A stretch of DNA of 64,000 nucleotides. Origin: an uncultured Algibacter sp. (lineage in GTDB: Bacteria > Bacteroidota > Bacteroidia > Flavobacteriales > Flavobacteriaceae). The position numbers and the translations under genes are program-made. Below the pieces are notes generated by a model. It made no database searches and had not been told where the DNA came from. It saw only the letters and a list, made by a program, of their open reading frames with translations. The stretch is from the NCBI RefSeq assembly GCF_947487575.1, contig NZ_CANKXG010000003.1:62001-126000 (forward strand), written 5' to 3'. Shown here in pieces: positions 1 to 64,000 of the stretch (position 1 is the stretch's first letter; every line of letters begins with the position of its first letter).

Positions 1-953
1 CCTGAATCATAAATTAAACGTTTTTGCCTAGGCAATGGCCCTCCATGGTCACCATAGAAAATGATAATGGTATTTTCTAAAAGTCCATCATCTTCTAATT
101 GCTTTAAAACGGCTCCAACTTGATTGTCCATTTCGGCAATATTGTTGTACAATTTCCACATATCACGTTTAGTAACGTCGTTATCTGGAAGGTATGGCGG
201 AATATTAAACTTTGTATCTTTAGATAAATGCTTTGTAATATCTTCTTCTGCAATTCTATTTTTTGCTTCAGGTAGTCCGTTTTGTTTCCAAGTATAAGTT
301 CTATCTCCAGCACGGTAATGTCTTGTTTCTATTTGTCTAAAACCATAAGGTTCAAATAAGCCAGATTCGTGTGTTTCTGTAAAATTGAATATTGAAAAGA
401 AAGGCTGATTTTCTTTTCTGTTACGCCAATGTGCATAAGGACTACTTTCATCCCACGCTGTAACTGGTGCTCTAAATTGATAATCTTCCTTATAATTGTT
501 AGTACAGTAATAGCCATTTACCCGTAGCAACTCACTAACCATTTTTACTTGAGAAGGGGGTACTGCTTCATACTTAGGCAAACCTGTTTGCTTAGTATTA
601 GATGTTGTACGCATATGGTTTGCACCAATACTTGAAGGGTACATTCCTGTTGCTATGGCTGCCCTACTTGGTGCACAAACACCTGAAGTTGAATACAAAT
701 TAGGATAAATAACACCTTCGTTAGCTAAACGAGTTAAATTTGGTGTTTTAATCGTTAAGTCTCCAAAAGGTGGAATATAAGCTCCCATATCTTCTGTAAC
801 TAACCATAAAATATTAGGTTTCTTAGGCAGTTCTATTGGCGCTTCCTTTACCACCTCTTCTTTTACGCTTTTAGTGTTTTGGCAATTAAAAAACACGAAA
901 CAGATTATACCTCCTATAAAAATATTAAATATTGCTTTCAAATTTGTATTCAT
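1..953 (-). CDS. Type I (FGly) sulfatase, lipoprotein, 3' end cut by window edge
   Basis: About 317 N-terminal residues are visible; the frame is open to base 3 and the C-terminus lies outside. The ATG at 951-953 opens a lipoprotein signal peptide with lipobox FFNC (Cys24). The sulfatase core starts near residue 46 (PNILWLVTEDMG, supplying metal-binding acidic residues). The maturation motif C-A-P-S-R has its Cys at residue 93, the residue converted to formylglycine. A GDHGGP segment near residue 300 fits the distal metal-binding region. It is the last gene of the GH5-GH3-GH2-sulfatase operon, 57 bp after the GH2 stop. It probably desulfates the PUL glycan from the outer membrane or periplasm. 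Family is confident; the sulfate position is unknown. Confidence 0.9.
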   Translation of the reverse strand, partial: MNTNLKAIFNIFIGGIICFVFFNCQNTKSVKEEVVKEAPIELPKKPNILWLVTEDMGAYIPPFGDLTIKTPNLTRLANEGVIYPNLYSTSGVCAPSRAAIATGMYPSSIGANHMRTTSNTKQTGLPKYEAVPPSQVKMVSELLRVNGYYCTNNYKEDYQFRAPVTAWDESSPYAHWRNRKENQPFFSIFNFTETHESGLFEPYGFRQIETRHYRAGDRTYTWKQNGLPEAKNRIAEEDITKHLSKDTKFNIPPYLPDNDVTKRDMWKLYNNIAEMDNQVGAVLKQLEDDGLLENTIIIFYGDHGGPLPRQKRLIYDS

Positions 954-1009
954 CAATGTGGCCTTAAAATATTATCTTAATATGAGTTTATTGTAAGTGT
1001 TAAAATTAT

Positions 1010-3991
1010 TTACTTTTTCCTTTTTTTGGCAATAACAACATACATTCTTGCTTCTTCTGGCGCATCACCATCACTGTTTCCTGCCATAACTACACTCTCT
1101 CCTGCTTTAACGTTACGCTTAAATAATGACATTTTAACTTCTCCTATAATGAAATCATCCCCTGTATCAACATAATCTTCAATTAAAAACTCTGGACGAG
1201 ACACTCTATCATCATGTCCTACATAAAGTGTCATATCTTCTCCTGCTATAAATTGTAACAGGTCTCTTGCCCAATAACGACTATCCGAATTTGGTAGCCG
1301 TACATATTCTGAACCATGTAAATAACTTGGAATTTTTGTATAATTATATTGTAAGTCAGTATACGGTTTCTTTCCCCAAAACACATTTGTTCTTAAAATC
1401 GCTTTAGAGTCACCCGTATAACTAAACTTTGTAAATAACTTACTCTTATTAGTTACACCTGGTACATAAGGCGGAATATGTGGTGTATAAGCTGGTTTTT
1501 GTTCTTCTTTTACTACCGTTTTATAAATTTGTGGCATTTTAGTACTTAAACCACCTTCTAATTTTACGGGTTTAGAATTTAAAGTAATGGTAGCATCTTT
1601 TATTCCTTCTCGTCTTGCTGTAATTATAACTTCTCCAGCTTTTAATAATGATTTAATTGCCACTCTATTTATACCGCATTCTGTATCTAGATATAGGTTA
1701 TTAATTGTGTTTTCTTTACCACTATTATAACCACCTCTCCATATACCTGCACCTGATATAGTAAAATCTATACGTCCTTTATCTAATGGACATCTGTTAC
1801 CATCTTTATCAACTACTTCAACATCTATTAAAGCAATATCTGATCCATCTGCTAACCATCCTTCAGAGCCAGTTATAGGTATTAACTTAATGGCTACAGG
1901 TTTTCCAATGGTGCGTTTAGCTTGTGTTACTGAAAGTTCATTATCAATATAAGCTTCTGCTCTTATTTCTCCAGGTTTCCATTGTACATTATCAAATTTA
2001 TAAACATAACCATTGTCTGGAATACTATCTGTACCTATCAACTCATTATTTACAAATAATTTAACTGCTGCTGTATTGGATATAACATATATTGGCTTGG
2101 TTGTATCTTCGGTATAATTCCAGTGCCCAACTATATGAACTTGTGACTCTGGTCGCCACATAGATTTTAATGCATAAAACCCTTCTTTAGGCAAGCGAAC
2201 CGCATCTACTTCTCCACTTGCTCTGGTAACTTCTGTAGGACATCTACCACCATGAGGTCCATCAGAAAAAATCCAATTTGCACCACCACTATGGTAAGGC
2301 TTTTTACCCATTTTTTTCCACCAATGCTCTACTTGTCTTACTGCAAACTCTTCTGACGTTAATTTATACGTATTTCTGCTTAAATTTGGGTGACTGAAAA
2401 AATTATCGTCTGGCGAATATTTATCCCATGATCTACGTGGCGATTCATCACGACAATATTCACTTTCTATAATTGGTAAGTTTGGATATTCTCCTTCCCA
2501 ACCTTCAGTACCAATTTCAATACTCACATATTTTTCTGACCATGGTGCATTATCGGCACGCCTATTTCCCATTAATCGTTTTCCATTAGGATCGAAAGTA
2601 TTAATAACATCTAATATTTCCTGATAATGTGCTTCAGATTCAGCCCAATTACCACCTTCCCATATAAAAATAGATGGATGGTTACGGTAGTAAACAATCA
2701 TATCTCTAAAAGCAGCAATACGAATATCCCAAGTTTCTCCTTCATCTTCAGACTCACCTGAAACACCTGGCATTAAGGTTACAAAACCATATTTATCTCC
2801 CATAGCAATCTCAGAAGGCGATCCTGCGCAATGTCCCCAACGTATAAAATTGCCGCCTGCTTCATCCATTAAATCATAGGTAAAATCTCTTAACCAGTCT
2901 GGTAAAGCAGCACCAAGTCCTGCCCAACTATTGGTTGGTTTCTGTCCCCAACCATGTAACTTTATATGTTCTTCATTTATATGAAACCCAGAGTCTTTAT
3001 TAAATTCAAAACTTCTTATTCCAAGAGGTGTTTCATAACTATCTAAAACAACATCATTTTGTTTAACTATGGTATATACTCTATACATGTATGGGTTACG
3101 AGTGTACCAAAGTTGTGGGTTATCAATATTTAATTGTGTTTCAAATGTAAGTTTCTCATTTGCTTTTATATCTTGAGTATTTGTTCCTTTTTGAACAATA
3201 TTTCCTTCTTTATTAATAATATAAGTTTCAAGTACAACACTTTTTTGTTCTTGATATTCATTATGAACTTCAGATTTTACAATAACAGTTGCTTTATCAT
3301 TAGTGATGTTATCTGCATATGCATACGTGCCAACTGTTTTTAAATTATCGTACAAAGGCAAAGTTACATGCAAAGGATCCATAACATGCAGAAACACATT
3401 TCTGTATATGCCACCATGTGTTGGGTGCCAATGTTCATGATTCCAAACTAAAGGAAAATTATCTCTAAAATGATCGCCTCTGTCGTTATTAACTTTTACG
3501 GCTATCACGTTTTCTTCCCCGTAATTAATATGTGAAGTTAAATCAAATCCGAAAGGGATAAACCCTGTTTGGTTTTGACCAATATGCTTACCATTAATAT
3601 AAACATCGGCAATTTGACGTACCGATTCAAATTCGATAAATATTTTTTTTCCTTTTTCTGATTCTGGAAGTTTAAAATTCTTTCTGTACCAAACTGTACC
3701 GCGCCATTGATTATCTTCTCCATCGTGATGACCATGACTTAAATCATCAAAAGTATCAACATCATTAAAAGTATGCGGACAACTTACAGTAGCCCATGAT
3801 TTATCATTATAATTTTTTAGTTCTGCTTGATCTGGATTATCTTTTATAAATTTCCAATCTAGATTGAAATTATACTTAAACCTATTGCCTTTAGATAAGT
3901 TTTTTTCGTGATTTTGAAAACTACATCCATTTATTAATAAACCTGTGAAACAAAAAAATAGACAAATAATACTTTTAAAACACTTATTCAT
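1010..3991 (-). CDS. Glycoside hydrolase family 2 lipoprotein with atypical acid/base motif
   Basis: 993-residue GH2 enzyme (beta-galactosidase-like superfamily). A lipoprotein signal ends at LLINGC (Cys23). A sugar-binding jelly roll (about 40-205), an Ig-like domain (about 210-325) and a TIM barrel (about 330-600) follow, then beta-sandwich domains. The nucleophile region reads IIESEYC, making Glu511 the likely nucleophile. The acid/base motif, normally NHPSxxxWxxGNE, reads NHPSIFIWEGGNW: Trp449 stands where Glu is expected and a Glu (445) lies four residues earlier. The gene sits 30 bp downstream of GH3 in the same operon. Likely an exo-beta-glycosidase on PUL oligosaccharides; the sugar cannot be read from sequence. 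The family call is secure, the mechanism less so. Confidence 0.88.
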   Translation of the reverse strand: MNKCFKSIICLFFCFTGLLINGCSFQNHEKNLSKGNRFKYNFNLDWKFIKDNPDQAELKNYNDKSWATVSCPHTFNDVDTFDDLSHGHHDGEDNQWRGTVWYRKNFKLPESEKGKKIFIEFESVRQIADVYINGKHIGQNQTGFIPFGFDLTSHINYGEENVIAVKVNNDRGDHFRDNFPLVWNHEHWHPTHGGIYRNVFLHVMDPLHVTLPLYDNLKTVGTYAYADNITNDKATVIVKSEVHNEYQEQKSVVLETYIINKEGNIVQKGTNTQDIKANEKLTFETQLNIDNPQLWYTRNPYMYRVYTIVKQNDVVLDSYETPLGIRSFEFNKDSGFHINEEHIKLHGWGQKPTNSWAGLGAALPDWLRDFTYDLMDEAGGNFIRWGHCAGSPSEIAMGDKYGFVTLMPGVSGESEDEGETWDIRIAAFRDMIVYYRNHPSIFIWEGGNWAESEAHYQEILDVINTFDPNGKRLMGNRRADNAPWSEKYVSIEIGTEGWEGEYPNLPIIESEYCRDESPRRSWDKYSPDDNFFSHPNLSRNTYKLTSEEFAVRQVEHWWKKMGKKPYHSGGANWIFSDGPHGGRCPTEVTRASGEVDAVRLPKEGFYALKSMWRPESQVHIVGHWNYTEDTTKPIYVISNTAAVKLFVNNELIGTDSIPDNGYVYKFDNVQWKPGEIRAEAYIDNELSVTQAKRTIGKPVAIKLIPITGSEGWLADGSDIALIDVEVVDKDGNRCPLDKGRIDFTISGAGIWRGGYNSGKENTINNLYLDTECGINRVAIKSLLKAGEVIITARREGIKDATITLNSKPVKLEGGLSTKMPQIYKTVVKEEQKPAYTPHIPPYVPGVTNKSKLFTKFSYTGDSKAILRTNVFWGKKPYTDLQYNYTKIPSYLHGSEYVRLPNSDSRYWARDLLQFIAGEDMTLYVGHDDRVSRPEFLIEDYVDTGDDFIIGEVKMSLFKRNVKAGESVVMAGNSDGDAPEEARMYVVIAKKRKK

Positions 3992-4021
3992 ATTATTAAA
4001 TAATCAAATCAGAAACTACTT

Positions 4022-6199
4022 TTATTTCTTAGCGGTTAATGTTATAGTTTTTAAATCTTTTTCAAGAGATGAAGCTCCAACTGATATTGTAAATGTTCCT
4101 GGCTCAACCACCTTTTTCATATCTTGGTTTAATACATTAAGCTCATCAAAACCTAATTTAAAGGTTACTGTTTTGGTTTCACCTGGTTTTAAGGTAATAC
4201 GCTCAAATCCTTTTAACATTTTAAAGTAACGCCCTACTGATGCATAATCATCTCTAACATACATTTGTACTACCTCATCTCCTAGCCTGTCCCCAGTATT
4301 GGTAACTTCTATTGAAACTGTAGTTGATTCATCGAGATTAATAGTAGCGTTTTCTAATTTTGGCTCTCCATATTTAAACGTTGTATAACTTAACCCATAA
4401 CCAAATGAAAATAAGGGAGACTTATCATTAAATCTATACTTACCTTTTCCAGACCCAATAAAGTCAGGACGCTCAAGATAAGTTACAGGAACCTGTCCTA
4501 CGGAGCGTGGAAAAGACATGGTTAATTTACCTCCTGGGTTTACGTATCCAAAAATGACGTTGGCAACAGCATCACCTGCTCTCATACCACCATACCACGT
4601 TTCAAGTACAGACGGTATATTTTCGGCGATATAGTTGATACTTAATGGGCGTCCATTAATTAAAACAGCAATGACTGGTTTTCCTGTTTTGTGAATGGCT
4701 TCTACCAATTCATTTTGAACACCATACAAATCAAGATCAGAGCGGTCTCCACCTTCACCACAGGTTCTATGCGAACTACCTACTACTAGAACAACAGCAT
4801 CTGATTTTTTAGCTGCAGAAATAGCCTCAGGAAATCCTTCTTTTGAAAAACTATCAATATCACAACCTTTAGCGTAATTTATTTTCACATTATCTCCTAC
4901 TTTTTTCTTTAAACCATCAAGAACTGAAACATAATATGGTGGTAACCCTGAATAGCCACCTAATAGTTTATAGGTTTTCTTTTTAGGTCTCTCTTCATGA
5001 GCGTTAGGGCCAATAACTGCTAAAGATTTTATTTTAGATAAATCTAGTGGTAAAAGATTATTATCATTTTTTAGCATAATCATAGATTTTTCTACCATTT
5101 CTAAAGCAAAATCACGATGTTCATCAGTACCAGCTTCTACAGTTTTCTCATCAATCTCTTTTGGTTTTGAATCAAATAAGCCTAATTTATATTTTGCTGT
5201 TAGAATACGTGATGTGGCTTTGTCTATATACTTCATCAATGAAGGATCCTGCTTTATTGTATCCTTCAATACATTGATATGATAGGTTGACAAATCAACA
5301 TTTTTCCCAATTACCAAGTCCATATCAACACCCGCCTTTAATCCCAAAATAGCTGCTTTAGCTCTAGTTTCAGGAATAAAATGCATAGTCTCTAACCTCC
5401 CAACATCATTATTATCAGAAACAATAAAACCGTCAAAACCTAGTTCATCTCGTAAAATATCCTTTAATAACCAGGTATTCATGTGGCATGGTACACCATT
5501 AAAATCTTGATGACCAGGCATAACAGAACCTACCTGAGCTTCCTTTACTGCGGCCTCAAACGACGGCAGGTAAACCTCACGTAAACGACGTTCAGACATA
5601 TCGCTAAATCCACCATTTATACCACGGCGGTTTTCAGGATATCCAACAAAATGTTTAGCTGTTGCAATAACATGATTTTCATCAAATTGCTCATCGCCTT
5701 CACCTTGCAAACCTTGGATAAATGCAACGCCCATTCGAGAAACTAGATAAGGGTCTTCTCCATAAGATTCTTCAACGCGACCATAGCGAGCATCTCCAGC
5801 GAAAACATCTAAATTAGGAGAGTAACAATGTGTTACCCCTAAAGCACGAGCTTCTTTTGCTGTTTGAGTAGCCATTTTTTTTATTAACTCTGGTTCCCAG
5901 GTTGAGGCGCACGCCACTGCTTGTGGATAAACCGTTGTATTACCGTAATAATCAAGAACAAGCCATAGTCCATGCAATGCTTCTCCATATTTCATAACAG
6001 GAATACCCAACCTTTCATTGGCAGGTGCATCCTGTATCATTTCTGTCATCTTTTCCTCTAAAGTCATCTGACTTATTAAATCTTCAACTTTTGAGGCGAT
6101 TTCAGAATCTTTTTTACTTGTGGTTTCTGTTGTACTATCTTTTGAATCACAATTTAATAATGTGGTTATAACAAAAACTACTAATACTAATTTCTTCAT
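4022..6199 (-). CDS. Glycoside hydrolase family 3 beta-glycosidase lipoprotein
   Basis: 725 residues, a typical GH3 length with N-terminal TIM barrel, alpha/beta sandwich and C-terminal fibronectin III-like domain (VQMYVRD, LKGFERITLKPGE). Lipoprotein signal with LLNC lipobox (Cys17). Substrate-binding segments GRVEESYGEDPYLVSRMG and AKHFVGYPENRRG are present. The nucleophile loop is GFDGFIVSDNNDVG, where the Asp after Ser is the expected nucleophile; GH3 beta-glucosidases usually have SDW here, so SDN is a variant. It lies 23 bp after GH5 and 30 bp before GH2 in one operon. Probable exo-beta-glucosidase or beta-xylosidase; members of both specificities share this architecture. Confidence 0.9.
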   Translation of the reverse strand: MKKLVLVVFVITTLLNCDSKDSTTETTSKKDSEIASKVEDLISQMTLEEKMTEMIQDAPANERLGIPVMKYGEALHGLWLVLDYYGNTTVYPQAVACASTWEPELIKKMATQTAKEARALGVTHCYSPNLDVFAGDARYGRVEESYGEDPYLVSRMGVAFIQGLQGEGDEQFDENHVIATAKHFVGYPENRRGINGGFSDMSERRLREVYLPSFEAAVKEAQVGSVMPGHQDFNGVPCHMNTWLLKDILRDELGFDGFIVSDNNDVGRLETMHFIPETRAKAAILGLKAGVDMDLVIGKNVDLSTYHINVLKDTIKQDPSLMKYIDKATSRILTAKYKLGLFDSKPKEIDEKTVEAGTDEHRDFALEMVEKSMIMLKNDNNLLPLDLSKIKSLAVIGPNAHEERPKKKTYKLLGGYSGLPPYYVSVLDGLKKKVGDNVKINYAKGCDIDSFSKEGFPEAISAAKKSDAVVLVVGSSHRTCGEGGDRSDLDLYGVQNELVEAIHKTGKPVIAVLINGRPLSINYIAENIPSVLETWYGGMRAGDAVANVIFGYVNPGGKLTMSFPRSVGQVPVTYLERPDFIGSGKGKYRFNDKSPLFSFGYGLSYTTFKYGEPKLENATINLDESTTVSIEVTNTGDRLGDEVVQMYVRDDYASVGRYFKMLKGFERITLKPGETKTVTFKLGFDELNVLNQDMKKVVEPGTFTISVGASSLEKDLKTITLTAKK

Positions 6200-6222
6200 T
6201 TCTTTAAAATTGGTTATACTAT

Positions 6223-7617
6223 TTAATCAAAATTCCGAAGCCCTGGAACAATTTTTATATTTAAATTTATTCTATTATTTGGCCATTTTAAAACAATTAG
6301 TTTTTGGCTTTGTGGGTCCCAAATAAAATTTGATGGATTTACGTCTTTGGAGCATTTATAAGTTTCAAGTCCTACGTTTTTTAAAGGATTGTAATACATA
6401 ACAATATCGTCATCAATTAAAATGGAGAAACCATCAGGATAATGCCTATTAGCACCAATAAATATTTTTGATGCGCCTTTACTGTTATCTGGTTTTATTT
6501 TAATACCTAAAGTCCTCGTAGCATGATTGAACAAAAAGGAATCAATATCACCTGCAATAGTTTGAGGAAAGGGTCTTGATATTACATCGGTAATATATTT
6601 ACGCTCTACGGTTCCTGCATCAGTGCTATCGCTAAAAATTGACCAAGTTGATGGCCCTCCTGACAGAAAATGTTGCATCGTTCTGTTTCCTAAAAACCAA
6701 GCTTTTATGGAGCCTACTCCCATACGGTCAAAAACTTCGGCTGTTCTAATATATAGTTCACGATATTTTAGTTGCCCTAATTTACCATCTATAAGGGTGT
6801 CAGTTGTTGCAAAAGTTGGAAACCCCCATTCTCCAATTAGAATTGGAGCTTTTAACATATCAGATTCTTTATCAAATCTGTCCATATTTCGCTTAATAAA
6901 ATCGATATCATTTTGGTATATATGAGGTGCAAAAATGATATTTTTTCTGTTAATAGGCGCGGTTATTTCAGAATACTGGTTGTTATCTATTTTCTCTCCT
7001 TTATTCATAAAAATAGACTGAAACAGTATCATTTTATCCACATTTATTTTTTGACTCTCATCAATTATCTTTTGATAAAGCGGAATAAGGTATTTATTTG
7101 TAAGATTTTCATAAGAAATATCCATGGTTAATTTCCTTGGTTCGTTAACGACATCATACCCCAAAACAGCAGGGTCATCGGCATATCTATTCCATATCAC
7201 TTTCCACGCATCTATATAAGTACTATATTCATTCTTTTTATTTTGCCAGAATTCTTCCCAGATAAATTTATCAACGCCATAAACCGTCATTTTAAAAACA
7301 GTTTTAATGTCGTGATTTTTACCTAAAGCTACTAAATCATCTAGCTTCTTAAGGTAGTTTTGATCAAGTTTTCCTCCTGGAAAATTACTTAGTTTACCTA
7401 ACTCCAACCGAATAACTTGTGTGTTAGCACCCATTCTAACCATTCTAGCATAATCATCTGAATCAAAAAACACCTCACCTACATGGTCATTAGTATTTAC
7501 AACAAATCCTCTTGGGATAATATGTCGCCCTTGCTCGTCCCTTAGCCCATGTTTTATTTGAGCAAAAGTCATAATGGATGTGAAACAAAACACAAAAAAA
7601 ATAAACTGTAATTTCAT
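6223..7617 (-). CDS. Glycoside hydrolase family 5-like (endoglycoceramidase-type) secreted enzyme
   Basis: 464 residues with a signal peptide ending near TFAQ (residue 20). The clan GH-A barrel shows both catalytic Glu: acid/base Glu159 in DVVNEPR and nucleophile Glu263 in LIGEWGFP. An acceptor-binding HIY follows the NIIFAPH segment. A C-terminal beta-sandwich of about 90 residues (from about 370) matches the domain that follows the barrel in endoglycoceramidase-like GH5 enzymes. It is the first gene of the operon continuing into GH3, GH2 and a sulfatase. A PUL operator lies 54-73 bp upstream of the start. The substrate is uncertain; beta-glucosidase- or beta-xyloside-type activity is possible. 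Confidence 0.82.
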   Translation of the reverse strand: MKLQFIFFVFCFTSIMTFAQIKHGLRDEQGRHIIPRGFVVNTNDHVGEVFFDSDDYARMVRMGANTQVIRLELGKLSNFPGGKLDQNYLKKLDDLVALGKNHDIKTVFKMTVYGVDKFIWEEFWQNKKNEYSTYIDAWKVIWNRYADDPAVLGYDVVNEPRKLTMDISYENLTNKYLIPLYQKIIDESQKINVDKMILFQSIFMNKGEKIDNNQYSEITAPINRKNIIFAPHIYQNDIDFIKRNMDRFDKESDMLKAPILIGEWGFPTFATTDTLIDGKLGQLKYRELYIRTAEVFDRMGVGSIKAWFLGNRTMQHFLSGGPSTWSIFSDSTDAGTVERKYITDVISRPFPQTIAGDIDSFLFNHATRTLGIKIKPDNSKGASKIFIGANRHYPDGFSILIDDDIVMYYNPLKNVGLETYKCSKDVNPSNFIWDPQSQKLIVLKWPNNRINLNIKIVPGLRNFD

Positions 7618-7670
7618 GAAGTAATTTTAGGTTAAAATTCTATGCAAGATAGATTTTGAATCCTTAAAAA

Positions 7671-7690
7671 GTAACCTGTACTGTGCTGTA
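7671..7690 (-). promoter_or_regulatory. Putative PUL operator, site A (GH5-GH3-GH2-sulfatase operon)
   Basis: Read towards the gene the site is TACAGCACAGTACAGGTTAC. It shares the AGTACAGG core and the trailing TA with the sites upstream of the other PUL units. It begins 54 bp upstream of the GH5 start codon and just downstream of the susD terminator. The regulator is unknown; position and asymmetry suggest an AraC-type or hybrid two-component activator (inference). Confidence 0.6.
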
Positions 7691-7725
7691 AAACTATTTA
7701 CATAAATTACAATTTATGACATAAA

Positions 7726-7754
7726 AAAGACCGAAATAAAAAATTTCGGTCTTT
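7726..7754 (-). terminator. Intrinsic terminator after susD
   Basis: A perfect 12-bp inverted repeat (AAAGACCGAAAT / ATTTCGGTCTTT) with a 5-nt loop lies 26 bp downstream of the susD stop. On the minus strand the hairpin is followed by a run of T, the expected layout for termination of the susC-susD transcript. Confidence 0.85.
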
Positions 7755-7779
7755 AAATACTAACTTAAAAAACTATACT

Positions 7780-9360
7780 CTATCTATATCCATTATTTGT
7801 TGGATCTGACTCTAATAAAGCAGGATTATTTATTAACTCTTGTAGTGGAATTGGTAATTTCACATGGTATGATTTAATATTTTCGTTTGGTTTCCAAAAT
7901 CTAAATTCAAGATTTTGAACCACATCTAATAAAATACCCCATCTTATTAAATCATATCTTCTATGCATTTCTCCAGCTAATTCCCATTTACGTTCATCGT
8001 AAATAGCTTCTCTAAACCCTTGCTGGTCTAAACCTAAAATAGCTTCAGCTTCTCCTACTGTAGCATAAGCACGTTCTCTAATTTCACGTATGTACTCAAA
8101 AGCTGCATTCGGATTTCCACCTGGGCGTTCGTTTTCACACTCGGCCGCCATTAAAGCAACATCTGCTAAACGAAATACCATTCTGTTATCAGAGTGATTA
8201 AAACGAGGAGATCTATCTAACTCTAGATTCCAGAATTTTGCCATATAAGGGAAAACTAAATCGAAACCTAAATAGTTATCTACAATATTTAACTCTCTTC
8301 TTAAATCATTGACAGGAAATTTTTCTGCAAAATCCTTTGAAGCAATTTGTAAGCCAGTGCCATTAAAAGCTTCTCCCCTCGCTCTAAGTGCATCACCTAA
8401 AGCTTCTCTTTCATCTGTATTTGCAGGCTCATCTCTTAAACGCGGATTAAACATACTTGGCCTCCAGTTACTATTACCGGCAAAAGCAGCGCCAGGAAAC
8501 GCTGGGTCAAATTGCCCTGTAATATCTTTTGCAAAATCCAATGACCAAATAATCTCTGGATTATATTCGTTAAACTGGTCAAAAACTTCATTGTAAGTTG
8601 GCAATATACTGTGAGGAGATTGGTTTAAAATTTCTAAACACTTATCTAAACCTAGCTGCCATTGTTGTTGCTTCATATAAATTTTAGCCATAACAATCGC
8701 TGCAGCCCATTTTGAAGCTCTACCACTTTGGTCTTCAGTGTAGGCATCTTGTAAATTATCTTGAGCAAACTGCAAATCCTCTAGAGTACCTGTAATTATT
8801 GTAGCCTCATCTGTTCTTCCTAATGAACCAATTTCTTCTAGTGTTAAAACTTCAGTATGATAAGGTGCATCACCCCAAAGATTGGTAATATGCCAATAGC
8901 ATAAACCTCTAATAAATCTAGCATCAGCTACAATATCAGTCCTTACCTCCTGAGTACCTATAGCTTCATTACCTGTTACTCTGTCTATAATTACATTAGC
9001 ATTTAATATCGTTCTATAAAGGTCTTTCCAAGTATCTGAAACACTCATTTTTTGAATAGAAATATCTGCCAAAGCTTCATTCATTGAGTAATTCCCAATA
9101 GGTTCTACAAAGTTTGCAGAACGATTAGGCTCAATAATATCACACCCATTATCATAAAAATGATCCAGCCCTACTTGACCATACAAAGAGTTATTCTTTA
9201 AAATTGCGTACATCCCCTGTACTGCTTGTCTTGCGTCATTTTCTGAAGCAAAAAAGGTTGTAGGAGAAATAATTGATTTAGGGTCTTCTTCTAAAAAACT
9301 CTCACAACTAAAGCATGCAAAAGCTATAAAGACACATAAAAATATATTTTTTGTTTTCAT
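7780..9360 (-). CDS. susD: SusD/RagB-family glycan-binding lipoprotein
   Basis: 526 residues, normal length for SusD-like proteins. The signal peptide ends in FSC (Cys19), followed by ESFLEEDPKS, the usual SusD N-terminus. TPR-type helices are followed by a C-terminal segment with ALMAAECENERPG and IREIRERAY, typical of the SusD_RagB fold. It caps its SusC partner at the outer surface and binds glycan before import. It starts 11 bp after the susC stop and ends before a strong terminator, so the pair forms a two-gene operon. Ligand specificity cannot be deduced; the context suggests a sulfated rhamnose-containing oligosaccharide. Confidence 0.95.
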   Translation of the reverse strand: MKTKNIFLCVFIAFACFSCESFLEEDPKSIISPTTFFASENDARQAVQGMYAILKNNSLYGQVGLDHFYDNGCDIIEPNRSANFVEPIGNYSMNEALADISIQKMSVSDTWKDLYRTILNANVIIDRVTGNEAIGTQEVRTDIVADARFIRGLCYWHITNLWGDAPYHTEVLTLEEIGSLGRTDEATIITGTLEDLQFAQDNLQDAYTEDQSGRASKWAAAIVMAKIYMKQQQWQLGLDKCLEILNQSPHSILPTYNEVFDQFNEYNPEIIWSLDFAKDITGQFDPAFPGAAFAGNSNWRPSMFNPRLRDEPANTDEREALGDALRARGEAFNGTGLQIASKDFAEKFPVNDLRRELNIVDNYLGFDLVFPYMAKFWNLELDRSPRFNHSDNRMVFRLADVALMAAECENERPGGNPNAAFEYIREIRERAYATVGEAEAILGLDQQGFREAIYDERKWELAGEMHRRYDLIRWGILLDVVQNLEFRFWKPNENIKSYHVKLPIPLQELINNPALLESDPTNNGYR

Positions 9361-9371
9361 ATCTGTTTTTT

Positions 9372-12300
9372 TTAAAAAGTTACGTTTAGACCAAGCGTTA
9401 TAATTCTTGGGTTAGGATACTGAGCACTAAGGTACCCTTGTGCTATATTACTACGTCCAAAATTACTTGCTTCAGGATCTATCAATCTTGTTTTAGACGA
9501 TAACCATAAATTAGTTCCTGAAAAATAAACGGTTGCATTTTTAATTCCGTCTAATCCTAATTTATCAACTGGAAAGTTATAAGCCAATCTTAAGGTTTTA
9601 AGACGTATATGCGATCCATCTTCAACATACTCTGAGTTACTTGGTGTGTTAGTTACAGAATCTCCACCAGCTCTACTTATATTAGAAGTTTCATTAACAC
9701 CTTCCACCCAACGATCACGTAAGTCTCCAAATTTAACTGTCTCCCCACGATTAAAGTAATTATTTCTCATGCTCAAATTATAGACTTCATTACCTTGTGT
9801 ACCTTGAAAATAGAAAGAAAAGTCCCAATTCTTATATGAAAATGAGTTTTCAATACCAAAAATTAAATCTGGAAATGGGCTACCTAATACTATATTGTCT
9901 TCTGTTGAAGAAATACCATCTCCATTCAAATCCTCAAATATAGGACCTCCTACAACCTGTGGATCTGTTCTACCTGATGCATCAATCTCTGCTTGATTTT
10001 TCCAAGTCCCTAAGTATCTAACTCCTGTATAAACAGGAACTGACTCTCCCACAATTAAACGTGTATTACCAGACCCTATAATAGGATCTACTATAATATC
10101 TTGAGATTGCTTACCACCAAGATCTAAAATTTTATTTCTGTTTGCTGACAATGTTACTGTAGAATTCCAATTAAAGTTAGAAGTTCTAACATTGGTAGAG
10201 TTTACAAGCAATTCCCATCCCTGGTTTTCCAATGAACCAACATTTTGTAATTGACTTTCAAAGCCAGTTTGTCTTGGAATAGTAACATCCAATAATAAAT
10301 CTTCAGTTTTCTTGTAGTAATAATTAAATTCTGTAAATATTTTACCACCAAACAAAGAGGCTTCTAATGCAATATCAAAAGAACTCGTTGTTTCCCATTT
10401 TAAGTCAGGGTTAGCAGGTCTATCTATTGTTAAACCAGGTACTTCTGACCCATTAAGTGTTGTGTTAGCAGATGTATAGGTTGCAAGTGTACTAAAATTA
10501 TCAATAGCTTGGTTACCCGATTTTCCCCAACTTGCTCTTAACTTTAAATCTTGAACAGCATTTTGATTTTGCATAAAAGGTTCTTCTGAAATTTTCCAAG
10601 CACCTGCTATAGATGGAAAGAACGCATATTTATTACCTGGTGCAAAAACAGAACTACCATCACGTCTACCTACTAAAGTTAACAGGTATTTATCCTTATA
10701 AATATAATTAATTCTTCCAAAAATAGACTCAATTGTTCTCTGTCCGAAACCACTTGTATTTGAAGCTAATATTGGTCTAGAGTTTTCTAAACGGTTAAAA
10801 CCAGTAGCATCACTAGTAATTCCTGCTGCCGAACTCAAAGCAGATTCGCTAACTTCTTTTTGAAATGAAAGTCCAGCCAATGCCGTAATATTATGATCTT
10901 CTCCAAAATCAGATTGATACTGTACCGTATTTTCATTATTCCAGCCACTTCTTGTCTGAATACTCACACTTGCTGTACCTCCATCAGTAACACCTATAGC
11001 TAAATTACCTGGTAATTGACTTGACGAAAATCTATTTTGTTTAACATTATTAAATTCAGGATTAAATGTAGAACGAATTACCCACTTAGGTGAAGGTCTA
11101 TATTCTAAATAAACCGTTGATAATAAGTTATTAGTAAGCGTTTCATTAGTATTTAGTGCTATTGCTGCTAAAGGATTATTAAATGGCGAACCAACAACAT
11201 CATTAAACCCATTAAAAGACCCATCGTCATTATAAACTGGTTGCGTGCGAAGAATACCGAAAGCTGCTTGACTAAAACTCGCCAAAGCATTATCTTGCTC
11301 TAATCTAGAGTAGTTTAATCTAAACCCTGTTTTTACTTTATCACTTATTTTAAGGTCTAGATTTGCTCTATAAATATATTTTTCAAGACCAGAACTTTTA
11401 ACTATACCTTCTTGATTAAAATAATTTAATGAAGTATAATAGTTTATATTATCTGTTGCTCCAGAAATAGATATATCTGCATTATAAATTGGAGCAGTCC
11501 CTAACACTAAATCAACCCAATCATTGTCAGGATATGAAGATGGATCACCTGGAAATGGTTCTGCAGCAGACCTAAAACGAGCACTTTCGTTTGTAAATTC
11601 TATTTGCTCCCTTTGAGAGAGTCTATCTGGTAATTCTGGTAACATTTGTGAACTCGTGTAAAGATTTAAACTAATCTGTGGTTTACCTGTTCCAGCTCCA
11701 GCTCCATTTTTTGTAGTTACTAAAACTACACCGTTTGCACCCCTAGAACCATAAATAGCAATTGAAGATGCATCTTTTAATATCTCTATGGATTTGATAT
11801 CATTACTATTAATGTTGTTTAAGTTGAAATTTGTTCCAACAATAATACCATCAATAACCCAAAGTGGTTCGTTATTACCAGTAATAGAGTTACCACCCCT
11901 TACTCTAATAACCGTACCTGCTCCAGGTGCCCCATTAACCTGAGTTACTTGTACACCAGAAGCCCGACCTTGCAGGGCTTGATCTACCCTTGAAACCGGT
12001 ACAGCAGTTAAATCTTCTGAACTTACAGAAGAAACTGACCCCGTTAAATCAGATTTACGCTGTGTACCATAACCAATAATCACAACCTCATCAAGCTCAT
12101 TATCTTGTTCCAAAGCCACATTAATTGTAGTCTGTCCCCCAACTGATACTTCCTTGACTAAATAACCTACATAAGAAAATACAAGTGTATTTCCTGAATC
12201 CGCTTTAATGGTATAATTACCATCAAAATCTGTAGTTGTTCCCGTGGCAGTTCCTTTTACCACAACCGTTGCTCCCGGTAGTGGTTGGCCGTCGACAGTT

Positions 12301-12416
12301 ACTGTACCATTTACAGTCTGTGCGTTTGACATAGACATACATGCCAATGCCAAAACAACACACATCCAAGTTTTACGAAAACTTAGACATGTGCCTAGTG
12401 TAGTTTTTAAATTCAT
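9372..12416 (-). CDS. susC: SusC-family TonB-dependent outer-membrane transporter
   Basis: 1014 residues. A signal peptide (to about residue 32, SNAQ) is followed by a carboxypeptidase-regulatory-like domain (VNGTVTVDGQPLPGATVVVKG), the SusC signature after a DEVVIIGYG TonB-box-like segment, and a plug domain with LWVIDGI. The remainder is a 22-strand-type barrel ending in aromatic TLGLNVTF. It imports oligosaccharides across the outer membrane using TonB energy with the adjacent SusD. Two operator-like copies lie 55-97 bp upstream. This is the only SusC/D pair in the window, so it probably serves the whole locus. Confidence 0.96.
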   Translation of the reverse strand: MNLKTTLGTCLSFRKTWMCVVLALACMSMSNAQTVNGTVTVDGQPLPGATVVVKGTATGTTTDFDGNYTIKADSGNTLVFSYVGYLVKEVSVGGQTTINVALEQDNELDEVVIIGYGTQRKSDLTGSVSSVSSEDLTAVPVSRVDQALQGRASGVQVTQVNGAPGAGTVIRVRGGNSITGNNEPLWVIDGIIVGTNFNLNNINSNDIKSIEILKDASSIAIYGSRGANGVVLVTTKNGAGAGTGKPQISLNLYTSSQMLPELPDRLSQREQIEFTNESARFRSAAEPFPGDPSSYPDNDWVDLVLGTAPIYNADISISGATDNINYYTSLNYFNQEGIVKSSGLEKYIYRANLDLKISDKVKTGFRLNYSRLEQDNALASFSQAAFGILRTQPVYNDDGSFNGFNDVVGSPFNNPLAAIALNTNETLTNNLLSTVYLEYRPSPKWVIRSTFNPEFNNVKQNRFSSSQLPGNLAIGVTDGGTASVSIQTRSGWNNENTVQYQSDFGEDHNITALAGLSFQKEVSESALSSAAGITSDATGFNRLENSRPILASNTSGFGQRTIESIFGRINYIYKDKYLLTLVGRRDGSSVFAPGNKYAFFPSIAGAWKISEEPFMQNQNAVQDLKLRASWGKSGNQAIDNFSTLATYTSANTTLNGSEVPGLTIDRPANPDLKWETTSSFDIALEASLFGGKIFTEFNYYYKKTEDLLLDVTIPRQTGFESQLQNVGSLENQGWELLVNSTNVRTSNFNWNSTVTLSANRNKILDLGGKQSQDIIVDPIIGSGNTRLIVGESVPVYTGVRYLGTWKNQAEIDASGRTDPQVVGGPIFEDLNGDGISSTEDNIVLGSPFPDLIFGIENSFSYKNWDFSFYFQGTQGNEVYNLSMRNNYFNRGETVKFGDLRDRWVEGVNETSNISRAGGDSVTNTPSNSEYVEDGSHIRLKTLRLAYNFPVDKLGLDGIKNATVYFSGTNLWLSSKTRLIDPEASNFGRSNIAQGYLSAQYPNPRIITLGLNVTF

Positions 12417-12470
12417 TTAATTTTAGTTTGTTTGTTAATAAGATCCTAAAATATTGTGGAATAATTTATA

Positions 12471-12513
12471 AACTATCCTGCTCCTTCCCTTACTATCCTG
12501 TACTGGCCTGCTA
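12471..12513 (-). promoter_or_regulatory. Putative PUL operator, tandem site B (susC-susD)
   Basis: Two direct copies occur in gene orientation. The upstream full copy is GCAGGCCAGTACAGGATAGT (12492-12511). A half copy, GGAGCAGGATAGTT (12471-12484), lies nearer the start. The CAGGATAG cores are 20 bp apart, about two helical turns, which suits binding on one DNA face by a dimer or tandem monomers. Confidence 0.65.
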
Positions 12514-12567
12514 TATATGTTAAAACTGTAAGTAAATCCATTACAAAATTATGATGTATATAAAATA

Positions 12568-12600
12568 AAAATCTCAAGTTAACATGTAACCTGAGATTTT
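12568..12600 (-). terminator. Intrinsic terminator after GH39
   Basis: Inverted repeat with 13-nt arms (12 of 13 paired; AAAATCTCA...TGAGATTTT) and a 7-nt loop, 34 bp downstream of the GH39 stop. T-rich sequence follows on the minus strand. It separates GH39 from the susC promoter region. Confidence 0.75.
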
Positions 12601-12633
12601 AAAAAACGTATGAATAAAAAAGTAATATCTGTT

Positions 12634-14295
12634 TTATTGAGGAATTAGCTCTATAAGCTTAACACTATGAGGCTCTAAATCTACTTTTAAAGTAACTTTA
12701 CCGTCTATTCTTTCAACAATAGAACCAGTGACAGTTTGTGGTAATTCTGCCATAGTTTTATACTTAGATAAGTTTGTACTCAAAACTGTTTTCCAACCAT
12801 CCTCAAAACGGTCTGAAGGTCTATTACCATAAATACGTCCATTTGTTTTTTCTCCAACACCTGCTGCTCTTATATCTTTATAAAGTTCATGCATCATTAC
12901 ACCGTGGGTTTTATCAACCGTCCACTCATTCATTTTCCATTTAGAATCACCAGAAATTAAGCCCCCTTCCAATTGAGGATATAAGGTTCTTTTTGAAGAA
13001 CTGTTTCTTGTAGTATTGTGGTTATATATTAACAAATATATCTTACCCTCTTTGGTAACTGCCAGAATCCCTGCATGCCCAGTAATGTTATCAATAGTCT
13101 CTAGTCTATTACCTCCTTCCATTTTTAAAAACATTTCAGTAACGTTTCTTCTTCCTTGGGGCAAATCACTATTTTCAATTTCCTGACCCCAATCATATAT
13201 TTCAGTTATTTTATAATCATAAGCTAAATCTGCAATTCTAGCATACCAACTAGCACCAAATTCTGTTCCATCGGTTAAACTAATACCTCTTTCTCCGTTT
13301 TCATCACGTAATATTCCAAACTCTTGTATATCAAAAGGAATATCTCTAAACTGTGAGTAACTATTTAGCTTAGCCCTATATGATTCTACGGTTTCAGGGA
13401 GTTTGATTGTGTTTTGATCCATTTTTTCGTAGTATGATATACAGAAAAAATCCATTTTTGTTCCGATTTCACCGGTTGCATAGTTTGTACCTGTAGCACA
13501 ATGATCTATAATTTCGGTTGAAAAGGTTGCAACGCCTTCTGTCAAATTATTTCCTGGACCAATAATGGCATCAGGAATTACTTTTAGTACTTCATCCACA
13601 GTAATATCATAGTGCTTAAAAAATTCTTCTTTAGTGCCATTCCAGTGCTGTGGTGTAAAATTAGGTTCTGTAGCTACTCTAAAACGCCATGTTTTAACTT
13701 CGTTAATACCAAATTCACCTATCAATGTTTGTAAAAAAGCATTAATATATTGCCTCCAAATATCATAATCATCTGGCGGATTGGTATTACCATATGTATT
13801 CACTTCTTTTACAGCATTCATTTCCCAAGGCACGTTATCTAAAACAATTCTAGGTTTAAAACCTGTAAGCATAAAATTGCGCATATCATTTAGCAAGTCA
13901 CTAAAATCTGTTATAATATTGCCTGAGCCATCTACACCTTTATAAAAATCATTTTTATTGTCTGTTCTACCACCTAGAACACGAACCAAATTATAACTTT
14001 TCACATAGGGTTTTATCTTTTGTATATCTGTTCTAAACCCAGAAGCACTAAATCGAGTTTGGTTTATCATAGGTCTTGTAGACCAAAAGTTATACATCTC
14101 ACCAATTACCGCCCCCGTATTTATCATTACAACTTTATCTGGATCTACCACTATAGGCTCTTCTGGTTCTTCTGGTTTAGGATTTTCAAAAACTTCTTCT
14201 TCATCTATTTGATCAGATTTTGAACAGGTAAAAAACATAAAGCTAGTAAAGATAAATGCTAATGAAACAACTATTTTCCTATGGGGAGTATACAT
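12634..14295 (-). CDS. GH39-like clan GH-A glycosidase, lipoprotein
   Basis: 553 residues; lipoprotein signal with FFTC (Cys24), followed by an acidic, Pro-rich linker (about 30-52). The TIM barrel (about 60-400) carries acid/base Glu210 in FRVATEPN (GH39 enzymes usually read WNEPN) and nucleophile Glu325 in FDIQEFGI. A C-terminal beta-sandwich ends in VKLIELIPQ. GH39 includes beta-xylosidases and alpha-L-iduronidases, either of which would fit a sulfated algal glycan. It is a single-gene unit with its own operator (site C1) and terminator. The clan assignment is firm; the family number is likely and the substrate is inference. Confidence 0.75.
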   Translation of the reverse strand: MYTPHRKIVVSLAFIFTSFMFFTCSKSDQIDEEEVFENPKPEEPEEPIVVDPDKVVMINTGAVIGEMYNFWSTRPMINQTRFSASGFRTDIQKIKPYVKSYNLVRVLGGRTDNKNDFYKGVDGSGNIITDFSDLLNDMRNFMLTGFKPRIVLDNVPWEMNAVKEVNTYGNTNPPDDYDIWRQYINAFLQTLIGEFGINEVKTWRFRVATEPNFTPQHWNGTKEEFFKHYDITVDEVLKVIPDAIIGPGNNLTEGVATFSTEIIDHCATGTNYATGEIGTKMDFFCISYYEKMDQNTIKLPETVESYRAKLNSYSQFRDIPFDIQEFGILRDENGERGISLTDGTEFGASWYARIADLAYDYKITEIYDWGQEIENSDLPQGRRNVTEMFLKMEGGNRLETIDNITGHAGILAVTKEGKIYLLIYNHNTTRNSSSKRTLYPQLEGGLISGDSKWKMNEWTVDKTHGVMMHELYKDIRAAGVGEKTNGRIYGNRPSDRFEDGWKTVLSTNLSKYKTMAELPQTVTGSIVERIDGKVTLKVDLEPHSVKLIELIPQ

Positions 14296-14351
14296 TATAT
14301 AGTTTTTTAAGTAAGTATTATTAGCAAATATAAAATTTTATCCAAAAAACA

Positions 14352-14371
14352 TCACCCTGCACTATCATGGT
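14352..14371 (-). promoter_or_regulatory. Putative PUL operator, site C1 (GH39)
   Basis: Gene-oriented sequence ACCATGATAGTGCAGGGTGA matches CATGANAGTACAGGATA with three substitutions. It starts 57 bp upstream of the GH39 start. It is back to back with site C2 for the divergent sulfatase. Confidence 0.6.
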
Positions 14372-14407
14372 GCTGAACAAAAGTTCTTTTAGTTTTAACA
14401 AAATTAT

Positions 14408-14428
14408 CATAACAGTGCAGGATGGTTC
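14408..14428 (+). promoter_or_regulatory. Putative PUL operator, site C2 (sulfatase, + strand)
   Basis: CATAACAGTGCAGGATGGTT in plus orientation, ending about 50 bp before the sulfatase start. The motif flips strand with the gene it serves, which supports a directional activator site rather than a simple repeat. Confidence 0.62.
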
Positions 14429-14478
14429 AAACTACCTTAAAAATTAAATTTGTTTTTATCTTAAAATTTTAAAAATTA

Positions 14479-15900
14479 ATGAAAAAAGTATTATTAGTAT
14501 TTGCTTTTTGCTATTTATCAATTGGGATTTCTTTTGCTCAAAAGCAACCTAACGTTTTAATATTTTTGGTTGATGACTTACGTAATGAGCTTGGTTGCTA
14601 CGGCAACAACATTGTTAAAAGCCCAAACATTGATACTTTAGCTGAAAACGGTATTTTATTTAATAAAGCGTATTGCCAACAGGCAATTTGCGCACCTTCA
14701 AGAATGAGTATTCTTACAGGTTTACGTCCAGAGACTATTGGCATCTATGATATATTTACACCTATGCGAAAGCTACGTAAAGACATTGTATCTATGCCTC
14801 AATTTTTTAAGGCCAACAACTATAAAACTGTTAGCATTGGTAAAGTGTACCACCATTCTAGAGACGACAAAGATGTTTGGGACATATATCATGCTAAAGA
14901 AGCTAATACTTATGTTAAAGCAGAAAGTATGAACCTTATTAAGCGCCTTAAAAAAGAAGGAAAGAAAGCAAAAGGCCCTGCTTTTGAAAAAATTGATATA
15001 GAAGATGAAGCTTATAAAGATGGAAGAGCAGCAAACAATGCTATAAAAGCGTTAAAGCAGTTAAAAGATGATAAGTTTTTAATGGTAGTTGGTTTAAGCA
15101 AACCGCATTTACCGTTCAATGCACCAAAAAAATATTGGGATATTTATGATAAAAACAGCTTTAAAGTGCCCTCAAGAAATAAACCTGAAGGCATGTTTAG
15201 ACTCTCATTAAGCAAATGGGGCGAATTAAAAAACTATTCTAATATTCCAGATGAAGGTGACTTAAATGATAATTTAACTAAAGAACTCATAAACGGTTAT
15301 TATGCTTGTGTAAGCTATATTGATGCCCAAATTGGAAAAATCGTAAATACATTAAACACTTTAGATTTAAGAAAAAATACGCTTATTATTTTTATGAGCG
15401 ACCACGGATATAAACTAGGTGAATATGGAGCTTGGTGCAAGCATTCAAATATGGAAATAGACACAAGAGTACCATTAATTATTAATTATGGCACAAAGAC
15501 CAAAAAAATGAAATCTGATGCTCTTGTTGAAAACATTGATATATTACCAACCATTGCCGAAGCTTGTGGCTTAAACATTCACAAGGTAGATGGAAGAAGT
15601 CTTTTACCGCTAATTGACAACCCAAACAAAGCATGGAACCAAGCTGCCTATAGTTTATTCCCAAGAGGAAAAAAATATATGGGGTGCACTGTTACTAATG
15701 GCAAATTTAGATATACAGAATGGCGAGACTCAAAAACTAAGAAAGTTCTTTCTACAGAATTGTTTAATCATGAAACTCATTTAATCACTGATAAGAACCT
15801 ATCTGGGAATTTTGAATACGAAATGGTAGAAGCTAATATGAAAAAACTTTTGTTAAAGCAATTTCCAGAAAACTACAATTTTTATAAATATCAAGATTGA
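14479..15900 (+). CDS. Iduronate-2-sulfatase-type sulfatase, secreted
   Basis: 473 residues; signal peptide cleaved near ISFAQ (residue 21). The core begins [10 protein letters not shown], with acidic metal ligands at 32-33. The FGly motif CAPSR has Cys71. The distal segment [18 protein letters not shown] closely follows the signature of iduronate-2-sulfatase-like enzymes. In marine flavobacteria this type often removes sulfate from ulvan or fucan oligosaccharides (family knowledge); here the exact target is unknown. It is the only intact plus-strand gene of the PUL, transcribed divergently from GH39 across a 183-bp region with back-to-back operators. It needs an FGly-generating or anaerobic maturase, which is not in the window. 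Confidence 0.9.
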
Positions 15901-15929
15901 TAATTCTCAGATATTATTTTAAATGCAAA

Positions 15930-15968
15930 ATCCAAAATAGCTGAATAATAATATCAATTATTTTGGAT
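15930..15968. terminator. Possible bidirectional terminator between convergent sulfatase and GH43
   Basis: A 10-bp inverted repeat (ATCCAAAATA / TATTTTGGAT) with a 19-nt AT-rich loop lies between the converging stops of the sulfatase (15900) and GH43 (15998). The large loop makes it a weak call. Confidence 0.4.
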
Positions 15969-15997
15969 CTGGCATTACCTCAAAACTATAAACCTAT

Positions 15998-17788
15998 TTA
16001 TTTAGCCAATTTTGGCCCGTCGTAATCATAGGTAAACCAATCGACATCAATGTATCCTGCATCCTCTTTTTCGTTCCATGAAAAGAACCCTAAACGGTCT
16101 CCCGTCCATTTTCCAAAAGCAATTTCAAACGTCGGCCCAAAGCTTTTATAGTTTTCACCATCGAGACTATATTCGTAAGTGGCTTGGTTTATTTTATTTG
16201 ATGTTCTTACGTATAAATCGTTACCCTTTAGCTCTGGTCCTTTGGTTTTTTCTGCCATAGGATTCATGTAAAATAGATTCTTATTTCCGTTTTCATCTAC
16301 CTCTACACCCAATAAATTGAATACGCCGCCATATCTAACAAATCCTGCTAATTGGTATGGTTTCATCCCTGAAATATCGAATTTAGCGACAGCAGTTCCA
16401 GTGGTAATACCCATGATACGCTGACTTAAAGTATTACAAGCTCTCCAGAAATCTGAATCTGAGCCATCATTATTAGTCCACTCGTTTATATTTGGCCCAT
16501 AACCTTTTTCGTTTGGTAAAATCTTGCTTGCTTTTAAACGTAACCAACCTTCACGCTCGGTTAATGACCAATGTGTGTTTCTTGGATTGTGATTCCATTC
16601 CCATTGAAAACCTAACTTAGACGATGAAAAATCATCATCTGAACTTGGTGCTGCAATTGGGTAACCGTCTATTGGTTTTTTGTACTGTTTTACAGGCTCA
16701 CCAATACCATCATTATCTTCATCTACGCCAATTATTGGCCAACCATCTACCCAAGTAACGGGTGCTAAACATTGTGGTCTGCCTTGAAACGGAATATCAT
16801 CATTTTGAATCAATTGATGCATATACCACCACGATTTATCTGGTGCTTGCATTAGCCCTCCTTGGCTACAGCTACGGTTGTTAAAAGCTGTTCCTTTTTC
16901 TAAAACAGTTTTCACCTCATATGGACCATAGATACTTTCTTTGGAACGTAGTACAATTTGTTTTCTATCGTTTTTAGGGTTTTTTACACCTGGTTTGGTA
17001 GATGCATCACCCATAGTCCATTGTGCTAAAAAAATATACCAAGTTCCATCTATTTTATAGATTTTGGCAGCTTCGGCTCCCATGCCTGTGTAGACTAATT
17101 TACCTTCGCCTAAGATTTTTGTTCCATCCCAACTCATTTCGTAAATTCTGTTTTCGTTGCCTTCAATTTTATTATCTGGGCTTTTTTGTTTGCCTGCTGT
17201 GTTGATAATAACATAAGCTTTATGCGCTTCTTCGTCCCAAAACACACCTGGGTCGTCTAGTACTTTTGCTTTTGGGAGCATCATAATAGGTTTACTCCAC
17301 GGGCCTTTAATATCCTTTGCTGTTGCTACCATTAAACCATGTTGATAATCTATTTGGTAACAATACCAAGTACCTTCATGATACGCTAAATCACCTGCCC
17401 AAGTACCAAAAGAGTAGCCATTCATGCGATCCCAATTGTATTCTGGCGCCCATGATAAACTTTCAAACACGTGCCCCACATTAGTCCAGTTTACCATGTC
17501 TTTAGATTCTAGAATAGGCATCCCTGGCGACATGTGTTGTTTTGATGTAATCATGTAATACGTATCCCCTACTTGCTCGATATCAGAATCTGGATAATCA
17601 GCGTTTAAAATGGGATTAATATACGTACCATCACCTTGATCTCCAAAACTACCTGTTTGCGCTTGGGCCACATTTTTTGAAGCTGTTGTTTTGTTTTCTG
17701 GTTTTGAATTACAACTGGTAAATGACACTAATAGTATAATGATTAGTGGTTTTAAAACAGTGTTATATGTTAGTTTCATAGTATGCAT
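15998..17788 (-). CDS. Glycoside hydrolase family 43 lipoprotein (beta-xylosidase/alpha-L-arabinofuranosidase type)
   Basis: 596 residues; lipoprotein signal VSFTSC (Cys26). The five-bladed propeller (about 55-350) begins YINPILNADYPDSD; Asp67 is the expected general base, VLDDPGVFWD gives the pKa-modulating Asp, and GAEAAKIYKIDG the general acid Glu. A C-terminal beta-sandwich (about 380-590) ending GYIDVDWFTYDYDG is typical of the GH43 C2/DUF1349 module. It lies 27 bp after GH78, with which it is cotranscribed. Together they would remove rhamnosyl and pentosyl side groups. Pentose specificity is not resolvable. An in-frame Met4 is an alternative start. Confidence 0.88.
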   Translation of the reverse strand: MHTMKLTYNTVLKPLIIILLVSFTSCNSKPENKTTASKNVAQAQTGSFGDQGDGTYINPILNADYPDSDIEQVGDTYYMITSKQHMSPGMPILESKDMVNWTNVGHVFESLSWAPEYNWDRMNGYSFGTWAGDLAYHEGTWYCYQIDYQHGLMVATAKDIKGPWSKPIMMLPKAKVLDDPGVFWDEEAHKAYVIINTAGKQKSPDNKIEGNENRIYEMSWDGTKILGEGKLVYTGMGAEAAKIYKIDGTWYIFLAQWTMGDASTKPGVKNPKNDRKQIVLRSKESIYGPYEVKTVLEKGTAFNNRSCSQGGLMQAPDKSWWYMHQLIQNDDIPFQGRPQCLAPVTWVDGWPIIGVDEDNDGIGEPVKQYKKPIDGYPIAAPSSDDDFSSSKLGFQWEWNHNPRNTHWSLTEREGWLRLKASKILPNEKGYGPNINEWTNNDGSDSDFWRACNTLSQRIMGITTGTAVAKFDISGMKPYQLAGFVRYGGVFNLLGVEVDENGNKNLFYMNPMAEKTKGPELKGNDLYVRTSNKINQATYEYSLDGENYKSFGPTFEIAFGKWTGDRLGFFSWNEKEDAGYIDVDWFTYDYDGPKLAK

Positions 17789-17815
17789 TTTAGATGTTTT
17801 TAGTGTCTTGTAAAC

Positions 17816-20674
17816 TTAATTTTTAGAATACGCTATTGTGTAATCTCCTGATCCTAAAATTACAAATCCGTTTTCTATTTCAATAGGATTATTTTGTTTA
17901 AATTCTGAAATAGACGCCCCATTTATTTTTAAACTTTCAAATTCCGAAGGTGCAATTAAAACCCTTGCTTGCGTATTGAACGGTACATTAAGATTCATAC
18001 TCAATACTTCATCTTTTATCATCCAATTATTGGTAATATCTCCATAAGGAGTTGGTACTACTACTTCCGTTTTTGTAATCGCAGTAGGAAACTCAGGGTT
18101 TACAGTAAATGCTTTATAACCTGGTTTGTCTTCTGAAGATTTAACACCACCTAATGATTCATAAAAATAAGCTGCAAAACCACTATGCATTGGGTGATTT
18201 AAAGAGTTTGTTGGCCCCTCCATTTCTTCCCAAACAAATTGACGCTCTGGCCATGTGGTAAACCCGGAATTCATTACATAAGTTTGACTCGGGAAATCTG
18301 GTGTTGTTAAAATTTGATGTGCTAAATCTGCTTTTCCGTACTTAGACAAAACGGTGTAAATGTATCTATTACCGTGAATTCCAGTTGAATGATGCCCGCC
18401 TTTAACTTCTACAATATCATGTGCTAAACCATTCACAATACTTTCAATCTCATTTTCTGGTGCTAAACCAAATTGTAAAGCCTGAACAGTTGCCGTTTGG
18501 CTTTGATACCATTTGTGTTTAGTATTAAGTATTTCAACTAAAAACTCTTTGTTAAAAGCCTCTTTCAATTCGCGTTGTTCTTGTTTCATTTTTAGAGAGA
18601 AAGCTACATCATTATTCATTTCAGCAAAGGTTTCCATAATACCCAAAACATCATAAAAATAAGCATTAGCTGAAATAATTGGGTCGCATTCCATAGCACT
18701 AGGATTTTTACGTCTGTCCCATCTTGGCGGACACCAATCTCCCATACCATCTTGCATAATACCATTTTCACCTTTAAAATTTAAATAGAAATTGGTTAAA
18801 TCTCTCATGTCTTCATAGTACTCTTTAACTATGGCATCATCACCATAAAACTTGTAATTATACCAAGGCAAATACATAGTAGCCACACCCCAATCTATTT
18901 TTGCATAGGTAGATGTTCGCTTTCCTGGAGCAATCATAGTTGGTACTTGAAATTTTATATCTGGGGTGTTATGTCCTTTTGTTGGCCGCATTTGTGTACG
19001 GATGTCTTCCATATATTTCTTGTAGAAATCATACATATCATAATTGTAAAGTGCATATTCACAAAATGCATGTGCATCACCTAACCATCCACATTTTTCG
19101 CGGTGTGGACAATCTTCTGGAATACCGTGAACATTGTCTACAATAGTCCATTTACTAATACTGTGCATTTTATTTAATAATTCGTCAGATGATATAAAAC
19201 TTCCAGTTTCTTGAATATCTGTAGCTACCAAAACCGCTTTAATCATATCAGCATCTGGCTTTGTAGAAACACCTTTTATTTTTGCATATCTAAACCCATG
19301 ATAACTAAATTTTGGCTCCCAAGACTCCACACCATCACCTTTACAGATGTACTTGTAAATTTGCGCCATTCCATTTGCACCACCTCCTGTTGAACCTGGA
19401 AAAATATCTTTTCCGTTAGTTAATAATGCTTCGGTTGTTGTGATTTCAATTAATTGCCCTTCATTTCCTTGAACGCTTAATTTTACCCAACCAGCAATGT
19501 TTTGTCCAAAATCAACAATCCAATTACCATCTGGTGCTTTAAAAACCTTTTGTGGTTCAAATTCTTTTAATTTTTTAATTGGAGGAATTTGACTCGCACT
19601 TATTTTTTTAACTTGTGGTGATGCTACTTTTGCATTACCCCATTTAGCATCATTGTAACCTACTGTATTCCAATTTCCTAATTCATAACGTGCATCATAG
19701 GTGTCTCCTCCATAAATATTATTAAATACTATTGGTCCTGTAGCTTCTTTCCAGTTTTCGTCAGTATAAAAATCTGCTGATGTACCATCTTTATAATTTA
19801 ATTTCACCAAACAACGTACGGTTGGCGGACCGTAAGACACTCCTTTTTTGTTGGATTCAGGATCTCTACTCCAAGAAATATTTTGTCCATAAAATCCATT
19901 TCCTACTATAATTCCGAAGGCATTTTTACCAAATTTTAATTGTTCGGTAATGTCATAATTCACATAATAGGCTTGCTTATCGTAATTTGATGGTGCAGGA
20001 TCTAAAACATGGTCTCCAACTTTAGTTCCATTTAAATATAACTCATAATAACCTAAACCGCAAATATATGCTTGCGCATTTTCGATATCTTTACTAAGGT
20101 CTATCTCATTTCTAAAATAACTAGCTGCAAAACCGTCAACTGGTTTCGCTTTCTTCATGTTACCTCTTTTATAACCTCTAAAACGGTGTTCTGAAGTGCG
20201 CGTATCTTCATTTAGTGTAATCCATTTTGAAGCACCCCAATTGTCAGGATGCATCAAACCCATTTCAAATTCTTGAACCTCAGACCATTTTGAAACCGTT
20301 CCCTGTTCATCCCATATTTTAACTTTCCAAAAGTATTTCTGGAGCGCTTGTAAAGATTTTCCTTGGTATTTTACAAATGTAGATTTATCACTATTTACTT
20401 TATCTGAATTCCATAAATCTGCATTATTTTCACCCAATAGTTTTTGAGATGAGGCAACCAAAATGTGATAAGCCGATTGTGACTTATTAAAGCCTTCAAC
20501 ATCTATTATCCAAGAAAAAAGTGGTTCTTCACTTTCTATGGTCGACGGATTTTCTTTTGAATTAACTAATAACATTTCAAAATCTATTGGTGCTCCAGAA
20601 GTTGTTACTTGATTACATGACAAGCAAAAAAAAGACAAGAATACAATTGAAAATAAGTGTTGTTTTTTCATCAT
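17816..20674 (-). CDS. Glycoside hydrolase family 78 alpha-L-rhamnosidase, lipoprotein
   Basis: 952 residues with a lipoprotein signal (FFCLSC, Cys20). The domain order is classic GH78: Ig-like N-terminal domain (about 35-150), a rhamnose-binding-like beta domain (YICGLGYYELYLNG), a second beta domain, the (alpha/alpha)6 barrel (about 500-830) and a C-terminal beta-sandwich. The acid-bearing motif EDCPHREKCGWLGDA and the downstream FVWEEMEGPTNSLNHPMHS region holding the second catalytic Glu are intact. It hydrolyses terminal alpha-L-rhamnosides. It is first in the GH78-GH43 operon, with operator D 74 bp upstream. The activity class is highly likely; the linkage is unknown. Confidence 0.93.
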   Translation of the reverse strand: MMKKQHLFSIVFLSFFCLSCNQVTTSGAPIDFEMLLVNSKENPSTIESEEPLFSWIIDVEGFNKSQSAYHILVASSQKLLGENNADLWNSDKVNSDKSTFVKYQGKSLQALQKYFWKVKIWDEQGTVSKWSEVQEFEMGLMHPDNWGASKWITLNEDTRTSEHRFRGYKRGNMKKAKPVDGFAASYFRNEIDLSKDIENAQAYICGLGYYELYLNGTKVGDHVLDPAPSNYDKQAYYVNYDITEQLKFGKNAFGIIVGNGFYGQNISWSRDPESNKKGVSYGPPTVRCLVKLNYKDGTSADFYTDENWKEATGPIVFNNIYGGDTYDARYELGNWNTVGYNDAKWGNAKVASPQVKKISASQIPPIKKLKEFEPQKVFKAPDGNWIVDFGQNIAGWVKLSVQGNEGQLIEITTTEALLTNGKDIFPGSTGGGANGMAQIYKYICKGDGVESWEPKFSYHGFRYAKIKGVSTKPDADMIKAVLVATDIQETGSFISSDELLNKMHSISKWTIVDNVHGIPEDCPHREKCGWLGDAHAFCEYALYNYDMYDFYKKYMEDIRTQMRPTKGHNTPDIKFQVPTMIAPGKRTSTYAKIDWGVATMYLPWYNYKFYGDDAIVKEYYEDMRDLTNFYLNFKGENGIMQDGMGDWCPPRWDRRKNPSAMECDPIISANAYFYDVLGIMETFAEMNNDVAFSLKMKQEQRELKEAFNKEFLVEILNTKHKWYQSQTATVQALQFGLAPENEIESIVNGLAHDIVEVKGGHHSTGIHGNRYIYTVLSKYGKADLAHQILTTPDFPSQTYVMNSGFTTWPERQFVWEEMEGPTNSLNHPMHSGFAAYFYESLGGVKSSEDKPGYKAFTVNPEFPTAITKTEVVVPTPYGDITNNWMIKDEVLSMNLNVPFNTQARVLIAPSEFESLKINGASISEFKQNNPIEIENGFVILGSGDYTIAYSKN

Positions 20675-20747
20675 TATTATGATCTGATTTATAAAATTAT
20701 TTTATTAAAATATTAATTGTTGAAGGTACCAGAATACCTTAAAAACC

Positions 20748-20767
20748 TTATCCTGTACTTTCATGCA
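20748..20767 (-). promoter_or_regulatory. Putative PUL operator, site D (GH78-GH43)
   Basis: Gene-oriented TGCATGAAAGTACAGGATAA is a perfect match to the consensus CATGANAGTACAGGATA. It lies 74 bp upstream of the GH78 start. Confidence 0.72.
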
Positions 20768-20835
20768 TAGCATTGTAATTCATGACTGCAATTGAAAAAC
20801 AACAGAATACGGATAAGCCATATCAATAAATAATG

Positions 20836-20867
20836 AGGCACTCCCTTTATAAGATTAGAGAGTGCTT
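20836..20867 (-). terminator. Probable terminator after GH-A copy 1
   Basis: An imperfect hairpin centred on GCACTC / GAGTGC, extended by further pairs on both sides, lies about 40 bp past the stop of the minus-strand GH-A gene. The T tract is weak, so termination efficiency is uncertain. Confidence 0.45.
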
Positions 20868-20904
20868 CAATATGTTTGCCTAAATTCTATATCGAAATAA
20901 TCAA

Positions 20905-22668
20905 TTAGTTAACCACAATTTTGTGGGTTGAAACACCATGACTACTCTTGATTTGTAAAAGATATATACCCACTTGGTAATTATTAAAACGAATGCCTTT
21001 TCCTGAAACAAATTTTCCTTTTTGAATTTCAACCCCACTCATGGAATAGATACTATATTTAGCGTCTTCTCCAGAACTCAGTTTAATATGAAATACCCCT
21101 TTATTAGGATTTGGATATATGCGAACCTCATCTTGTTTTCCAATTTCTGAAGTAGACAACGATGCATTAGATAACTCTATAATATTTATTGAAAATTTAG
21201 GTAAAGTGATACTCCCACCAGTTTGGTTAATCACAGTTAATGGATCTTCATCAATCCCCATAACCCTTTCTTCATCCATACTAGAAAACGATATGGCTTT
21301 GTGTACCACATTTTCTACATAGTCCTCACCATCAATATTCACCTTAAATGGCACATCTTGATTACTCAAATTAACAACAAAAATCGAAGTTTTACCATCT
21401 TTAGTTACTACTCTAGCGTTAACCGCTTTTACGCCGTCTACAAGGTTTGGAACTTGCACATCACTTTCAATTAATGTGGTGTTTTCAAGCGCTGATCTTA
21501 TAATTTCATAGGCCGACCCAAAGAGTGTCTTTTCTAAAGGATACTTAATTCGTGGGCGTACCGCACCACTTGGGGCAACATAGGTTTCCCAAACGTAATG
21601 CGAGTTTAATTTCCCATTTACACTAAACCAATTAGCACGCTCAAAAACATGTTGATTTTGACTCATATAAATATAGCAATCTACCATACCTAAAGCAGAT
21701 ACCGCATTTGGCCCACCCGATTTCACACCCCACTCGGTTAACCAAATGGGTTTATTTGGAGCCACTTTGTGCGCATAATCATATATAGAATTTCCTAAAT
21801 GCTTACGTGCCGTTAGTGCAGTTCCATAAGCTTCGTCGCTATTGGTAGCGTCATCCGGATCTGAACCAACATAAGTATGTACAGTAACGGCGTCAAAATA
21901 AGTTAAATCTTCAGTTAAATCTGCATTCCAATTAGGGTTTGCCCAACTGTCTCTTCGCAGTAATGGCACAGACACTTTTATGTTTGGGTCTTTGGCTTTC
22001 AATACAGCAGACATTGATTTTGCCCTAGCTATATAATCTTCTGTATTTGGAATAATAGAACTTCTTTGGCCTGGATAAAAATTTTCATTACCCATCTCCA
22101 CAACTTTCACTTCAAAACCCCTAGCAATCAAATCATCATATCGAGCTATAGTTTCTGGACACCCATTACTAAAATCAGTGCCATCTGCACTCATATTAAA
22201 GGTCCACATCATATCATAACCTTTACCTGTTTCAAATTTTCTGGTTGCATTTAAGCTTGTTAGACCATCTATCCCTACCTTAATATTGTGACTATCAAAT
22301 ATTTTTATATTCGCCAACAGATCAGGTGTTTTTGTTTTAATAGTCTTATTTACACCTTGCTCGTACTGAAAGGTTTCTGTACCAAAAAGCCTTGTTACAT
22401 CACGTCTCCAATCGTACCAATTGGCCCATAAACCATGTGAAAATCTTATTGTTATCGGTTCTAATTTGTTTATTAAATCTTTCTCTTTTGTGGTTGAAAA
22501 ATGATGTGTATTTGTTCCCAGTAATAGATTATTATATGCTTCCTTGGATGAAGACGTTATATTAATAGTTGCCTCCATATCCGAAGGTAAACTAAAAGGG
22601 TAATCCTGAGCATGTAATGATGCTGATATTACCACTGTTAGACCGTAATAAAGTAACTTCTTTGTCAT
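20905..22668 (-). CDS. T9SS-secreted clan GH-A glycosidase, copy 1
   Basis: 587 residues from the start at 22666-22668. A longer frame opens at 22752, but that extension would cover operator E and gives no signal peptide; MTKKLLYYG... aligns with the start of copy 2. The signal peptide ends at HAQ. The barrel shows IRFSHGLWANWYDW (compare RFPGG..ANYYDW in GH51/GH79), acid/base Glu195 in VEMGNENFYPG and nucleophile Glu312 in WLTEWGVK. A beta-sandwich is followed by a type A T9SS sorting domain (VRIYPNPNKG to the C-terminus). Probably an extracellular endo- or exo-glycosidase; the family number is not certain (GH51/39/79-like). Copy 2 at 51399-53162 is almost identical. Confidence 0.82.
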   Translation of the reverse strand: MTKKLLYYGLTVVISASLHAQDYPFSLPSDMEATINITSSSKEAYNNLLLGTNTHHFSTTKEKDLINKLEPITIRFSHGLWANWYDWRRDVTRLFGTETFQYEQGVNKTIKTKTPDLLANIKIFDSHNIKVGIDGLTSLNATRKFETGKGYDMMWTFNMSADGTDFSNGCPETIARYDDLIARGFEVKVVEMGNENFYPGQRSSIIPNTEDYIARAKSMSAVLKAKDPNIKVSVPLLRRDSWANPNWNADLTEDLTYFDAVTVHTYVGSDPDDATNSDEAYGTALTARKHLGNSIYDYAHKVAPNKPIWLTEWGVKSGGPNAVSALGMVDCYIYMSQNQHVFERANWFSVNGKLNSHYVWETYVAPSGAVRPRIKYPLEKTLFGSAYEIIRSALENTTLIESDVQVPNLVDGVKAVNARVVTKDGKTSIFVVNLSNQDVPFKVNIDGEDYVENVVHKAISFSSMDEERVMGIDEDPLTVINQTGGSITLPKFSINIIELSNASLSTSEIGKQDEVRIYPNPNKGVFHIKLSSGEDAKYSIYSMSGVEIQKGKFVSGKGIRFNNYQVGIYLLQIKSSHGVSTHKIVVN

Positions 22669-22720
22669 TCTTATTTTTTTGCTATTAATCTGCTCAAAAC
22701 TACAGATTTTTAAAACAAAG

Positions 22721-22740
22721 AGTGTCCTGTACACTCGTGA
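22721..22740 (-). promoter_or_regulatory. Putative PUL operator, site E (GH-A copy 1)
   Basis: Gene-oriented TCACGAGTGTACAGGACACT lies 53 bp before the chosen start at 22668. The spacing equals that of other sites, which supports the internal ATG over the upstream one. Confidence 0.6.
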
Positions 22741-22880
22741 ACAAAAAAACAAAACCCTTTAGCAACTATTATTCAATACACGCTTATATATTTCTAAAAA
22801 GCTTTGATATTTCTTCATTTTTTAATCACTCATTTTGCAACACATCGAATAATACCATTTTTTTAGAAGAACTGTTTTTA

Positions 22881-23261
22881 TTACTCTTCTATTAAGAAAT
22901 ACAATAATTTATTAAAAAAATCTTGTCCCATTTCAGAATTTGTAAACAATACAAATCCCCATTTTTTCTCAACATCCAAAATATAAGCACCAGTAAATCC
23001 GTCGTTATTCCCACCATGAAAAAACAATGTGTGATAAGGTTTTTCGAATGTCTCAAATCCCAAAGCATAATATTTTCCTTTCTTTGGAATTGAATGTACT
23101 TTTAATAGTTCGTTATAACTTTCTTTAGACAATAATCTCTTGTTCATTACAGCAATCATCCATTTAGTAAAGTCTATCACTTCTGAATGTAAAGAGGATG
23201 GGGCAACAAATTTTTCATTATCTTTTAGATACCAATAATCGTTTTGCCAATCTATAAGATT
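22881..23261 (-). pseudogene. Truncated class C beta-lactamase-like serine hydrolase (C-terminal remnant)
   Basis: About 126 codons remain; a stop (TAA) lies at 23262-23264 with no start before it. The remnant carries the late part of the serine hydrolase fold: VIDFTKWMIAVMNKRLLS, the HGGNNDGFTGA box (equivalent of the KTG motif) and GFVLFTNSEMG. The SxxK and YxN motifs and about two thirds of the enzyme are missing, so it cannot be catalytic. It marks the left boundary of the inserted, non-PUL segment directly after GH-A copy 1. The HGG box resembles that of the intact enzyme at 33529-35007, hinting at a common source. Confidence 0.8.
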
Positions 23262-23383
23262 TTAACAAAATAGTTAGTCTTGTATTTATTTATGAAGGTA
23301 CAGGTTCTATAGACTATGTAAAACTTTCTGATGAAAAAGAAAATATAGTTTTTGAGGATGATTTTAATGATAGTGATAGTTGA
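23258..23383 (+). pseudogene. Possible plus-strand remnant of a beta-sandwich protein tail
   Basis: A start-less frame reads KIVSLVFIYEGTGSIDYVKL and then DEKENIVFEDDFN before a stop at 23383. The pattern GTGSIDYVKL...FEDDF resembles ends of carbohydrate-binding sandwich domains, but it is too short for a secure call. It opens exactly where the minus-strand serine hydrolase remnant is broken. The rest of 23262-23457 shows nothing recognisable. Confidence 0.3.
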
Positions 23384-23457
23384 AAAATTTAATAGTGAAG
23401 ACGGTCTGATATAACAAGTGGTTTTATATTTTATCAACACCCAAAATCGAATAAAAT

Positions 23458-24519
23458 TTATATTTTGTGGGCAGTTGTTATTTCTTTCAAGACTACAACT
23501 AACCCAACGTTTTCATTGAGTTTTGACACAAATAATGTATTGAAATTTACATCTGTTCGTAAAGAAATAAACTCTTTTTCTTTATCATAAATTTGAACTC
23601 TTCCGGCTTTTGATTTAATGCTAAGTTCATTGTCTTTTAACTCAATTCTACTTGCTTCAACTATAATTAACTTTGATTTATCCTGTACAATTACTTTTGC
23701 ATCAGTTAATATTCTTTTAGTATTAATTATCGTATCAGATTTGGATTCTATTGAGATAATTTTGTTTTTTAAAGGATTGATTATCTTTTTACTTTTATCC
23801 TCTACAGTTAATTTTTTGGGATAAAAATCGTAAAGTTTAATTGTATAATCAATTAGCTTTGAGTCGTCATGTTTTCCGTGGCCAGGAACTACAATTTTTG
23901 CAGTACCATAATGTTTTTTTATTCTCTTTACCGTATTAGACCATTCTCGTAGGTTAGCATCTCCTATATTACCTATCCATCCATTATAGTTTCTAATTTC
24001 ATTTCCTCCAAAAAGTATTTTTGGGGTTGGAATCCAAACCACAATTCCATCTGATGTGTGTGCTTCTCCTAAATAATGACAAATTATTTTTTCATTTCCT
24101 ACCTTGATTTCTTTTTTGATATTAAATACAAAATCTGTTATAGGTAACCCTTTTTGTTTGGCAATTTGCTTTGTGCGTTTATTGGCATAAGTTTTAATAT
24201 TGTTTTCCCTTACAATATTTAAGCCTTTCATTGCATCAGAGTGCCATCTATCAATTACATAAGCTACTATACGCGCTTTATTTTTTACCCAATTTATTAG
24301 ATTTTGAGTTTCTATCTCTGAATCAGGAGTAGATACAATTACAGCTTCGCCATTATTAAAATACACAATTCCATTATTATTCTTTTGTGTATGAATATAA
24401 GTGTTCTCAGAAAGTTTTGTGACTGTTAAACTTTCTGAGATTTTAATATTTTGACCAAATAAGGGCAAATTTAAAATAACCAAAAGTATCCATACGAAGT
24501 CCTTTTTTATTTTAATCAT
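23458..24519 (-). CDS. Metallo-beta-lactamase-fold protein with altered zinc ligands and an extra C-terminal domain
   Basis: 353 residues, secreted (signal ending LFGQ, residue 23). Residues 30-225 have the subclass B1 layout. Instead of HxHxD, the first motif is RWHSD (Arg91, His93, Asp95). EAHTSD supplies His154. The segment that is LFGGC in B1 enzymes is LFGGNE (Asn173 for Cys). VPGHG supplies His214. Two of six classical zinc ligands are therefore changed. Residues 240-353 form an added beta-rich domain (SIESKSDTIINTKRILTDAK...) not present in B1 lactamases. It is third in a probable operon after the ankyrin/PD40 gene (68-bp gap). A hydrolytic role is uncertain; lactam resistance should not be assumed. 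Confidence 0.75.
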   Translation of the reverse strand: MIKIKKDFVWILLVILNLPLFGQNIKISESLTVTKLSENTYIHTQKNNNGIVYFNNGEAVIVSTPDSEIETQNLINWVKNKARIVAYVIDRWHSDAMKGLNIVRENNIKTYANKRTKQIAKQKGLPITDFVFNIKKEIKVGNEKIICHYLGEAHTSDGIVVWIPTPKILFGGNEIRNYNGWIGNIGDANLREWSNTVKRIKKHYGTAKIVVPGHGKHDDSKLIDYTIKLYDFYPKKLTVEDKSKKIINPLKNKIISIESKSDTIINTKRILTDAKVIVQDKSKLIIVEASRIELKDNELSIKSKAGRVQIYDKEKEFISLRTDVNFNTLFVSKLNENVGLVVVLKEITTAHKI

Positions 24520-24587
24520 GGTGCATTAAAACTAGTGTGTTGTGTATATTTTTACTGGTGTGAGTTAAGTATAAATTTAGCTAATAA

Positions 24588-25997
24588 TTACTTATTTTTT
24601 TCTTTTATTTCATTAATAATTTTTGTGCTAACCCAATATATATCTTGATTACTAGTATATAATAAGTATTTTCCATCTTTTGTAACGAATGGGCAATATT
24701 CATAATTATCGGTATTTATTTTTTTACCCATATTAACCGCATTTGTCCAATTTCCATTCGAGTTTTTAAAACTAATATATAAATCCCCTCTTCCAAATCC
24801 GCCATCACGAATGGAACAGAATATAAGATAAGATTCATCTGGTGCAACAAAAACATCTGCTTCGTATCCTGTTGTATTTATTGACGCATCTAGTAATACA
24901 GGCTTTTGAAATTCATTATTAATAACTCTTGAGTAATATATATCATGGTCTGTTCTGGAGACGTCTTTTCGAGTGTGCCCATTAGAAGCAAAATACATTG
25001 TTCCATCATTTGTGAAAGACATATAATATTCATTCCCATTTGTATTAATAGTTGAACCTGCGTTTATTGGTTCTGACCACCCATTGCTCAATCTCTCCAC
25101 ATACCATATATCTACATCTTTAATTTTACCAATGCCATCTAATGCTCTTTTTGAGATAAAATAGAGTCTATTCTCATCATTCGAAAGAAAAGGGTCGTTA
25201 TAGCTGTAACGTTTATGTGAAATAATGGTTTTTGGTTTAGACCATTGGTTGCCTTCTATTTTTGAAAAACGAATTTCATTCCGCCCGTTTACATCTACTC
25301 CAAAATAAAACTCAGTTCCCTTTTTGTTAAATGTTGAACCGAATTCTTGTTCCTCAGTAGAAATGAAGTTAGGCGCAAACATTTTAGGAATCGTTTCACG
25401 TCCTTTTAGCCCCATATATTTTCCTTTCATTTTGAACTTTCGAACAAGATTTTTATCTGCTCCTTGAGAAATTAGAAATTCAGAAATATTTTTAGTGCCT
25501 AATCGTTTCGAGATTTCCAAAGCAGTACTTCCTCTTTTGTTTTTAATATTTATGTCAACGCCACTCTTAATTAATTTCTTTGTTATTTCTTTGTTTCCAT
25601 TCAATATAGCCTGTTCAATTAATGAAGCTCCGTATAAAGATTGCCAGTTATTGTTAGGCTGTAATTCAATTAAATAATTAAGATATTCTATATTATTGAA
25701 CCGAACTGCTACGTGTAAGGGTGTTTTTTCTTGATTATCAGTTTCATTAATTTTTATGTTTCTCTTTATTAGAAAATCAAATACTTCCCGCTGTTTACAA
25801 GCGACTGCCCAATGTAATAACGACTTTCCTCGGTTGTCTTTCACATTAATGGTACTATTTACGAGCATACTATCTAACCTTACCAAATTGCCCTTGCAGG
25901 CTGTCCTAAATATATTTTGGCTAAACACAACAGATGTTAAGGTTAACGTTAATAGCAGAATTAAGTTTTTTCGGGTCATGAATTTCATACTAATCAA
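24588..25997 (-). CDS. Ankyrin-repeat plus PD40 (TolB-like) beta-propeller secreted protein
   Basis: 469 residues. After a signal peptide (ending VVFSQ) come about four ankyrin repeats (residues 35-180; e.g. GKSLLHWAVACKQREVFDFL, EKTPLHVAVRFNNIEYLNYL). A linker is followed by PD40/WD40-like propeller blades (about 215-460) of the type FSKIEGNQWSKP, NDPFLSNDENRLYFISKR and MYFASNGH. Such propellers occur in TolB- and OmpA-associated proteins. The first start overlaps the upstream serine hydrolase stop by 8 bp; Met4 at 25988 would avoid overlap. Cotranscribed with the flanking hydrolases. Function unknown; probably a periplasmic or surface binding protein. Confidence 0.8.
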   Translation of the reverse strand: MISMKFMTRKNLILLLTLTLTSVVFSQNIFRTACKGNLVRLDSMLVNSTINVKDNRGKSLLHWAVACKQREVFDFLIKRNIKINETDNQEKTPLHVAVRFNNIEYLNYLIELQPNNNWQSLYGASLIEQAILNGNKEITKKLIKSGVDINIKNKRGSTALEISKRLGTKNISEFLISQGADKNLVRKFKMKGKYMGLKGRETIPKMFAPNFISTEEQEFGSTFNKKGTEFYFGVDVNGRNEIRFSKIEGNQWSKPKTIISHKRYSYNDPFLSNDENRLYFISKRALDGIGKIKDVDIWYVERLSNGWSEPINAGSTINTNGNEYYMSFTNDGTMYFASNGHTRKDVSRTDHDIYYSRVINNEFQKPVLLDASINTTGYEADVFVAPDESYLIFCSIRDGGFGRGDLYISFKNSNGNWTNAVNMGKKINTDNYEYCPFVTKDGKYLLYTSNQDIYWVSTKIINEIKEKNK

Positions 25998-27219
25998 TTA
26001 ATGCGCTTTTTATGAAGTTTTGAAAGGTACTTCTCAGTTTTAATTGCGAATGAGGTCGCAATTGAACCATTAAAATATAAATTAAATTATTCTCCACATC
26101 TATTTTAAAATAAGTACCTGCCAATCCACCCCATCCAAATACCTTTTCTAGGGTATCAGGAGTACCGCTTATCACAAAGCCTAACCCAAACCCAGATTCT
26201 CCAGTTCTAATTTTTAGATTGGGTTGATGCTTTCTAGTTTCTTGGATATGGTCCTGCAACATCAAATCGACCGTCTCTTGTTTCAAAATTTGTGTATGAT
26301 TCAGCGTTCCTTTATTAAGAAGCATTTGACAAAACCTCAAGTAATCTAAGGTTGTTGAAACCAAACCTCCTCCAGCATGGTACATTGTCATGTTTTTTGT
26401 GTACCTGCTATTTTTGGGTGTATCTGAAACAGTAATTCCTTGCGTTTTGTTCCATCTATAGCCTACCACGAAATTATTTACTTTCTCTATGGGGACTTGA
26501 AAAAAAGTATTGTTCATTCCAAGGGGTAAAAATAGTTCTTCTTTTAAATAGGTATTAAGATTTTTGCCTGAAAGAACTTCAACTAAATAGCCACATATGG
26601 CTGTTGAATGACCATATTGCCAATTTGTACCTGGCTCAAACTGCAATGGAATCTTACTCAAAGCTTCGACAAATTCTTTATTATTTTTAGAATTAAAAAG
26701 GTTGGCCTTCCGGTATAACTGATTTAGTTTAGGGTATGGACTTCTACCATTACCATAACCTGCTGTATGTGTAAGTAGCTGCCTAATGGTAATAGGTTTT
26801 TTAGCAAGGCTAATTGCAGAGTCTGTATATACAAACACAGAATCCAACTGTGGAATATATTTAGCGACGGGGTCATCTAACTTAAATTTACCTTGTTCAT
26901 ATAGTTGCATTAGTGCTACAGAAACGATGGGTTTCGTCATTGAGAAAATTCGAAAAATACTTTCCGTATCTAATATCTTTTTATTTTCAATATCGGCATA
27001 TCCATAGCTATCAAAATGGACTAATTGACCATGCCTCATTACAGCTGTTTGTATCCCTGGTAATTTGTTATTATCCACAAGTTTATGAAAATGATTGTTC
27101 ATTTTCTTTAAGCTATCACTGGATAAGCCAACCTTTTCAGGCATAACCCTATTTATGTCATGCTGAGCGAACAAAGAAAAATTGATTATTAAAAAAGCAA
27201 GTATTAACGGGTAATTCAT
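25990..27219 (-). CDS. Class C beta-lactamase-family serine hydrolase, secreted
   Basis: 409 residues; signal peptide ending SLFAQ. The beta-lactamase/esterase fold shows SMTK (Ser93, Lys96) as the catalytic SxxK. NWQYGHST occupies the YxN position as Y-G-H, and GWGGLAGTYF the KTG-equivalent. ITIRQLLTHTAGYG is the usual conserved segment after SxxK. Members act as esterases, D-aminopeptidases or carboxypeptidases (family knowledge); the substrate here is unknown. It is first in the operon with the ankyrin/PD40 and metallo-beta-lactamase-fold genes. One of four serine hydrolase genes or remnants within 12 kb. Confidence 0.87.
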   Translation of the reverse strand: MNYPLILAFLIINFSLFAQHDINRVMPEKVGLSSDSLKKMNNHFHKLVDNNKLPGIQTAVMRHGQLVHFDSYGYADIENKKILDTESIFRIFSMTKPIVSVALMQLYEQGKFKLDDPVAKYIPQLDSVFVYTDSAISLAKKPITIRQLLTHTAGYGNGRSPYPKLNQLYRKANLFNSKNNKEFVEALSKIPLQFEPGTNWQYGHSTAICGYLVEVLSGKNLNTYLKEELFLPLGMNNTFFQVPIEKVNNFVVGYRWNKTQGITVSDTPKNSRYTKNMTMYHAGGGLVSTTLDYLRFCQMLLNKGTLNHTQILKQETVDLMLQDHIQETRKHQPNLKIRTGESGFGLGFVISGTPDTLEKVFGWGGLAGTYFKIDVENNLIYILMVQLRPHSQLKLRSTFQNFIKSALID

Positions 27220-27323
27220 TTTTTTATTTGTAGGTAACGGTTCATAATATCCTATAGCATTTAAAACCTTTTTTAGCTACTTATATTGCATTTTTTAATT
27301 ATTTACTAGCCTTCTAAAGCTTT

Positions 27324-27413
27324 TTATAAAGCTTCTAAAGTATGTCCTTTAAATTCTTTTCCAGCCTCAATACGTTGAATTGTTCTAACAGATATATTAG
27401 TTCTTTCGGAGAG
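27324..27413 (-). pseudogene. XRE-type helix-turn-helix remnant
   Basis: A 29-codon stretch with a stop at 27324-27326 and an in-frame stop immediately upstream reads LSERTNISVRTIQRIEAGKE, then FKGHTLEAL. LSExTxISVRTIQRIExGK is the recognition-helix region of Cro/C1-type regulators. Only this part survives, so it is a relic. It lies in the 314-bp gap (27220-27533) between the serine hydrolase and the HTH-membrane protein; the rest of that gap shows nothing clear. Confidence 0.65.
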
Positions 27414-27533
27414 TTAATTGTTACTGAGTTAGACTTGATTTTTCTCTATATTTTAAAAGTTTATTCACTTAATTGTTGCTTTGCTTTTACAACTTATCGT
27501 GTATAAAATGCGATTATTCTCTTAGGCTTTAAA

Positions 27534-28805
27534 TTAATTATCGTTACTAAAAAAACACTCCAGAACTTTTGCGTTTTTATTTAAATCTTCTATTTTAATA
27601 GTATTAATTTGTCCTGCGCCTAAGAAGCGGTATCTAAGTCCGACAAATTTCCCTATAGATTTGTGGTATGTATTTTCATATATTTTTCTATTATCAACAA
27701 ATACATTAACGGTCTTATCTTTTATACTTATATCTATCGCTTTATTTTCATTTAAATCTACACCAAAAGCAGACAAATCGTGTTCTTTACCTGAATAAAC
27801 GTTATTGCTTAATAAAATATCTAGATTAGACACACAGCCTAACTTAGAAAAAGGCATAATAATAGCCCCTTCTGTTCCAAGAACAACAATTTTAAAATTC
27901 TGGCAAACAGCCCATTTGTCATTTAAAACACTTTTAACAGATTGACTTATCTTGATATTATCTCCAGATATATTTCCAAAATCATCTATATAATGAAAAG
28001 TAGATTCTAAAGGTTTTCCACTTTTCTTTATTTCATTAAGAATAGCTTCTGAAAAACCCATTTTATCATTCTTAATTTGCTTTTCAGATAAATACTTAGG
28101 AGTAGGTTTGTAATCTATCGTTCCAACCCACCCCTCTGATTTGATAAATAAGTCATGCCTCCTGATTATTTTACCATCAACACGAAGTTTAGAATTGTAG
28201 TATCCTGGATAGTAATAAATTCCCGTAGCTTGTTTTTGGTCAGATTTTATTTTTATTGTTTTCGTAACATCCCAATACTGTTGTATATATATGCTATCTG
28301 ATTTGATATTATCTAAGTTAAAATCAAATATCACAGAATTCGGAAAACTATTAGTAACTGGTTTACTACTAAATTTAATATTCGAAAAGTCATGTTTTGG
28401 TTTAGTTTTAGAGGAATCTATCATTGAATAAATAGAAATAAAACCCAAAGCAAATATAATTGCTAAAACAATTATAATATAACTGTTAGCATTCATCTTC
28501 TTTTCAAACCATACTCTATTTTTAGTAGTTTCATGATTGGTTTTAAAATCACGCCAAGTGTTAAAACCTGCAAATAACGCTAATGTATTCAAAGTACTAA
28601 TACTTGGGGTGCTATTATATTTTACTCTACCCCAAACACGTTTTAATGTTGTTACACTTAGTAATATAGACGTTTCTTCTCTAATTTTTTCACTTAACTC
28701 AATAAAGGTTTTATTATGCCAAGTATTCGAATCTCCCCACTGTAATTCATCTTCAATTAGTTGAAGGCATTTTTTAACTAATATATGCTCTGGATATAAA
28801 CTCAT
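27534..28805 (-). CDS. Membrane-tethered HTH-like putative regulator with extracytoplasmic sensor domain
   Basis: 423 residues. The cytoplasmic N-terminus (1-90) is helical with FIELSEKIREETSILLSVTTLKRVWG, the look of a DNA-binding domain known in Bacteroidota membrane proteins. One transmembrane helix spans about 108-128. The remaining 290 residues are predicted extracytoplasmic and beta-rich; their end (AIDISIKDKTVNVFVDNRKIY...GLRYRFLGAGQINTIKIEDL) is LamG/DUF1080-like. It is divergent from a secreted LamG-like protein across 135 bp, so it may sense a ligand and control that operon. Regulation is inference; the DNA-binding role would need testing. Confidence 0.6.
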   Translation of the reverse strand: MSLYPEHILVKKCLQLIEDELQWGDSNTWHNKTFIELSEKIREETSILLSVTTLKRVWGRVKYNSTPSISTLNTLALFAGFNTWRDFKTNHETTKNRVWFEKKMNANSYIIIVLAIIFALGFISIYSMIDSSKTKPKHDFSNIKFSSKPVTNSFPNSVIFDFNLDNIKSDSIYIQQYWDVTKTIKIKSDQKQATGIYYYPGYYNSKLRVDGKIIRRHDLFIKSEGWVGTIDYKPTPKYLSEKQIKNDKMGFSEAILNEIKKSGKPLESTFHYIDDFGNISGDNIKISQSVKSVLNDKWAVCQNFKIVVLGTEGAIIMPFSKLGCVSNLDILLSNNVYSGKEHDLSAFGVDLNENKAIDISIKDKTVNVFVDNRKIYENTYHKSIGKFVGLRYRFLGAGQINTIKIEDLNKNAKVLECFFSNDN

Positions 28806-28940
28806 AATTATGCAAAAATCTTTAAAAAATTATACTTGTACAACATTGAATGAACTTGTATCAACTTGTCTCTAGCTTTTGTTGGTCATATATAGATATT
28901 TGAAGTGTTATTATCATTAATCAAAAAAACATAATTTACG

Positions 28941-30050
28941 ATGAAAAAATTATTATCTATAGTTTTAATAATTAGTACAGTTTGCTTTAATAGTGTAAAA
29001 GCACAAAAAAACATTTCTATAGACACTACAAAGTGGGAAATTAAAGCCAAGTCTTATTCCTTTGAATCCTTTAAAGGTAAAGAGGCTATCAACATAAAAT
29101 CAGGGTCTTTTAAGCTTAAAAACACGAAGTTTTTAAACGGCACTATAGAGTTTGATATTGTATTGAAAGGAAATCGTGCTTTTCCTGGTGTATATTTTAG
29201 AATGATTGATGACAAGAATGGAGAGCATTGGTATTTGCGTCCACACCAATCTGGTAATCCAGATGCAAACCAAGCAGCAGCAATTATTAATGGAGTAACA
29301 CCTTGGCAATTATATTTTGGTAAAAAGTATTCGTTTAAATATGATTATAAATACAACGATTGGACTCATGTAAAACTGGTTGTAAACGATGATAAGGCTC
29401 AAGTATTTTTAGATTATTCAGATAAGCCCAATTTGTCATGGAATTTATTTACCGAAACGAAATGGGGAGATTTGGTTATTAACTTAGCAAATAAGGACGC
29501 TATACATATTGCTAATATTACGGTTGATAAAAAAGCTAATGATTTGGTTGATTTTAAAACTATAAACAGAAAGCCCATACCTAAATTAATAGAAAAATGG
29601 GAGGTTTCAAATGCTTTTAAAGAAGAAATCTTGGATGATTCTAACCAATTGCAATCAAAGCTTGAAAACGCTAAATGGATGGGGCATATAGAAGTTGAAG
29701 AAGGAATGGCTGCAAATATTTCAAGAAAAATTCAAATAAATAGAAAAAATGCCAATACTGTTTTTGCAAAAATTGAAATTATATCAGATAAAGACCAACA
29801 AAAACTATTTCATTTTGGGTATAGTGATAGAGTAGTAGCCATATTAAACGGGAGTTCTATATATAAAGGCAACAATAGCTTTAGAACTAGAGACTACAGA
29901 TATTTAGGAACCATAGGATTATTTGATGCTGCATACCTCAATTTAAAAAAAGGAAAAAACACACTTATTATGGCAGTTTCTGAAAGTTTTGGAGGCTGGT
30001 TAATAACTGGGAAATTTGATAATTATGACGGATTAAAAATTAAATACTAA
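28941..30050 (+). CDS. Secreted LamG/DUF1080-like beta-sandwich protein
   Basis: 369 residues; signal peptide ending VKAQ (residue 22). Residues 25-200 form a concanavalin A-like sandwich (FLNGTIEFDIVLKGNRAFPGVYFRM, WTHVKLVVNDDKAQVFLD). Residues 210-369 form a second jelly roll of the ligand-binding type (FGYSDRVVAILNGSSIYKG, LKKGKNTLIMAVSESFGGW). No catalytic motif is evident. It heads a plus-strand operon with an alpha/beta hydrolase (18-bp gap) and a PLP enzyme (14-bp gap). It may bind a carbohydrate or cell-surface polymer; the function is unknown. Confidence 0.65.
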   Translation: MKKLLSIVLIISTVCFNSVKAQKNISIDTTKWEIKAKSYSFESFKGKEAINIKSGSFKLKNTKFLNGTIEFDIVLKGNRAFPGVYFRMIDDKNGEHWYLRPHQSGNPDANQAAAIINGVTPWQLYFGKKYSFKYDYKYNDWTHVKLVVNDDKAQVFLDYSDKPNLSWNLFTETKWGDLVINLANKDAIHIANITVDKKANDLVDFKTINRKPIPKLIEKWEVSNAFKEEILDDSNQLQSKLENAKWMGHIEVEEGMAANISRKIQINRKNANTVFAKIEIISDKDQQKLFHFGYSDRVVAILNGSSIYKGNNSFRTRDYRYLGTIGLFDAAYLNLKKGKNTLIMAVSESFGGWLITGKFDNYDGLKIKY

Positions 30051-30068
30051 AACCATAACATATATTTA

Positions 30069-30920
30069 ATGAAATATATACTAATATTTTTTTGTTGGAT
30101 TAGTTTTAAGGTTTCAGGACAGGCTCTTCAAGATATTCAATATGGAAATAATTCAATTGTTGGTTCCTATGCAAATGTAAATGGGATTACTATGTATTAT
30201 GAAAAATATGGAGAAGGAGAGCCTATTATTCTACTGCACGGCGGAACAGGGTCAATATCAGAATTTCAATTTCTAATTCCGTATCTATCAAAAAAATTTA
30301 AAGTATATGCACTAGATTTTAGAGGACATGGGCGAACAAATAATAATCTGGATGCAATGAGTTATTCATTGCTTACTAAAGATATTATCCAATTTATTAA
30401 CTATCTTAATTTGAATACTATTAAAATTATCGGATATAGTGATGGAGGTATAGTTGCGTTAAAACTAGCAATTGATATCCCTGAAAAAATTGAAAAGATG
30501 ATTGTTGTTAGTGCAAATAAATCAGTTTCAGACTTAAATAAACAGTTCATTGGTTTTGCCAAAACGATGATTACCGATAATAATTTAAAGAATGCTTACA
30601 TAAAACGTGAAAAGAAAAAATATGACACTATTAATCCAGAGCCCGAGAAATACCAAAGATTTATGCAATTAATGGGGCAAATGTGGCTACATGACCCATA
30701 TATTAAAAATCGTGATTATGCTAAAATAAGCACGCCTCTATTAATGGTGTATGGTGACAATGATGCTTTTCATTTCGATGCTATGATTGATATGTATAAA
30801 AATCTTAATTGTAAAAAGAAGCAATTATGTATATTACCAAATACCAATCATTTTGTATTTAAGAAAAAACATGCTAAAATCATCAATCCTATAATACACA
30901 AATATTTAGTTTCAGATTAA
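30069..30920 (+). CDS. Alpha/beta hydrolase, probably secreted
   Basis: 283 residues; signal peptide ending near SGQA (residue 19). The fold shows the oxyanion segment ILLHGGTGS, LDFRGHGRT and the nucleophile elbow GYSDGG (Ser124), with a late acid in MVYGDNDAF and His in PNTNHFVF, so the catalytic triad looks complete. The substrate is unknown; esterases and C-C hydrolases share this pattern. Middle gene of the operon starting at 28941. Confidence 0.85.
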   Translation: MKYILIFFCWISFKVSGQALQDIQYGNNSIVGSYANVNGITMYYEKYGEGEPIILLHGGTGSISEFQFLIPYLSKKFKVYALDFRGHGRTNNNLDAMSYSLLTKDIIQFINYLNLNTIKIIGYSDGGIVALKLAIDIPEKIEKMIVVSANKSVSDLNKQFIGFAKTMITDNNLKNAYIKREKKKYDTINPEPEKYQRFMQLMGQMWLHDPYIKNRDYAKISTPLLMVYGDNDAFHFDAMIDMYKNLNCKKKQLCILPNTNHFVFKKKHAKIINPIIHKYLVSD

Positions 30921-30934
30921 TAATTCTGCATTTC

Positions 30935-31894
30935 ATGAATAATACAAATCATAGATTATCTATTGAAAATATAGAAGATGTTATTAAAATCATTAATCCA
31001 ATATTTTTGAATTCCCCTCAATTTGAATGTAAAAGTTTAAATGAAACACTAGGATTAAATTTGATTATTAAAAACGAAATTGAAAACCCTGTGAAGTGTT
31101 TTAAAGCAAGAGGAAGCGAAGTTTTTATTTCGAAGGCAAAATCAGGTTCTTATATAATATGTGCTAGTGCAGGCAATTTTGGACAAGCAATGGCTTACTC
31201 AGCAAAGAAAAAAGATATCAACCTAACTGTATATGCAAGTCATAATGCAAATGCTGTTAAAATTAAGAAAATGAAATCTTTAGGAGCAAATGTTATTTTA
31301 TATGGAAACGATTTTGACGAGGCAAAGGTTGAAGCGAAACGGAAAGCACAAGAAATTAAAGCACGATTTATTGAAGACAGCCTTGATATAGAAAGTTTAG
31401 AAGGAGCAGGAACCATTGGGATAGAACTTTTAAAATATCCTAAAAAAATTGACACAGTATTAGTAGCTTTAGGAAATGGCGCACTATTAAATGGAATAGC
31501 AAGATTTTTAAAACATTACAATCCTGAAATAAAGATTATTGCAGTACAAGCTAAAGGCGCACCTGCAATGGTAAATTCTTGGAAAACAAACACATTAATA
31601 AAGCATGAGAAAAGTGAAACTATTGCAGATGGGGTTAATGTTAGAATACCTATTCCGCAAGCTTTAAAAGACATGAAAGGTATGGTAGATGATGCCATAC
31701 TTGTTGAGGATGAAAGTATTATTAAAGGAATGAAGTTACTGTTTAAACATTTAAATTTGGAAGTAGAACCTTCTGCAGCAGTTGGTATAGCAGCCATTTT
31801 GGAAAACAAAAGCGCTTTTAAGAATCAAAACGTTGCTACTGTTATTTCTGGAGGAAATATTACTAAAGAACAAAAAGATAAGTGGTTAAAATAA
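30935..31894 (+). CDS. PLP-dependent threonine/serine dehydratase-like enzyme
   Basis: 319 residues, cytoplasmic (no signal). Fold type II PLP enzyme: the Schiff-base Lys57 lies in VKCFKARGS (compare SFKxRG). ASAGNFGQAMAYSAKK binds the substrate carboxylate, and the glycine-rich ALGNGALLNG binds the PLP phosphate. The ILEDE-type and SGGNIT segments at the C-terminus are typical. There is no ACT regulatory domain, as in the short catabolic or racemase-like forms. It may deaminate serine or threonine or racemise serine. It shares an operon with two secreted proteins, an odd pairing. Confidence 0.82.
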   Translation: MNNTNHRLSIENIEDVIKIINPIFLNSPQFECKSLNETLGLNLIIKNEIENPVKCFKARGSEVFISKAKSGSYIICASAGNFGQAMAYSAKKKDINLTVYASHNANAVKIKKMKSLGANVILYGNDFDEAKVEAKRKAQEIKARFIEDSLDIESLEGAGTIGIELLKYPKKIDTVLVALGNGALLNGIARFLKHYNPEIKIIAVQAKGAPAMVNSWKTNTLIKHEKSETIADGVNVRIPIPQALKDMKGMVDDAILVEDESIIKGMKLLFKHLNLEVEPSAAVGIAAILENKSAFKNQNVATVISGGNITKEQKDKWLK

Positions 31895-32073
31895 AAATAT
31901 AAGGATGGGGTGTTTTATCGAATATGTGATTTTTAAAACAGCTAAAAACTAGCTTTTTTTTTGGCTTTGGCAAACCTTGGAGAGTTATTCGAAAGATTTC
32001 TAATATTTTAGATTGGACTGTAAAGATGATAAAAAAGAATATTAGTAGTTTCGAATTGTTTCTTAAGCTCTCC

Positions 32074-32127
32074 ATAAGTTTATTTTTCACTTTCATAATG
32101 AGTTTTTATAAGGACTTTAAAATCATT
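32074..32127. repeat. 54-bp direct repeat, copy 1 (leader of a serine hydrolase gene)
   Basis: This segment matches 34985-35038 at 48 of 54 positions by eye. The other copy spans the start region (encoding MKVKNKL) of the intact serine hydrolase. Here the frame continues into unrelated sequence, so this is a detached duplicate of that 5' end. The whole gap 31895-32162 holds no convincing gene. Confidence 0.7.
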
Positions 32128-32162
32128 CAATTGTTACTGTATTCTAGGAGTTATTAAACATT

Positions 32163-33526
32163 TTATTTCTTTTTTAGAATGTAAATATTATCCGTTTCTT
32201 TTATTAGTAGAGTATTCTTTTCTGGTTGAAATTCAAAAAAATACCCGTATTTATAATTAGCAAAATAATTATTGTTAATCTTAATGGTTTCAAACTCTTT
32301 TCCTTGAGTTTCCACAATCAACTGGTTATTATCCGCTTTACAGGTTACTTGAATGGGCATAGTATTAGAAGCATATGTTCCCAATAAGCCTGTCAGTTTC
32401 TTATCATTTATTTTTACACCATTAAAATGGGGCAATTTGTAGTCGTTTTCTAAGCAAATTGCGACAACAGCACTAATTATATCATCCCTAGGGTATAAAA
32501 TTCCGTTTGTGCAATAAGCAATTGAAAGCCCTACATCAGGAAAGTGAATCAGAGTAGTATAATATTCGTTTATTCTTCCTTCGTGACCATAAGCCAAAGA
32601 GGAGTCAAATTGAAATTTGAAAATACCCAATCCATAATCTTTATCAAAAGAAGTCATTAAGTTTAAACTTTTCTTTTCAATCAATTGATACGAAAATAGA
32701 GTATCTATAAATTTTAATAAATCTGATGTATTAGAAACAATAACACCTGCACCTAAATGATTTTCTGCAATATCTTCACGTTCTTGATTCCAATTACCTC
32801 CAGTATACTTATACGATTTACTTTTTTTTCTTGTGGAGTCCTTAGCTTGTTCATAATAAGTATTTTTAAGGTTAATTTTTTGAAATATGCTTTTTTGTAA
32901 TAGTTTTTGATAAGACTCGCCTGAAATTTTTTCTAGAATAAGACTTAATAGAAAGAAATTTGTATTTGAATATTGGTGTTTTTTTCCTGGTTTAAATTGT
33001 GGTTTGTATTTTTCGATTATTGCAAGTAAATCCTTTTTTGATTTTTTTTCATATTTCCATTGTTGAAAATCTGTCTTATCAGAATAGTTTGCTAAACCAC
33101 TAGAGTGATTTAGTAAATTTCTAACCGTAATCAATTCACTGTTGGGAACTTCTGAGAAAAATTTATTTAAATGGTCATCAAGCGATAACTGACCTTTCTC
33201 AATAAATTGAAAAACAAGAACTGCTGTAAACGTTTTTGTAACTGAGCCAATCCTATAAAATGTTTCTGTTGTTGATATTTTTTTTCTGATTGATTTAATA
33301 AAGAGTACCCAAAAGCTTTTTGATATACTAACTGATTGTGTTTTGAAATGGCAAGACTACCCATTCCAAGTTTATACTTGTCAAGATTTATAAATAAACT
33401 ATCAAGTTTTACCTTGTCAATTCCTATTTTTTTAGTGGTTTGCCCAAAGGAAACACATATATTGAACAATAAAATGTAGCTTATCAGTTTATTCATTAAG
33501 CTTTTCAGTTTTTTAATGTTGGGCAT
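32163..33526 (-). pseudogene. Serine hydrolase (class C beta-lactamase-like) interrupted by a one-base frameshift
   Basis: Two adjoining frames make one enzyme. Residues 1-79 come from the frame starting at 33526 (signal peptide ending VSFGQ; MGSLAISKHNQLVYQKAFGY). The rest is one frame over: ISTTETFYRIGSVTKTFTAV with the catalytic SVTK, then LITVRNLLNHSSGLANY, KHQYSNTNFFLLSLIL (YxN) and YGHEGRINEY. The switch occurs at a run of eight T (eight A in the mRNA) at 33278-33285; a ninth A would restore the full frame. All catalytic motifs remain, so this is a very recent lesion, a sequencing error, or a slippage-controlled gene. It lies 2 bp after the next serine hydrolase, probably cotranscribed. 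Confidence 0.85.
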
Positions 33527-33528
33527 AG

Positions 33529-35007
33529 TTACTTTTTAGTTTCTATTTCAATAATTTCTTTTCCGTATTCTCCAAGATATTGGCTTAATAAACTCTCATA
33601 AACTTTATAGCCATCATCAACATTTGTAAAAATCAACATTCCTTGTTTGGTTTTAGGGAAGATAAAAACAATGGTTTGAACGCCATTATCAGAGCCACCG
33701 TGTGAAAGTGCGAAATTGCCATCTCTGAAGTCATATTTTTCAAATCCCAATCCAAAATGCTTTCCTTTTTGGGAACTGACTTGGTTAGATTGCATTTCTT
33801 TGAAAACGTGTTCAGAGAGTCCATATCCATTTAATACGGCTGTTAAAAACGTTCCATAATCCTCTACTGTTGTGAGTAAATCATCCGCTCCATTAGCCAC
33901 TTTTCTTTTATGAACTTTGTAACTCTTTCCACTTTTATCAAAACCTAAAGAAAGTCTTTGCTCTTCTATTTTATCGTCCCAAACATACCTAGTATCTTCC
34001 ATATTAAAAGGTTCAAATATTAATTCTGACGCTAATGCACTTAGAGACTTGTTAAACCTGCTTTCCAATACCTTTCTTAAGTATTCAAAGCCTTCTCCAG
34101 AATATTGGTATTTTGTTCCAGGTGTGAATTGAAATTTCAACTTTTCATCACGCCAATTAGGGAAGCCTGTTTGATGACTTATCAAGTGCTTTATTGTTAG
34201 CAATTTATGTCTTTCATCATCTTTTAAGTCTGGGTCAGTCCAGTATTTGTAAACTGGCTCGTCCAAGCTTAACTTGTTTTGGCTTACTAACCTTAGAGCT
34301 ATATAGGCTGTAACTGGTTTTGTTAAAGAAGCAACATTAAATATGGTGTTGATAGGTGCTTTTTTATTTTTGTTTAGATTCCCTATTACTTTAACTTCCT
34401 CTAACTGTCCGTTATTTATGATGCCAAGTCCAAGTATTGGGATATCATTTGCTATTAGCCATTTTTTAAGCTCAAATGGGTTGAACAAATCTTTAGTTTG
34501 TATTTCCTTTTTATTCTTATGATTATAGCTTAAACTTCTTTTGAGTTTCCAATCATTGTTTTCCAAAAGCCACAAATGATTAAAGTTCGCAGAACTCGCA
34601 AATTGTGCCTTTCCATTATTGAAGGTTTCATAAAAATTATGGATTCCAGTTTGAATAACAGCATACAACTTCTTATTGTTGTAAAGCGGATATATTTTTG
34701 TTGAGTAATTCAATAACTCTCTGCGTGATTGATATTGGTCTGGAGATTTGCAAAGTCCATTCTTCAATGCATTCAAAAATGCTACTTTATTTTGTTGACC
34801 ACCTTTGTCGTGATAAAATTCAAAGTCGCTACTTAAATGTTTTTCAAACTGACTTACTTCACAAGTATTAAAGCCAATATTGAATAACAGACTGTCCTTT
34901 TTAATGATGTTTTTGTATAATTCGGTGTCGTTGGCAATTTGTGCTTTAGAGGTAAAGATTGTTAAAAGAAGGGCAATTATTACAATAAGTTTATTTTTTA
35001 CTTTCAT
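33529..35007 (-). CDS. Serine hydrolase with N-terminal DUF4440/SnoaL-like domain
   Basis: 492 residues from the chosen ATG at 35005-35007, which begins the signal peptide MKVKNKLIVIIALLL ending SKAQ; an in-frame start at 35037 would add ten residues with no signal character. Residues 25-150 match DUF4440/NTF2-like folds (ELYKNIIKKDSLLFNIGFNT, FNHLWLLENNDWKLKRSLSY). Residues 170-490 are a class C beta-lactamase-like hydrolase with VASLTKPV (SxxK), KYQYSGEGF (YxN position as Y-S-G) and LSHGGSDNGV. The substrate is unknown. Its start region is duplicated at 32074-32127. Confidence 0.85.
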   Translation of the reverse strand: MKVKNKLIVIIALLLTIFTSKAQIANDTELYKNIIKKDSLLFNIGFNTCEVSQFEKHLSSDFEFYHDKGGQQNKVAFLNALKNGLCKSPDQYQSRRELLNYSTKIYPLYNNKKLYAVIQTGIHNFYETFNNGKAQFASSANFNHLWLLENNDWKLKRSLSYNHKNKKEIQTKDLFNPFELKKWLIANDIPILGLGIINNGQLEEVKVIGNLNKNKKAPINTIFNVASLTKPVTAYIALRLVSQNKLSLDEPVYKYWTDPDLKDDERHKLLTIKHLISHQTGFPNWRDEKLKFQFTPGTKYQYSGEGFEYLRKVLESRFNKSLSALASELIFEPFNMEDTRYVWDDKIEEQRLSLGFDKSGKSYKVHKRKVANGADDLLTTVEDYGTFLTAVLNGYGLSEHVFKEMQSNQVSSQKGKHFGLGFEKYDFRDGNFALSHGGSDNGVQTIVFIFPKTKQGMLIFTNVDDGYKVYESLLSQYLGEYGKEIIEIETKK

Positions 35008-35038
35008 AATGAGTTTCAGTAAAGACTCTAAAATCATT
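34985..35038. repeat. 54-bp direct repeat, copy 2
   Basis: Start region of the serine hydrolase gene ending at 33529. It matches 32074-32127 in the same orientation at 48 of 54 positions by eye, 2.9 kb apart. Confidence 0.7.
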
Positions 35039-35054
35039 TACTTTTTACAATATT

Positions 35055-35969
35055 TTAATTTAGGTTTTTTACAAAAGATTTTATTTCTGTAATATATCTT
35101 TCTTCTTGCTCTAACCATCCATAATGTCCACATTCATTCAAAAATATTAATCTAGAGTTTTTATAAACATTATGGGCTTTATATGCAGTTCCAGAACCAA
35201 CCATATCTTGTCTTCCCTGAATAATTAAAACAGGAGTCTCAAGTTTAGACATTGCATTTTTCCAGTTATAATTTTTTTCATGTAAATCTTGAAATATTAA
35301 TTTACTAATTTCAGGTTTTCCCTGAGTTAATCTATGTGCAACTTTTTCAATGTATTTATCTCCATATAGGTATAAAGGTGCTCTAAATCTCCCAACTTTA
35401 TATTTAGCTAGATAAGTAGTGTCTCCTTTTTTTATCTTATTTCTCCAATAATTTAACGAATCTTTTTCTTGAGCGCTTTGTCGAATGTGAAAATTAGCTC
35501 CTAAATAAGTAAAAATATCCATATCGATTCCACCTGAACCAGAGAGAATCATTCCTGTCAAATTATTTGAATGTTTTGAAGCATAATGTTGAGCAAGAAA
35601 GCCTCCAAAACTGTGTCCTAACACAGCCCATTTGTTAATTTTTAAATGCTTCCTTAAGACTTCAATATCTTCCACCAGTAAATCCATATTTAAAGTGTTT
35701 GAATTCAAACTATTAAGCTTAGACTTACCTGTTCCCCTTTGGTCATATAGAATAACCATGTAATCGTCATTTAGGAGTTTAGCCAAGGACGAAAAACCTT
35801 CACAATTCATCCCTGGTCCCCCATTAATAATTAGAATTGGAGACCCTTGTCCATAAATTTTATAATGGATTGTTCCATAGTCAGTTTTTATTAAATGGTT
35901 AGTTTGACCTATTGTACCTATAGTAAACAATAGCGTTATCTTAAATATTAGTTTCTTCATCAACTCCAT
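35055..35969 (-). CDS. Proline iminopeptidase-like alpha/beta hydrolase, secreted
   Basis: 304 residues; Met4 (35960) begins the signal peptide MKKLIFKITLLFTIGTIGQ and may be the true start. LIINGGPGMNCEGF is the GGPG oxyanion motif of proline iminopeptidase-type hydrolases; LYDQRGTGKS follows, and the nucleophile elbow is GHSFGG (Ser120). Late Asp (IQGRQDMVG) and His (NECGHYGW) complete the triad. Members cleave N-terminal Pro or act as esterases. It precedes the two serine hydrolase genes on the same strand. Confidence 0.86.
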   Translation of the reverse strand: MELMKKLIFKITLLFTIGTIGQTNHLIKTDYGTIHYKIYGQGSPILIINGGPGMNCEGFSSLAKLLNDDYMVILYDQRGTGKSKLNSLNSNTLNMDLLVEDIEVLRKHLKINKWAVLGHSFGGFLAQHYASKHSNNLTGMILSGSGGIDMDIFTYLGANFHIRQSAQEKDSLNYWRNKIKKGDTTYLAKYKVGRFRAPLYLYGDKYIEKVAHRLTQGKPEISKLIFQDLHEKNYNWKNAMSKLETPVLIIQGRQDMVGSGTAYKAHNVYKNSRLIFLNECGHYGWLEQEERYITEIKSFVKNLN

Positions 35970-35999
35970 TTTTACTTTATTAATATTTTACAACGGTTG

Positions 36000-36113
36000 T
36001 TAACCATAGTTTTTTCTAGTACGGTCTTCTTGTGCTTTATTTGAAGTTGAATTTGTACAACTATTGGTAATTATTATAACCAACAGCAATAGATATTTAA
36101 GGTAATGTTTCAT
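36000..36113 (-). CDS. Small putative lipoprotein, 37 residues
   Basis: A 38-codon frame encodes MKHYLKYLLLLVIIITNSC followed by an 18-residue polar tail ending in NYG. The hydrophobic core and lipobox TNSC (Cys19) form a complete SPII signal. It lies about 30 bp before the alpha/beta hydrolase start. It could be a real microprotein or the stump of a larger lipoprotein. The rest of the gap 36114-36247 shows nothing else. Confidence 0.45.
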   Translation of the reverse strand: MKHYLKYLLLLVIIITNSCTNSTSNKAQEDRTRKNYG

Positions 36114-36247
36114 AAAGTTCGTTTAGGCTCGTTTAATAGACGCCCATTTTTGCTAGTTGTTACACTTTTCAGAAAGAGAATTAGTCTTTTTAATTGTGTC
36201 TAACACTAAACTCTACACCAATTCAACTCATAGCTTTACACGTTCAA

Positions 36248-38677
36248 TTACTCATTTTGCAATACTTCAGACAAAGTCATTTGGTACGCTCTTAAAGCCA
36301 CAAGATGAATTACTAAAAAAACGATTATAAAAAGCACAATAACAGGAACTAAAAACATCCATATATGCAACTCTATGCTATTAATATAGGTTTTTAAAAA
36401 CCAATTTTGATAACCATACCAAGCTAAAGGAATGGCAATAACAATAGCTATAATAATCTGTGAAGCAACTTCTTTAGCTAGTAGTTTAGAGACATCCATT
36501 AATTCTGAGCCGAGGACTTTTCTAATGCCTATTTCTTTCATACGTTGGCTAATAGTGATTAATATTAAGCCCACAATACCAATTACGGCAATTATAATAG
36601 CAAGTATTGAAAATAAACTAAAGACAAATAAGAACGTTCGGTCTGATTTCAAGGTATTACTTATCTTATTTTCTAGAGACAAATAATCAAAAGGTTGTTC
36701 TGGGAAATAGTTCTCATAAATGGTTTTTAACTTTTGAATAATTTCGGTGGTATTATTACTAGCCACTTTTAAGGTTAAAAAGGCTTTGTGACTATCGGTA
36801 AGTCGTAATACCGTTGGTACTGGTTCGTTTTTGATGGATTGATAATAAAAATCGTCAACAATGCCTATAATTTTAAACTCTTCATTTCTACCTGTTACAA
36901 CAAAGTTATTAATAGCTTCTTCTGGTGTTTTGTAACCAACACGTTCCATAGCTTTTACATTCATAATAATACTCTTGGTTCCAGTTTCTTTTTCGCCTTT
37001 CCTAAATAGTCTTCCTGCAAGTAGTTTTATATTGTAAAATTCTAGAAATTGGTCATCTATAGAGAGTTGGAAAAAAGAATTTGTGTCTGTTTTGTCGTAC
37101 CCCTTTCTTCTACAACTAAACCAATGTTGAATTTCTTGACCAGGAATATCAGATGAAAAAGTAAATCCTTTTACTTCAGGAATTTGAGTCAATTCATCTT
37201 TCATTAAAAGAATTTTACTTTGTAATTCACTCTGTTTTTCTCCTGTTTTGGGCGCTTTAATTACTATACTTTGAGCATAATTAATACCCATATCTTTTTC
37301 CATTAAAAACGTAGCTTGCTTGTATGCTATAAGTGTACCGCAAAGCAATACAACTGAAATTACAAATTGCAGAGTAACTAATAGTTTTCTAAAAAAGACT
37401 CCTTCTCGTTTGTTTTTAAATTTCCCTTTTAAAACAGTTACAGGTTTATAAGATTGCAATATAACAGCAGGATAAATACAAGAAATTATAATGCCTAAAA
37501 CAAAAATTACTATAAATGTACCTAAGAATTTAGAGTGCTCAAATAAATTAAAATCGCCTATTTGAGTAATGGTTTTAAACCAAGGATTTAAAGCATAAAA
37601 TAATACAATAGTTATGGCTAAGCAAAGTATGTTAAAAAGGAAAGCTTCACTTAAAAACTGAGTTATTAAATTCATTTTAGAGGCTCCATTAATTTTTTTA
37701 ACACCTACCTCGTTGGCTCTTTCTATAGAGCGTGCTGTAGTTAGGTTTATAAAATTAATCCAAGCTATAATTAAAAGAAAAATAGAAAATCCAAAAAGAA
37801 TACTTATAATTTTTCCGTTAACAGGAGGCTCCGATTCATATTCTATATTAGAGGTTAAATGAATATCCTGCAACGGTTGTAAATAGTATGTATCTCTTTT
37901 GCCTTGCGAATCTAGACGTTCTTTATAATTGGTAGCTATCATCTCAGGAAGACCTTCGTTTTCTAGCTTTTTATAATCGCTATTTGGTTTTAGTTGTATA
38001 AAAGTACTGCCATAATCGTAGCCCCAACTTGTTCTAATTCTAGGACGTTGTTTGTAAATGGTTTCCATAGAAAACAAAAAATCGGATTTTACAATTGAAT
38101 TTTTTGGCATCTTTTTATAAACAGCAGTTATCATGTAATCTTCATTACCATTTACTTTTATTGTTTTACCTAATGGACGTTCTTCTCCAAAATAACGCTC
38201 TGCTGCGAGGTGTGATATTGCTACTGTATTTGGCGCTTTTAAAGGGTCTTTTTCGCCTTGTAATAATGGAATTGTAAATACTTCAAATATAGAAGAGGTT
38301 GCATAGTACGTTTTATCTTCAGAATAAATAATTTTGCTTCCAGAGGCATTGTTATAGCTTATGGTTATTTCATTTTTTGGAGTTATCCTCGCATGATTTA
38401 CAACATCGCTATAATGTTCTTTTAACCATTTTCCGGTTGGTGGAAATGAATTGGCTGTTTTCCATAACACTTCGTTATTTTGATAACGATTGTAAGCAAC
38501 ACGATAAATATCTTTGGCATTTTCGTGGTGGCTATCGTAGCTTCTTTGGTAATACACATACTCTAAAATAAACAAGGCACTTAGTATACCTATAATTAAA
38601 CCAACTGCATTAATTATAGAAATAAGTTTATCTCTTTTTAAATTACGATAGAAAATATTTAGTTTGATAAAGTTCAT
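36248..38677 (-). CDS. MacB/FtsX-family ABC transporter permease
   Basis: 809 residues with two MacB-core/FtsX halves. An N-terminal TM (about 20-42) is followed by a large periplasmic domain, three TM helices (about 290-415), another TM (about 435-455), a second periplasmic domain, and three C-terminal helices (about 680-800) ending in the family-typical VLQNE. ISQRMKEIGIRKVLGS is the signature of the cytoplasmic loop. Likely drives export or lipoprotein/antimicrobial extrusion with the ATPase encoded 34 bp upstream. Last gene of the tolC-hlyD-ATPase-permease operon. Confidence 0.9.
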   Translation of the reverse strand: MNFIKLNIFYRNLKRDKLISIINAVGLIIGILSALFILEYVYYQRSYDSHHENAKDIYRVAYNRYQNNEVLWKTANSFPPTGKWLKEHYSDVVNHARITPKNEITISYNNASGSKIIYSEDKTYYATSSIFEVFTIPLLQGEKDPLKAPNTVAISHLAAERYFGEERPLGKTIKVNGNEDYMITAVYKKMPKNSIVKSDFLFSMETIYKQRPRIRTSWGYDYGSTFIQLKPNSDYKKLENEGLPEMIATNYKERLDSQGKRDTYYLQPLQDIHLTSNIEYESEPPVNGKIISILFGFSIFLLIIAWINFINLTTARSIERANEVGVKKINGASKMNLITQFLSEAFLFNILCLAITIVLFYALNPWFKTITQIGDFNLFEHSKFLGTFIVIFVLGIIISCIYPAVILQSYKPVTVLKGKFKNKREGVFFRKLLVTLQFVISVVLLCGTLIAYKQATFLMEKDMGINYAQSIVIKAPKTGEKQSELQSKILLMKDELTQIPEVKGFTFSSDIPGQEIQHWFSCRRKGYDKTDTNSFFQLSIDDQFLEFYNIKLLAGRLFRKGEKETGTKSIIMNVKAMERVGYKTPEEAINNFVVTGRNEEFKIIGIVDDFYYQSIKNEPVPTVLRLTDSHKAFLTLKVASNNTTEIIQKLKTIYENYFPEQPFDYLSLENKISNTLKSDRTFLFVFSLFSILAIIIAVIGIVGLILITISQRMKEIGIRKVLGSELMDVSKLLAKEVASQIIIAIVIAIPLAWYGYQNWFLKTYINSIELHIWMFLVPVIVLFIIVFLVIHLVALRAYQMTLSEVLQNE

Positions 38678-38711
38678 TTTTATCTAGTTATTTAGTTAAT
38701 TGGCTGTATTA

Positions 38712-39386
38712 CTAATTGCTTGTTTCCATTACAATTTTTCCATCAAATAAGTTGATGACCCTGTGTGCGTAATTTGCATCACTTTCGGAGTGAGTTACCA
38801 TAATAATAGTTGCACCTTCTTGACTTAGCTCTGTTAATAGATTCATAACCTCGGTACCATTTTTAGAATCTAAATTTCCCGTAGGTTCATCTGCTAACAA
38901 TAATTTAGGCTCAGTAATTACAGCTCTAGCAATAGCAACACGTTGTTGCTGCCCTCCAGATAATTGTTGCGGAAAATGGTTAGAACGGTGGTCTATTTTC
39001 ATGCGTTTTAAAACAGCTTTTACTTTTTCTTTTCGTTCTTTTTGATTGATGTTCATAAACGTTAATGGCAATTCAACATTTTCGTAAACCGTTAAGCCAT
39101 CAATTAAATTAAAGCTCTGAAAAATGAAACCAATATTACCTTTTCTTGCTTTAGTTAACTCCTTTTCTTTTAGGTTGCCTATTTCTTTTCCATGAAACAT
39201 ATAACTACCATCGGATGGAATATCAATAAGTCCAAGTATATTTAAAAGGGTAGATTTTCCACAACCTGAAGGTCCCATTATAGCAATAAATTCTCCGTCT
39301 TTTACATGTAGATTTATATCGTTTAATGCCTTAGTTTGTATATCTTCTGTAATAAATATTTTAGTTAGGTTTTTTGTCTGTATCAT
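38712..39386 (-). CDS. ABC transporter ATPase, MacB/LolD type
   Basis: 224 residues. Walker A GPSGCGKST (38-46), Q-loop FIFQSFNLI, signature LSGGQQQR (142-149), Walker B LLLADEPTGNLD (162-173) and H-loop TH are all intact. Lengths and the NLDS motif fit the LolD/MacB lipoprotein- or drug-translocating class. It lies 5 bp after the adaptor gene and pairs with the FtsX-type permease. Confidence 0.94.
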   Translation of the reverse strand: MIQTKNLTKIFITEDIQTKALNDINLHVKDGEFIAIMGPSGCGKSTLLNILGLIDIPSDGSYMFHGKEIGNLKEKELTKARKGNIGFIFQSFNLIDGLTVYENVELPLTFMNINQKERKEKVKAVLKRMKIDHRSNHFPQQLSGGQQQRVAIARAVITEPKLLLADEPTGNLDSKNGTEVMNLLTELSQEGATIIMVTHSESDANYAHRVINLFDGKIVMETSN

Positions 39387-39391
39387 GGTTA

Positions 39392-40642
39392 TTAATTTAA
39401 AATAAGTTTATCGCTGTTTTCAAAATTTTTATAGCTAGATGTTATTACACTTTCGTTAGGTTCTAGACCTTCAAGAATTTCATAATATTGGGGGTTTTGT
39501 TTGCCTATTTTTATTTGGCGTTTAGTAGCAAAATTACCAGAAGCATCTACAACGTAAATCCAATTTCCGCCAGTAGTATTAGAAAACGCTCCTCTGCTAA
39601 CAAGTATCGCATTTGTAGGTGTCCCCAATTCTAATTTTATAAAATAACTTTGTCCCGTTCTAATATTGTTTGGTTTTTCGTTTATAAAACTTAGGTCTAT
39701 TTGAAATTCTCCATCTCTTACCTCCGGATATACTTTTTTAGTTTTTAAGGCGTAGGTTTCTCCATCGCGTTCTAAAGATGCAGAAACATGTCTCGTAACT
39801 CTATCAATATAATGCTCATCTATATTAGACTGTACTTTAAAATTGGTTAACACGTGTATCTGTCCTATACGTTGTCCTTGGGAAATGCTTTGCCCAATTT
39901 CGGCATCTAGCATTCCTAATTGGCCATCTATAGTTGCCCTAACATTTAAGTGTTCAATTCTTTCATAAACCATGGCTAAGGTTTTTTTCATTCGTATTAA
40001 ATCGTTGTCTAATTCTTTTATACCTGTAGCACTTAATAACGAATCTTGCTTTGCTTTAAACTTGATAACATCGTACTGTTTAGAAGCCAATTCTTTTTCT
40101 TCTTTGGCTCTTATATAATTTTCTTTAGCTATTAATTCTTCTTCAAATAACGATTTGTTTTGCTCAAAAGACCTGTTTGCTTTTATAACTCTGTATTCTG
40201 CCTCAAGCAAACTTTTTTGATTAAAAACACGTTGCGACTCAAAATTTATTTTTGTTTCTCTTAAATTGTTTTGCTTAATAGCTAGGTTGTTTTCGCTTGC
40301 TAAAATTTGCTCATATAACTGCCTGTTTTCTAGCTTTAATATAATATCTCCTTTTTTTACAATACTGCCTTCTTCTATATATTTTTCAACAATTCTTCCG
40401 TTTTCGTAGGCATCAAGATATACTGTAGTAATGGGTTTTACAACGCCATTAATTGTAATGTAATCATTAAAATTAGAGCGCTTAACCTCTGTTATCGTAA
40501 TTTCATTTTTTTTAACTTCTGATGATGTACTAGGCGTGCCTAAACTATTGTATAGAAATATTGCGATTAAAATAATTACAAGTAATCCTATGCCAATATG
40601 TTTGGGTTGTAGTGTTCTTTTCTTCTCTATTTTAGTATCCAT
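39392..40642 (-). CDS. HlyD/MacA-family periplasmic adaptor
   Basis: 416 residues with an N-terminal TM anchor (about 16-32). A lipoyl half-motif (GRIVEKYIEEGSIVKKGDIILKLENRQL) is followed by a long alpha-helical hairpin (about 110-235), then barrel-sandwich and membrane-proximal domains (HLNVRATIDGQLGMLDAEIGQSISQG). It bridges the inner-membrane ABC transporter to the TolC-like protein. Nine bp separate it from the tolC-like stop, so the two are coexpressed. Confidence 0.92.
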   Translation of the reverse strand: MDTKIEKKRTLQPKHIGIGLLVIILIAIFLYNSLGTPSTSSEVKKNEITITEVKRSNFNDYITINGVVKPITTVYLDAYENGRIVEKYIEEGSIVKKGDIILKLENRQLYEQILASENNLAIKQNNLRETKINFESQRVFNQKSLLEAEYRVIKANRSFEQNKSLFEEELIAKENYIRAKEEKELASKQYDVIKFKAKQDSLLSATGIKELDNDLIRMKKTLAMVYERIEHLNVRATIDGQLGMLDAEIGQSISQGQRIGQIHVLTNFKVQSNIDEHYIDRVTRHVSASLERDGETYALKTKKVYPEVRDGEFQIDLSFINEKPNNIRTGQSYFIKLELGTPTNAILVSRGAFSNTTGGNWIYVVDASGNFATKRQIKIGKQNPQYYEILEGLEPNESVITSSYKNFENSDKLILN

Positions 40643-40651
40643 TCTTTGTTA

Positions 40652-41983
40652 TTATTTAAAAGGAAAAACAGCAATACCGCAATAAAAATCTATTGCCTTT
40701 TTTTGATATTGTAATTGTAAATTAATTCTAGTTCTTTCAATTTTAGCTTGTGCTAAATTATTTTTGGCAACCTCTAATTCGTAAATCGTAGCCAGCCCTT
40801 TGTTAAACTTTTTTTGAGCAAAATTAAAAGCGAGTTCTTTAGATTTTAAGTTGGACTCGTTCTCCTCTTTCTCCGCTAAAAGCGCAGTGTTTTTTTGAAT
40901 TGTTTTTTGTATTTCTTTATAAAGTTCTTGCTTCTTTTGCTCTAGAATATTCTTTTCTTTTAAGATATTTATTTTAGCAATTTTTACATTGGAATGTTTC
41001 GACCATTTATTGGTAATCGGAATTCTTAAAGACAAACCAATGGATTTGGCAGCATTATTAGACAACTGGTCTAAAAAAGGAGTTATCAATCCATTTTCAT
41101 CAATACTCGTTTCAAAATAACCTGTTCTATACGCCGCATTTAATGCTAATGATGGATAAAAATCACTCCTTCTAATGGCCAAGTTTTTTTCTGAAGCATT
41201 TACCTGTAATTCTTGTTGTTTAATAGACGGAAGAAATGCAATTGCTTTAGAAAAAACAGTTTCTAAAGTTAAACTATCAAGAGATTTTAATGCTACTAAA
41301 TCGGGTTTTAGCTTTATACTCGTGCCATTAAAATTCATGATTTGAATAAGATTTAAAGTCGCTTCATTTAAGGCGTTTTGGGCTTGAGCTATTTCTAATT
41401 TATTAGTACCTAATTCAGATTCAATATCGTATAAATTAGATTTCGCTAGCAGTCCTAGTTCTATTTTTGAAGTTACCAACTCGTAGTTTAAATTAGAAAT
41501 TTCTAATTTTTCTTTTGTGATTTGCAATAAATCTTCTCTAAATTTTACAAGATAGAAAGCGTTCATCACATCAAAAGAAAGGTTGTATTTTGCTTGCAAA
41601 ACAGCTTCTAAGCTTGCATGATATAGTAGTTTTTTCTGCGACCTTTGGTGCCACTTTTTAAAATTATTAAACAGATTTAAAGACGATGTTACTCCGTAGG
41701 TGTTTGATGATGTTGCAGTATTGATAACCTCGTTATTATTTGGGTCTACATACCTACCAAATCGTCTGTTTAAATTTGATACAGCACTAAAGTCTGGCAA
41801 AAAATCTCGTTTAGATTGTTGAAACGATTCCTTATCAATCTCCGAATTGTAAGTTTTTGTTTTTTGGTCTAAGTTATTTTCACAAGCATAAATAATGCAT
41901 TCCTCTAAAGTCCATAATTTTTGTGCATTACCATTTAAAGAAAAGGCAATGTAGGTTACAAAAATCAGGAAAGTGTTTTTCAT
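40652..41983 (-). CDS. TolC-family outer-membrane efflux protein
   Basis: 443 residues; signal peptide ending GNAQ (about 20), then LWTLEECIIYACENN, the usual TolC start. Two repeats of long helices and beta-strands (second from about 230) carry FNKGLATIYELEVAKNNLAQAK. It is first in the efflux operon. A candidate sigma54 promoter lies 26-40 bp upstream and a palindromic activator site about 110-150 bp upstream. Confidence 0.92.
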   Translation of the reverse strand: MKNTFLIFVTYIAFSLNGNAQKLWTLEECIIYACENNLDQKTKTYNSEIDKESFQQSKRDFLPDFSAVSNLNRRFGRYVDPNNNEVINTATSSNTYGVTSSLNLFNNFKKWHQRSQKKLLYHASLEAVLQAKYNLSFDVMNAFYLVKFREDLLQITKEKLEISNLNYELVTSKIELGLLAKSNLYDIESELGTNKLEIAQAQNALNEATLNLIQIMNFNGTSIKLKPDLVALKSLDSLTLETVFSKAIAFLPSIKQQELQVNASEKNLAIRRSDFYPSLALNAAYRTGYFETSIDENGLITPFLDQLSNNAAKSIGLSLRIPITNKWSKHSNVKIAKINILKEKNILEQKKQELYKEIQKTIQKNTALLAEKEENESNLKSKELAFNFAQKKFNKGLATIYELEVAKNNLAQAKIERTRINLQLQYQKKAIDFYCGIAVFPFK

Positions 41984-42008
41984 TTTTTATTGTTTTGCAT
42001 TTTATATA

Positions 42009-42023
42009 ACGATATGCGTGCCA
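42009..42023 (-). promoter_or_regulatory. Candidate sigma54 (-24/-12) promoter of the efflux operon
   Basis: On the minus strand the sequence is TGGCACGCATATCGT. Compared with the sigma54 consensus TGGCACGN4TTGC, the -24 block is perfect and the spacing correct; the -12 block reads TCGT (two mismatches). The divergent neighbour is a sigma54-activating NtrC-type regulator, which makes the assignment attractive. Confidence 0.6.
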
Positions 42024-42088
42024 AAAAAATCAATATACTGAAATTCAATAGATTACAAGTATCATCAATATCTAATCATCATTTTTAT

Positions 42089-42130
42089 GTAAAATATTTT
42101 TATACAAAGTGTAAAAATATTTTACACTTT
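42089..42130. promoter_or_regulatory. Nested palindromes, likely enhancer (UAS) for the NtrC-type regulator
   Basis: A 17-bp inverted repeat (42089-42105 against 42109-42125, 16 of 17 matched) overlaps a perfect 11-bp one, AAAGTGTAAAA / TTTTACACTTT, at 42106-42116 and 42120-42130. They are centred about 90 bp upstream of the candidate sigma54 promoter, the normal enhancer distance, and immediately upstream of the regulator gene, which allows autoregulation. Confidence 0.65.
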
Positions 42131-42169
42131 ATAGTTGAGTATTGTTCTTATTTGTAGCTTTGGATTATT

Positions 42170-43537
42170 ATGTTGCAATCTGGAAAAATACTTATCGTAG
42201 ACGACAATAAAGGGGTGCTAAGCGCCTTAGAATTGTTGTTGCAAGATGTTTACAAAACTGTAACTACACTTCAAAACCCAAACGGAATATCTTCGGTTAC
42301 CGATTTAAAAAGCTACGATGTTATTCTTTTGGATATGAATTTTTCATCCAGAATAAATACAGGAAATGAAGGTTTTTATTGGCTAAGAAAATTAAAAGAA
42401 ATAGCACCCGATGCTTCTGTAATAATGATGACTGCTTTTGGCGATGTAGAATTAGCTGTAAATACCTTAAAAGAAGGCGCTATAGATTTTGTATTAAAAC
42501 CATGGGATAACGAAAAGATTTTAGCCACCATTCATGCAGCCTTTCAATTAGGAAAATCTAAGAAAGAAGTAAGTTTACTAAAACAAAGCGAAAAAAAATT
42601 AAAGCACCTTATCAACGAAACAGAGCAGCAAATTATTGGAACTTCGTCAGCGATAAATGCCGTTTTAAAAATTACTGAAAAAGTTGCAAAAACCTCTGCA
42701 AATGTTTTAATAACTGGCGAAAATGGTACTGGTAAAGAGTTAATTGCGCGAGCTATTCACAACCAATCTGCGCAACATCAAGAAATTTTAGTAAATGTAG
42801 ATGTAAGTGCCATACCCGAAAGCCTTTTTGAAAGTGAACTTTTTGGACATGTAAAAGGTGCCTTTACCGATGCTAAAAATGATAGAGCAGGTAAGTTTGA
42901 AGTTGCTCATAATGGTACACTTTTTTTAGATGAAATAGGTAATTTGCCATTACAGTTACAGTCTAAATTATTAAAAGTGATTCAACAAAAAGAAATCGTT
43001 CGTATTGGGTCTAACAAAGTTATTCCTGTAAATGTTAGATTGGTTTGCGCTACCAATTGCGATTTGAATAAAATGGTTGATGAAGGACTTTTTAGAGAAG
43101 ATTTGTTGTACCGAATAAATACTATACATATTGAAGTACCCGCACTTAGAGAACGTGGCAATGATATTATAGAATTGGCAGAATTTTTCTTAAATAAGTA
43201 TGCGAATAAATACGATAAAAAAGGATTGAAATTGAGTAGTGCCATCAAGAAAAAACTACTTAAATATACTTGGCCCGGAAATATTAGAGAGCTACAACAT
43301 ACTATGGAACGATGTGTTATTTTAAGTGAAAATAATCTATTAACGGTAAACGATTTTATGTTTAATCAGCGGCAAACAAAAGCATTAAACACGGCAGACA
43401 TAACCATTGACGAAATGGAAAAAAATATGATTATTACTGCGCTAAAAAAACACGATGGTAATTATAGTACTGCTGCAGAACAGTTAGGTATCACGCGTCA
43501 AACCTTATACAATAAAACAAAGCGTTATAAAATTTAA
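42170..43537 (+). CDS. NtrC-family sigma54-dependent response regulator
   Basis: 455 residues. Receiver domain 1-125 with acidic pocket DD (11-12) and phospho-acceptor Asp55 (VILLDMNF). AAA+ domain about 150-385 with Walker A GENGTGKE and the sigma54-contacting GAFTDA loop. C-terminal Fis-type HTH (YSTAAEQLGITRQTLYNKTK). It would activate sigma54 promoters when phosphorylated by the kinase encoded 9 bp downstream. It is divergent from the efflux operon across a 186-bp region holding the palindromes. A TAGCTTTG element at 42155-42162 resembles the Bacteroidota -7 box but lies very close to the ATG. Confidence 0.95.
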   Translation: MLQSGKILIVDDNKGVLSALELLLQDVYKTVTTLQNPNGISSVTDLKSYDVILLDMNFSSRINTGNEGFYWLRKLKEIAPDASVIMMTAFGDVELAVNTLKEGAIDFVLKPWDNEKILATIHAAFQLGKSKKEVSLLKQSEKKLKHLINETEQQIIGTSSAINAVLKITEKVAKTSANVLITGENGTGKELIARAIHNQSAQHQEILVNVDVSAIPESLFESELFGHVKGAFTDAKNDRAGKFEVAHNGTLFLDEIGNLPLQLQSKLLKVIQQKEIVRIGSNKVIPVNVRLVCATNCDLNKMVDEGLFREDLLYRINTIHIEVPALRERGNDIIELAEFFLNKYANKYDKKGLKLSSAIKKKLLKYTWPGNIRELQHTMERCVILSENNLLTVNDFMFNQRQTKALNTADITIDEMEKNMIITALKKHDGNYSTAAEQLGITRQTLYNKTKRYKI

Positions 43538-43546
43538 TATTCTAAA

Positions 43547-44896
43547 ATGCTATCTAAAAATTTATATCTAAAAATAATTTTAAGAGTACTATTGCTAGTA
43601 TTGGTATGTGCTAGCGTAGTGTATTTTATTTTAAATGATATAAAAGGCGTTGCTGTATTATTAGGAGTCGTACTAATTTTACAAATAATTTCACTTGTCA
43701 ATTTTCTAAACAGCACCAACCGTAAACTCATGTTTTTCTTTAATGCTATAGAAAACTCAGATTCTACCATTAGCTTTTCAGAAAACACAAATAACTCGGT
43801 AACAAATCAATTAAATGCGCATTTAAATAAGGTTAATAGAATTATTCAAGATGAGAAATTGCATACCCAAGCCCAAGAACAATACTACCAAACTTTATTA
43901 GCATACACCAATGTTGGCTTATTATCTATTAATGCCAAAGGGCATATTTTATTTGCCAACGAAAGTGCAAAAAAATTGTTGAATTGCGATGTGCTTACAC
44001 ATATTCAACAGCTAAAAAAAATAGATAACAGCGTCTATAATTTAGTTAGTAAACTACAACCTTTTAAGCAACAGGTAATTTCTATAACGAACGAACGTGC
44101 AACGGTTGAATTAAAAATTGAATCTAAACCTATAGAAGTTAACAATGTGTCTCTTTTATTAGTTAGTATTCAAAATATTTATAGCGAATTAGACACCAAA
44201 CAAGTCGATTCTTGGATGGGATTAATAAAGGTAATGAGCCATGAAATTATGAATGCTTTGGCACCAATAACTTCTATTTCAGATAGTTTATCTAAAATCA
44301 TCAAAACTGATAATGGTAAAATTCAATTGGACCAATTAAAAGAAAGTGATTTAGAAAAAGTAAAAAAAGGATTGGCCGTAATACAAGAACAAAGTTTAGG
44401 TTTAACCGATTTTGTTACAGGGTATCGTTCTTTAACAAAAATTCCTAAACCCGATAAAACACTTATAAAAGTGTCTGCATTATTCGAAAAAATAATCACG
44501 TTAGTAAGTAACGAAAAGGCACATAAAAATATATCTCTCGAAACTCAAATTACACCAACTAATTTAGAGCTTTTCGCAGACGAAAATCAGATTATGCAGG
44601 TTTTAGTCAATTTGATTAAGAATTCGATAGATGCGTTAACTCATCATGCTAACGGAGTAATTAAACTACAAGCTATAAAAACAACTTCTGGAAATATAGA
44701 AATACAAGTTATAGATAACGGAACTGGAATATCAGAGAACAATCTTAAGCAAATTTTTATTCCGTTTTTCACCACCAAAGAAAAAGGTACAGGAATTGGT
44801 TTAAGTCTTTCTAAACATATTATGCAATTGCATCAAGGACACTTAATGGTAAAATCTACACCTGATGTAGAAACTGTTTTTACATTGTTGTTTTAA
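43547..44896 (+). CDS. Sensor histidine kinase, partner of the NtrC-type regulator
   Basis: 449 residues. Two TM helices (about 8-25 and 30-50) are separated by only a few residues, so there is essentially no periplasmic sensor; signals are probably sensed in or near the membrane. A PAS-like domain (about 110-210; VGLLSINAKGHILFANESAKKLL) precedes the H-box VMSHEIMNALAPI. The ATPase domain has N-box NLIKNSIDAL, G1 DNGTGI, F-box and G2 KGTGIGLSL. Converges with the beta-propeller gene, 10 bp apart. Such two-gene systems commonly control MacB/FtsX-type efflux operons and respond to envelope stress. Confidence 0.92.
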   Translation: MLSKNLYLKIILRVLLLVLVCASVVYFILNDIKGVAVLLGVVLILQIISLVNFLNSTNRKLMFFFNAIENSDSTISFSENTNNSVTNQLNAHLNKVNRIIQDEKLHTQAQEQYYQTLLAYTNVGLLSINAKGHILFANESAKKLLNCDVLTHIQQLKKIDNSVYNLVSKLQPFKQQVISITNERATVELKIESKPIEVNNVSLLLVSIQNIYSELDTKQVDSWMGLIKVMSHEIMNALAPITSISDSLSKIIKTDNGKIQLDQLKESDLEKVKKGLAVIQEQSLGLTDFVTGYRSLTKIPKPDKTLIKVSALFEKIITLVSNEKAHKNISLETQITPTNLELFADENQIMQVLVNLIKNSIDALTHHANGVIKLQAIKTTSGNIEIQVIDNGTGISENNLKQIFIPFFTTKEKGTGIGLSLSKHIMQLHQGHLMVKSTPDVETVFTLLF

Positions 44897-44906
44897 AACA
44901 AGCCTT

Positions 44907-46010
44907 TTAGACTCTTTCAAGTTTAATAGGATACGCTTTATTTGCGTTCCATTGACACACGTATAAATTTTCATCATTATCAACACACACATCGTGGCAA
45001 TGACGAAAAATCGGTTTTTCTTGAACCATGCGTTGTAGTTTTCCTTTTTTATACTTTGGTTTTGTACCACCAGGGTTGGAAACTACTTTACCTTTATCAT
45101 CCAAAATAGTAATGAAACCAGAACCTGGGCTTGTTTTTGTAGGGTGAGTTTCCATACGCCTTGAAGCATCATAATCAATATCTGAAGACCAACATACCCC
45201 TGAATACAAATTATCATTATGAATAACAGGACGACAAACAAAGGCTCCAGGTAAATCTATTTGCTCTATATACACGCCATCTAATGTAAAACGCTTAAAA
45301 CAATTACTAGCTCTAGAGGTTATTAGCAATGTAGGCTCTCCTTTTCCTCTGTAATCTATACAAACACCATGCGCTGTTTGAAATTGGTTTTGCCCTGTGC
45401 CATTTCCTTCTCCAATTTTTCTAATAAACTCTCCGTCTTTTGTAAATTGAAGTATGTACTGCGACCCATAACCATCGGCTATGTAAATATCTCCATTAGG
45501 TCCAATGGCACTTTCGGTAGGTTTAAATTTATCCTTTTTGTCGTAAGCTCCATATAAAGATGGATGCCCTATAATCATTAATTCTTTACCATCAGTTGTG
45601 GTTTTAATAATTTCTCCTCCTTTAGTATCTGCAATAAACAAAAAATCATCAGAGCCATCATTCCACAAAGACAATCCATGACCTCCTTTGTAACGTACCC
45701 CCCAGGCATCTAACAATTTACCAGATTTATCATATATTAAAACATTATTATGTGTGTCATCACCCACCATTATAAGCCTACCATGAGAATCCATTACCAT
45801 TTCATGACAATTCTTTACTGGGGTAATATCCCTATCTAAATCTCCCCAAGATTTATGTACTTTATATTTAAAATCGCCATGACCAATAATATCGTCATAC
45901 ATCTCTGGTTTAGATTTTAATATGTTAAAATGAGGCACAACTGCCAAACCTAAACTTGCTTTTGCTGTTGTATTTATAAACGTTCTACGATTCATATTAG
46001 ACTTTGTCAT
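44907..46010 (-). CDS. Tat-exported NHL/6-bladed beta-propeller protein
   Basis: 367 residues. The N-terminus NRRTFINTTAKASLGLAVV is a twin-arginine signal. The body repeats NHL-type blades (DSHGRLIMVGDDTHNNVLIYDKSGKLLDAW; GPNGDIYIADGYGSQYILQFTKDGEFIRKIG; DNDENLYVCQW) with several His (HGLSLW, TAHGVCIDY, RHCHDVCVD) that could bind a metal. This group resembles peptidylamidoglycolate-lyase-like propellers. Third gene of the DUF1549-DUF1501-propeller operon (14-bp gap). Tat export suggests cofactor insertion in the cytoplasm. Its catalytic role is unknown. Confidence 0.75.
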   Translation of the reverse strand: MTKSNMNRRTFINTTAKASLGLAVVPHFNILKSKPEMYDDIIGHGDFKYKVHKSWGDLDRDITPVKNCHEMVMDSHGRLIMVGDDTHNNVLIYDKSGKLLDAWGVRYKGGHGLSLWNDGSDDFLFIADTKGGEIIKTTTDGKELMIIGHPSLYGAYDKKDKFKPTESAIGPNGDIYIADGYGSQYILQFTKDGEFIRKIGEGNGTGQNQFQTAHGVCIDYRGKGEPTLLITSRASNCFKRFTLDGVYIEQIDLPGAFVCRPVIHNDNLYSGVCWSSDIDYDASRRMETHPTKTSPGSGFITILDDKGKVVSNPGGTKPKYKKGKLQRMVQEKPIFRHCHDVCVDNDENLYVCQWNANKAYPIKLERV

Positions 46011-46024
46011 AACGGAATTAAATT

Positions 46025-47488
46025 TTAAGCGATGTTTTCTTTTGATGATTTCATAGGGTTCCCAAACAAATCTAATATGGGCTTTCCTTTACCATCTGGC
46101 GTTGTATAAAATGGTCTACCTTCTATTTCATAATGGGTTTCTGGATGAATCCCTAAAGCATGATAAACAGATTGATGCACTTCATCTATTACTACTGGAT
46201 TCTCTATTGATGAACAAGGTCTTTCGTCTGCAGTTTTACCATAAACTAATCCTTTTTTTACACCACCGCCCCACATTAAAATAGAACTGCCGTCTGTGAA
46301 ATGACGATGCATTCCATAATGTTTTTCGTGTTCTATAATATCTGGTTGATTCACTTGGTCTTTTACTTTTTTACCTGGTCTCCCTTCCATAATAGCATCT
46401 CGACTAAACTCACTTGCCAAAATAATAAGTGTTCTATCTAAATGACCTGTTTCATCTAAATCCTTAACAAGTTGAGCTATAGGTCTATCAATAAGCGCTT
46501 TCATTTTTTTAAGTCTCGTATGTCCATTTTCATGCGTATCCCAGCCCAAAAACGGTTCGTATTCTGTAGACACACTAATAAATCGACCTCCATTCATGGC
46601 TAGTCGTTTTGCCAACAAACAACCTAACCCAAAACGCCCTGTATTGTATGTATCATAAACTTCTTTTGGTTCTTCAGATAAATCAAAAACTTTGGCTTCT
46701 GGCGAATTCAATAAGCGATACGACTGTTCCATAGAACGCATTAAAGACTCACGCTGATAATCACTACCCTGCTCCATGACCTCGCTTTTATTGGCAAGTT
46801 CTTTATACAATTTATAACGTGCTTCAAAACGTTTAAGCGACATACCCTTTGGTGGACGTACACTTTCCAAACCACTTGAAGGGTCTGGAATTAAAAATGG
46901 GCCATATTCTGTACCTAAAAATCCTGCAGAGTGAAACGCCTTGAGCTCTTCAGACTCCCCCATTGTAAAACGTTGCCCCATAGCAATAAAAGGAGGAATA
47001 ACAGGATTCGCAGGTCCTAATTCCTTTGCTATCCACGACCCTATGTGCGGAGCTTGTACAGACTGTGGTGGTTCATAACAAGTGTGCCAATGATATTGAT
47101 GACGTGTATGCAAAATATGTCCTAAATCTGCAGATTTATAGGAACGAATTATAGCTCCTTTATCCATTACACTTCCAATACCTTCTAATCCTTCAGAAAA
47201 ATATAAATCATCAACTATAGTGGGTTTCTTAGGAAAAGTACTTAACACTCGCTTGCTTTCCACGCCTTTTTCAAAAGGTACATAAGCTTTAGGGTCAAAT
47301 GTCTCGGTATGTGCCATACCTCCTGCCATCCACAGTAAAATAACGGTATCTGCTGTAGATGCCATTTTTTGAACCTCAGGTGAACAAGAACTTAAAAAAC
47401 TAAAACCTGGAATTGTAGTTGCTGCTGCCGATAAACTAGCAGCACTCATTTTTTTCAAAAAATCTCTACGTGACTTATTTACATCCAT
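46025..47488 (-). CDS. DUF1501 family Tat-exported protein
   Basis: 487 residues. A twin-arginine signal (SRRDFLKKMSAASLSAAA) is followed by the DUF1501 domain, a sulfatase/alkaline-phosphatase-superfamily relative: TVILLWMAGGMAHTETFDPK, GRFGLGCLLAKRLAMNGGRFISVS, WDTHENGHTRLKKM, ILASEFSRDA and GMHRHFTDGSSILMWGGGVKKG. DUF1501 genes nearly always sit beside DUF1549/DUF1553 genes, as here (11-bp gap), and are abundant in Planctomycetes. Biochemical function is not established. The operon carries the PUL operator (site F1), so it is probably induced with the glycan enzymes. Confidence 0.85.
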   Translation of the reverse strand: MDVNKSRRDFLKKMSAASLSAAATTIPGFSFLSSCSPEVQKMASTADTVILLWMAGGMAHTETFDPKAYVPFEKGVESKRVLSTFPKKPTIVDDLYFSEGLEGIGSVMDKGAIIRSYKSADLGHILHTRHQYHWHTCYEPPQSVQAPHIGSWIAKELGPANPVIPPFIAMGQRFTMGESEELKAFHSAGFLGTEYGPFLIPDPSSGLESVRPPKGMSLKRFEARYKLYKELANKSEVMEQGSDYQRESLMRSMEQSYRLLNSPEAKVFDLSEEPKEVYDTYNTGRFGLGCLLAKRLAMNGGRFISVSTEYEPFLGWDTHENGHTRLKKMKALIDRPIAQLVKDLDETGHLDRTLIILASEFSRDAIMEGRPGKKVKDQVNQPDIIEHEKHYGMHRHFTDGSSILMWGGGVKKGLVYGKTADERPCSSIENPVVIDEVHQSVYHALGIHPETHYEIEGRPFYTTPDGKGKPILDLFGNPMKSSKENIA

Positions 47489-47499
47489 TTTTTTAATTT

Positions 47500-50334
47500 T
47501 TAATTAATAAATTGAAATTCTGGCGACATTAAAACCGCCCAAAACGCATCCTGCAATTGTTCTTGTTTAGGCACATTTCCTAAAACATTTAGCATCATTG
47601 TTTTTTCTTCATTTGAAGGTTGTCTATTCAATGCCTGTTCATATAAATCATCTACAATAGCACTACTATCCTCTCCATATTTTATTAACCACGATTGCGC
47701 ACCTTCTTCTAAAATTCCGTTAAAAAATTCACCGTTTGTAAGTTCTAAAGCTTGCAATAATGTTGCTTGATCTTCTCTTGATGTAGTTACAATTTCTCTG
47801 CTAGGTCTTCCTAAAGCTTTCATAAACGGATGTTGTTTTACCAAACTAGCACGTGCAAATTTTTCGCTGTGTGGTTTAAACGTAAAATCAAGTAGTTGCC
47901 CCCAATTCTTAAAATTTCCGGTACTATAATTCCTAACTTTTTTCCATGAACTATCATCATACGCAACCGCAACCCAATCGCCTTCTGGTAAATCACGAGA
48001 ACTCACCCAAGATTTATCGGATTTTAAGAGTATACTTTTTCCATTTTCATAGTCTAACTTTAAAGCAAATAATATTCCAGCTGGATTTGCAATAGTTCCT
48101 CCATTTTCACCTATAATTGCTATAGAGTTTTTTCCTGCTTTCAGATAACTTGTAACATCAACTTTATCAACAACTTTCCAATTTTTATTTTGTAATATCT
48201 TTTTTCCATTAAGATAAAGTACATAAGAATTATCAACCGAAATTAAAACCTCTCCTTTTTTAATAGTTTCTTTTGAAACATTAAACGATTTTCTAAAATA
48301 CCTTTTACCAGGTTCAGGTAGTACTACTCTTCCCAACTCTTCTTCTAGGTACCATATACGTATGGCTTTAATATCATCTCCGTTAGGGTTAAATGCTGCT
48401 TGTGGGTATAAAGGCGCAATAATTTGACTTACAGCGTCCGAAAATTGTTCAGCACTTAATCGGCGTGTTACAGGACCCTTAAAGACATACTTCGTTTTTA
48501 AATCTTCCGCTTTTTTATAATTGACCATGGGTAATTGATAGACTTTAGAGGTCATGATGCGCTTAATTAAATGCTTTAAATCTGAACCCGAATCTATAAA
48601 ATCTGCTGATAACCAATCTAGTACCTCAGCGTCCCATGGCGCATTATCCATTTCATCTAAAGGCTCGACAATACCACGTCCCATTAATCGATCCCAAAAC
48701 CTATTCGCAATGGTTCGGTAGAGTCTCCCATTATCTCTCTGCACCATCACCTCTGATAGTTTTAACAATCTATCCTTAACGGTTTCTCCTTCAACACTCC
48801 CTAATTCTGGATATAAAAAATTAGCCTTCGCCATTTTCCCTATGGGCTTATCACAGCGATTCAATTCCAATATGGAATCAGAAAATATAGTTGCAAAACC
48901 ATAGGCTTGATTTAAAGTTAGATTACTAATAAAACTATTATGGCACGATGCACATTTTACATTAACACCCATTAAAGATTGCCCGATGTTTTGAGCTGCT
49001 TGCATCTCGGTTCTTTGACTAGCATTAACAACACCCCGCCATTTTACACCTTGTATAAAACCTTCTGAACCTTTTATGGGGTTTACTAATTCAGTTACTA
49101 TTTGGTCATAAGATTTATTTTTCATTAGCGAATTATACAGCCAATGCGTAATCTGTTTTTTTCCTCCTACGCTGTAGTAATCATTTCGTAACAAATCATT
49201 CCAAAAACTTAACCAATGTTGTGTGTAATTTTGATTATCATTTAGCAAAGTATCAACTAACGCTTCTCTTTTGTTTGGATTATTATCATTTATAAAATTT
49301 TTAACTACGCTTGGTTCTGGTAATAACCCAACAGCATCCATGTAGGCACGTCTTATAAAAGCCCTATCGTCAATAACCTCTTGCCAATCAAGATTATTTT
49401 CATCAAAATAAATGGCTATTAATTTATCTATAGGATGTGTAATATCTTCAACCTTTGGTAATTCTGGCTTCACTAGGGCTAATGCTGCTTCTGGAAAAAC
49501 TTTCACCGCTTTATCAGACCAATGTGCGCCTTCTTTAATCCATAATTTTACAAGCGCTATCTCATCTGTAGTTAATAGTTTACCTTTTGTAGGCATTACC
49601 TTTTTATCATTAGCCGGAAGTATAATACGCTTGTAAATTTCACTTTCTTCTGGCTTACCTGGTACAACTGCCAGTCCACTTTTGCCTCCTTTAAAAACAC
49701 CTCGTTTAGTTTCAAGCACTAACTCGCCTTTTTGCTTGTTTTCACTATGACATTGGTAACATTTATGAGCAAAAAGACCCCTTACTTCTAAGTTTAATTT
49801 ATCTTTTTGTAATTCTGATAAAGAATCTGCTCCTTTAAGTTTAGATAGTAATGCTCCCGATTCTTTATTACTATATCCCTCTTTACTACCTGGAAAAACA
49901 GATGTTAAATAATCTTCACCATGAGTTAGGTTGGCACCTAAATGTCCTGCTATGGTAAGTAAAACTACTGTTGCAAATAGCATAAACCGATATGCTTTTA
50001 AATTTACAATGGTTTTTTTTAGACTATTTTTTAAAATTATGGCTGTAACTATTGCTAATACTGCTGTTGCTATACCTGTGTATTGATGATTATCTACTAA
50101 ATCGCCAGTATACGCTTCTTGAGTTTTTAAGAACCAACCAAAGAGTGCTGAAAATACTGCAAATCCTGCACCTATATAAATCATCCAATTAATACCTTCT
50201 CTAAGTCCTTTTCGTTTACCTCCTATAGTTAATATCTCTAGTAGCAATGCAACTACCAAAAGACCTATTGGAAAGTGTACCAATAGTGGATGTAAACGTC
50301 CTAAAAATTGTAGTACCCAATTTGTATTTTCCAT
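47500..50334 (-). CDS. Membrane DUF2231-cytochrome c-DUF1549/DUF1553 protein (planctomycete PSD1 type)
   Basis: 944 residues. The N-terminus has about four TM helices (16-36, 50-68, 84-102, 115-133) of the DUF2231 type. A c-type haem site, HKCYQCHSENK (Cys192, Cys195, His196), follows in a PSCyt1-like domain. DUF1549 (about 310-510) includes a second CxxCH (VKCASCHNSF), and DUF1553 makes up the C-terminus. A galactose-binding-like sandwich (FRKSFNVSKETIKKGEVLIS, YVLYLNGKKILQ) is inserted before the end. It looks like a membrane electron-transfer or oxidoreductase component facing the periplasm. First gene of the operon; its operator is a perfect consensus match. Confidence 0.82.
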   Translation of the reverse strand: MENTNWVLQFLGRLHPLLVHFPIGLLVVALLLEILTIGGKRKGLREGINWMIYIGAGFAVFSALFGWFLKTQEAYTGDLVDNHQYTGIATAVLAIVTAIILKNSLKKTIVNLKAYRFMLFATVVLLTIAGHLGANLTHGEDYLTSVFPGSKEGYSNKESGALLSKLKGADSLSELQKDKLNLEVRGLFAHKCYQCHSENKQKGELVLETKRGVFKGGKSGLAVVPGKPEESEIYKRIILPANDKKVMPTKGKLLTTDEIALVKLWIKEGAHWSDKAVKVFPEAALALVKPELPKVEDITHPIDKLIAIYFDENNLDWQEVIDDRAFIRRAYMDAVGLLPEPSVVKNFINDNNPNKREALVDTLLNDNQNYTQHWLSFWNDLLRNDYYSVGGKKQITHWLYNSLMKNKSYDQIVTELVNPIKGSEGFIQGVKWRGVVNASQRTEMQAAQNIGQSLMGVNVKCASCHNSFISNLTLNQAYGFATIFSDSILELNRCDKPIGKMAKANFLYPELGSVEGETVKDRLLKLSEVMVQRDNGRLYRTIANRFWDRLMGRGIVEPLDEMDNAPWDAEVLDWLSADFIDSGSDLKHLIKRIMTSKVYQLPMVNYKKAEDLKTKYVFKGPVTRRLSAEQFSDAVSQIIAPLYPQAAFNPNGDDIKAIRIWYLEEELGRVVLPEPGKRYFRKSFNVSKETIKKGEVLISVDNSYVLYLNGKKILQNKNWKVVDKVDVTSYLKAGKNSIAIIGENGGTIANPAGILFALKLDYENGKSILLKSDKSWVSSRDLPEGDWVAVAYDDSSWKKVRNYSTGNFKNWGQLLDFTFKPHSEKFARASLVKQHPFMKALGRPSREIVTTSREDQATLLQALELTNGEFFNGILEEGAQSWLIKYGEDSSAIVDDLYEQALNRQPSNEEKTMMLNVLGNVPKQEQLQDAFWAVLMSPEFQFIN

Positions 50335-50398
50335 TTAATAAAGCAAAAAGTAGGTTTATGAAATTTTCATCATAAATTTATTGTTTACATCAGTTAAA

Positions 50399-50418
50399 AT
50401 TATCCTGTACTCTCATGC
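50399..50418 (-). promoter_or_regulatory. Putative PUL operator, site F1 (DUF1549-DUF1501-propeller operon)
   Basis: Gene-oriented GCATGAGAGTACAGGATAAT is a perfect match to the consensus, 65 bp before the start of the DUF1549 gene. It links this planctomycete-type operon to the PUL regulon. Confidence 0.7.
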
Positions 50419-50434
50419 TTTAAAAAACATAACA

Positions 50435-50454
50435 CAAGATAGAACAGGACACTT
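50435..50454 (+). promoter_or_regulatory. Putative PUL operator, site F2 (lyase-like pseudogene)
   Basis: Plus-strand CAAGATAGAACAGGACACTT shares CAxGANAGxACAGGA with the consensus and ends 69 bp before the pseudogene start. It is back to back with F1, as C1/C2 are. Confidence 0.55.
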
Positions 50455-50522
50455 ACAAATGGTTCTAGAAGTATTTTTAATAGCTTATTTGATAACCCAA
50501 TTTATAACAATTATTTTTTGCA

Positions 50523-51387
50523 ATGAAAAACAAACCTCAATTAATAGGTAAAAGTGTACTCTTTTTGTTTTTAGCCCTTTTAATGTCATGTTCTACCGAT
50601 TCTGAAAACAAAGTAGAAAAAGAAGAAACTATAATAGAAGAAGCAGAGGACGACAGCTCGAATCCTACTCCTAACCAGGTTTGTGATGAGGTATCCGATT
50701 TTCCAAAGTTAGGACCTTCAGCGTCACAATCACAATCTTGTGATGATATTTCAAACCCTAACAATCAAGGCACACTAGATTGTAGAACAGATAATACTGT
50801 TGGAGGTTATGAAAATTTAACTAATGGTTGGGGTAGCTACAAAATTACTGGTGGCGAAATACGATATGATGGCACTAGAACTCGAGTAGAACGATTTTTT
50901 AAAACTATTTCGCAAGGAATAAGTAAAAAAACTATTCTAATTGGAACACTTAAAATTGTAGATTTAAGTGGTGGAAACACCTGTATTATCCAGTCCCATG
51001 CAGGTGGTAATATTTAAAAAGGGAAGAAGCTGGAAGCACAAACAGAAGTGCACAATTTTTACTTTACGCAAAGAAATCTAGTGGTAAAATACAATTGAAA
51101 CACATGTAACCATTAATCCATATACTATAGATACTGGTGGTGGCAGAGACGTAAAAAACTTTAAAACCCTAAATTACAACCAAGAATATACTTTTGTTTA
51201 TGAAACAGGATACGATATTAATGGTACGGCATTTTCAAAAACAACAGTTGGCGATACTGAAATCTACATTGAACACAACCATACTACAGAACGAGTTTAC
51301 ACGAGATATGGCGCTTACGACACAAGCGATACTGGGAATATAACTGCACATATTCAATTTAAAGAGGTTAATTTATGCAGGGAATAA
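50523..51387 (+). pseudogene. Frameshifted jelly-roll polysaccharide-lyase-like lipoprotein
   Basis: The frame from ATG 50523 encodes a lipoprotein signal (LLMSC, Cys23) and an acidic linker, and stops at 51017. Homologous-looking sequence continues in another frame (EAGSTNRSAQFLLYAKKSSG) and then a third (VTINPYTIDTGGG ... VYTRYGAYDTSDTGN ... VNLC) to the stop at 51385-51387. The first break fits loss of one T near 51013-51015; the second fits a CA duplication near 51101-51104. The pattern TRVERFF, CIIQSHA, TRYGAYDT resembles the RSELR, QIH and YFKAGxY strands of PL7-type jelly-roll lyases; family membership is tentative. About 285 residues when reconstructed. Two separate lesions mean it is a true pseudogene despite a preserved operator. 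Confidence 0.7.
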
Positions 51388-51398
51388 AACAATAAATA

Positions 51399-53162
51399 TT
51401 AGTTAACAACGATTTTATGAGTTGAAACACCTTGCTCAGTATTTAGTTGTAAAATGTAAATCCCTGTGTGATTATTATCAAAACGAATCTCTTTTGTTGA
51501 CACAAAACCCCCTTTTTGAATTTCCACACCACTTATAGAATAAATTCTATATTGAGCTTCTTCTCCATGGGTTAGTTTTATATTAAATGTCCCTTTATTA
51601 GGGTTTGGATATATTCTAACTTCAGCTTGTTTTGCAATATCGGAAGTAGATAATGATGCGTTAGATAATTCTATAATATTTATTGAAAATTTAGGTAAAG
51701 TAATACCTTTAGTATCATCACTAATTAAAGATAACGGATCTACATCAATCCCCATAACTCTTTCTTCATCCATTGCACTAAAGGAAATAGCTTTATGCAT
51801 TGCATTTTCTGTATAAGTTGCACCATCAATGTTAACTTTAAATGGCACATCTTGATTACTAAGGTTTACAACAAAAACTGAAGTTTTTCCATCTTTTGTT
51901 ACTACTCTTGCGTTAACTGCTTTCACACCATCTACAAGGTTTGCTACTTCAACATTACTTTCAATTAACGTAGTGTTTTCTAGTGCTAAACGTATAATTT
52001 CATAAGCCGACCCAAAGAGTGTTTTTTCTAAAGGATACTTAATTCTTGGGCGTTCAGCACCACTAGGAGCAATATAGGTTTCCCAAACGTAATGTGAATT
52101 AAGTTTTCCATTTACACTAAACCAATTGGCTCGCTCAAAAACATCTTGATTTTGACTCATAAAAATATAACAATCTGCCATTCCTAAAGCAGATACTGCA
52201 TTTGGCCCGCCAGATTTCACACCCCATTCGGTTAACCAAATAGGTTTATTGGGTGCTACTTGATGCGCATAATTATAAATAGAATTTCCTAAGTGCTTAC
52301 GTGCAGTAAGTGCTGTACCATAAGCTTCATCGCTATTTGTAGCATCATCAGGATCTGAACCTACATAAGTATGTACCGTTACTGCATCAAAATAAGTTAA
52401 GTCTTCTGTTAAATCTGCATTCCAATTAGGGTTTGCCCAACTGTCTCTTCGCAGTAATGGCACAGATACTTTTATATTTGGGTCTTTTGCTTTAAGCGCT
52501 GCAGACATCGATTTTGCCCTAGCAATATAATCTTCAGCATTTGGTATGATGGAGCTCCTTTGACCTGGATAAAAATTTTCATTACCCATTTCCACAACTT
52601 TCACCTCAAAACCTCTAGCAATCAAATCATCGTATCGCGCTATGGTTTCTGGACATCCATTATTAAAATCGGTACCGTCGGCACTCATGTTGAACGTCCA
52701 CATCATATCAAACCCTTCACCTGTTGTTGATTTCCTGCTTGTATTTAAACTTGTGAGACCTTCTATCCCAACTTTAATATCAAGATTATCGAATATATTT
52801 ATATTCGCCAACAAATCGGGTGATTTTGTTTTAATAGTCTTATTTACGCCTTGTTCGTACTGAAAGCTTTCTGTTCCAAAAAGTCGCGTAACGTCACGAC
52901 GCCAGTCATACCAATTAGCCCATAAACCATGTGGAAACCTTATAGTTATAGGCTTTAATTTATTTATTAAATCTTTCTCTTTTGTGGTTGAAAAATGATG
53001 CGTATTTGTTCCAAGCAACAAATTATTATATACTTCTGTTGAGGTAGAATTAATATTAATAGTTGCCTCCATATCTGAAGGCAATCTAAAGGGATAATCT
53101 TGAGCAAATACAAATGTTGTTATTAAAAATACAACACAAAAATTAAGTGATTTTTTTAACAT
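51399..53162 (-). CDS. T9SS-secreted clan GH-A glycosidase, copy 2
   Basis: 587 residues, same length and layout as copy 1 (20905-22668). Signal peptide ending FAQ; IRFPHGLWANWYDW; acid/base Glu195 (VEMGNENFYPG); nucleophile Glu312 (WLTEWGVK); beta-sandwich; type A T9SS tail (VRIYPNPNKG). In the barrel the two differ at only about 7 of 150 residues (residues 196-345) by eye, with more change in the signal peptide, residues 60-150 and the C-terminal region. Here IRFPHG replaces IRFSHG of copy 1, closer to the family pattern. Own operator (site G) 49 bp upstream. Likely an extracellular glycan-cleaving enzyme of GH51/39/79-like type. Confidence 0.82.
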   Translation of the reverse strand: MLKKSLNFCVVFLITTFVFAQDYPFRLPSDMEATININSTSTEVYNNLLLGTNTHHFSTTKEKDLINKLKPITIRFPHGLWANWYDWRRDVTRLFGTESFQYEQGVNKTIKTKSPDLLANINIFDNLDIKVGIEGLTSLNTSRKSTTGEGFDMMWTFNMSADGTDFNNGCPETIARYDDLIARGFEVKVVEMGNENFYPGQRSSIIPNAEDYIARAKSMSAALKAKDPNIKVSVPLLRRDSWANPNWNADLTEDLTYFDAVTVHTYVGSDPDDATNSDEAYGTALTARKHLGNSIYNYAHQVAPNKPIWLTEWGVKSGGPNAVSALGMADCYIFMSQNQDVFERANWFSVNGKLNSHYVWETYIAPSGAERPRIKYPLEKTLFGSAYEIIRLALENTTLIESNVEVANLVDGVKAVNARVVTKDGKTSVFVVNLSNQDVPFKVNIDGATYTENAMHKAISFSAMDEERVMGIDVDPLSLISDDTKGITLPKFSINIIELSNASLSTSDIAKQAEVRIYPNPNKGTFNIKLTHGEEAQYRIYSISGVEIQKGGFVSTKEIRFDNNHTGIYILQLNTEQGVSTHKIVVN

Positions 53163-53210
53163 ATCTTTTTCTAGTACAATTAAACGAAAATAGTATTATT
53201 CTGAACTAGA

Positions 53211-53230
53211 ACTATCCTGTGCTTTATGAC
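53211..53230 (-). promoter_or_regulatory. Putative PUL operator, site G (GH-A copy 2)
   Basis: Gene-oriented GTCATAAAGCACAGGATAGT, 49 bp before the GH-A copy 2 start and only 17 bp past the rhaT stop. Read-through from rhaT is also possible. Confidence 0.62.
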
Positions 53231-53246
53231 TACAACATAAACTTAC

Positions 53247-54299
53247 TTAAATAGAATTCCCAATTCCCACCAATACAACAGATAGAATAATTACTATAAT
53301 CCCTGTTGTTACAGTAAGTTTTGTTTTTTTAGCAACACCGTACCATTCTTTACGGTAAATCCCCCAAAGATTAGCTGTTAAAATAATAGTAGACATGTGT
53401 AAAATCCATGAACTGGCACCATTACCTAACTTACTCTCTCCCATGCCATAGAAAAAAAATTGTAAAAACCATATGGTTCCTGCCAGAGCAGAAAACATTA
53501 CATTTTTACTAATAGGCGTATTGGAATTTGTAAAATCTTTGTACGATTTATTTTTGATACTTAATACGCTTGTCCAAATTAGATTTGTTGTTAAACCTCC
53601 CCATAGAATAACTACAAAGGTGACATTATTTGCAAATAAATGATCATACCCTGAAGCAACTGCTGCATCTGCCAAAGGCTTTCCTGCTTCTATTCCAAAA
53701 CTAAAAAATGAACTTAATATGCCTGAAAGCACGGCAACTATTAACCCTTTTATTAAATTGAACTCGGTTACACTCTTCTTTTTTTCTTCATCGGACAGCT
53801 CTTTTTCTTTTAGCATACCCGCTTTTCCACAAATTGCAATACCTATTAAACATACTAAAACACCAAGTAAAACAACTCTTCCTCCCGATGAAGAAATCAT
53901 TTCTGTAAAAGAAGTTTTACCTTCCTCCGGATTAAAATTATAGTATATTGAAGGTACTACAGCTCCAAATGCAGCACAAAACCCAAGAACTACTGAGTTT
54001 CCTAAAGACATTCCCAAATAACGTACACCCAATCCATAAGACAATCCTCCAATACCCCAAAGTACACCCATTAAAAATGTAAATCCTAAAATAGCACTAG
54101 AACTTGATGTAATGATATCTACAAAACCAGGAACCGTTAAATAAGCTGCTATTGGCGGTACTATAAGCCAAGACATAACACCTCCTACCATCCAATAGGT
54201 TTCCCATGCCCAACCTTTTACCTTATTGTAAGGCATATAAAAGCTTCCTGCGGCTACGCCTCCTAAAGAATGAAATAGAACCCCTAATATTGCTTGCAT
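53247..54299 (-). CDS. rhaT: L-rhamnose/H+ symporter RhaT
   Basis: 350 residues, ten TM helices expected. Sequence features match E. coli RhaT throughout: FYMPYNKVKGWAWETYWMVGG at the start, LWGIGGLSYGLGVRYLGMSLG, GGRVVLLGVLVCLIGIAICGKAGMLKE, FNLIKGLIVAVLSGILSSFFSFG and WFLQFFFYGMGESKLG. It imports L-rhamnose with protons across the inner membrane. It follows a sulfatase by 20 bp in one operon under operator H. It is the clearest indicator that rhamnose is a major product of this locus. Rhamnulokinase and aldolase genes are not in the window. Confidence 0.93.
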   Translation of the reverse strand: MQAILGVLFHSLGGVAAGSFYMPYNKVKGWAWETYWMVGGVMSWLIVPPIAAYLTVPGFVDIITSSSSAILGFTFLMGVLWGIGGLSYGLGVRYLGMSLGNSVVLGFCAAFGAVVPSIYYNFNPEEGKTSFTEMISSSGGRVVLLGVLVCLIGIAICGKAGMLKEKELSDEEKKKSVTEFNLIKGLIVAVLSGILSSFFSFGIEAGKPLADAAVASGYDHLFANNVTFVVILWGGLTTNLIWTSVLSIKNKSYKDFTNSNTPISKNVMFSALAGTIWFLQFFFYGMGESKLGNGASSWILHMSTIILTANLWGIYRKEWYGVAKKTKLTVTTGIIVIILSVVLVGIGNSI

Positions 54300-54319
54300 A
54301 TTTTTGAATATAAAATTTA

Positions 54320-55711
54320 TTATAATTTACTTACGTACTCTGGGTTTTTAGTTGTAGGTATTGGCGCATTGGTATCTTTCCACCATTGTTTTAACAATGT
54401 TAATAATTCAGTTGCTTTTTCAGGATTTACTTCTGCTAGATTATTTCTTTCTCCAATATCTTCGGATAAATTATATAACTCTACGCCTTTATCTTCAAAG
54501 TAATAATGTAATTTCCAATCTCCTTTTCTTACTACAGAACCTGGACGCGTTCTAAACAAAGGATCACGATTTTCGTTATCATTTACATTATAAGCTTGTA
54601 AATAAATAGGGAAATGCCAAAATAAAGGACGCTCAAAAACCTGTATTTCTTCTTCTAAAACAGGGGACAAATTATTTCCGTCTAATTGAAGCGCACTCAC
54701 ATCTATTCCCGCATATTGTAATACCGTTGGAAAAATATCTAAATTCGTTATTGGAACTTCACTCTTTGTATTTGGTTGAATCTTACCATTTAACACAAAG
54801 AAAAAAGGTTCTCTAATACCTCCCTCATAATAGCTTCCTTTTCCTGCCCTAAGTGGTTTTTGTTTTGTTATGCCATACAAACCGCCATTATCTGAAGTAA
54901 ACACAATAAGTGTGTTCTCAAAAAGATTTTTTTCTTTTAATTTATTGATAAGTAGTCCTATATTTCTATCTAAATTATCTACCATTGAAGCGTACTCAGC
55001 ATTACCTTGACCTTGCCAAGGTGATTTTTTTTCATATTTAGGCACAATACTATCTACTGCCATTATAGGCACATGAACCGCATAGGGTGAATAATTAAGA
55101 TAAAATGGTTTTTGAACTGTATCTACGAACTTTAAAGCATTTTCCATAACCAAATCAGTCAAATATTGGCTATTACCTTTTTCAATCGTAACATTTTTAT
55201 AAGGTGGATAATAACTTCTAGGCAACCCATTGTGCCCTCCTGCAATATTCACATCAAAACCATATTCTAGCGGATTATCACTTAAATGCCACTTTCCTAC
55301 ATGACAGGTTAAGTATCCGTTTTCGTGTAAAACCTTAGGTAAAATTAGATGTTTTGGCGATAAGGTATGGGTGTTTTTTGTAGGGATTATTTTTCTATCT
55401 TCAGAATTCCCTCGTGTTGAAGGGCTAACTGTATAAACTCCATGGCGTGGTGTCCACTGTCCTGTCATTAAACTGGCTCTACTAGGTGCACAATTGGAGG
55501 CAGACGCATACCCGTTTGTAAACACCATTCCTAAACTAGACAGGTAATCTATATTAGGGGTTTCATAGTATTCACTTCCCATAAAACCAACATCTTTCCA
55601 ACCCATGTCATCAACGTTTATGATAACTATGTTTGGAACTATTGATTCCTGTTTACTCTCACAAGACCAATTAAGTAATACTACTAATAATACCGCTAAT
55701 AATTTTTTCAT
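54320..55711 (-). CDS. Type I (FGly) sulfatase, lipoprotein
   Basis: 463 residues; lipoprotein signal LLNWSC (Cys17). Core start PNIVIINVDDMGWKDVG, with metal ligands at 34-35. FGly motif NCAPSRAS (Cys74). VGKWHLSD supplies catalytic Lys/His, and FTSDNGG the distal Asp/Asn metal ligands. This arrangement is that of arylsulfatase A-like exo-sulfatases. First gene of a two-gene operon with rhaT, so it probably desulfates rhamnose-containing products before uptake (inference from position). Confidence 0.92.
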   Translation of the reverse strand: MKKLLAVLLVVLLNWSCESKQESIVPNIVIINVDDMGWKDVGFMGSEYYETPNIDYLSSLGMVFTNGYASASNCAPSRASLMTGQWTPRHGVYTVSPSTRGNSEDRKIIPTKNTHTLSPKHLILPKVLHENGYLTCHVGKWHLSDNPLEYGFDVNIAGGHNGLPRSYYPPYKNVTIEKGNSQYLTDLVMENALKFVDTVQKPFYLNYSPYAVHVPIMAVDSIVPKYEKKSPWQGQGNAEYASMVDNLDRNIGLLINKLKEKNLFENTLIVFTSDNGGLYGITKQKPLRAGKGSYYEGGIREPFFFVLNGKIQPNTKSEVPITNLDIFPTVLQYAGIDVSALQLDGNNLSPVLEEEIQVFERPLFWHFPIYLQAYNVNDNENRDPLFRTRPGSVVRKGDWKLHYYFEDKGVELYNLSEDIGERNNLAEVNPEKATELLTLLKQWWKDTNAPIPTTKNPEYVSKL

Positions 55712-55770
55712 TCTATTATCAAAATATATTCGATTACAATAACCAAAAATAGTACAGGTTTACATTTTCC

Positions 55771-55790
55771 TTATCCTGATGTGTCATGAT
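55771..55790 (-). promoter_or_regulatory. Putative PUL operator, site H (sulfatase-rhaT)
   Basis: Gene-oriented ATCATGACACATCAGGATAA, matching CATGA and CAGGATA with changes between; it starts 60 bp upstream of the sulfatase start codon. Confidence 0.58.
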
Positions 55791-55805
55791 TAAAAAAACA
55801 TTCAA

Positions 55806-57239
55806 CTAACAAATACTGACTACTCTTAAATTTAACAACTTACCTAATTTATCAATTTTGTTAGCAATATGACCTACACCAATAGCACAATGGTGGGATG
55901 GCCCTTGTTTAGACCACTCATTCATAAAAGCTCTTGCTCCTATTGAAAAACGGTAGCGACTATTTGTATTTCCTATTTGTAATATTGGCCCTTCTACCGA
56001 TTCTCCTTCGGCAACTAATAAAAACACATCATCTTTACCTTCTACTACAGACAATAAAGTTACAGGACCATGCTTAACAGTCATTTGAATTGACAAGCCC
56101 TTTCCTGGTTTTCCATGATACACAGGTAATGGCACTAATTGTACATTACCTTCTGCAATGGCAAAATGTGCAGGCCCATCGTGACCTAACATCACAATAT
56201 CATCATTAAAATCCATCGCATAAAACTCAGAAAATGAACCACCAACACCAAAAGCATCCATAATTTTCATGGCTTGGGCATTTTTCACTTCATATTCGCC
56301 TGCAACTGGTACATTTTTTCCTGTTAATAAGGTGTTTCCTGCTATAACAGAAGTTACAATATTTTCATATTCGTTTCCTGATTCGCCTTCATAATAATAG
56401 GCTAAAGAACCTAAATCGTGGTTTTTAACCAATTTATCTAAAGCTATTGATGTTTTTGCTGCGCGTACCAATTCTTCTTCTTCACAAGCATCAATCACTT
56501 CAAAGGTACTTTGGAATTCAGCTATTTTTTCACCAACCTCGTCATTTGTAACAGCATCTCTGTACTTTTTCACTTCACACATTTCGACAATTTCTATATG
56601 CGTTCCAAAAGCTGAAGATTGTTTTGTTAAATCGGAATACACGTCTAACATACCTGCATAATAATGCCCTAAAACACCAAGTCTATTATTTTGCATTATC
56701 GAAGCGACTTTTGTAGCATCAATCCAATCCTGAATTTCGTCCCAAACTACTTGCTCTCCTAAATGACCTGTTACAAATTCGTAATCTATTCCTGCACGAT
56801 TAAACACATTTGCAAATTCTGGTACCGAACAAGCCTGACAATGTGCTAACCACTCTCCAGTCATTTTCCCACGATCTCCTAATGCATTAAAGCTTTCGTA
56901 ATCTATAGCTGCAACAGGTTGTATATTTAAAATAACTATTGGGCATTTTACTTTTTGTACTACAGGTAATACTGTAGATGATAAGGCATACGTAGATATG
57001 TATAAAAATAAGATATCTACATCTTCTGTTTTTAGCACCTGAGCTTTTTCTCTTGCAACCACAGGGGAATCTACCAAACCAACATTGACAACCTCAGCAC
57101 CAAAACTTTCCATTTTAGTTGCTATTTGTTGTTGATAACCTTCTAACCGTTCTAATAAGCCTTCAAATTGCGGCCAATAGGTATCTAAACCGATACCAAA
57201 AAGACCAACTTTAATTTTTTTTGAATCTGTTTTATTCAT
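55806..57239 (-). CDS. L-arabinose/L-fucose isomerase-family protein (AraA-like), cytoplasmic
   Basis: 477 residues, no signal peptide. The AraA fold is recognisable: VGLFGIGLDTYWPQFEGLL, LDVYSDLTKQSSAFGTHIE, NVPVAGEYEVKNAQAMKIMD, VYHGKPGKGLSIQ and GPSHHCAIGVGHI. By comparison with E. coli AraA, metal-binding candidates are Glu in GSFSEFY and the His residues of VYHGKPGK and GPSHH. It should isomerise an aldose to a ketose; with rhaT close by, L-rhamnose is a plausible substrate, but L-arabinose or L-fucose cannot be excluded. Last gene of the GH106 operon, starting directly at the preceding stop codon. Confidence 0.78.
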   Translation of the reverse strand: MNKTDSKKIKVGLFGIGLDTYWPQFEGLLERLEGYQQQIATKMESFGAEVVNVGLVDSPVVAREKAQVLKTEDVDILFLYISTYALSSTVLPVVQKVKCPIVILNIQPVAAIDYESFNALGDRGKMTGEWLAHCQACSVPEFANVFNRAGIDYEFVTGHLGEQVVWDEIQDWIDATKVASIMQNNRLGVLGHYYAGMLDVYSDLTKQSSAFGTHIEIVEMCEVKKYRDAVTNDEVGEKIAEFQSTFEVIDACEEEELVRAAKTSIALDKLVKNHDLGSLAYYYEGESGNEYENIVTSVIAGNTLLTGKNVPVAGEYEVKNAQAMKIMDAFGVGGSFSEFYAMDFNDDIVMLGHDGPAHFAIAEGNVQLVPLPVYHGKPGKGLSIQMTVKHGPVTLLSVVEGKDDVFLLVAEGESVEGPILQIGNTNSRYRFSIGARAFMNEWSKQGPSHHCAIGVGHIANKIDKLGKLLNLRVVSIC

Positions 57240-58112
57240 TTAATGGTTAGTTTTATTTTCTTCTTCTGAAGAATTTTCAACATATTTTAATAACATCTCT
57301 TTTACCTGATATACGGCAGGTTGAATTTCTCCATTATTTATATTAGCTCCAGTTATCCAATAATATATCATACCTGCATCAGAACAATCCCATTTTCCTT
57401 TTTGAAACTTAACAACATTATCAATCTCTGCTGTTTTTCCCATTAACCACACCCAATTTAACCTATGATCATTATGATTCTTTGCCCAATCCCATTGCTT
57501 TTCATATACTTTTAGTAAAATATTTTGATCAGGAATACGGACTTCTTCTACATTAAACGCTAAAATTTCTTCCCATTCATAAAACTCGCCAGTTTGGTCG
57601 TTTGCTGGATGATGCGTAATAACTTTTACAAATTTATGTTTCGACTTTAAAGATGCATCTAGTGCTAAACCTATTAAATCTGGTTCTCCTGCTTCTACAA
57701 TCCAAAGCGGATCTTTCTCTGAAGACGCATTAATAGCTTTTGCTAAATCCTCAATTGCTTTATCTAAATTCCATTTTACATCAATAAAATCTATATGATC
57801 GAACCCACCCCAACGTCTAGCAGTACCATCACAAGTAGTTTGCATTAATGCATGACGCTCTTTTTCAGCTGCTTTCGAAATTCTATTAGAAGGGACAATA
57901 TCGCAACTGTGAGAATAATGCACCAACCTATCTGCTAATCCAGCCGAACGCAATAATGCAAGAGAAACAGCTGTTCCTCCTAAATCATCTGGATCAGGAG
58001 AATTGCCGTCGGCAACTACAGCTATACGACCTAGAGGTGGGTTAATTATTTGTGAAAATGTAGTTTCTGATATTAACAACATTGTTATTATAAAAAAAGC
58101 TATTTTATTCAT
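57240..58112 (-). CDS. Nucleoside-hydrolase-superfamily secreted protein
   Basis: 290 residues; signal peptide ending TFSQ (residue 21). VVADGNSPDPDDLGGTAVSLALL resembles the Asp-rich Ca-binding loop of nucleoside hydrolases (DxDxxxDD), and a late Asp (GKWDCSDAGMIYYW) fits the second ligand. LWIVEAGEPDLIGLALDAS matches the core strand. In a PUL a secreted member probably cleaves an N- or O-glycoside, not nucleosides (inference). Between the CBM-like and isomerase genes, adjoining the latter with no gap. Confidence 0.68.
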   Translation of the reverse strand: MNKIAFFIITMLLISETTFSQIINPPLGRIAVVADGNSPDPDDLGGTAVSLALLRSAGLADRLVHYSHSCDIVPSNRISKAAEKERHALMQTTCDGTARRWGGFDHIDFIDVKWNLDKAIEDLAKAINASSEKDPLWIVEAGEPDLIGLALDASLKSKHKFVKVITHHPANDQTGEFYEWEEILAFNVEEVRIPDQNILLKVYEKQWDWAKNHNDHRLNWVWLMGKTAEIDNVVKFQKGKWDCSDAGMIYYWITGANINNGEIQPAVYQVKEMLLKYVENSSEEENKTNH

Positions 58113-58154
58113 TTTTAAAATTTTTATTAAGTTTTAACTTAGTCTGCTTATTGA

Positions 58155-59411
58155 TTAATCTTGAGAATAAGATGATTGCGCATTTAATATTTTTTTACCT
58201 TTTCCTACTGGAGTAAATATAATTCCTGCCCAACGCCCACGTGTGAACTCTTTTCCATCTGTTCCAACCTCAGCTTTAACAGTAATTTTATCACCTTTGT
58301 TCATCTTGATTCCTTTCCAAACCTTTGTAGATTTTTTACCTTCCTCAAACATTTTATCAATTAAAGGTGGTTGATAAGTTCCGAGTTCTTTTCCGTTAAT
58401 CAATACTTGAAATGTAGAACTGCCATCATTTTCACCAACTCCAACAAAAACGATATCGTAAGTTCCACTTTCAAAATTAAATACTGTACTCGTTATTGCT
58501 TTTTTATGAGTTTTTGGATTTATAGCCATCCAATTTTTTCCATTAGTGTAAAAATCGGTTCCTACTGACGGAAACTGTTGCGCAGCAATCCATTTATTTT
58601 TAGGTAATGCTTCTGCGATTGTTTTAAAATAATTTTTTTTTATAATTGGTGCTGATACACTAGGATATGGTTTAGGAAGTTGCCCAATAGTATTCACTTT
58701 TGCACCTTTGCCCTTTGGGATATACAGCTTATCCTGTGCTAAAATAAATTTATCAAACTCAAAACCATCTTCACGCATGCTAAATAGAATATCATGCACG
58801 CCAGCTTCTTTAATATCTAAATAAATATTATGAGGAATTCCACAATGTATTTCTTTAGTACGCTGCTTGCTAGCCCATGTCCAACGTGTTTTACCATCAC
58901 ACCATTGCATACGCTGGCCACTCTCTGGCCACTCGCCATTTAGCCCTACATGTATACCATTATCTTCGCTACCTGTACTCATAGCTCGAACCCAAACATA
59001 ATAACGCCCAGGAGTATTAAATTTAACTTTATAATGTAGCGTAGCCAAAACACCAGGCACATCACTGAAATTTTCCCCTTTAATTAATGCATCATCATGA
59101 GTTACTCTTGTGTCTGGCAAAATTTCTAGGTAAGCGTTGTTACTAGAACCATAAACGTGCAATGTATCTTCATCTCTACCAGCATTAGGTTTTTCAAACT
59201 TTGATGAACGGTACCATTGTCTAACATTAGTGTTAGTTTGTTTATAAAAGAATTCGGCTTCAATAGCCACAAGCCCAGATTTTTCTTCAAAAACAACATT
59301 TTCATCAACAATAGAGTTTGTGTTTTTTTTTGATTGCGCATTTGATATAAAACCAACGCTTGTTAGCAGAATTGTAAGTAATACTTTAATTTTCATTTGT
59401 CTTAATTTCAT
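58155..59411 (-). CDS. Secreted GH115-C-terminal-like carbohydrate-binding protein
   Basis: 418 residues; signal peptide ending SNAQS (about 26). Residues 35-225 resemble the GH115 C-terminal module: SGLVAIEAEFFYKQTNTN, TPGRYYVWVRAMSTGSEDNG, and DILFSMREDGFEFDKFIL near its end. Residues 260-400 form a second jelly roll (FNFESGTYDIVFVGVGENDGSSTFQVLING). No catalytic residues are evident; it probably binds glycan at the cell surface or in the periplasm. Its start overlaps the GH106 stop by 4 bp, implying translational coupling. Confidence 0.7.
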   Translation of the reverse strand: MKLRQMKIKVLLTILLTSVGFISNAQSKKNTNSIVDENVVFEEKSGLVAIEAEFFYKQTNTNVRQWYRSSKFEKPNAGRDEDTLHVYGSSNNAYLEILPDTRVTHDDALIKGENFSDVPGVLATLHYKVKFNTPGRYYVWVRAMSTGSEDNGIHVGLNGEWPESGQRMQWCDGKTRWTWASKQRTKEIHCGIPHNIYLDIKEAGVHDILFSMREDGFEFDKFILAQDKLYIPKGKGAKVNTIGQLPKPYPSVSAPIIKKNYFKTIAEALPKNKWIAAQQFPSVGTDFYTNGKNWMAINPKTHKKAITSTVFNFESGTYDIVFVGVGENDGSSTFQVLINGKELGTYQPPLIDKMFEEGKKSTKVWKGIKMNKGDKITVKAEVGTDGKEFTRGRWAGIIFTPVGKGKKILNAQSSYSQD

Positions 59412-62263
59412 TTATTAATAAGTTTTATAGGCCCTTCTAAACCTGTTGGCACCAAATCTTTATATCTTTTTGTCCACTCGCACACCATTTTATTATTCTT
59501 AAGTGATTTGGCATAATTTGCTAAAACGGTTGTATAATGAATTTCAATCTCATTATCCTCTCTTTTAAGATAATCAGCCACTGGATAAATCGCTTTACCA
59601 TACCAACGTTTTCCAATTTTTTCTCCATTTATAAATAACTCTGTTACACCTTCGTTTACATTACCTAAATCTAAATGCGTAAAATCTCCTGAATTATCTA
59701 TAGTTGTTTTATAAATAATTTCCCCTCCAAAAGTATTTTGAGTACTATCTTTTGATTTACTGAAATCAATAAGCGTTGGCATATTCCAGATAAATGTTTT
59801 GTCATCCTTCCGTTTTCCTTCTACTTGCCAATTAACATCGAGTACTTTTGATTTATTTATTTTTGCAGTAACAGGTTTTCCTTTTTCTTTAGGTTCTTCA
59901 TCTTCAAAAACTAATAAAAGAGATTCCAAAGGATTTAAAGTGACACTTAACTCATTTGAATTCAGTTCAAAATAACAGGGCTTTTTCTCCCCTGTTTCTG
60001 GATTCCATACCCATGGATATTTACCTTCAACAGGGAATTTAGCATCAAAAGATGTTGTTTCAAAACGGTTTACGTTGGTAAAGAAATAAATATCTTTATC
60101 ATGGGTGTATTGATGGATTTGATAGACTTTATTGGTTGGATTACTGATAAGCACATCTGCTTCTAACTGCGTTGTTTTCAGAATATCTTTTGTCCAGTTG
60201 AATAATACCTCTATGGATTTTGGTCGCTTTATTTGAATTAAAGATTCAGGGTAACTCGCAGATAAACTGGTTATGATATTCTTAACTGAAGCATCGTTCT
60301 TTTCATATTCTGAATAGTGCAAAGATTTGATTGGCAATTGGTCTATAACTATAACTTTTCCACCAGACTCCACCAATGCTTTAATATTTTCTGCTGCCTT
60401 TGGGCTTAATGATTTTAAGCTGGCTAAGACTAACAACTTGTAGGTCATATTACCATAGATAATTTTACCTTCATTTATAGAAGCTCTTTCAAGAACACCT
60501 TGATTAATATATTCAGCAGAATACCCTAATTGACTTATAGGTTCCCATAATCGATATAAATACTCTGGTTCCATGTGGAAAGGCGTTCTTGCTAAACCTT
60601 TATCTCCCCAGAGGTCTGCAGTTGACCCTAAAATAGCAATAGATTTATCGGCTTGAGAGTTTTGAAACACAAAGGATAATCTAGAATTATAATCTATCCA
60701 ATTAGGTAAGTGTTTCCACCAAGTGTTTTGCTCACTAAAATAGGTACCAAAACGAATCCATCCAGGAAACTCAACTTCTGGTGGCGAATAATTATAACCG
60801 TGCAGAACAGAATGATTTATTCCCGTGATAAAATTCATATCATCATGCTGCTTTATTTCTTCAAGTGTAGCTTTAAATACACCACCTAAATTGGTCATGG
60901 CTTCACAACTCGTAATCTTTTTATCTGTTAGATGCGCTCCAGCTGAAGCATACATATTCCAAATCATATAGCCATGAGATTGCTTCCAATCCCAAACAGA
61001 ATCTTTCATCTCAACAGTATAAATCCAATTGTTACTTTCTGGTATATCTGGTATCATGTAACCATCTAACATCCCCATTAAAAAAGGCGTTCCGTAGGCT
61101 TGATAACGGCATAGAATATTGTTTTCTTCACAAAAATCTTTATAAATCTGAGTGAAGTTTTTTAAAAACACCTCAACCAATAACTTATTATAATCGTATC
61201 GTACACGCTTTAACTGGTCTTTAAACTCAGGAGTGAAATTTTCAGAATACTTTCCTTGTGAGTAATTACCAGTAGCTTGATAAAAAATAAAAGGTAGCCA
61301 ATTATCTAGTTTATAGCCATAGGTCTCAAAAAACAGATTTTCAAAACCATCTGTCCAATTGGCTCCAGAAACTTCTATGCTATCACAAAATATGGCTCGA
61401 ATTAAATTACTAAGCAGAATGCCTGAACGTTCTGATATTTTCTTCATCCGATTTAAATACGCCAAGGTTATTTCCTTTTTATAATGATCCATTACAGGGC
61501 CTGCACCACCAGGAGCACCCAGTGTAACATCTCTAAAATTTTGCTGAATTAAACCATAAGACAATACATAATTACCTTTTTGTTTTATTTGATAAAAGAT
61601 TTTACCGCTAGCATCTATATGATTCTTTAAATCGACTATTTGATTTGTGTCACTACAATTTTCAGGTACTAGTTTAATATACGACAGCCTGTAAGTTGTT
61701 CTTTTACTGATATGCCTTTGTGATCTGTTGTTTTTGTACTTTTCTTTATATAATTGTATCAACCCAACTTCATCAGCTTCAATAATTGCACCATCCTTAT
61801 AAAAAATATAATCTGACACCATACGTTGAGACGTCTCATTATCTTGAAGAAACTCTCCTCCAAATGGCCAACCTGTTCCGGCAATCATATCGGTAATCAT
61901 TCCCAAATCTTTGGCTTTTTTACAGGCATGTACGACCATATCAATCCATTCATCACTCATCCAAACTAAGGATTCATATCCACTATCAGAATCTACAGGC
62001 ATTGCAATAGGATTTATTTCAACACCCCCAAAACCAACACTTTTAAGCGATTCTAATTCCCTATCCAATTCTTGGGTTTTTATTTTATTGCCATTCCACC
62101 ACCAACGTACAAATGGGCGTGCTTCAGTTGGTGGATTTTTAAATCTACTATACAAATCAGGCTTTATTTCTTCTTTTTTTTGAGTACTACAAGCATTTAA
62201 AATCAATAAACAAAATAACAGAAATAGCAAACTAGATATTTTTCTTTTTTTCAATAAGAACAT
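59408..62263 (-). CDS. Glycoside hydrolase family 106 alpha-L-rhamnosidase, lipoprotein
   Basis: 951 residues; lipoprotein signal LLILNAC (Cys25). The GH106 hallmark ARPFVRWWWNGNKIKTQELDRELESLKSVGFGGVEINPIA opens the barrel (residues 48-90). Further typical segments are IAGTGWPFGGEFLQ, GAPGGAGPVMDHY, IFCDSIEVSGANWTDGF and NFITGINHSVLHGYNYSPP. A C-terminal galactose-binding-like domain ends GLEGPIKLINK. It hydrolyses alpha-L-rhamnosides, complementing GH78. First gene of the four-gene operon; operator I lies 117 bp upstream. Confidence 0.92.
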   Translation of the reverse strand: MFLLKKRKISSLLFLLFCLLILNACSTQKKEEIKPDLYSRFKNPPTEARPFVRWWWNGNKIKTQELDRELESLKSVGFGGVEINPIAMPVDSDSGYESLVWMSDEWIDMVVHACKKAKDLGMITDMIAGTGWPFGGEFLQDNETSQRMVSDYIFYKDGAIIEADEVGLIQLYKEKYKNNRSQRHISKRTTYRLSYIKLVPENCSDTNQIVDLKNHIDASGKIFYQIKQKGNYVLSYGLIQQNFRDVTLGAPGGAGPVMDHYKKEITLAYLNRMKKISERSGILLSNLIRAIFCDSIEVSGANWTDGFENLFFETYGYKLDNWLPFIFYQATGNYSQGKYSENFTPEFKDQLKRVRYDYNKLLVEVFLKNFTQIYKDFCEENNILCRYQAYGTPFLMGMLDGYMIPDIPESNNWIYTVEMKDSVWDWKQSHGYMIWNMYASAGAHLTDKKITSCEAMTNLGGVFKATLEEIKQHDDMNFITGINHSVLHGYNYSPPEVEFPGWIRFGTYFSEQNTWWKHLPNWIDYNSRLSFVFQNSQADKSIAILGSTADLWGDKGLARTPFHMEPEYLYRLWEPISQLGYSAEYINQGVLERASINEGKIIYGNMTYKLLVLASLKSLSPKAAENIKALVESGGKVIVIDQLPIKSLHYSEYEKNDASVKNIITSLSASYPESLIQIKRPKSIEVLFNWTKDILKTTQLEADVLISNPTNKVYQIHQYTHDKDIYFFTNVNRFETTSFDAKFPVEGKYPWVWNPETGEKKPCYFELNSNELSVTLNPLESLLLVFEDEEPKEKGKPVTAKINKSKVLDVNWQVEGKRKDDKTFIWNMPTLIDFSKSKDSTQNTFGGEIIYKTTIDNSGDFTHLDLGNVNEGVTELFINGEKIGKRWYGKAIYPVADYLKREDNEIEIHYTTVLANYAKSLKNNKMVCEWTKRYKDLVPTGLEGPIKLINK

Positions 62264-62692
62264 GTTGTCTTTTCTTTAATTTTACTTAGGATAATTGATT
62301 CATTCTTTATATTCAACCTTCAAATCTGGAATAACAAGAATAAAACAATACAACAAGTATACTATTTTTAAAAGCTATCTCTATCATGCACTCCCATGCT
62401 ACTTTTATTTTTTTATAACCTCACATAGGTAATCAATAACTAAGCTAAAAAAGAACATATAAGTTTTATAGTGCAACACATAAATTTACTATCCTTTCAA
62501 CAGGATTCTTTCCATCAATAAACCATAATTATAAAATTTATATTTTAATCTTTATATGCTTACTTCACTAAACGAAAAGCAATCTTTTATTTATAGTTAT
62601 TTTTAATTATGTATTCAAAATACTAATTCCATTTTCACAAGTTCTTAACCCTGATATATCTATTTCAAAATTATCTCTTACTGAATTATACA
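62264..62692. other. 429-bp intergenic region upstream of GH106
   Basis: AT-rich region with operator I at 62380-62399. No open frame of coding character and no clear terminator for the upstream GH106-like gene were found. Confidence 0.6.
62380..62399 (-). promoter_or_regulatory. Putative PUL operator, site I (GH106 operon)
   Basis: Gene-oriented GCATGGGAGTGCATGATAGA matches the consensus at most positions (G for C in CAGG read as CATG). It is farther from the start (117 bp) than the other sites. Confidence 0.55.
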
Positions 62693-64000
62693 CTACTTCA
62701 ATTCTTTCACTTTATAAACTACAAGTTTCACTTGCCCCAATAAACCAGATGGCAAAAGTTCTGAGTTTTTATTATAATGTTTAAATGCAGCTAAAGTTAC
62801 ACGTTCTGTTGGTCTATTGCTATTGTTTAAAAGCCACTTGGGCCATTCTTTTATATTTGGTCCTTTTCTTTCGTAATCTAGCTCCATCAGCTCGTCGCCA
62901 ATTAATCTATTTGGCCAAAGGTTAGTAATTTTTACTTCAAGTGTGTTGGTACCCTTTAAGATTGCATCATCAAGATTGATTCTATATGGGGTTTTCCATA
63001 ATATTCCAAGGTTTTCTCCATTAAGAATCACTTCAGCAATTACCTTAACATTACTTAAATCTAATTCTAAAGAATAACACGATTTTATAAGTTTTGTAGG
63101 GATTTGAAACTCTTTTTTATAGCTAACTGTCCCCGAAAAATAACGAATATCTTCTTCTAAAGCATCCGACCAAGAAATCAATTGATTAAATGTAGTTTCT
63201 AAAGTATCTTTGTTTATTAGCGGGAAGCTTACTTGCCAATCATTAGATAAATCAATAGGCTCAGGTATTGATTTTACTTTTAAAGTTTTGGTTTTTCCGT
63301 TTGACGATTCGTATTTTATTTCTCCAGCAAAGGGTGTAACCAAATTTACTTTATCATCTTCAAATACTAATTTTGGTCCTGATGTTGTTTGAGTAAATTT
63401 TAATATCCCTCCATTGGAAACAGTAACCATTTTCTCTTCATTATTAGTTGTGTAAATAACACGTAGGGCTTTCTTTGTCTTAATCTCTTTTCCTTCAAGG
63501 AAACCGTCATTTACTAGAATTTCATATACATCTGAAGCAACCATTGATCTTACTTTTTCAGTTACATCAAAAACTGGTTTATTTGGTGGGATGCCATCAA
63601 CACCTCTAGCAAATTTTCCAAAGACAGCTTTTAAGACCGTTAATTTCCCGCTGTTTGTAGCCTCTATTTCTAACCATTCTCTTTCCATGGCATTTTTTTC
63701 GAAGACCTCTTCTCCTATTGTATATTGAATGCGTAATTCTTTTTTGTAACCAGGTGCCGGATCACCTATAGAAAGTTCTCTCGTAGCGTGTATATTCAAT
63801 CCATTATTTTGAATCCTGTTTGCAACTACCTCCGTAACATCAACCAAGCCATCAGGTAAAAATGTTCCATATTCTGCTTTGATAATTTTCAAGTTTGAAA
63901 GGGGCGTTACTACTGGGTTTTCCAACTTCATTTCAGCATTTACAATGTGTTGATCTGAATGTATCGGATTTCTAAAAACCACAAAAACAGAACCTTCTGG
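62693..64000 (-). CDS. C-terminal part of a second GH106-like glycosidase (5' end outside window)
   Basis: About 435 residues are visible; the frame is open to the window edge and begins PEGSVFVVFRNPIHS, so a GTG at 63980-63982 is not a real start. Two tandem repeats of about 90 residues (IIKAEYGTFLPDGLVDVTEVV and LKAVFGKFARG...FDVTEKVRSMV) precede the terminal module: LSNDWQVSFP, DIRYFSGTVSYKKEF, NVKVIAEVILNGENLGILWK, KITNLWPNRLIGDE, LLPSGLLGQVKLVV. This terminal module is characteristic of GH106-type rhamnosidases and their relatives. The catalytic barrel is not visible, so the activity is inferred. It lies upstream of, and on the same strand as, the GH106 operon. Confidence 0.75.
   Translation of the reverse strand, partial: PEGSVFVVFRNPIHSDQHIVNAEMKLENPVVTPLSNLKIIKAEYGTFLPDGLVDVTEVVANRIQNNGLNIHATRELSIGDPAPGYKKELRIQYTIGEEVFEKNAMEREWLEIEATNSGKLTVLKAVFGKFARGVDGIPPNKPVFDVTEKVRSMVASDVYEILVNDGFLEGKEIKTKKALRVIYTTNNEEKMVTVSNGGILKFTQTTSGPKLVFEDDKVNLVTPFAGEIKYESSNGKTKTLKVKSIPEPIDLSNDWQVSFPLINKDTLETTFNQLISWSDALEEDIRYFSGTVSYKKEFQIPTKLIKSCYSLELDLSNVKVIAEVILNGENLGILWKTPYRINLDDAILKGTNTLEVKITNLWPNRLIGDELMELDYERKGPNIKEWPKWLLNNSNRPTERVTLAAFKHYNKNSELLPSGLLGQVKLVVYKVKELK

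Follow-up and report, generated by a model that had tools for sequence, protein, structure and literature searches.

Do the units of this Algibacter PUL answer to one shared operator, and which protein reads it? The window (the whole 64,000-nucleotide stretch analysed, part of contig C3) had been annotated from its letters as holding a motif upstream of 11 units, oriented with the gene and mostly 50-75 bp before the start codon. All 11 units carry a site on the coding strand, nine of them strong and two, those of GH106 and GH-A copy 2, weak (Table 1). The gap between site and ATG is 50-77 bp in 10 of the 11 units (that of GH-A copy 1 measured from the ATG at 22668) and 118 bp in GH106. The motif is real and its placement is as described. 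At up to three mismatches, the string of the initial annotation matched the window 11 times versus 0.68 ± 0.85 times in 100 shuffles; ten matches are sites of listed units and one, at 7602, overlaps the start codon of GH5, with the GH-A copy 2 site not picked up.

A 17-mer matrix trained on C3, the contig of the window itself and hence circular for window scores, gave nine units 18.4-24.5 bits, GH106 15.2 and GH-A copy 2 9.8, the last having its upstream box displaced by a base. As a less circular control, we also built a foreign matrix from 60 distinct sites at 49 loci in records not named Algibacter, although these training sites had been selected with the own-contig matrix at ≥18 bits and some records are labelled Flavobacteriaceae only. 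It found seven window sites at ≥14 bits, all seven intergenic and gene-oriented (intergenic sequence is 9% of the window), as compared with one for the reversed matrix (none at ≥16) and a mean of 0.2 and maximum of 1 in 40 Markov windows. At this cut-off it missed GH-A copies 1 and 2, sulfatase-rhaT (12.0) and GH106. A 45-bp foreign composite (site, 20 bp and -7 element) recovered eight units at ≥16 versus none in 40 Markov windows, missing GH78, GH-A copy 2 and GH106; the two foreign models combined recovered 9 of the 11 units. On the strength of the shuffles, Markov windows and matrix scans, a chance origin of the sites was rejected. The remark that the inserted 23-45 kb segment lacks the motif also holds, because no site of ≥16 bits lies between window positions 22,740 and 50,400; a single exact GTACAGGATA at 23,679-23,688 sits within an ORF, with a 17-mer score of 11.9 bits.

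Table 1. Operator sites and -7 elements of the window (window positions; scores in bits).
Unit	Genes	Operator	Strand	Own-contig score	Foreign score	-7 element	Remarks
GH5, then GH3 and GH2	GH5 6223-7617	7672..7688	-	21.7	matrix 20.7	TATCTTGC 7644-7651, degenerate candidate	operator CAGCACAGTACAGGTTA
susC-susD, distal unit	susC 9372-12416; susD 7780-9360	12494..12510	-	24.4	matrix 22.8
susC-susD, proximal unit	same genes	12474..12490	-	15.5		TATTTTAG 12446-12453, 20 bp from this unit	20 bp downstream of distal unit
GH39	12634-14295	14353..14369	-	20.7	composite 26.8	TATATTTG 14325-14332
Divergent sulfatase	14479-15900 (+)	14408..14424	+	21.0	composite 25.9	TAAATTTG 14445-14452
GH78-GH43 unit	15998-20674	20749..20765	-	23.9	17-mer matrix 18.6	TACCTTCA 20721-20728, degenerate
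GH-A-like T9SS protein copy 1	20905-22668	22723..22739	-	19.0	composite 18.8	TAGTTTTG 22695-22702
PSCyt/DUF1549-DUF1501-propeller unit	44907-50334	50401..50417	-	24.5	composite 21.1	TAAATTTA 50373-50380
PL28 ulvan-lyase fragment	50523-51017 (+)	50435..50451	+	21.7	composite 24.6	TATTTTTA 50472-50479
GH-A-like copy 2	51399-53162	53213..53229	-	9.8 only		TATTTTCG 53185-53192	weak, operator-like; CACAGGATA box and -7 spacing retained
Sulfatase-rhaT unit	53247-55711	55772..55788	-	18.4	composite 19.4	TATTTTTG 55744-55751
GH106 unit	55806-62263	62382..62398	-	15.2	under foreign-matrix cut-offs	TATACTTG 62354-62361	weaker

Alignment of the sites revised one feature of the motif. It is not asymmetric but consists of a direct repeat with a 10-bp period, CAGGAYA-N3-CAGGATA: two 7-bp boxes arranged head to tail, one helical turn apart, in an operator of 17 bp. 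Over 30 sites the self-match reaches 4.87 of 7 at period 10 versus 0.9-1.9 at periods 6-9. The borders are sharp at 17-18 bp; conservation is absent from the 40 bp upstream and, downstream, is confined to the -7 element. With its second, proximal unit, susC carries four boxes in 10-bp register, and the Maribacter locus L268 has six spaced at exactly 10 bp, the array stopping 20 bp short of TATATTTG. A -7 element TAnnTTTG (at least 5 of 6 positions matched) lies at +20 in 23 of the 32 own sites, other offsets having at most two each. At loci picked by protein alone it lies at +20 in 58 of 71 sites, offset 18 coming next with 13; these two sets are the independent counts. The count on relatives' regions (+20 in 99 of 155 sites, next offset 9) has some circularity, the -7 having been part of the model that selected those regions. 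By sequence, then, the sites mostly end 20 bp before the -7 element of a predicted housekeeping promoter, roughly at the place of a -33 element. With the site located upstream of the -7 element, an RNA-level element was set aside.

The regulon itself stood, while its supposed limit to the PUL did not: sites extend over about 230 kb of C3 and to two further contigs. Within the 320,000 of 322,913 bp of C3 that were scanned, each of the 26 sites of ≥16 bits falls in intergenic sequence and precedes a same-strand ORF of at least 100 aa, where a non-specific motif had been expected to recur in unrelated regions or inside genes. Outside C3, 345,117 bp in 18 stretches, several of them chosen for holding pattern matches, gave five sites of this score: three promoter sites (a divergent pair on C8 and PL28 on C11) and two within ORFs. 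Exact GTACAGGATA occurs 13 times in the 3.5-Mb genome, 10 times on C3 and 11 times in intergenic sequence. The loose string alone is unspecific, because at three mismatches it matches the genome 51 times versus 36 for the backwards pattern. Site-bearing genes include the RhaD-ADH gene at C3:6917-9028, the distant PL28 ulvan lyase on C11, unlinked to the PUL, and, on another contig, a cysteine-rich redox gene. Of 10 genomes of the genus, 9 retain the motif; genome G008 has 23 sites in 140 kb. These gene sets look made for ulvan use in a marine, seaweed-degrading bacterium.

The regulator had been placed outside the window, and the motif indeed tracks two genes about 50 kb upstream. These tandem genes, C3:9551-10597 and C3:10699-11745, belong to a group that we call clade I and adjoin rhamnose catabolic genes. 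The C3:10699 copy matches PF00392 and PF13377 above cut-off, that is, a GntR winged helix joined to a LacI-type sensor; in the C3:9551 copy PF13377 falls slightly under (26.2 vs 26.5). The sensor matches Peripla_BP_3. Among 57 loci of this chimera, 52 have at least one site (71 sites versus 2 by the reversed matrix); three of the five loci without a site of ≥16 bits are cut short. In a draw of 149 genomes of the family, clade I occurs in 26 of 32 motif genomes and the motif in 26 of 28 clade I genomes (Fisher 4e-21, genomes treated as unrelated). The two clade I genomes without a composite match at E≤0.01 are G010, in which two 17-bp sites flank the clade I gene, and G111; matches without clade I occur in G029 (two) and in G028, G073, G113, G135 and G153 (one each). 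Within the genus, nine of ten genomes have both motif and clade I, and G006 has neither. In G008 a single GntR/LacI gene, 91% identical, accompanies the 23 sites. On the other hand, three rhaAD loci, L295, L297 (at a contig end) and L302, have no site of ≥14 bits. Comparison of loci and genomes thus makes a clade I GntR/LacI protein the most likely reader, an identity that we regard as probable.

Clade II, a second group of chimeras, bears on the same question. Away from rhamnose genes, its members have an upstream site (≥13 bits) at 21 of 22 distinct loci, and where clade I is absent, 2 of 6 genomes with clade II have R1 matches, versus 4 of 115 lacking it (p 0.03). Every one of 34 clade I and II rows (with one duplicate among them) has residues K59 and Y61, which by analogy we take to lie in the recognition helix, compared with K in 3 of 18 and Y in 3 of 18 clade III rows. 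Only single positions separate clade II from clade III, overall winged-helix identity to clade I being 0.42 for clade II and 0.43 for clade III. Clade III proteins (e.g. C17:4998) were rejected as readers, with an upstream site at 1 of 31 distinct loci. That lone locus, L208, falls near the clade II cut-off; at L199 a site lies just downstream.

In the fullest account, which we hold to be just about probable, the sites would be operators that unite ulvan and rhamnose use in one regulon. A clade I dimer would occupy the two boxes head to tail and, from the -35 region, touch RNA polymerase. Some 30 promoters would be switched on once rhamnose, or one of its derivatives freed from ulvan, enters the cytoplasm. 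C3 holds four GntR/LacI paralogues (clade I 9551 and 10699, clade II 212835 and 238756), all of them with K59 and Y61, the sensor domains of the two clades sharing only about 30% identity. As a tentative extension, perhaps somewhat doubtful, all four may read the same CAGGAYA-N3-CAGGATA repeats. Rhamnose, uronic acids and xylose would then be integrated by competition or mixed occupancy, and longer 10-bp arrays, as at susC and Maribacter L268, would serve as dose control. If the paralogues share the operator, a single promoter-spaced cis code would therefore integrate several ulvan sugars through several sensors.

The regulator is likely an activator because the promoter spacing is fixed. The converse, that the same protein binds but represses until a sugar releases it from the sites, we consider unlikely: a site covering -33 could obstruct polymerase, and AraR, a GntR/LacI chimera, is named a repressor in the PDB, but the constant 20-bp spacing across many promoters disfavours repression. 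TTG at -33 is likewise found in 0 of 31 regulon promoters versus 18% of 56 background promoters, a weak comparison because the site itself fills the -33 place, and one that used the three best background offsets. For clade II the placement does look repressive: 12 of 21 sites precede the aligned protein's start by 15-46 bp, and a variant site so close to the start of many clade II genes looks like self-repression.

Rather improbable is that another regulator, such as a winged-helix response regulator or the FCD-type GntR C3:201413, binds the sites and that clade I is a mere neighbour through rhamnose metabolism. OmpR/PhoB-like proteins, too, would fit 10-bp direct repeats at -35. Clade I is found together with rhaAD, and the link between clade I and motif is partly confounded with rhamnose genes because all 13 clade I genomes among 60 also have rhaAD. 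Against this explanation, sites accompany clade II genes even in genomes with no rhaAD match (e.g. G026 and G028), and the FCD-type GntR was found only in G004 and G008 among the regions of relatives searched, which are parts of genomes. DeoR proteins also suit 10-bp direct repeats (PMC3870299), but were rejected since a search with PF08220 found none in the own genome at E≤0.001, control matches being obtained in 13 of 14 genomes.

The suggestion of an AraC-type or hybrid two-component (HTCS) regulator was not supported. The AraC-family protein C3:153312 (cupin and HTH_18) might bind the 17-bp site as a monomer, with two HTH one turn apart; a two-HTH AraC domain would fit two contacts separated by one helical turn. 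Its gene is flanked by two operator-bearing genes, and orthologues occur in 6 of 12 motif genomes versus 0 of 48 others. Alternatively, HTCS C3:166478 or C3:225157, both within the regulon stretch, might bind and activate on ulvan oligosaccharides as in Bacteroides PULs; here 6 of 12 motif genomes have an orthologue (≥45%), versus 1 of 48 others. Both possibilities are very unlikely, and repeat spacing and missing orthologues led us to reject them. The repeat here is 10 bp, whereas AraC RhaR sites have a 21-bp periodicity (PMC3870299) and those of Bacteroides HTCS consist of direct repeats spaced by about 21 bp (PMC3878776), none of which is seen here. AraC orthologues (≥70%) were not found in motif genomes G001, G003, G004, G008, G020 and G029, G008 having no match at E≤1e-30. 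Those of the HTCS were not found in G001, G002, G005, G008, G009 and G029 among at most 10 candidates scored per genome; in G008, 10 of 58 candidates were scored and none matched C3:225157 at E≤1e-100.

The regulon resembles several known systems in part. In B. thetaiotaomicron HTCS regulons (PMC3878776), direct-repeat operators also precede susC/susD and glycan enzymes, but there the period is about 21 bp, and the motif here does not track HTCS genes. DeoR-family RhaR regulons (PMC3870299) share rhamnose genes and two imperfect direct repeats of 10-11-bp period; differences here are the fixed promoter distance, the reach to polysaccharide enzymes and susCD, and that no DeoR protein was found in this genome. 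XylR/XylRA of E. coli and Vibrio (PMC12125979) likewise place a LacI-type sensor on an activator and let a monosaccharide effector control a polysaccharide locus, but their DNA-binding domain is AraC-type and that of our candidate GntR-type. E. coli RhaS serves in the biosensor of PMC12858550, whose excerpt does not address the native regulator. The Zobellia galactanivorans carrageenan regulon (PMC5698469) is also marine flavobacterial with member genes far from the PUL; its regulator is of the AraC family, and the portion of the text examined describes no shared operator.

Among chimeras, the candidate shares a sugar link and the plan of winged helix plus LacI-type domain with the AraR subfamily of GntR, described from Firmicutes (PMC4494728); here, in contrast, head-to-tail 10-bp repeats occupy an activator-like position. 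Typical GntR sites are palindromes (PMC4494728). The palindromic operator expected of the AraR type was not found here, the sites being direct repeats. AraR operators are palindromic. MocR-type GntR proteins (GabR, PdxR, TauR) share the winged helix and often have head-to-tail sites, and several are activators, but their sensor is aminotransferase-like, not LacI-like (PMC5320631).

Bacteroides PULs are commonly under HTCS or SusR-type regulators, mostly oligosaccharide-sensing (PMC3878776). Here, comparison of related genomes suggests a reader of unexpected type, a rhamnose-linked GntR/LacI protein, and a regulator of the cytoplasmic sugar-sensor type seems to govern how a whole polymer is used. 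Its proposed reach is about 30 promoters over 230 kb, including the rhamnose pathway, with a redox gene elsewhere and an unlinked ulvan lyase. Since the operator form is strict (10-bp boxes, 20 bp to the -7), it could be used to list ulvan- or rhamnose-linked flavobacterial genes, proteins of unknown family included. The operator also supplies a promoter part open to direct testing.

An operator site lies upstream, on the coding strand, of each of the 11 units for which the initial annotation had listed one. The string originally described, with at most three mismatches, matched 11 times in the window versus 0.68 expected, and ten of the 11 matches fell in these units; genome-wide, the loose string with three mismatches is unspecific (51 matches versus 36 for its reversed form). 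Refinement on C3, the contig whose positions 62001-126000 make up the window, produced a matrix that identified 26 sites of at least 16 bits in 320 kb; every one lies between ORFs and ahead of an ORF on the same strand, and the top-scoring site within an ORF reached 15.5 bits. Because this matrix had been trained on C3, a second one was built from 60 distinct sites in loci not named Algibacter; with its sites picked by the first matrix and hence not wholly independent, it gave seven window sites of at least 14 bits, all intergenic and oriented, compared with an average of 0.2 across 40 Markov windows. Joined to the −7 element TAnnTTTG as a composite, this matrix gave eight window units scoring at least 16 versus none in the Markov windows. 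Matrix and composite jointly recovered nine of the 11 units; those of GH106 and GH-A copy 2 fell under both cut-offs, the latter site being weak (9.8 bits). Outside C3, five sites of at least 16 bits were present in 345,117 bases from 18 stretches, several of them picked for pattern matches: a divergent pair on contig C8, one before the PL28 gene of contig C11, and two inside ORFs. Of 13 exact copies of the core GTACAGGATA in the 3.5 Mb genome (G+C 33% in the window and on C3), ten are on C3 and 11 lie between ORFs.

The operator is 17–18 bp long and sharply bordered. It had been called asymmetric; both halves are the same word, CAGGAYA, spaced 10 bp apart, so that description gives way to a head-to-tail repeat, with a self-match of 4.87 of seven letters at period 10 versus 0.9 to 1.9 at periods 6–9 (30 sites). 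TAnnTTTG (at least five of six letters) begins 20 bp after the operator in 23 of 32 sites of this genome, no other offset occurring more than twice. In loci chosen by protein alone, the 20-bp offset was found in 58 of 71 sites, followed by offset 18 with 13. Excerpts of PMC9723704 give TAnnTTTG as the flavobacterial sigma-A −7 box, and the fixed gap therefore places the operator at about the position of the −33 element. Upstream of susC, four boxes stand in 10-bp register with the closest in standard position; an operator array in Maribacter (table) likewise ends 20 bp before TATATTTG, a promoter-like element.

The window encodes SusC/SusD, GH2, GH3, GH5, GH39, GH43, GH78, GH106, two sulfatases, RhaT and a PL28 fragment. 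This enzyme set, together with two long PL28 matches, points to ulvan as the putative target polymer. Sites on C3 precede a rhamnose-type gene row comprising a bifunctional rhamnulose-phosphate aldolase/dehydrogenase that passes its NCBIfam cut-off, an isomerase-like TIM barrel that stays under its own, an FGGY kinase, an FMN-dependent dehydrogenase and an aldehyde dehydrogenase. They also precede genes for GH78 and GH106 rhamnosidases, a sulfatase–GH78 fusion, a second SusC-like protein, two proteins with 3-keto-disaccharide hydrolase domains, a mannonate-oxidoreductase-like SDR and three GntR/LacI proteins. Off C3, the PL28 gene of C11 is a member, as are two genes on C8, one encoding a cysteine-rich (CCG) protein and the other a 464-aa product that matches no Pfam family. 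Motif-bearing GH-A-like genes border both sides of the operator-free stretch of the window, and a PSCyt/DUF1501 unit at its right end has an operator site.

Coordinates of features in and around the regulon
Feature	Location	Remark
Tandem clade I regulator genes	C3:9551-11745	68% identical
Operator-free stretch	window 22,740-50,400	no operator of at least 16 bits (C3-refined matrix); MacB-type efflux genes, serine hydrolases
NtrC-type response regulator with its kinase	window 42170-44896	inside the operator-free stretch
PL28 ulvan-lyase fragment	window 50523-51017	164 aa, just under Pfam cut-off; retains strong operator and −7 element
Long PL28 match	C3:156507-158057	
Long PL28 match	C11:10189-11166	
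Sulfatase–GH78-type rhamnosidase fusion	C3:180363-183896 (L040:363-3896)	one 1177-aa protein, under operator
Operator-bearing gene	C3:154242-156158	no Pfam match at E≤0.001; candidate novel ulvan-linked function
Operator-bearing gene	C3:175417-176196	as preceding
Operator-bearing gene	C8, L048:8064-9458	as preceding
Natural operator array, Maribacter	L268:2818-2874	six CAGG boxes in exact 10-bp steps

Regulator candidates in the regulon stretch were four chimeras of a GntR-type winged helix and a LacI-type sensor, two hybrid two-component systems (HTCS), one AraC protein with a cupin domain and one FCD-type GntR protein; an additional AraC gene lies outside the stretch, at 285 kb of C3. Among 60 genomes of relatives, the own genome included, 12 were marked as motif genomes by at least two matches (E≤0.01) to a composite of operator, 20 bp and −7 element; within the genus, nine of ten were marked, G006 being the exception. 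The clade I chimera (C3:10699) is present in 11 of the 12 motif genomes versus two of the 48 others, an HTCS orthologue (at least 45%) in six versus one, and the AraC orthologue in six versus none. The clearest case is G008, with 23 sites in 140 kb and a single GntR/LacI gene (91% identity), in which no AraC match at E≤1e-30 and no HTCS match at E≤1e-100 was found. In a draw of 149 genomes, clade I occurred in 26 of 32 genomes with a match and a match in 26 of 28 with clade I (Fisher 4e-21, uncorrected for kinship). Six genomes had matches without clade I (two in G029; one each in G028, G073, G113, G135 and G153), the G028 match preceding a clade II gene; G010 and G111 had clade I with no composite match. 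A site lay within about 5 kb in 52 of 57 public chimera loci, spanning Algibacter to Polaribacter, Winogradskyella, Flavobacterium and Echinicola; three of the five site-less loci end early at contig ends.

All 13 clade I genomes among the 60 carry the rhamnose genes rhaAD, so the motif might follow those instead. Two rhaAD loci with no adjoining clade I gene (L295 and L302) have no site; L297, likewise siteless, is a contig end. Clade II chimeras, about 30% identical to clade I in the sensor and 42% in the winged helix, have an upstream site (at least 13 bits) in 21 of 22 distinct loci, some of them from genomes with no rhaAD hit (G026, G028), versus one of 31 distinct loci for clade III. Most clade II sites are the variant CRGAACAGAACAG. 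Measured from the start of the aligned protein, start codons not being mapped, 12 of the 21 lie 15–46 bp upstream, six 91–145 bp upstream and one at 72 bp, and two overlap it. The whole winged helix fails to separate clade II from clade III (identity to clade I 0.42 and 0.43); K59 and Y61 are invariant in clade I and II and mostly altered in clade III.

The repeat, its spacing to the promoter, its orientation and its phyletic link with the chimera are directly shown by the sequences. From these comparisons, the clade I chimera is probably the reader of the operator; the full statement, that it reads the operator with positive control, is close to an even call that tips in its favour. Its winged helices would bind the operator head-to-tail, the bound regulator may contact polymerase, the effector would be rhamnose or a derivative, and control would be positive. 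Counting against head-to-tail binding by the chimera, GntR sites are typically palindromes according to excerpts of PMC4494728, although direct repeats serve the MocR-type members of the family and a small number of further ones, FarR, NagQ and NanR (excerpts of PMC5320631 and PMC4494728). The closest published motif structure found, that of DeoR-family RhaR (10–11 bp repeats; PMC3870299, in part), resembles the 10-bp repeat here, but no DeoR protein was detected in this genome. Neither this operator nor a GntR/LacI regulator of rhamnose or ulvan in Bacteroidota was found reported in the searches of the open-licence PMC literature. The clade I gene pair also occurs in some relatives (e.g. G004, G007), and others (G008) have one gene.
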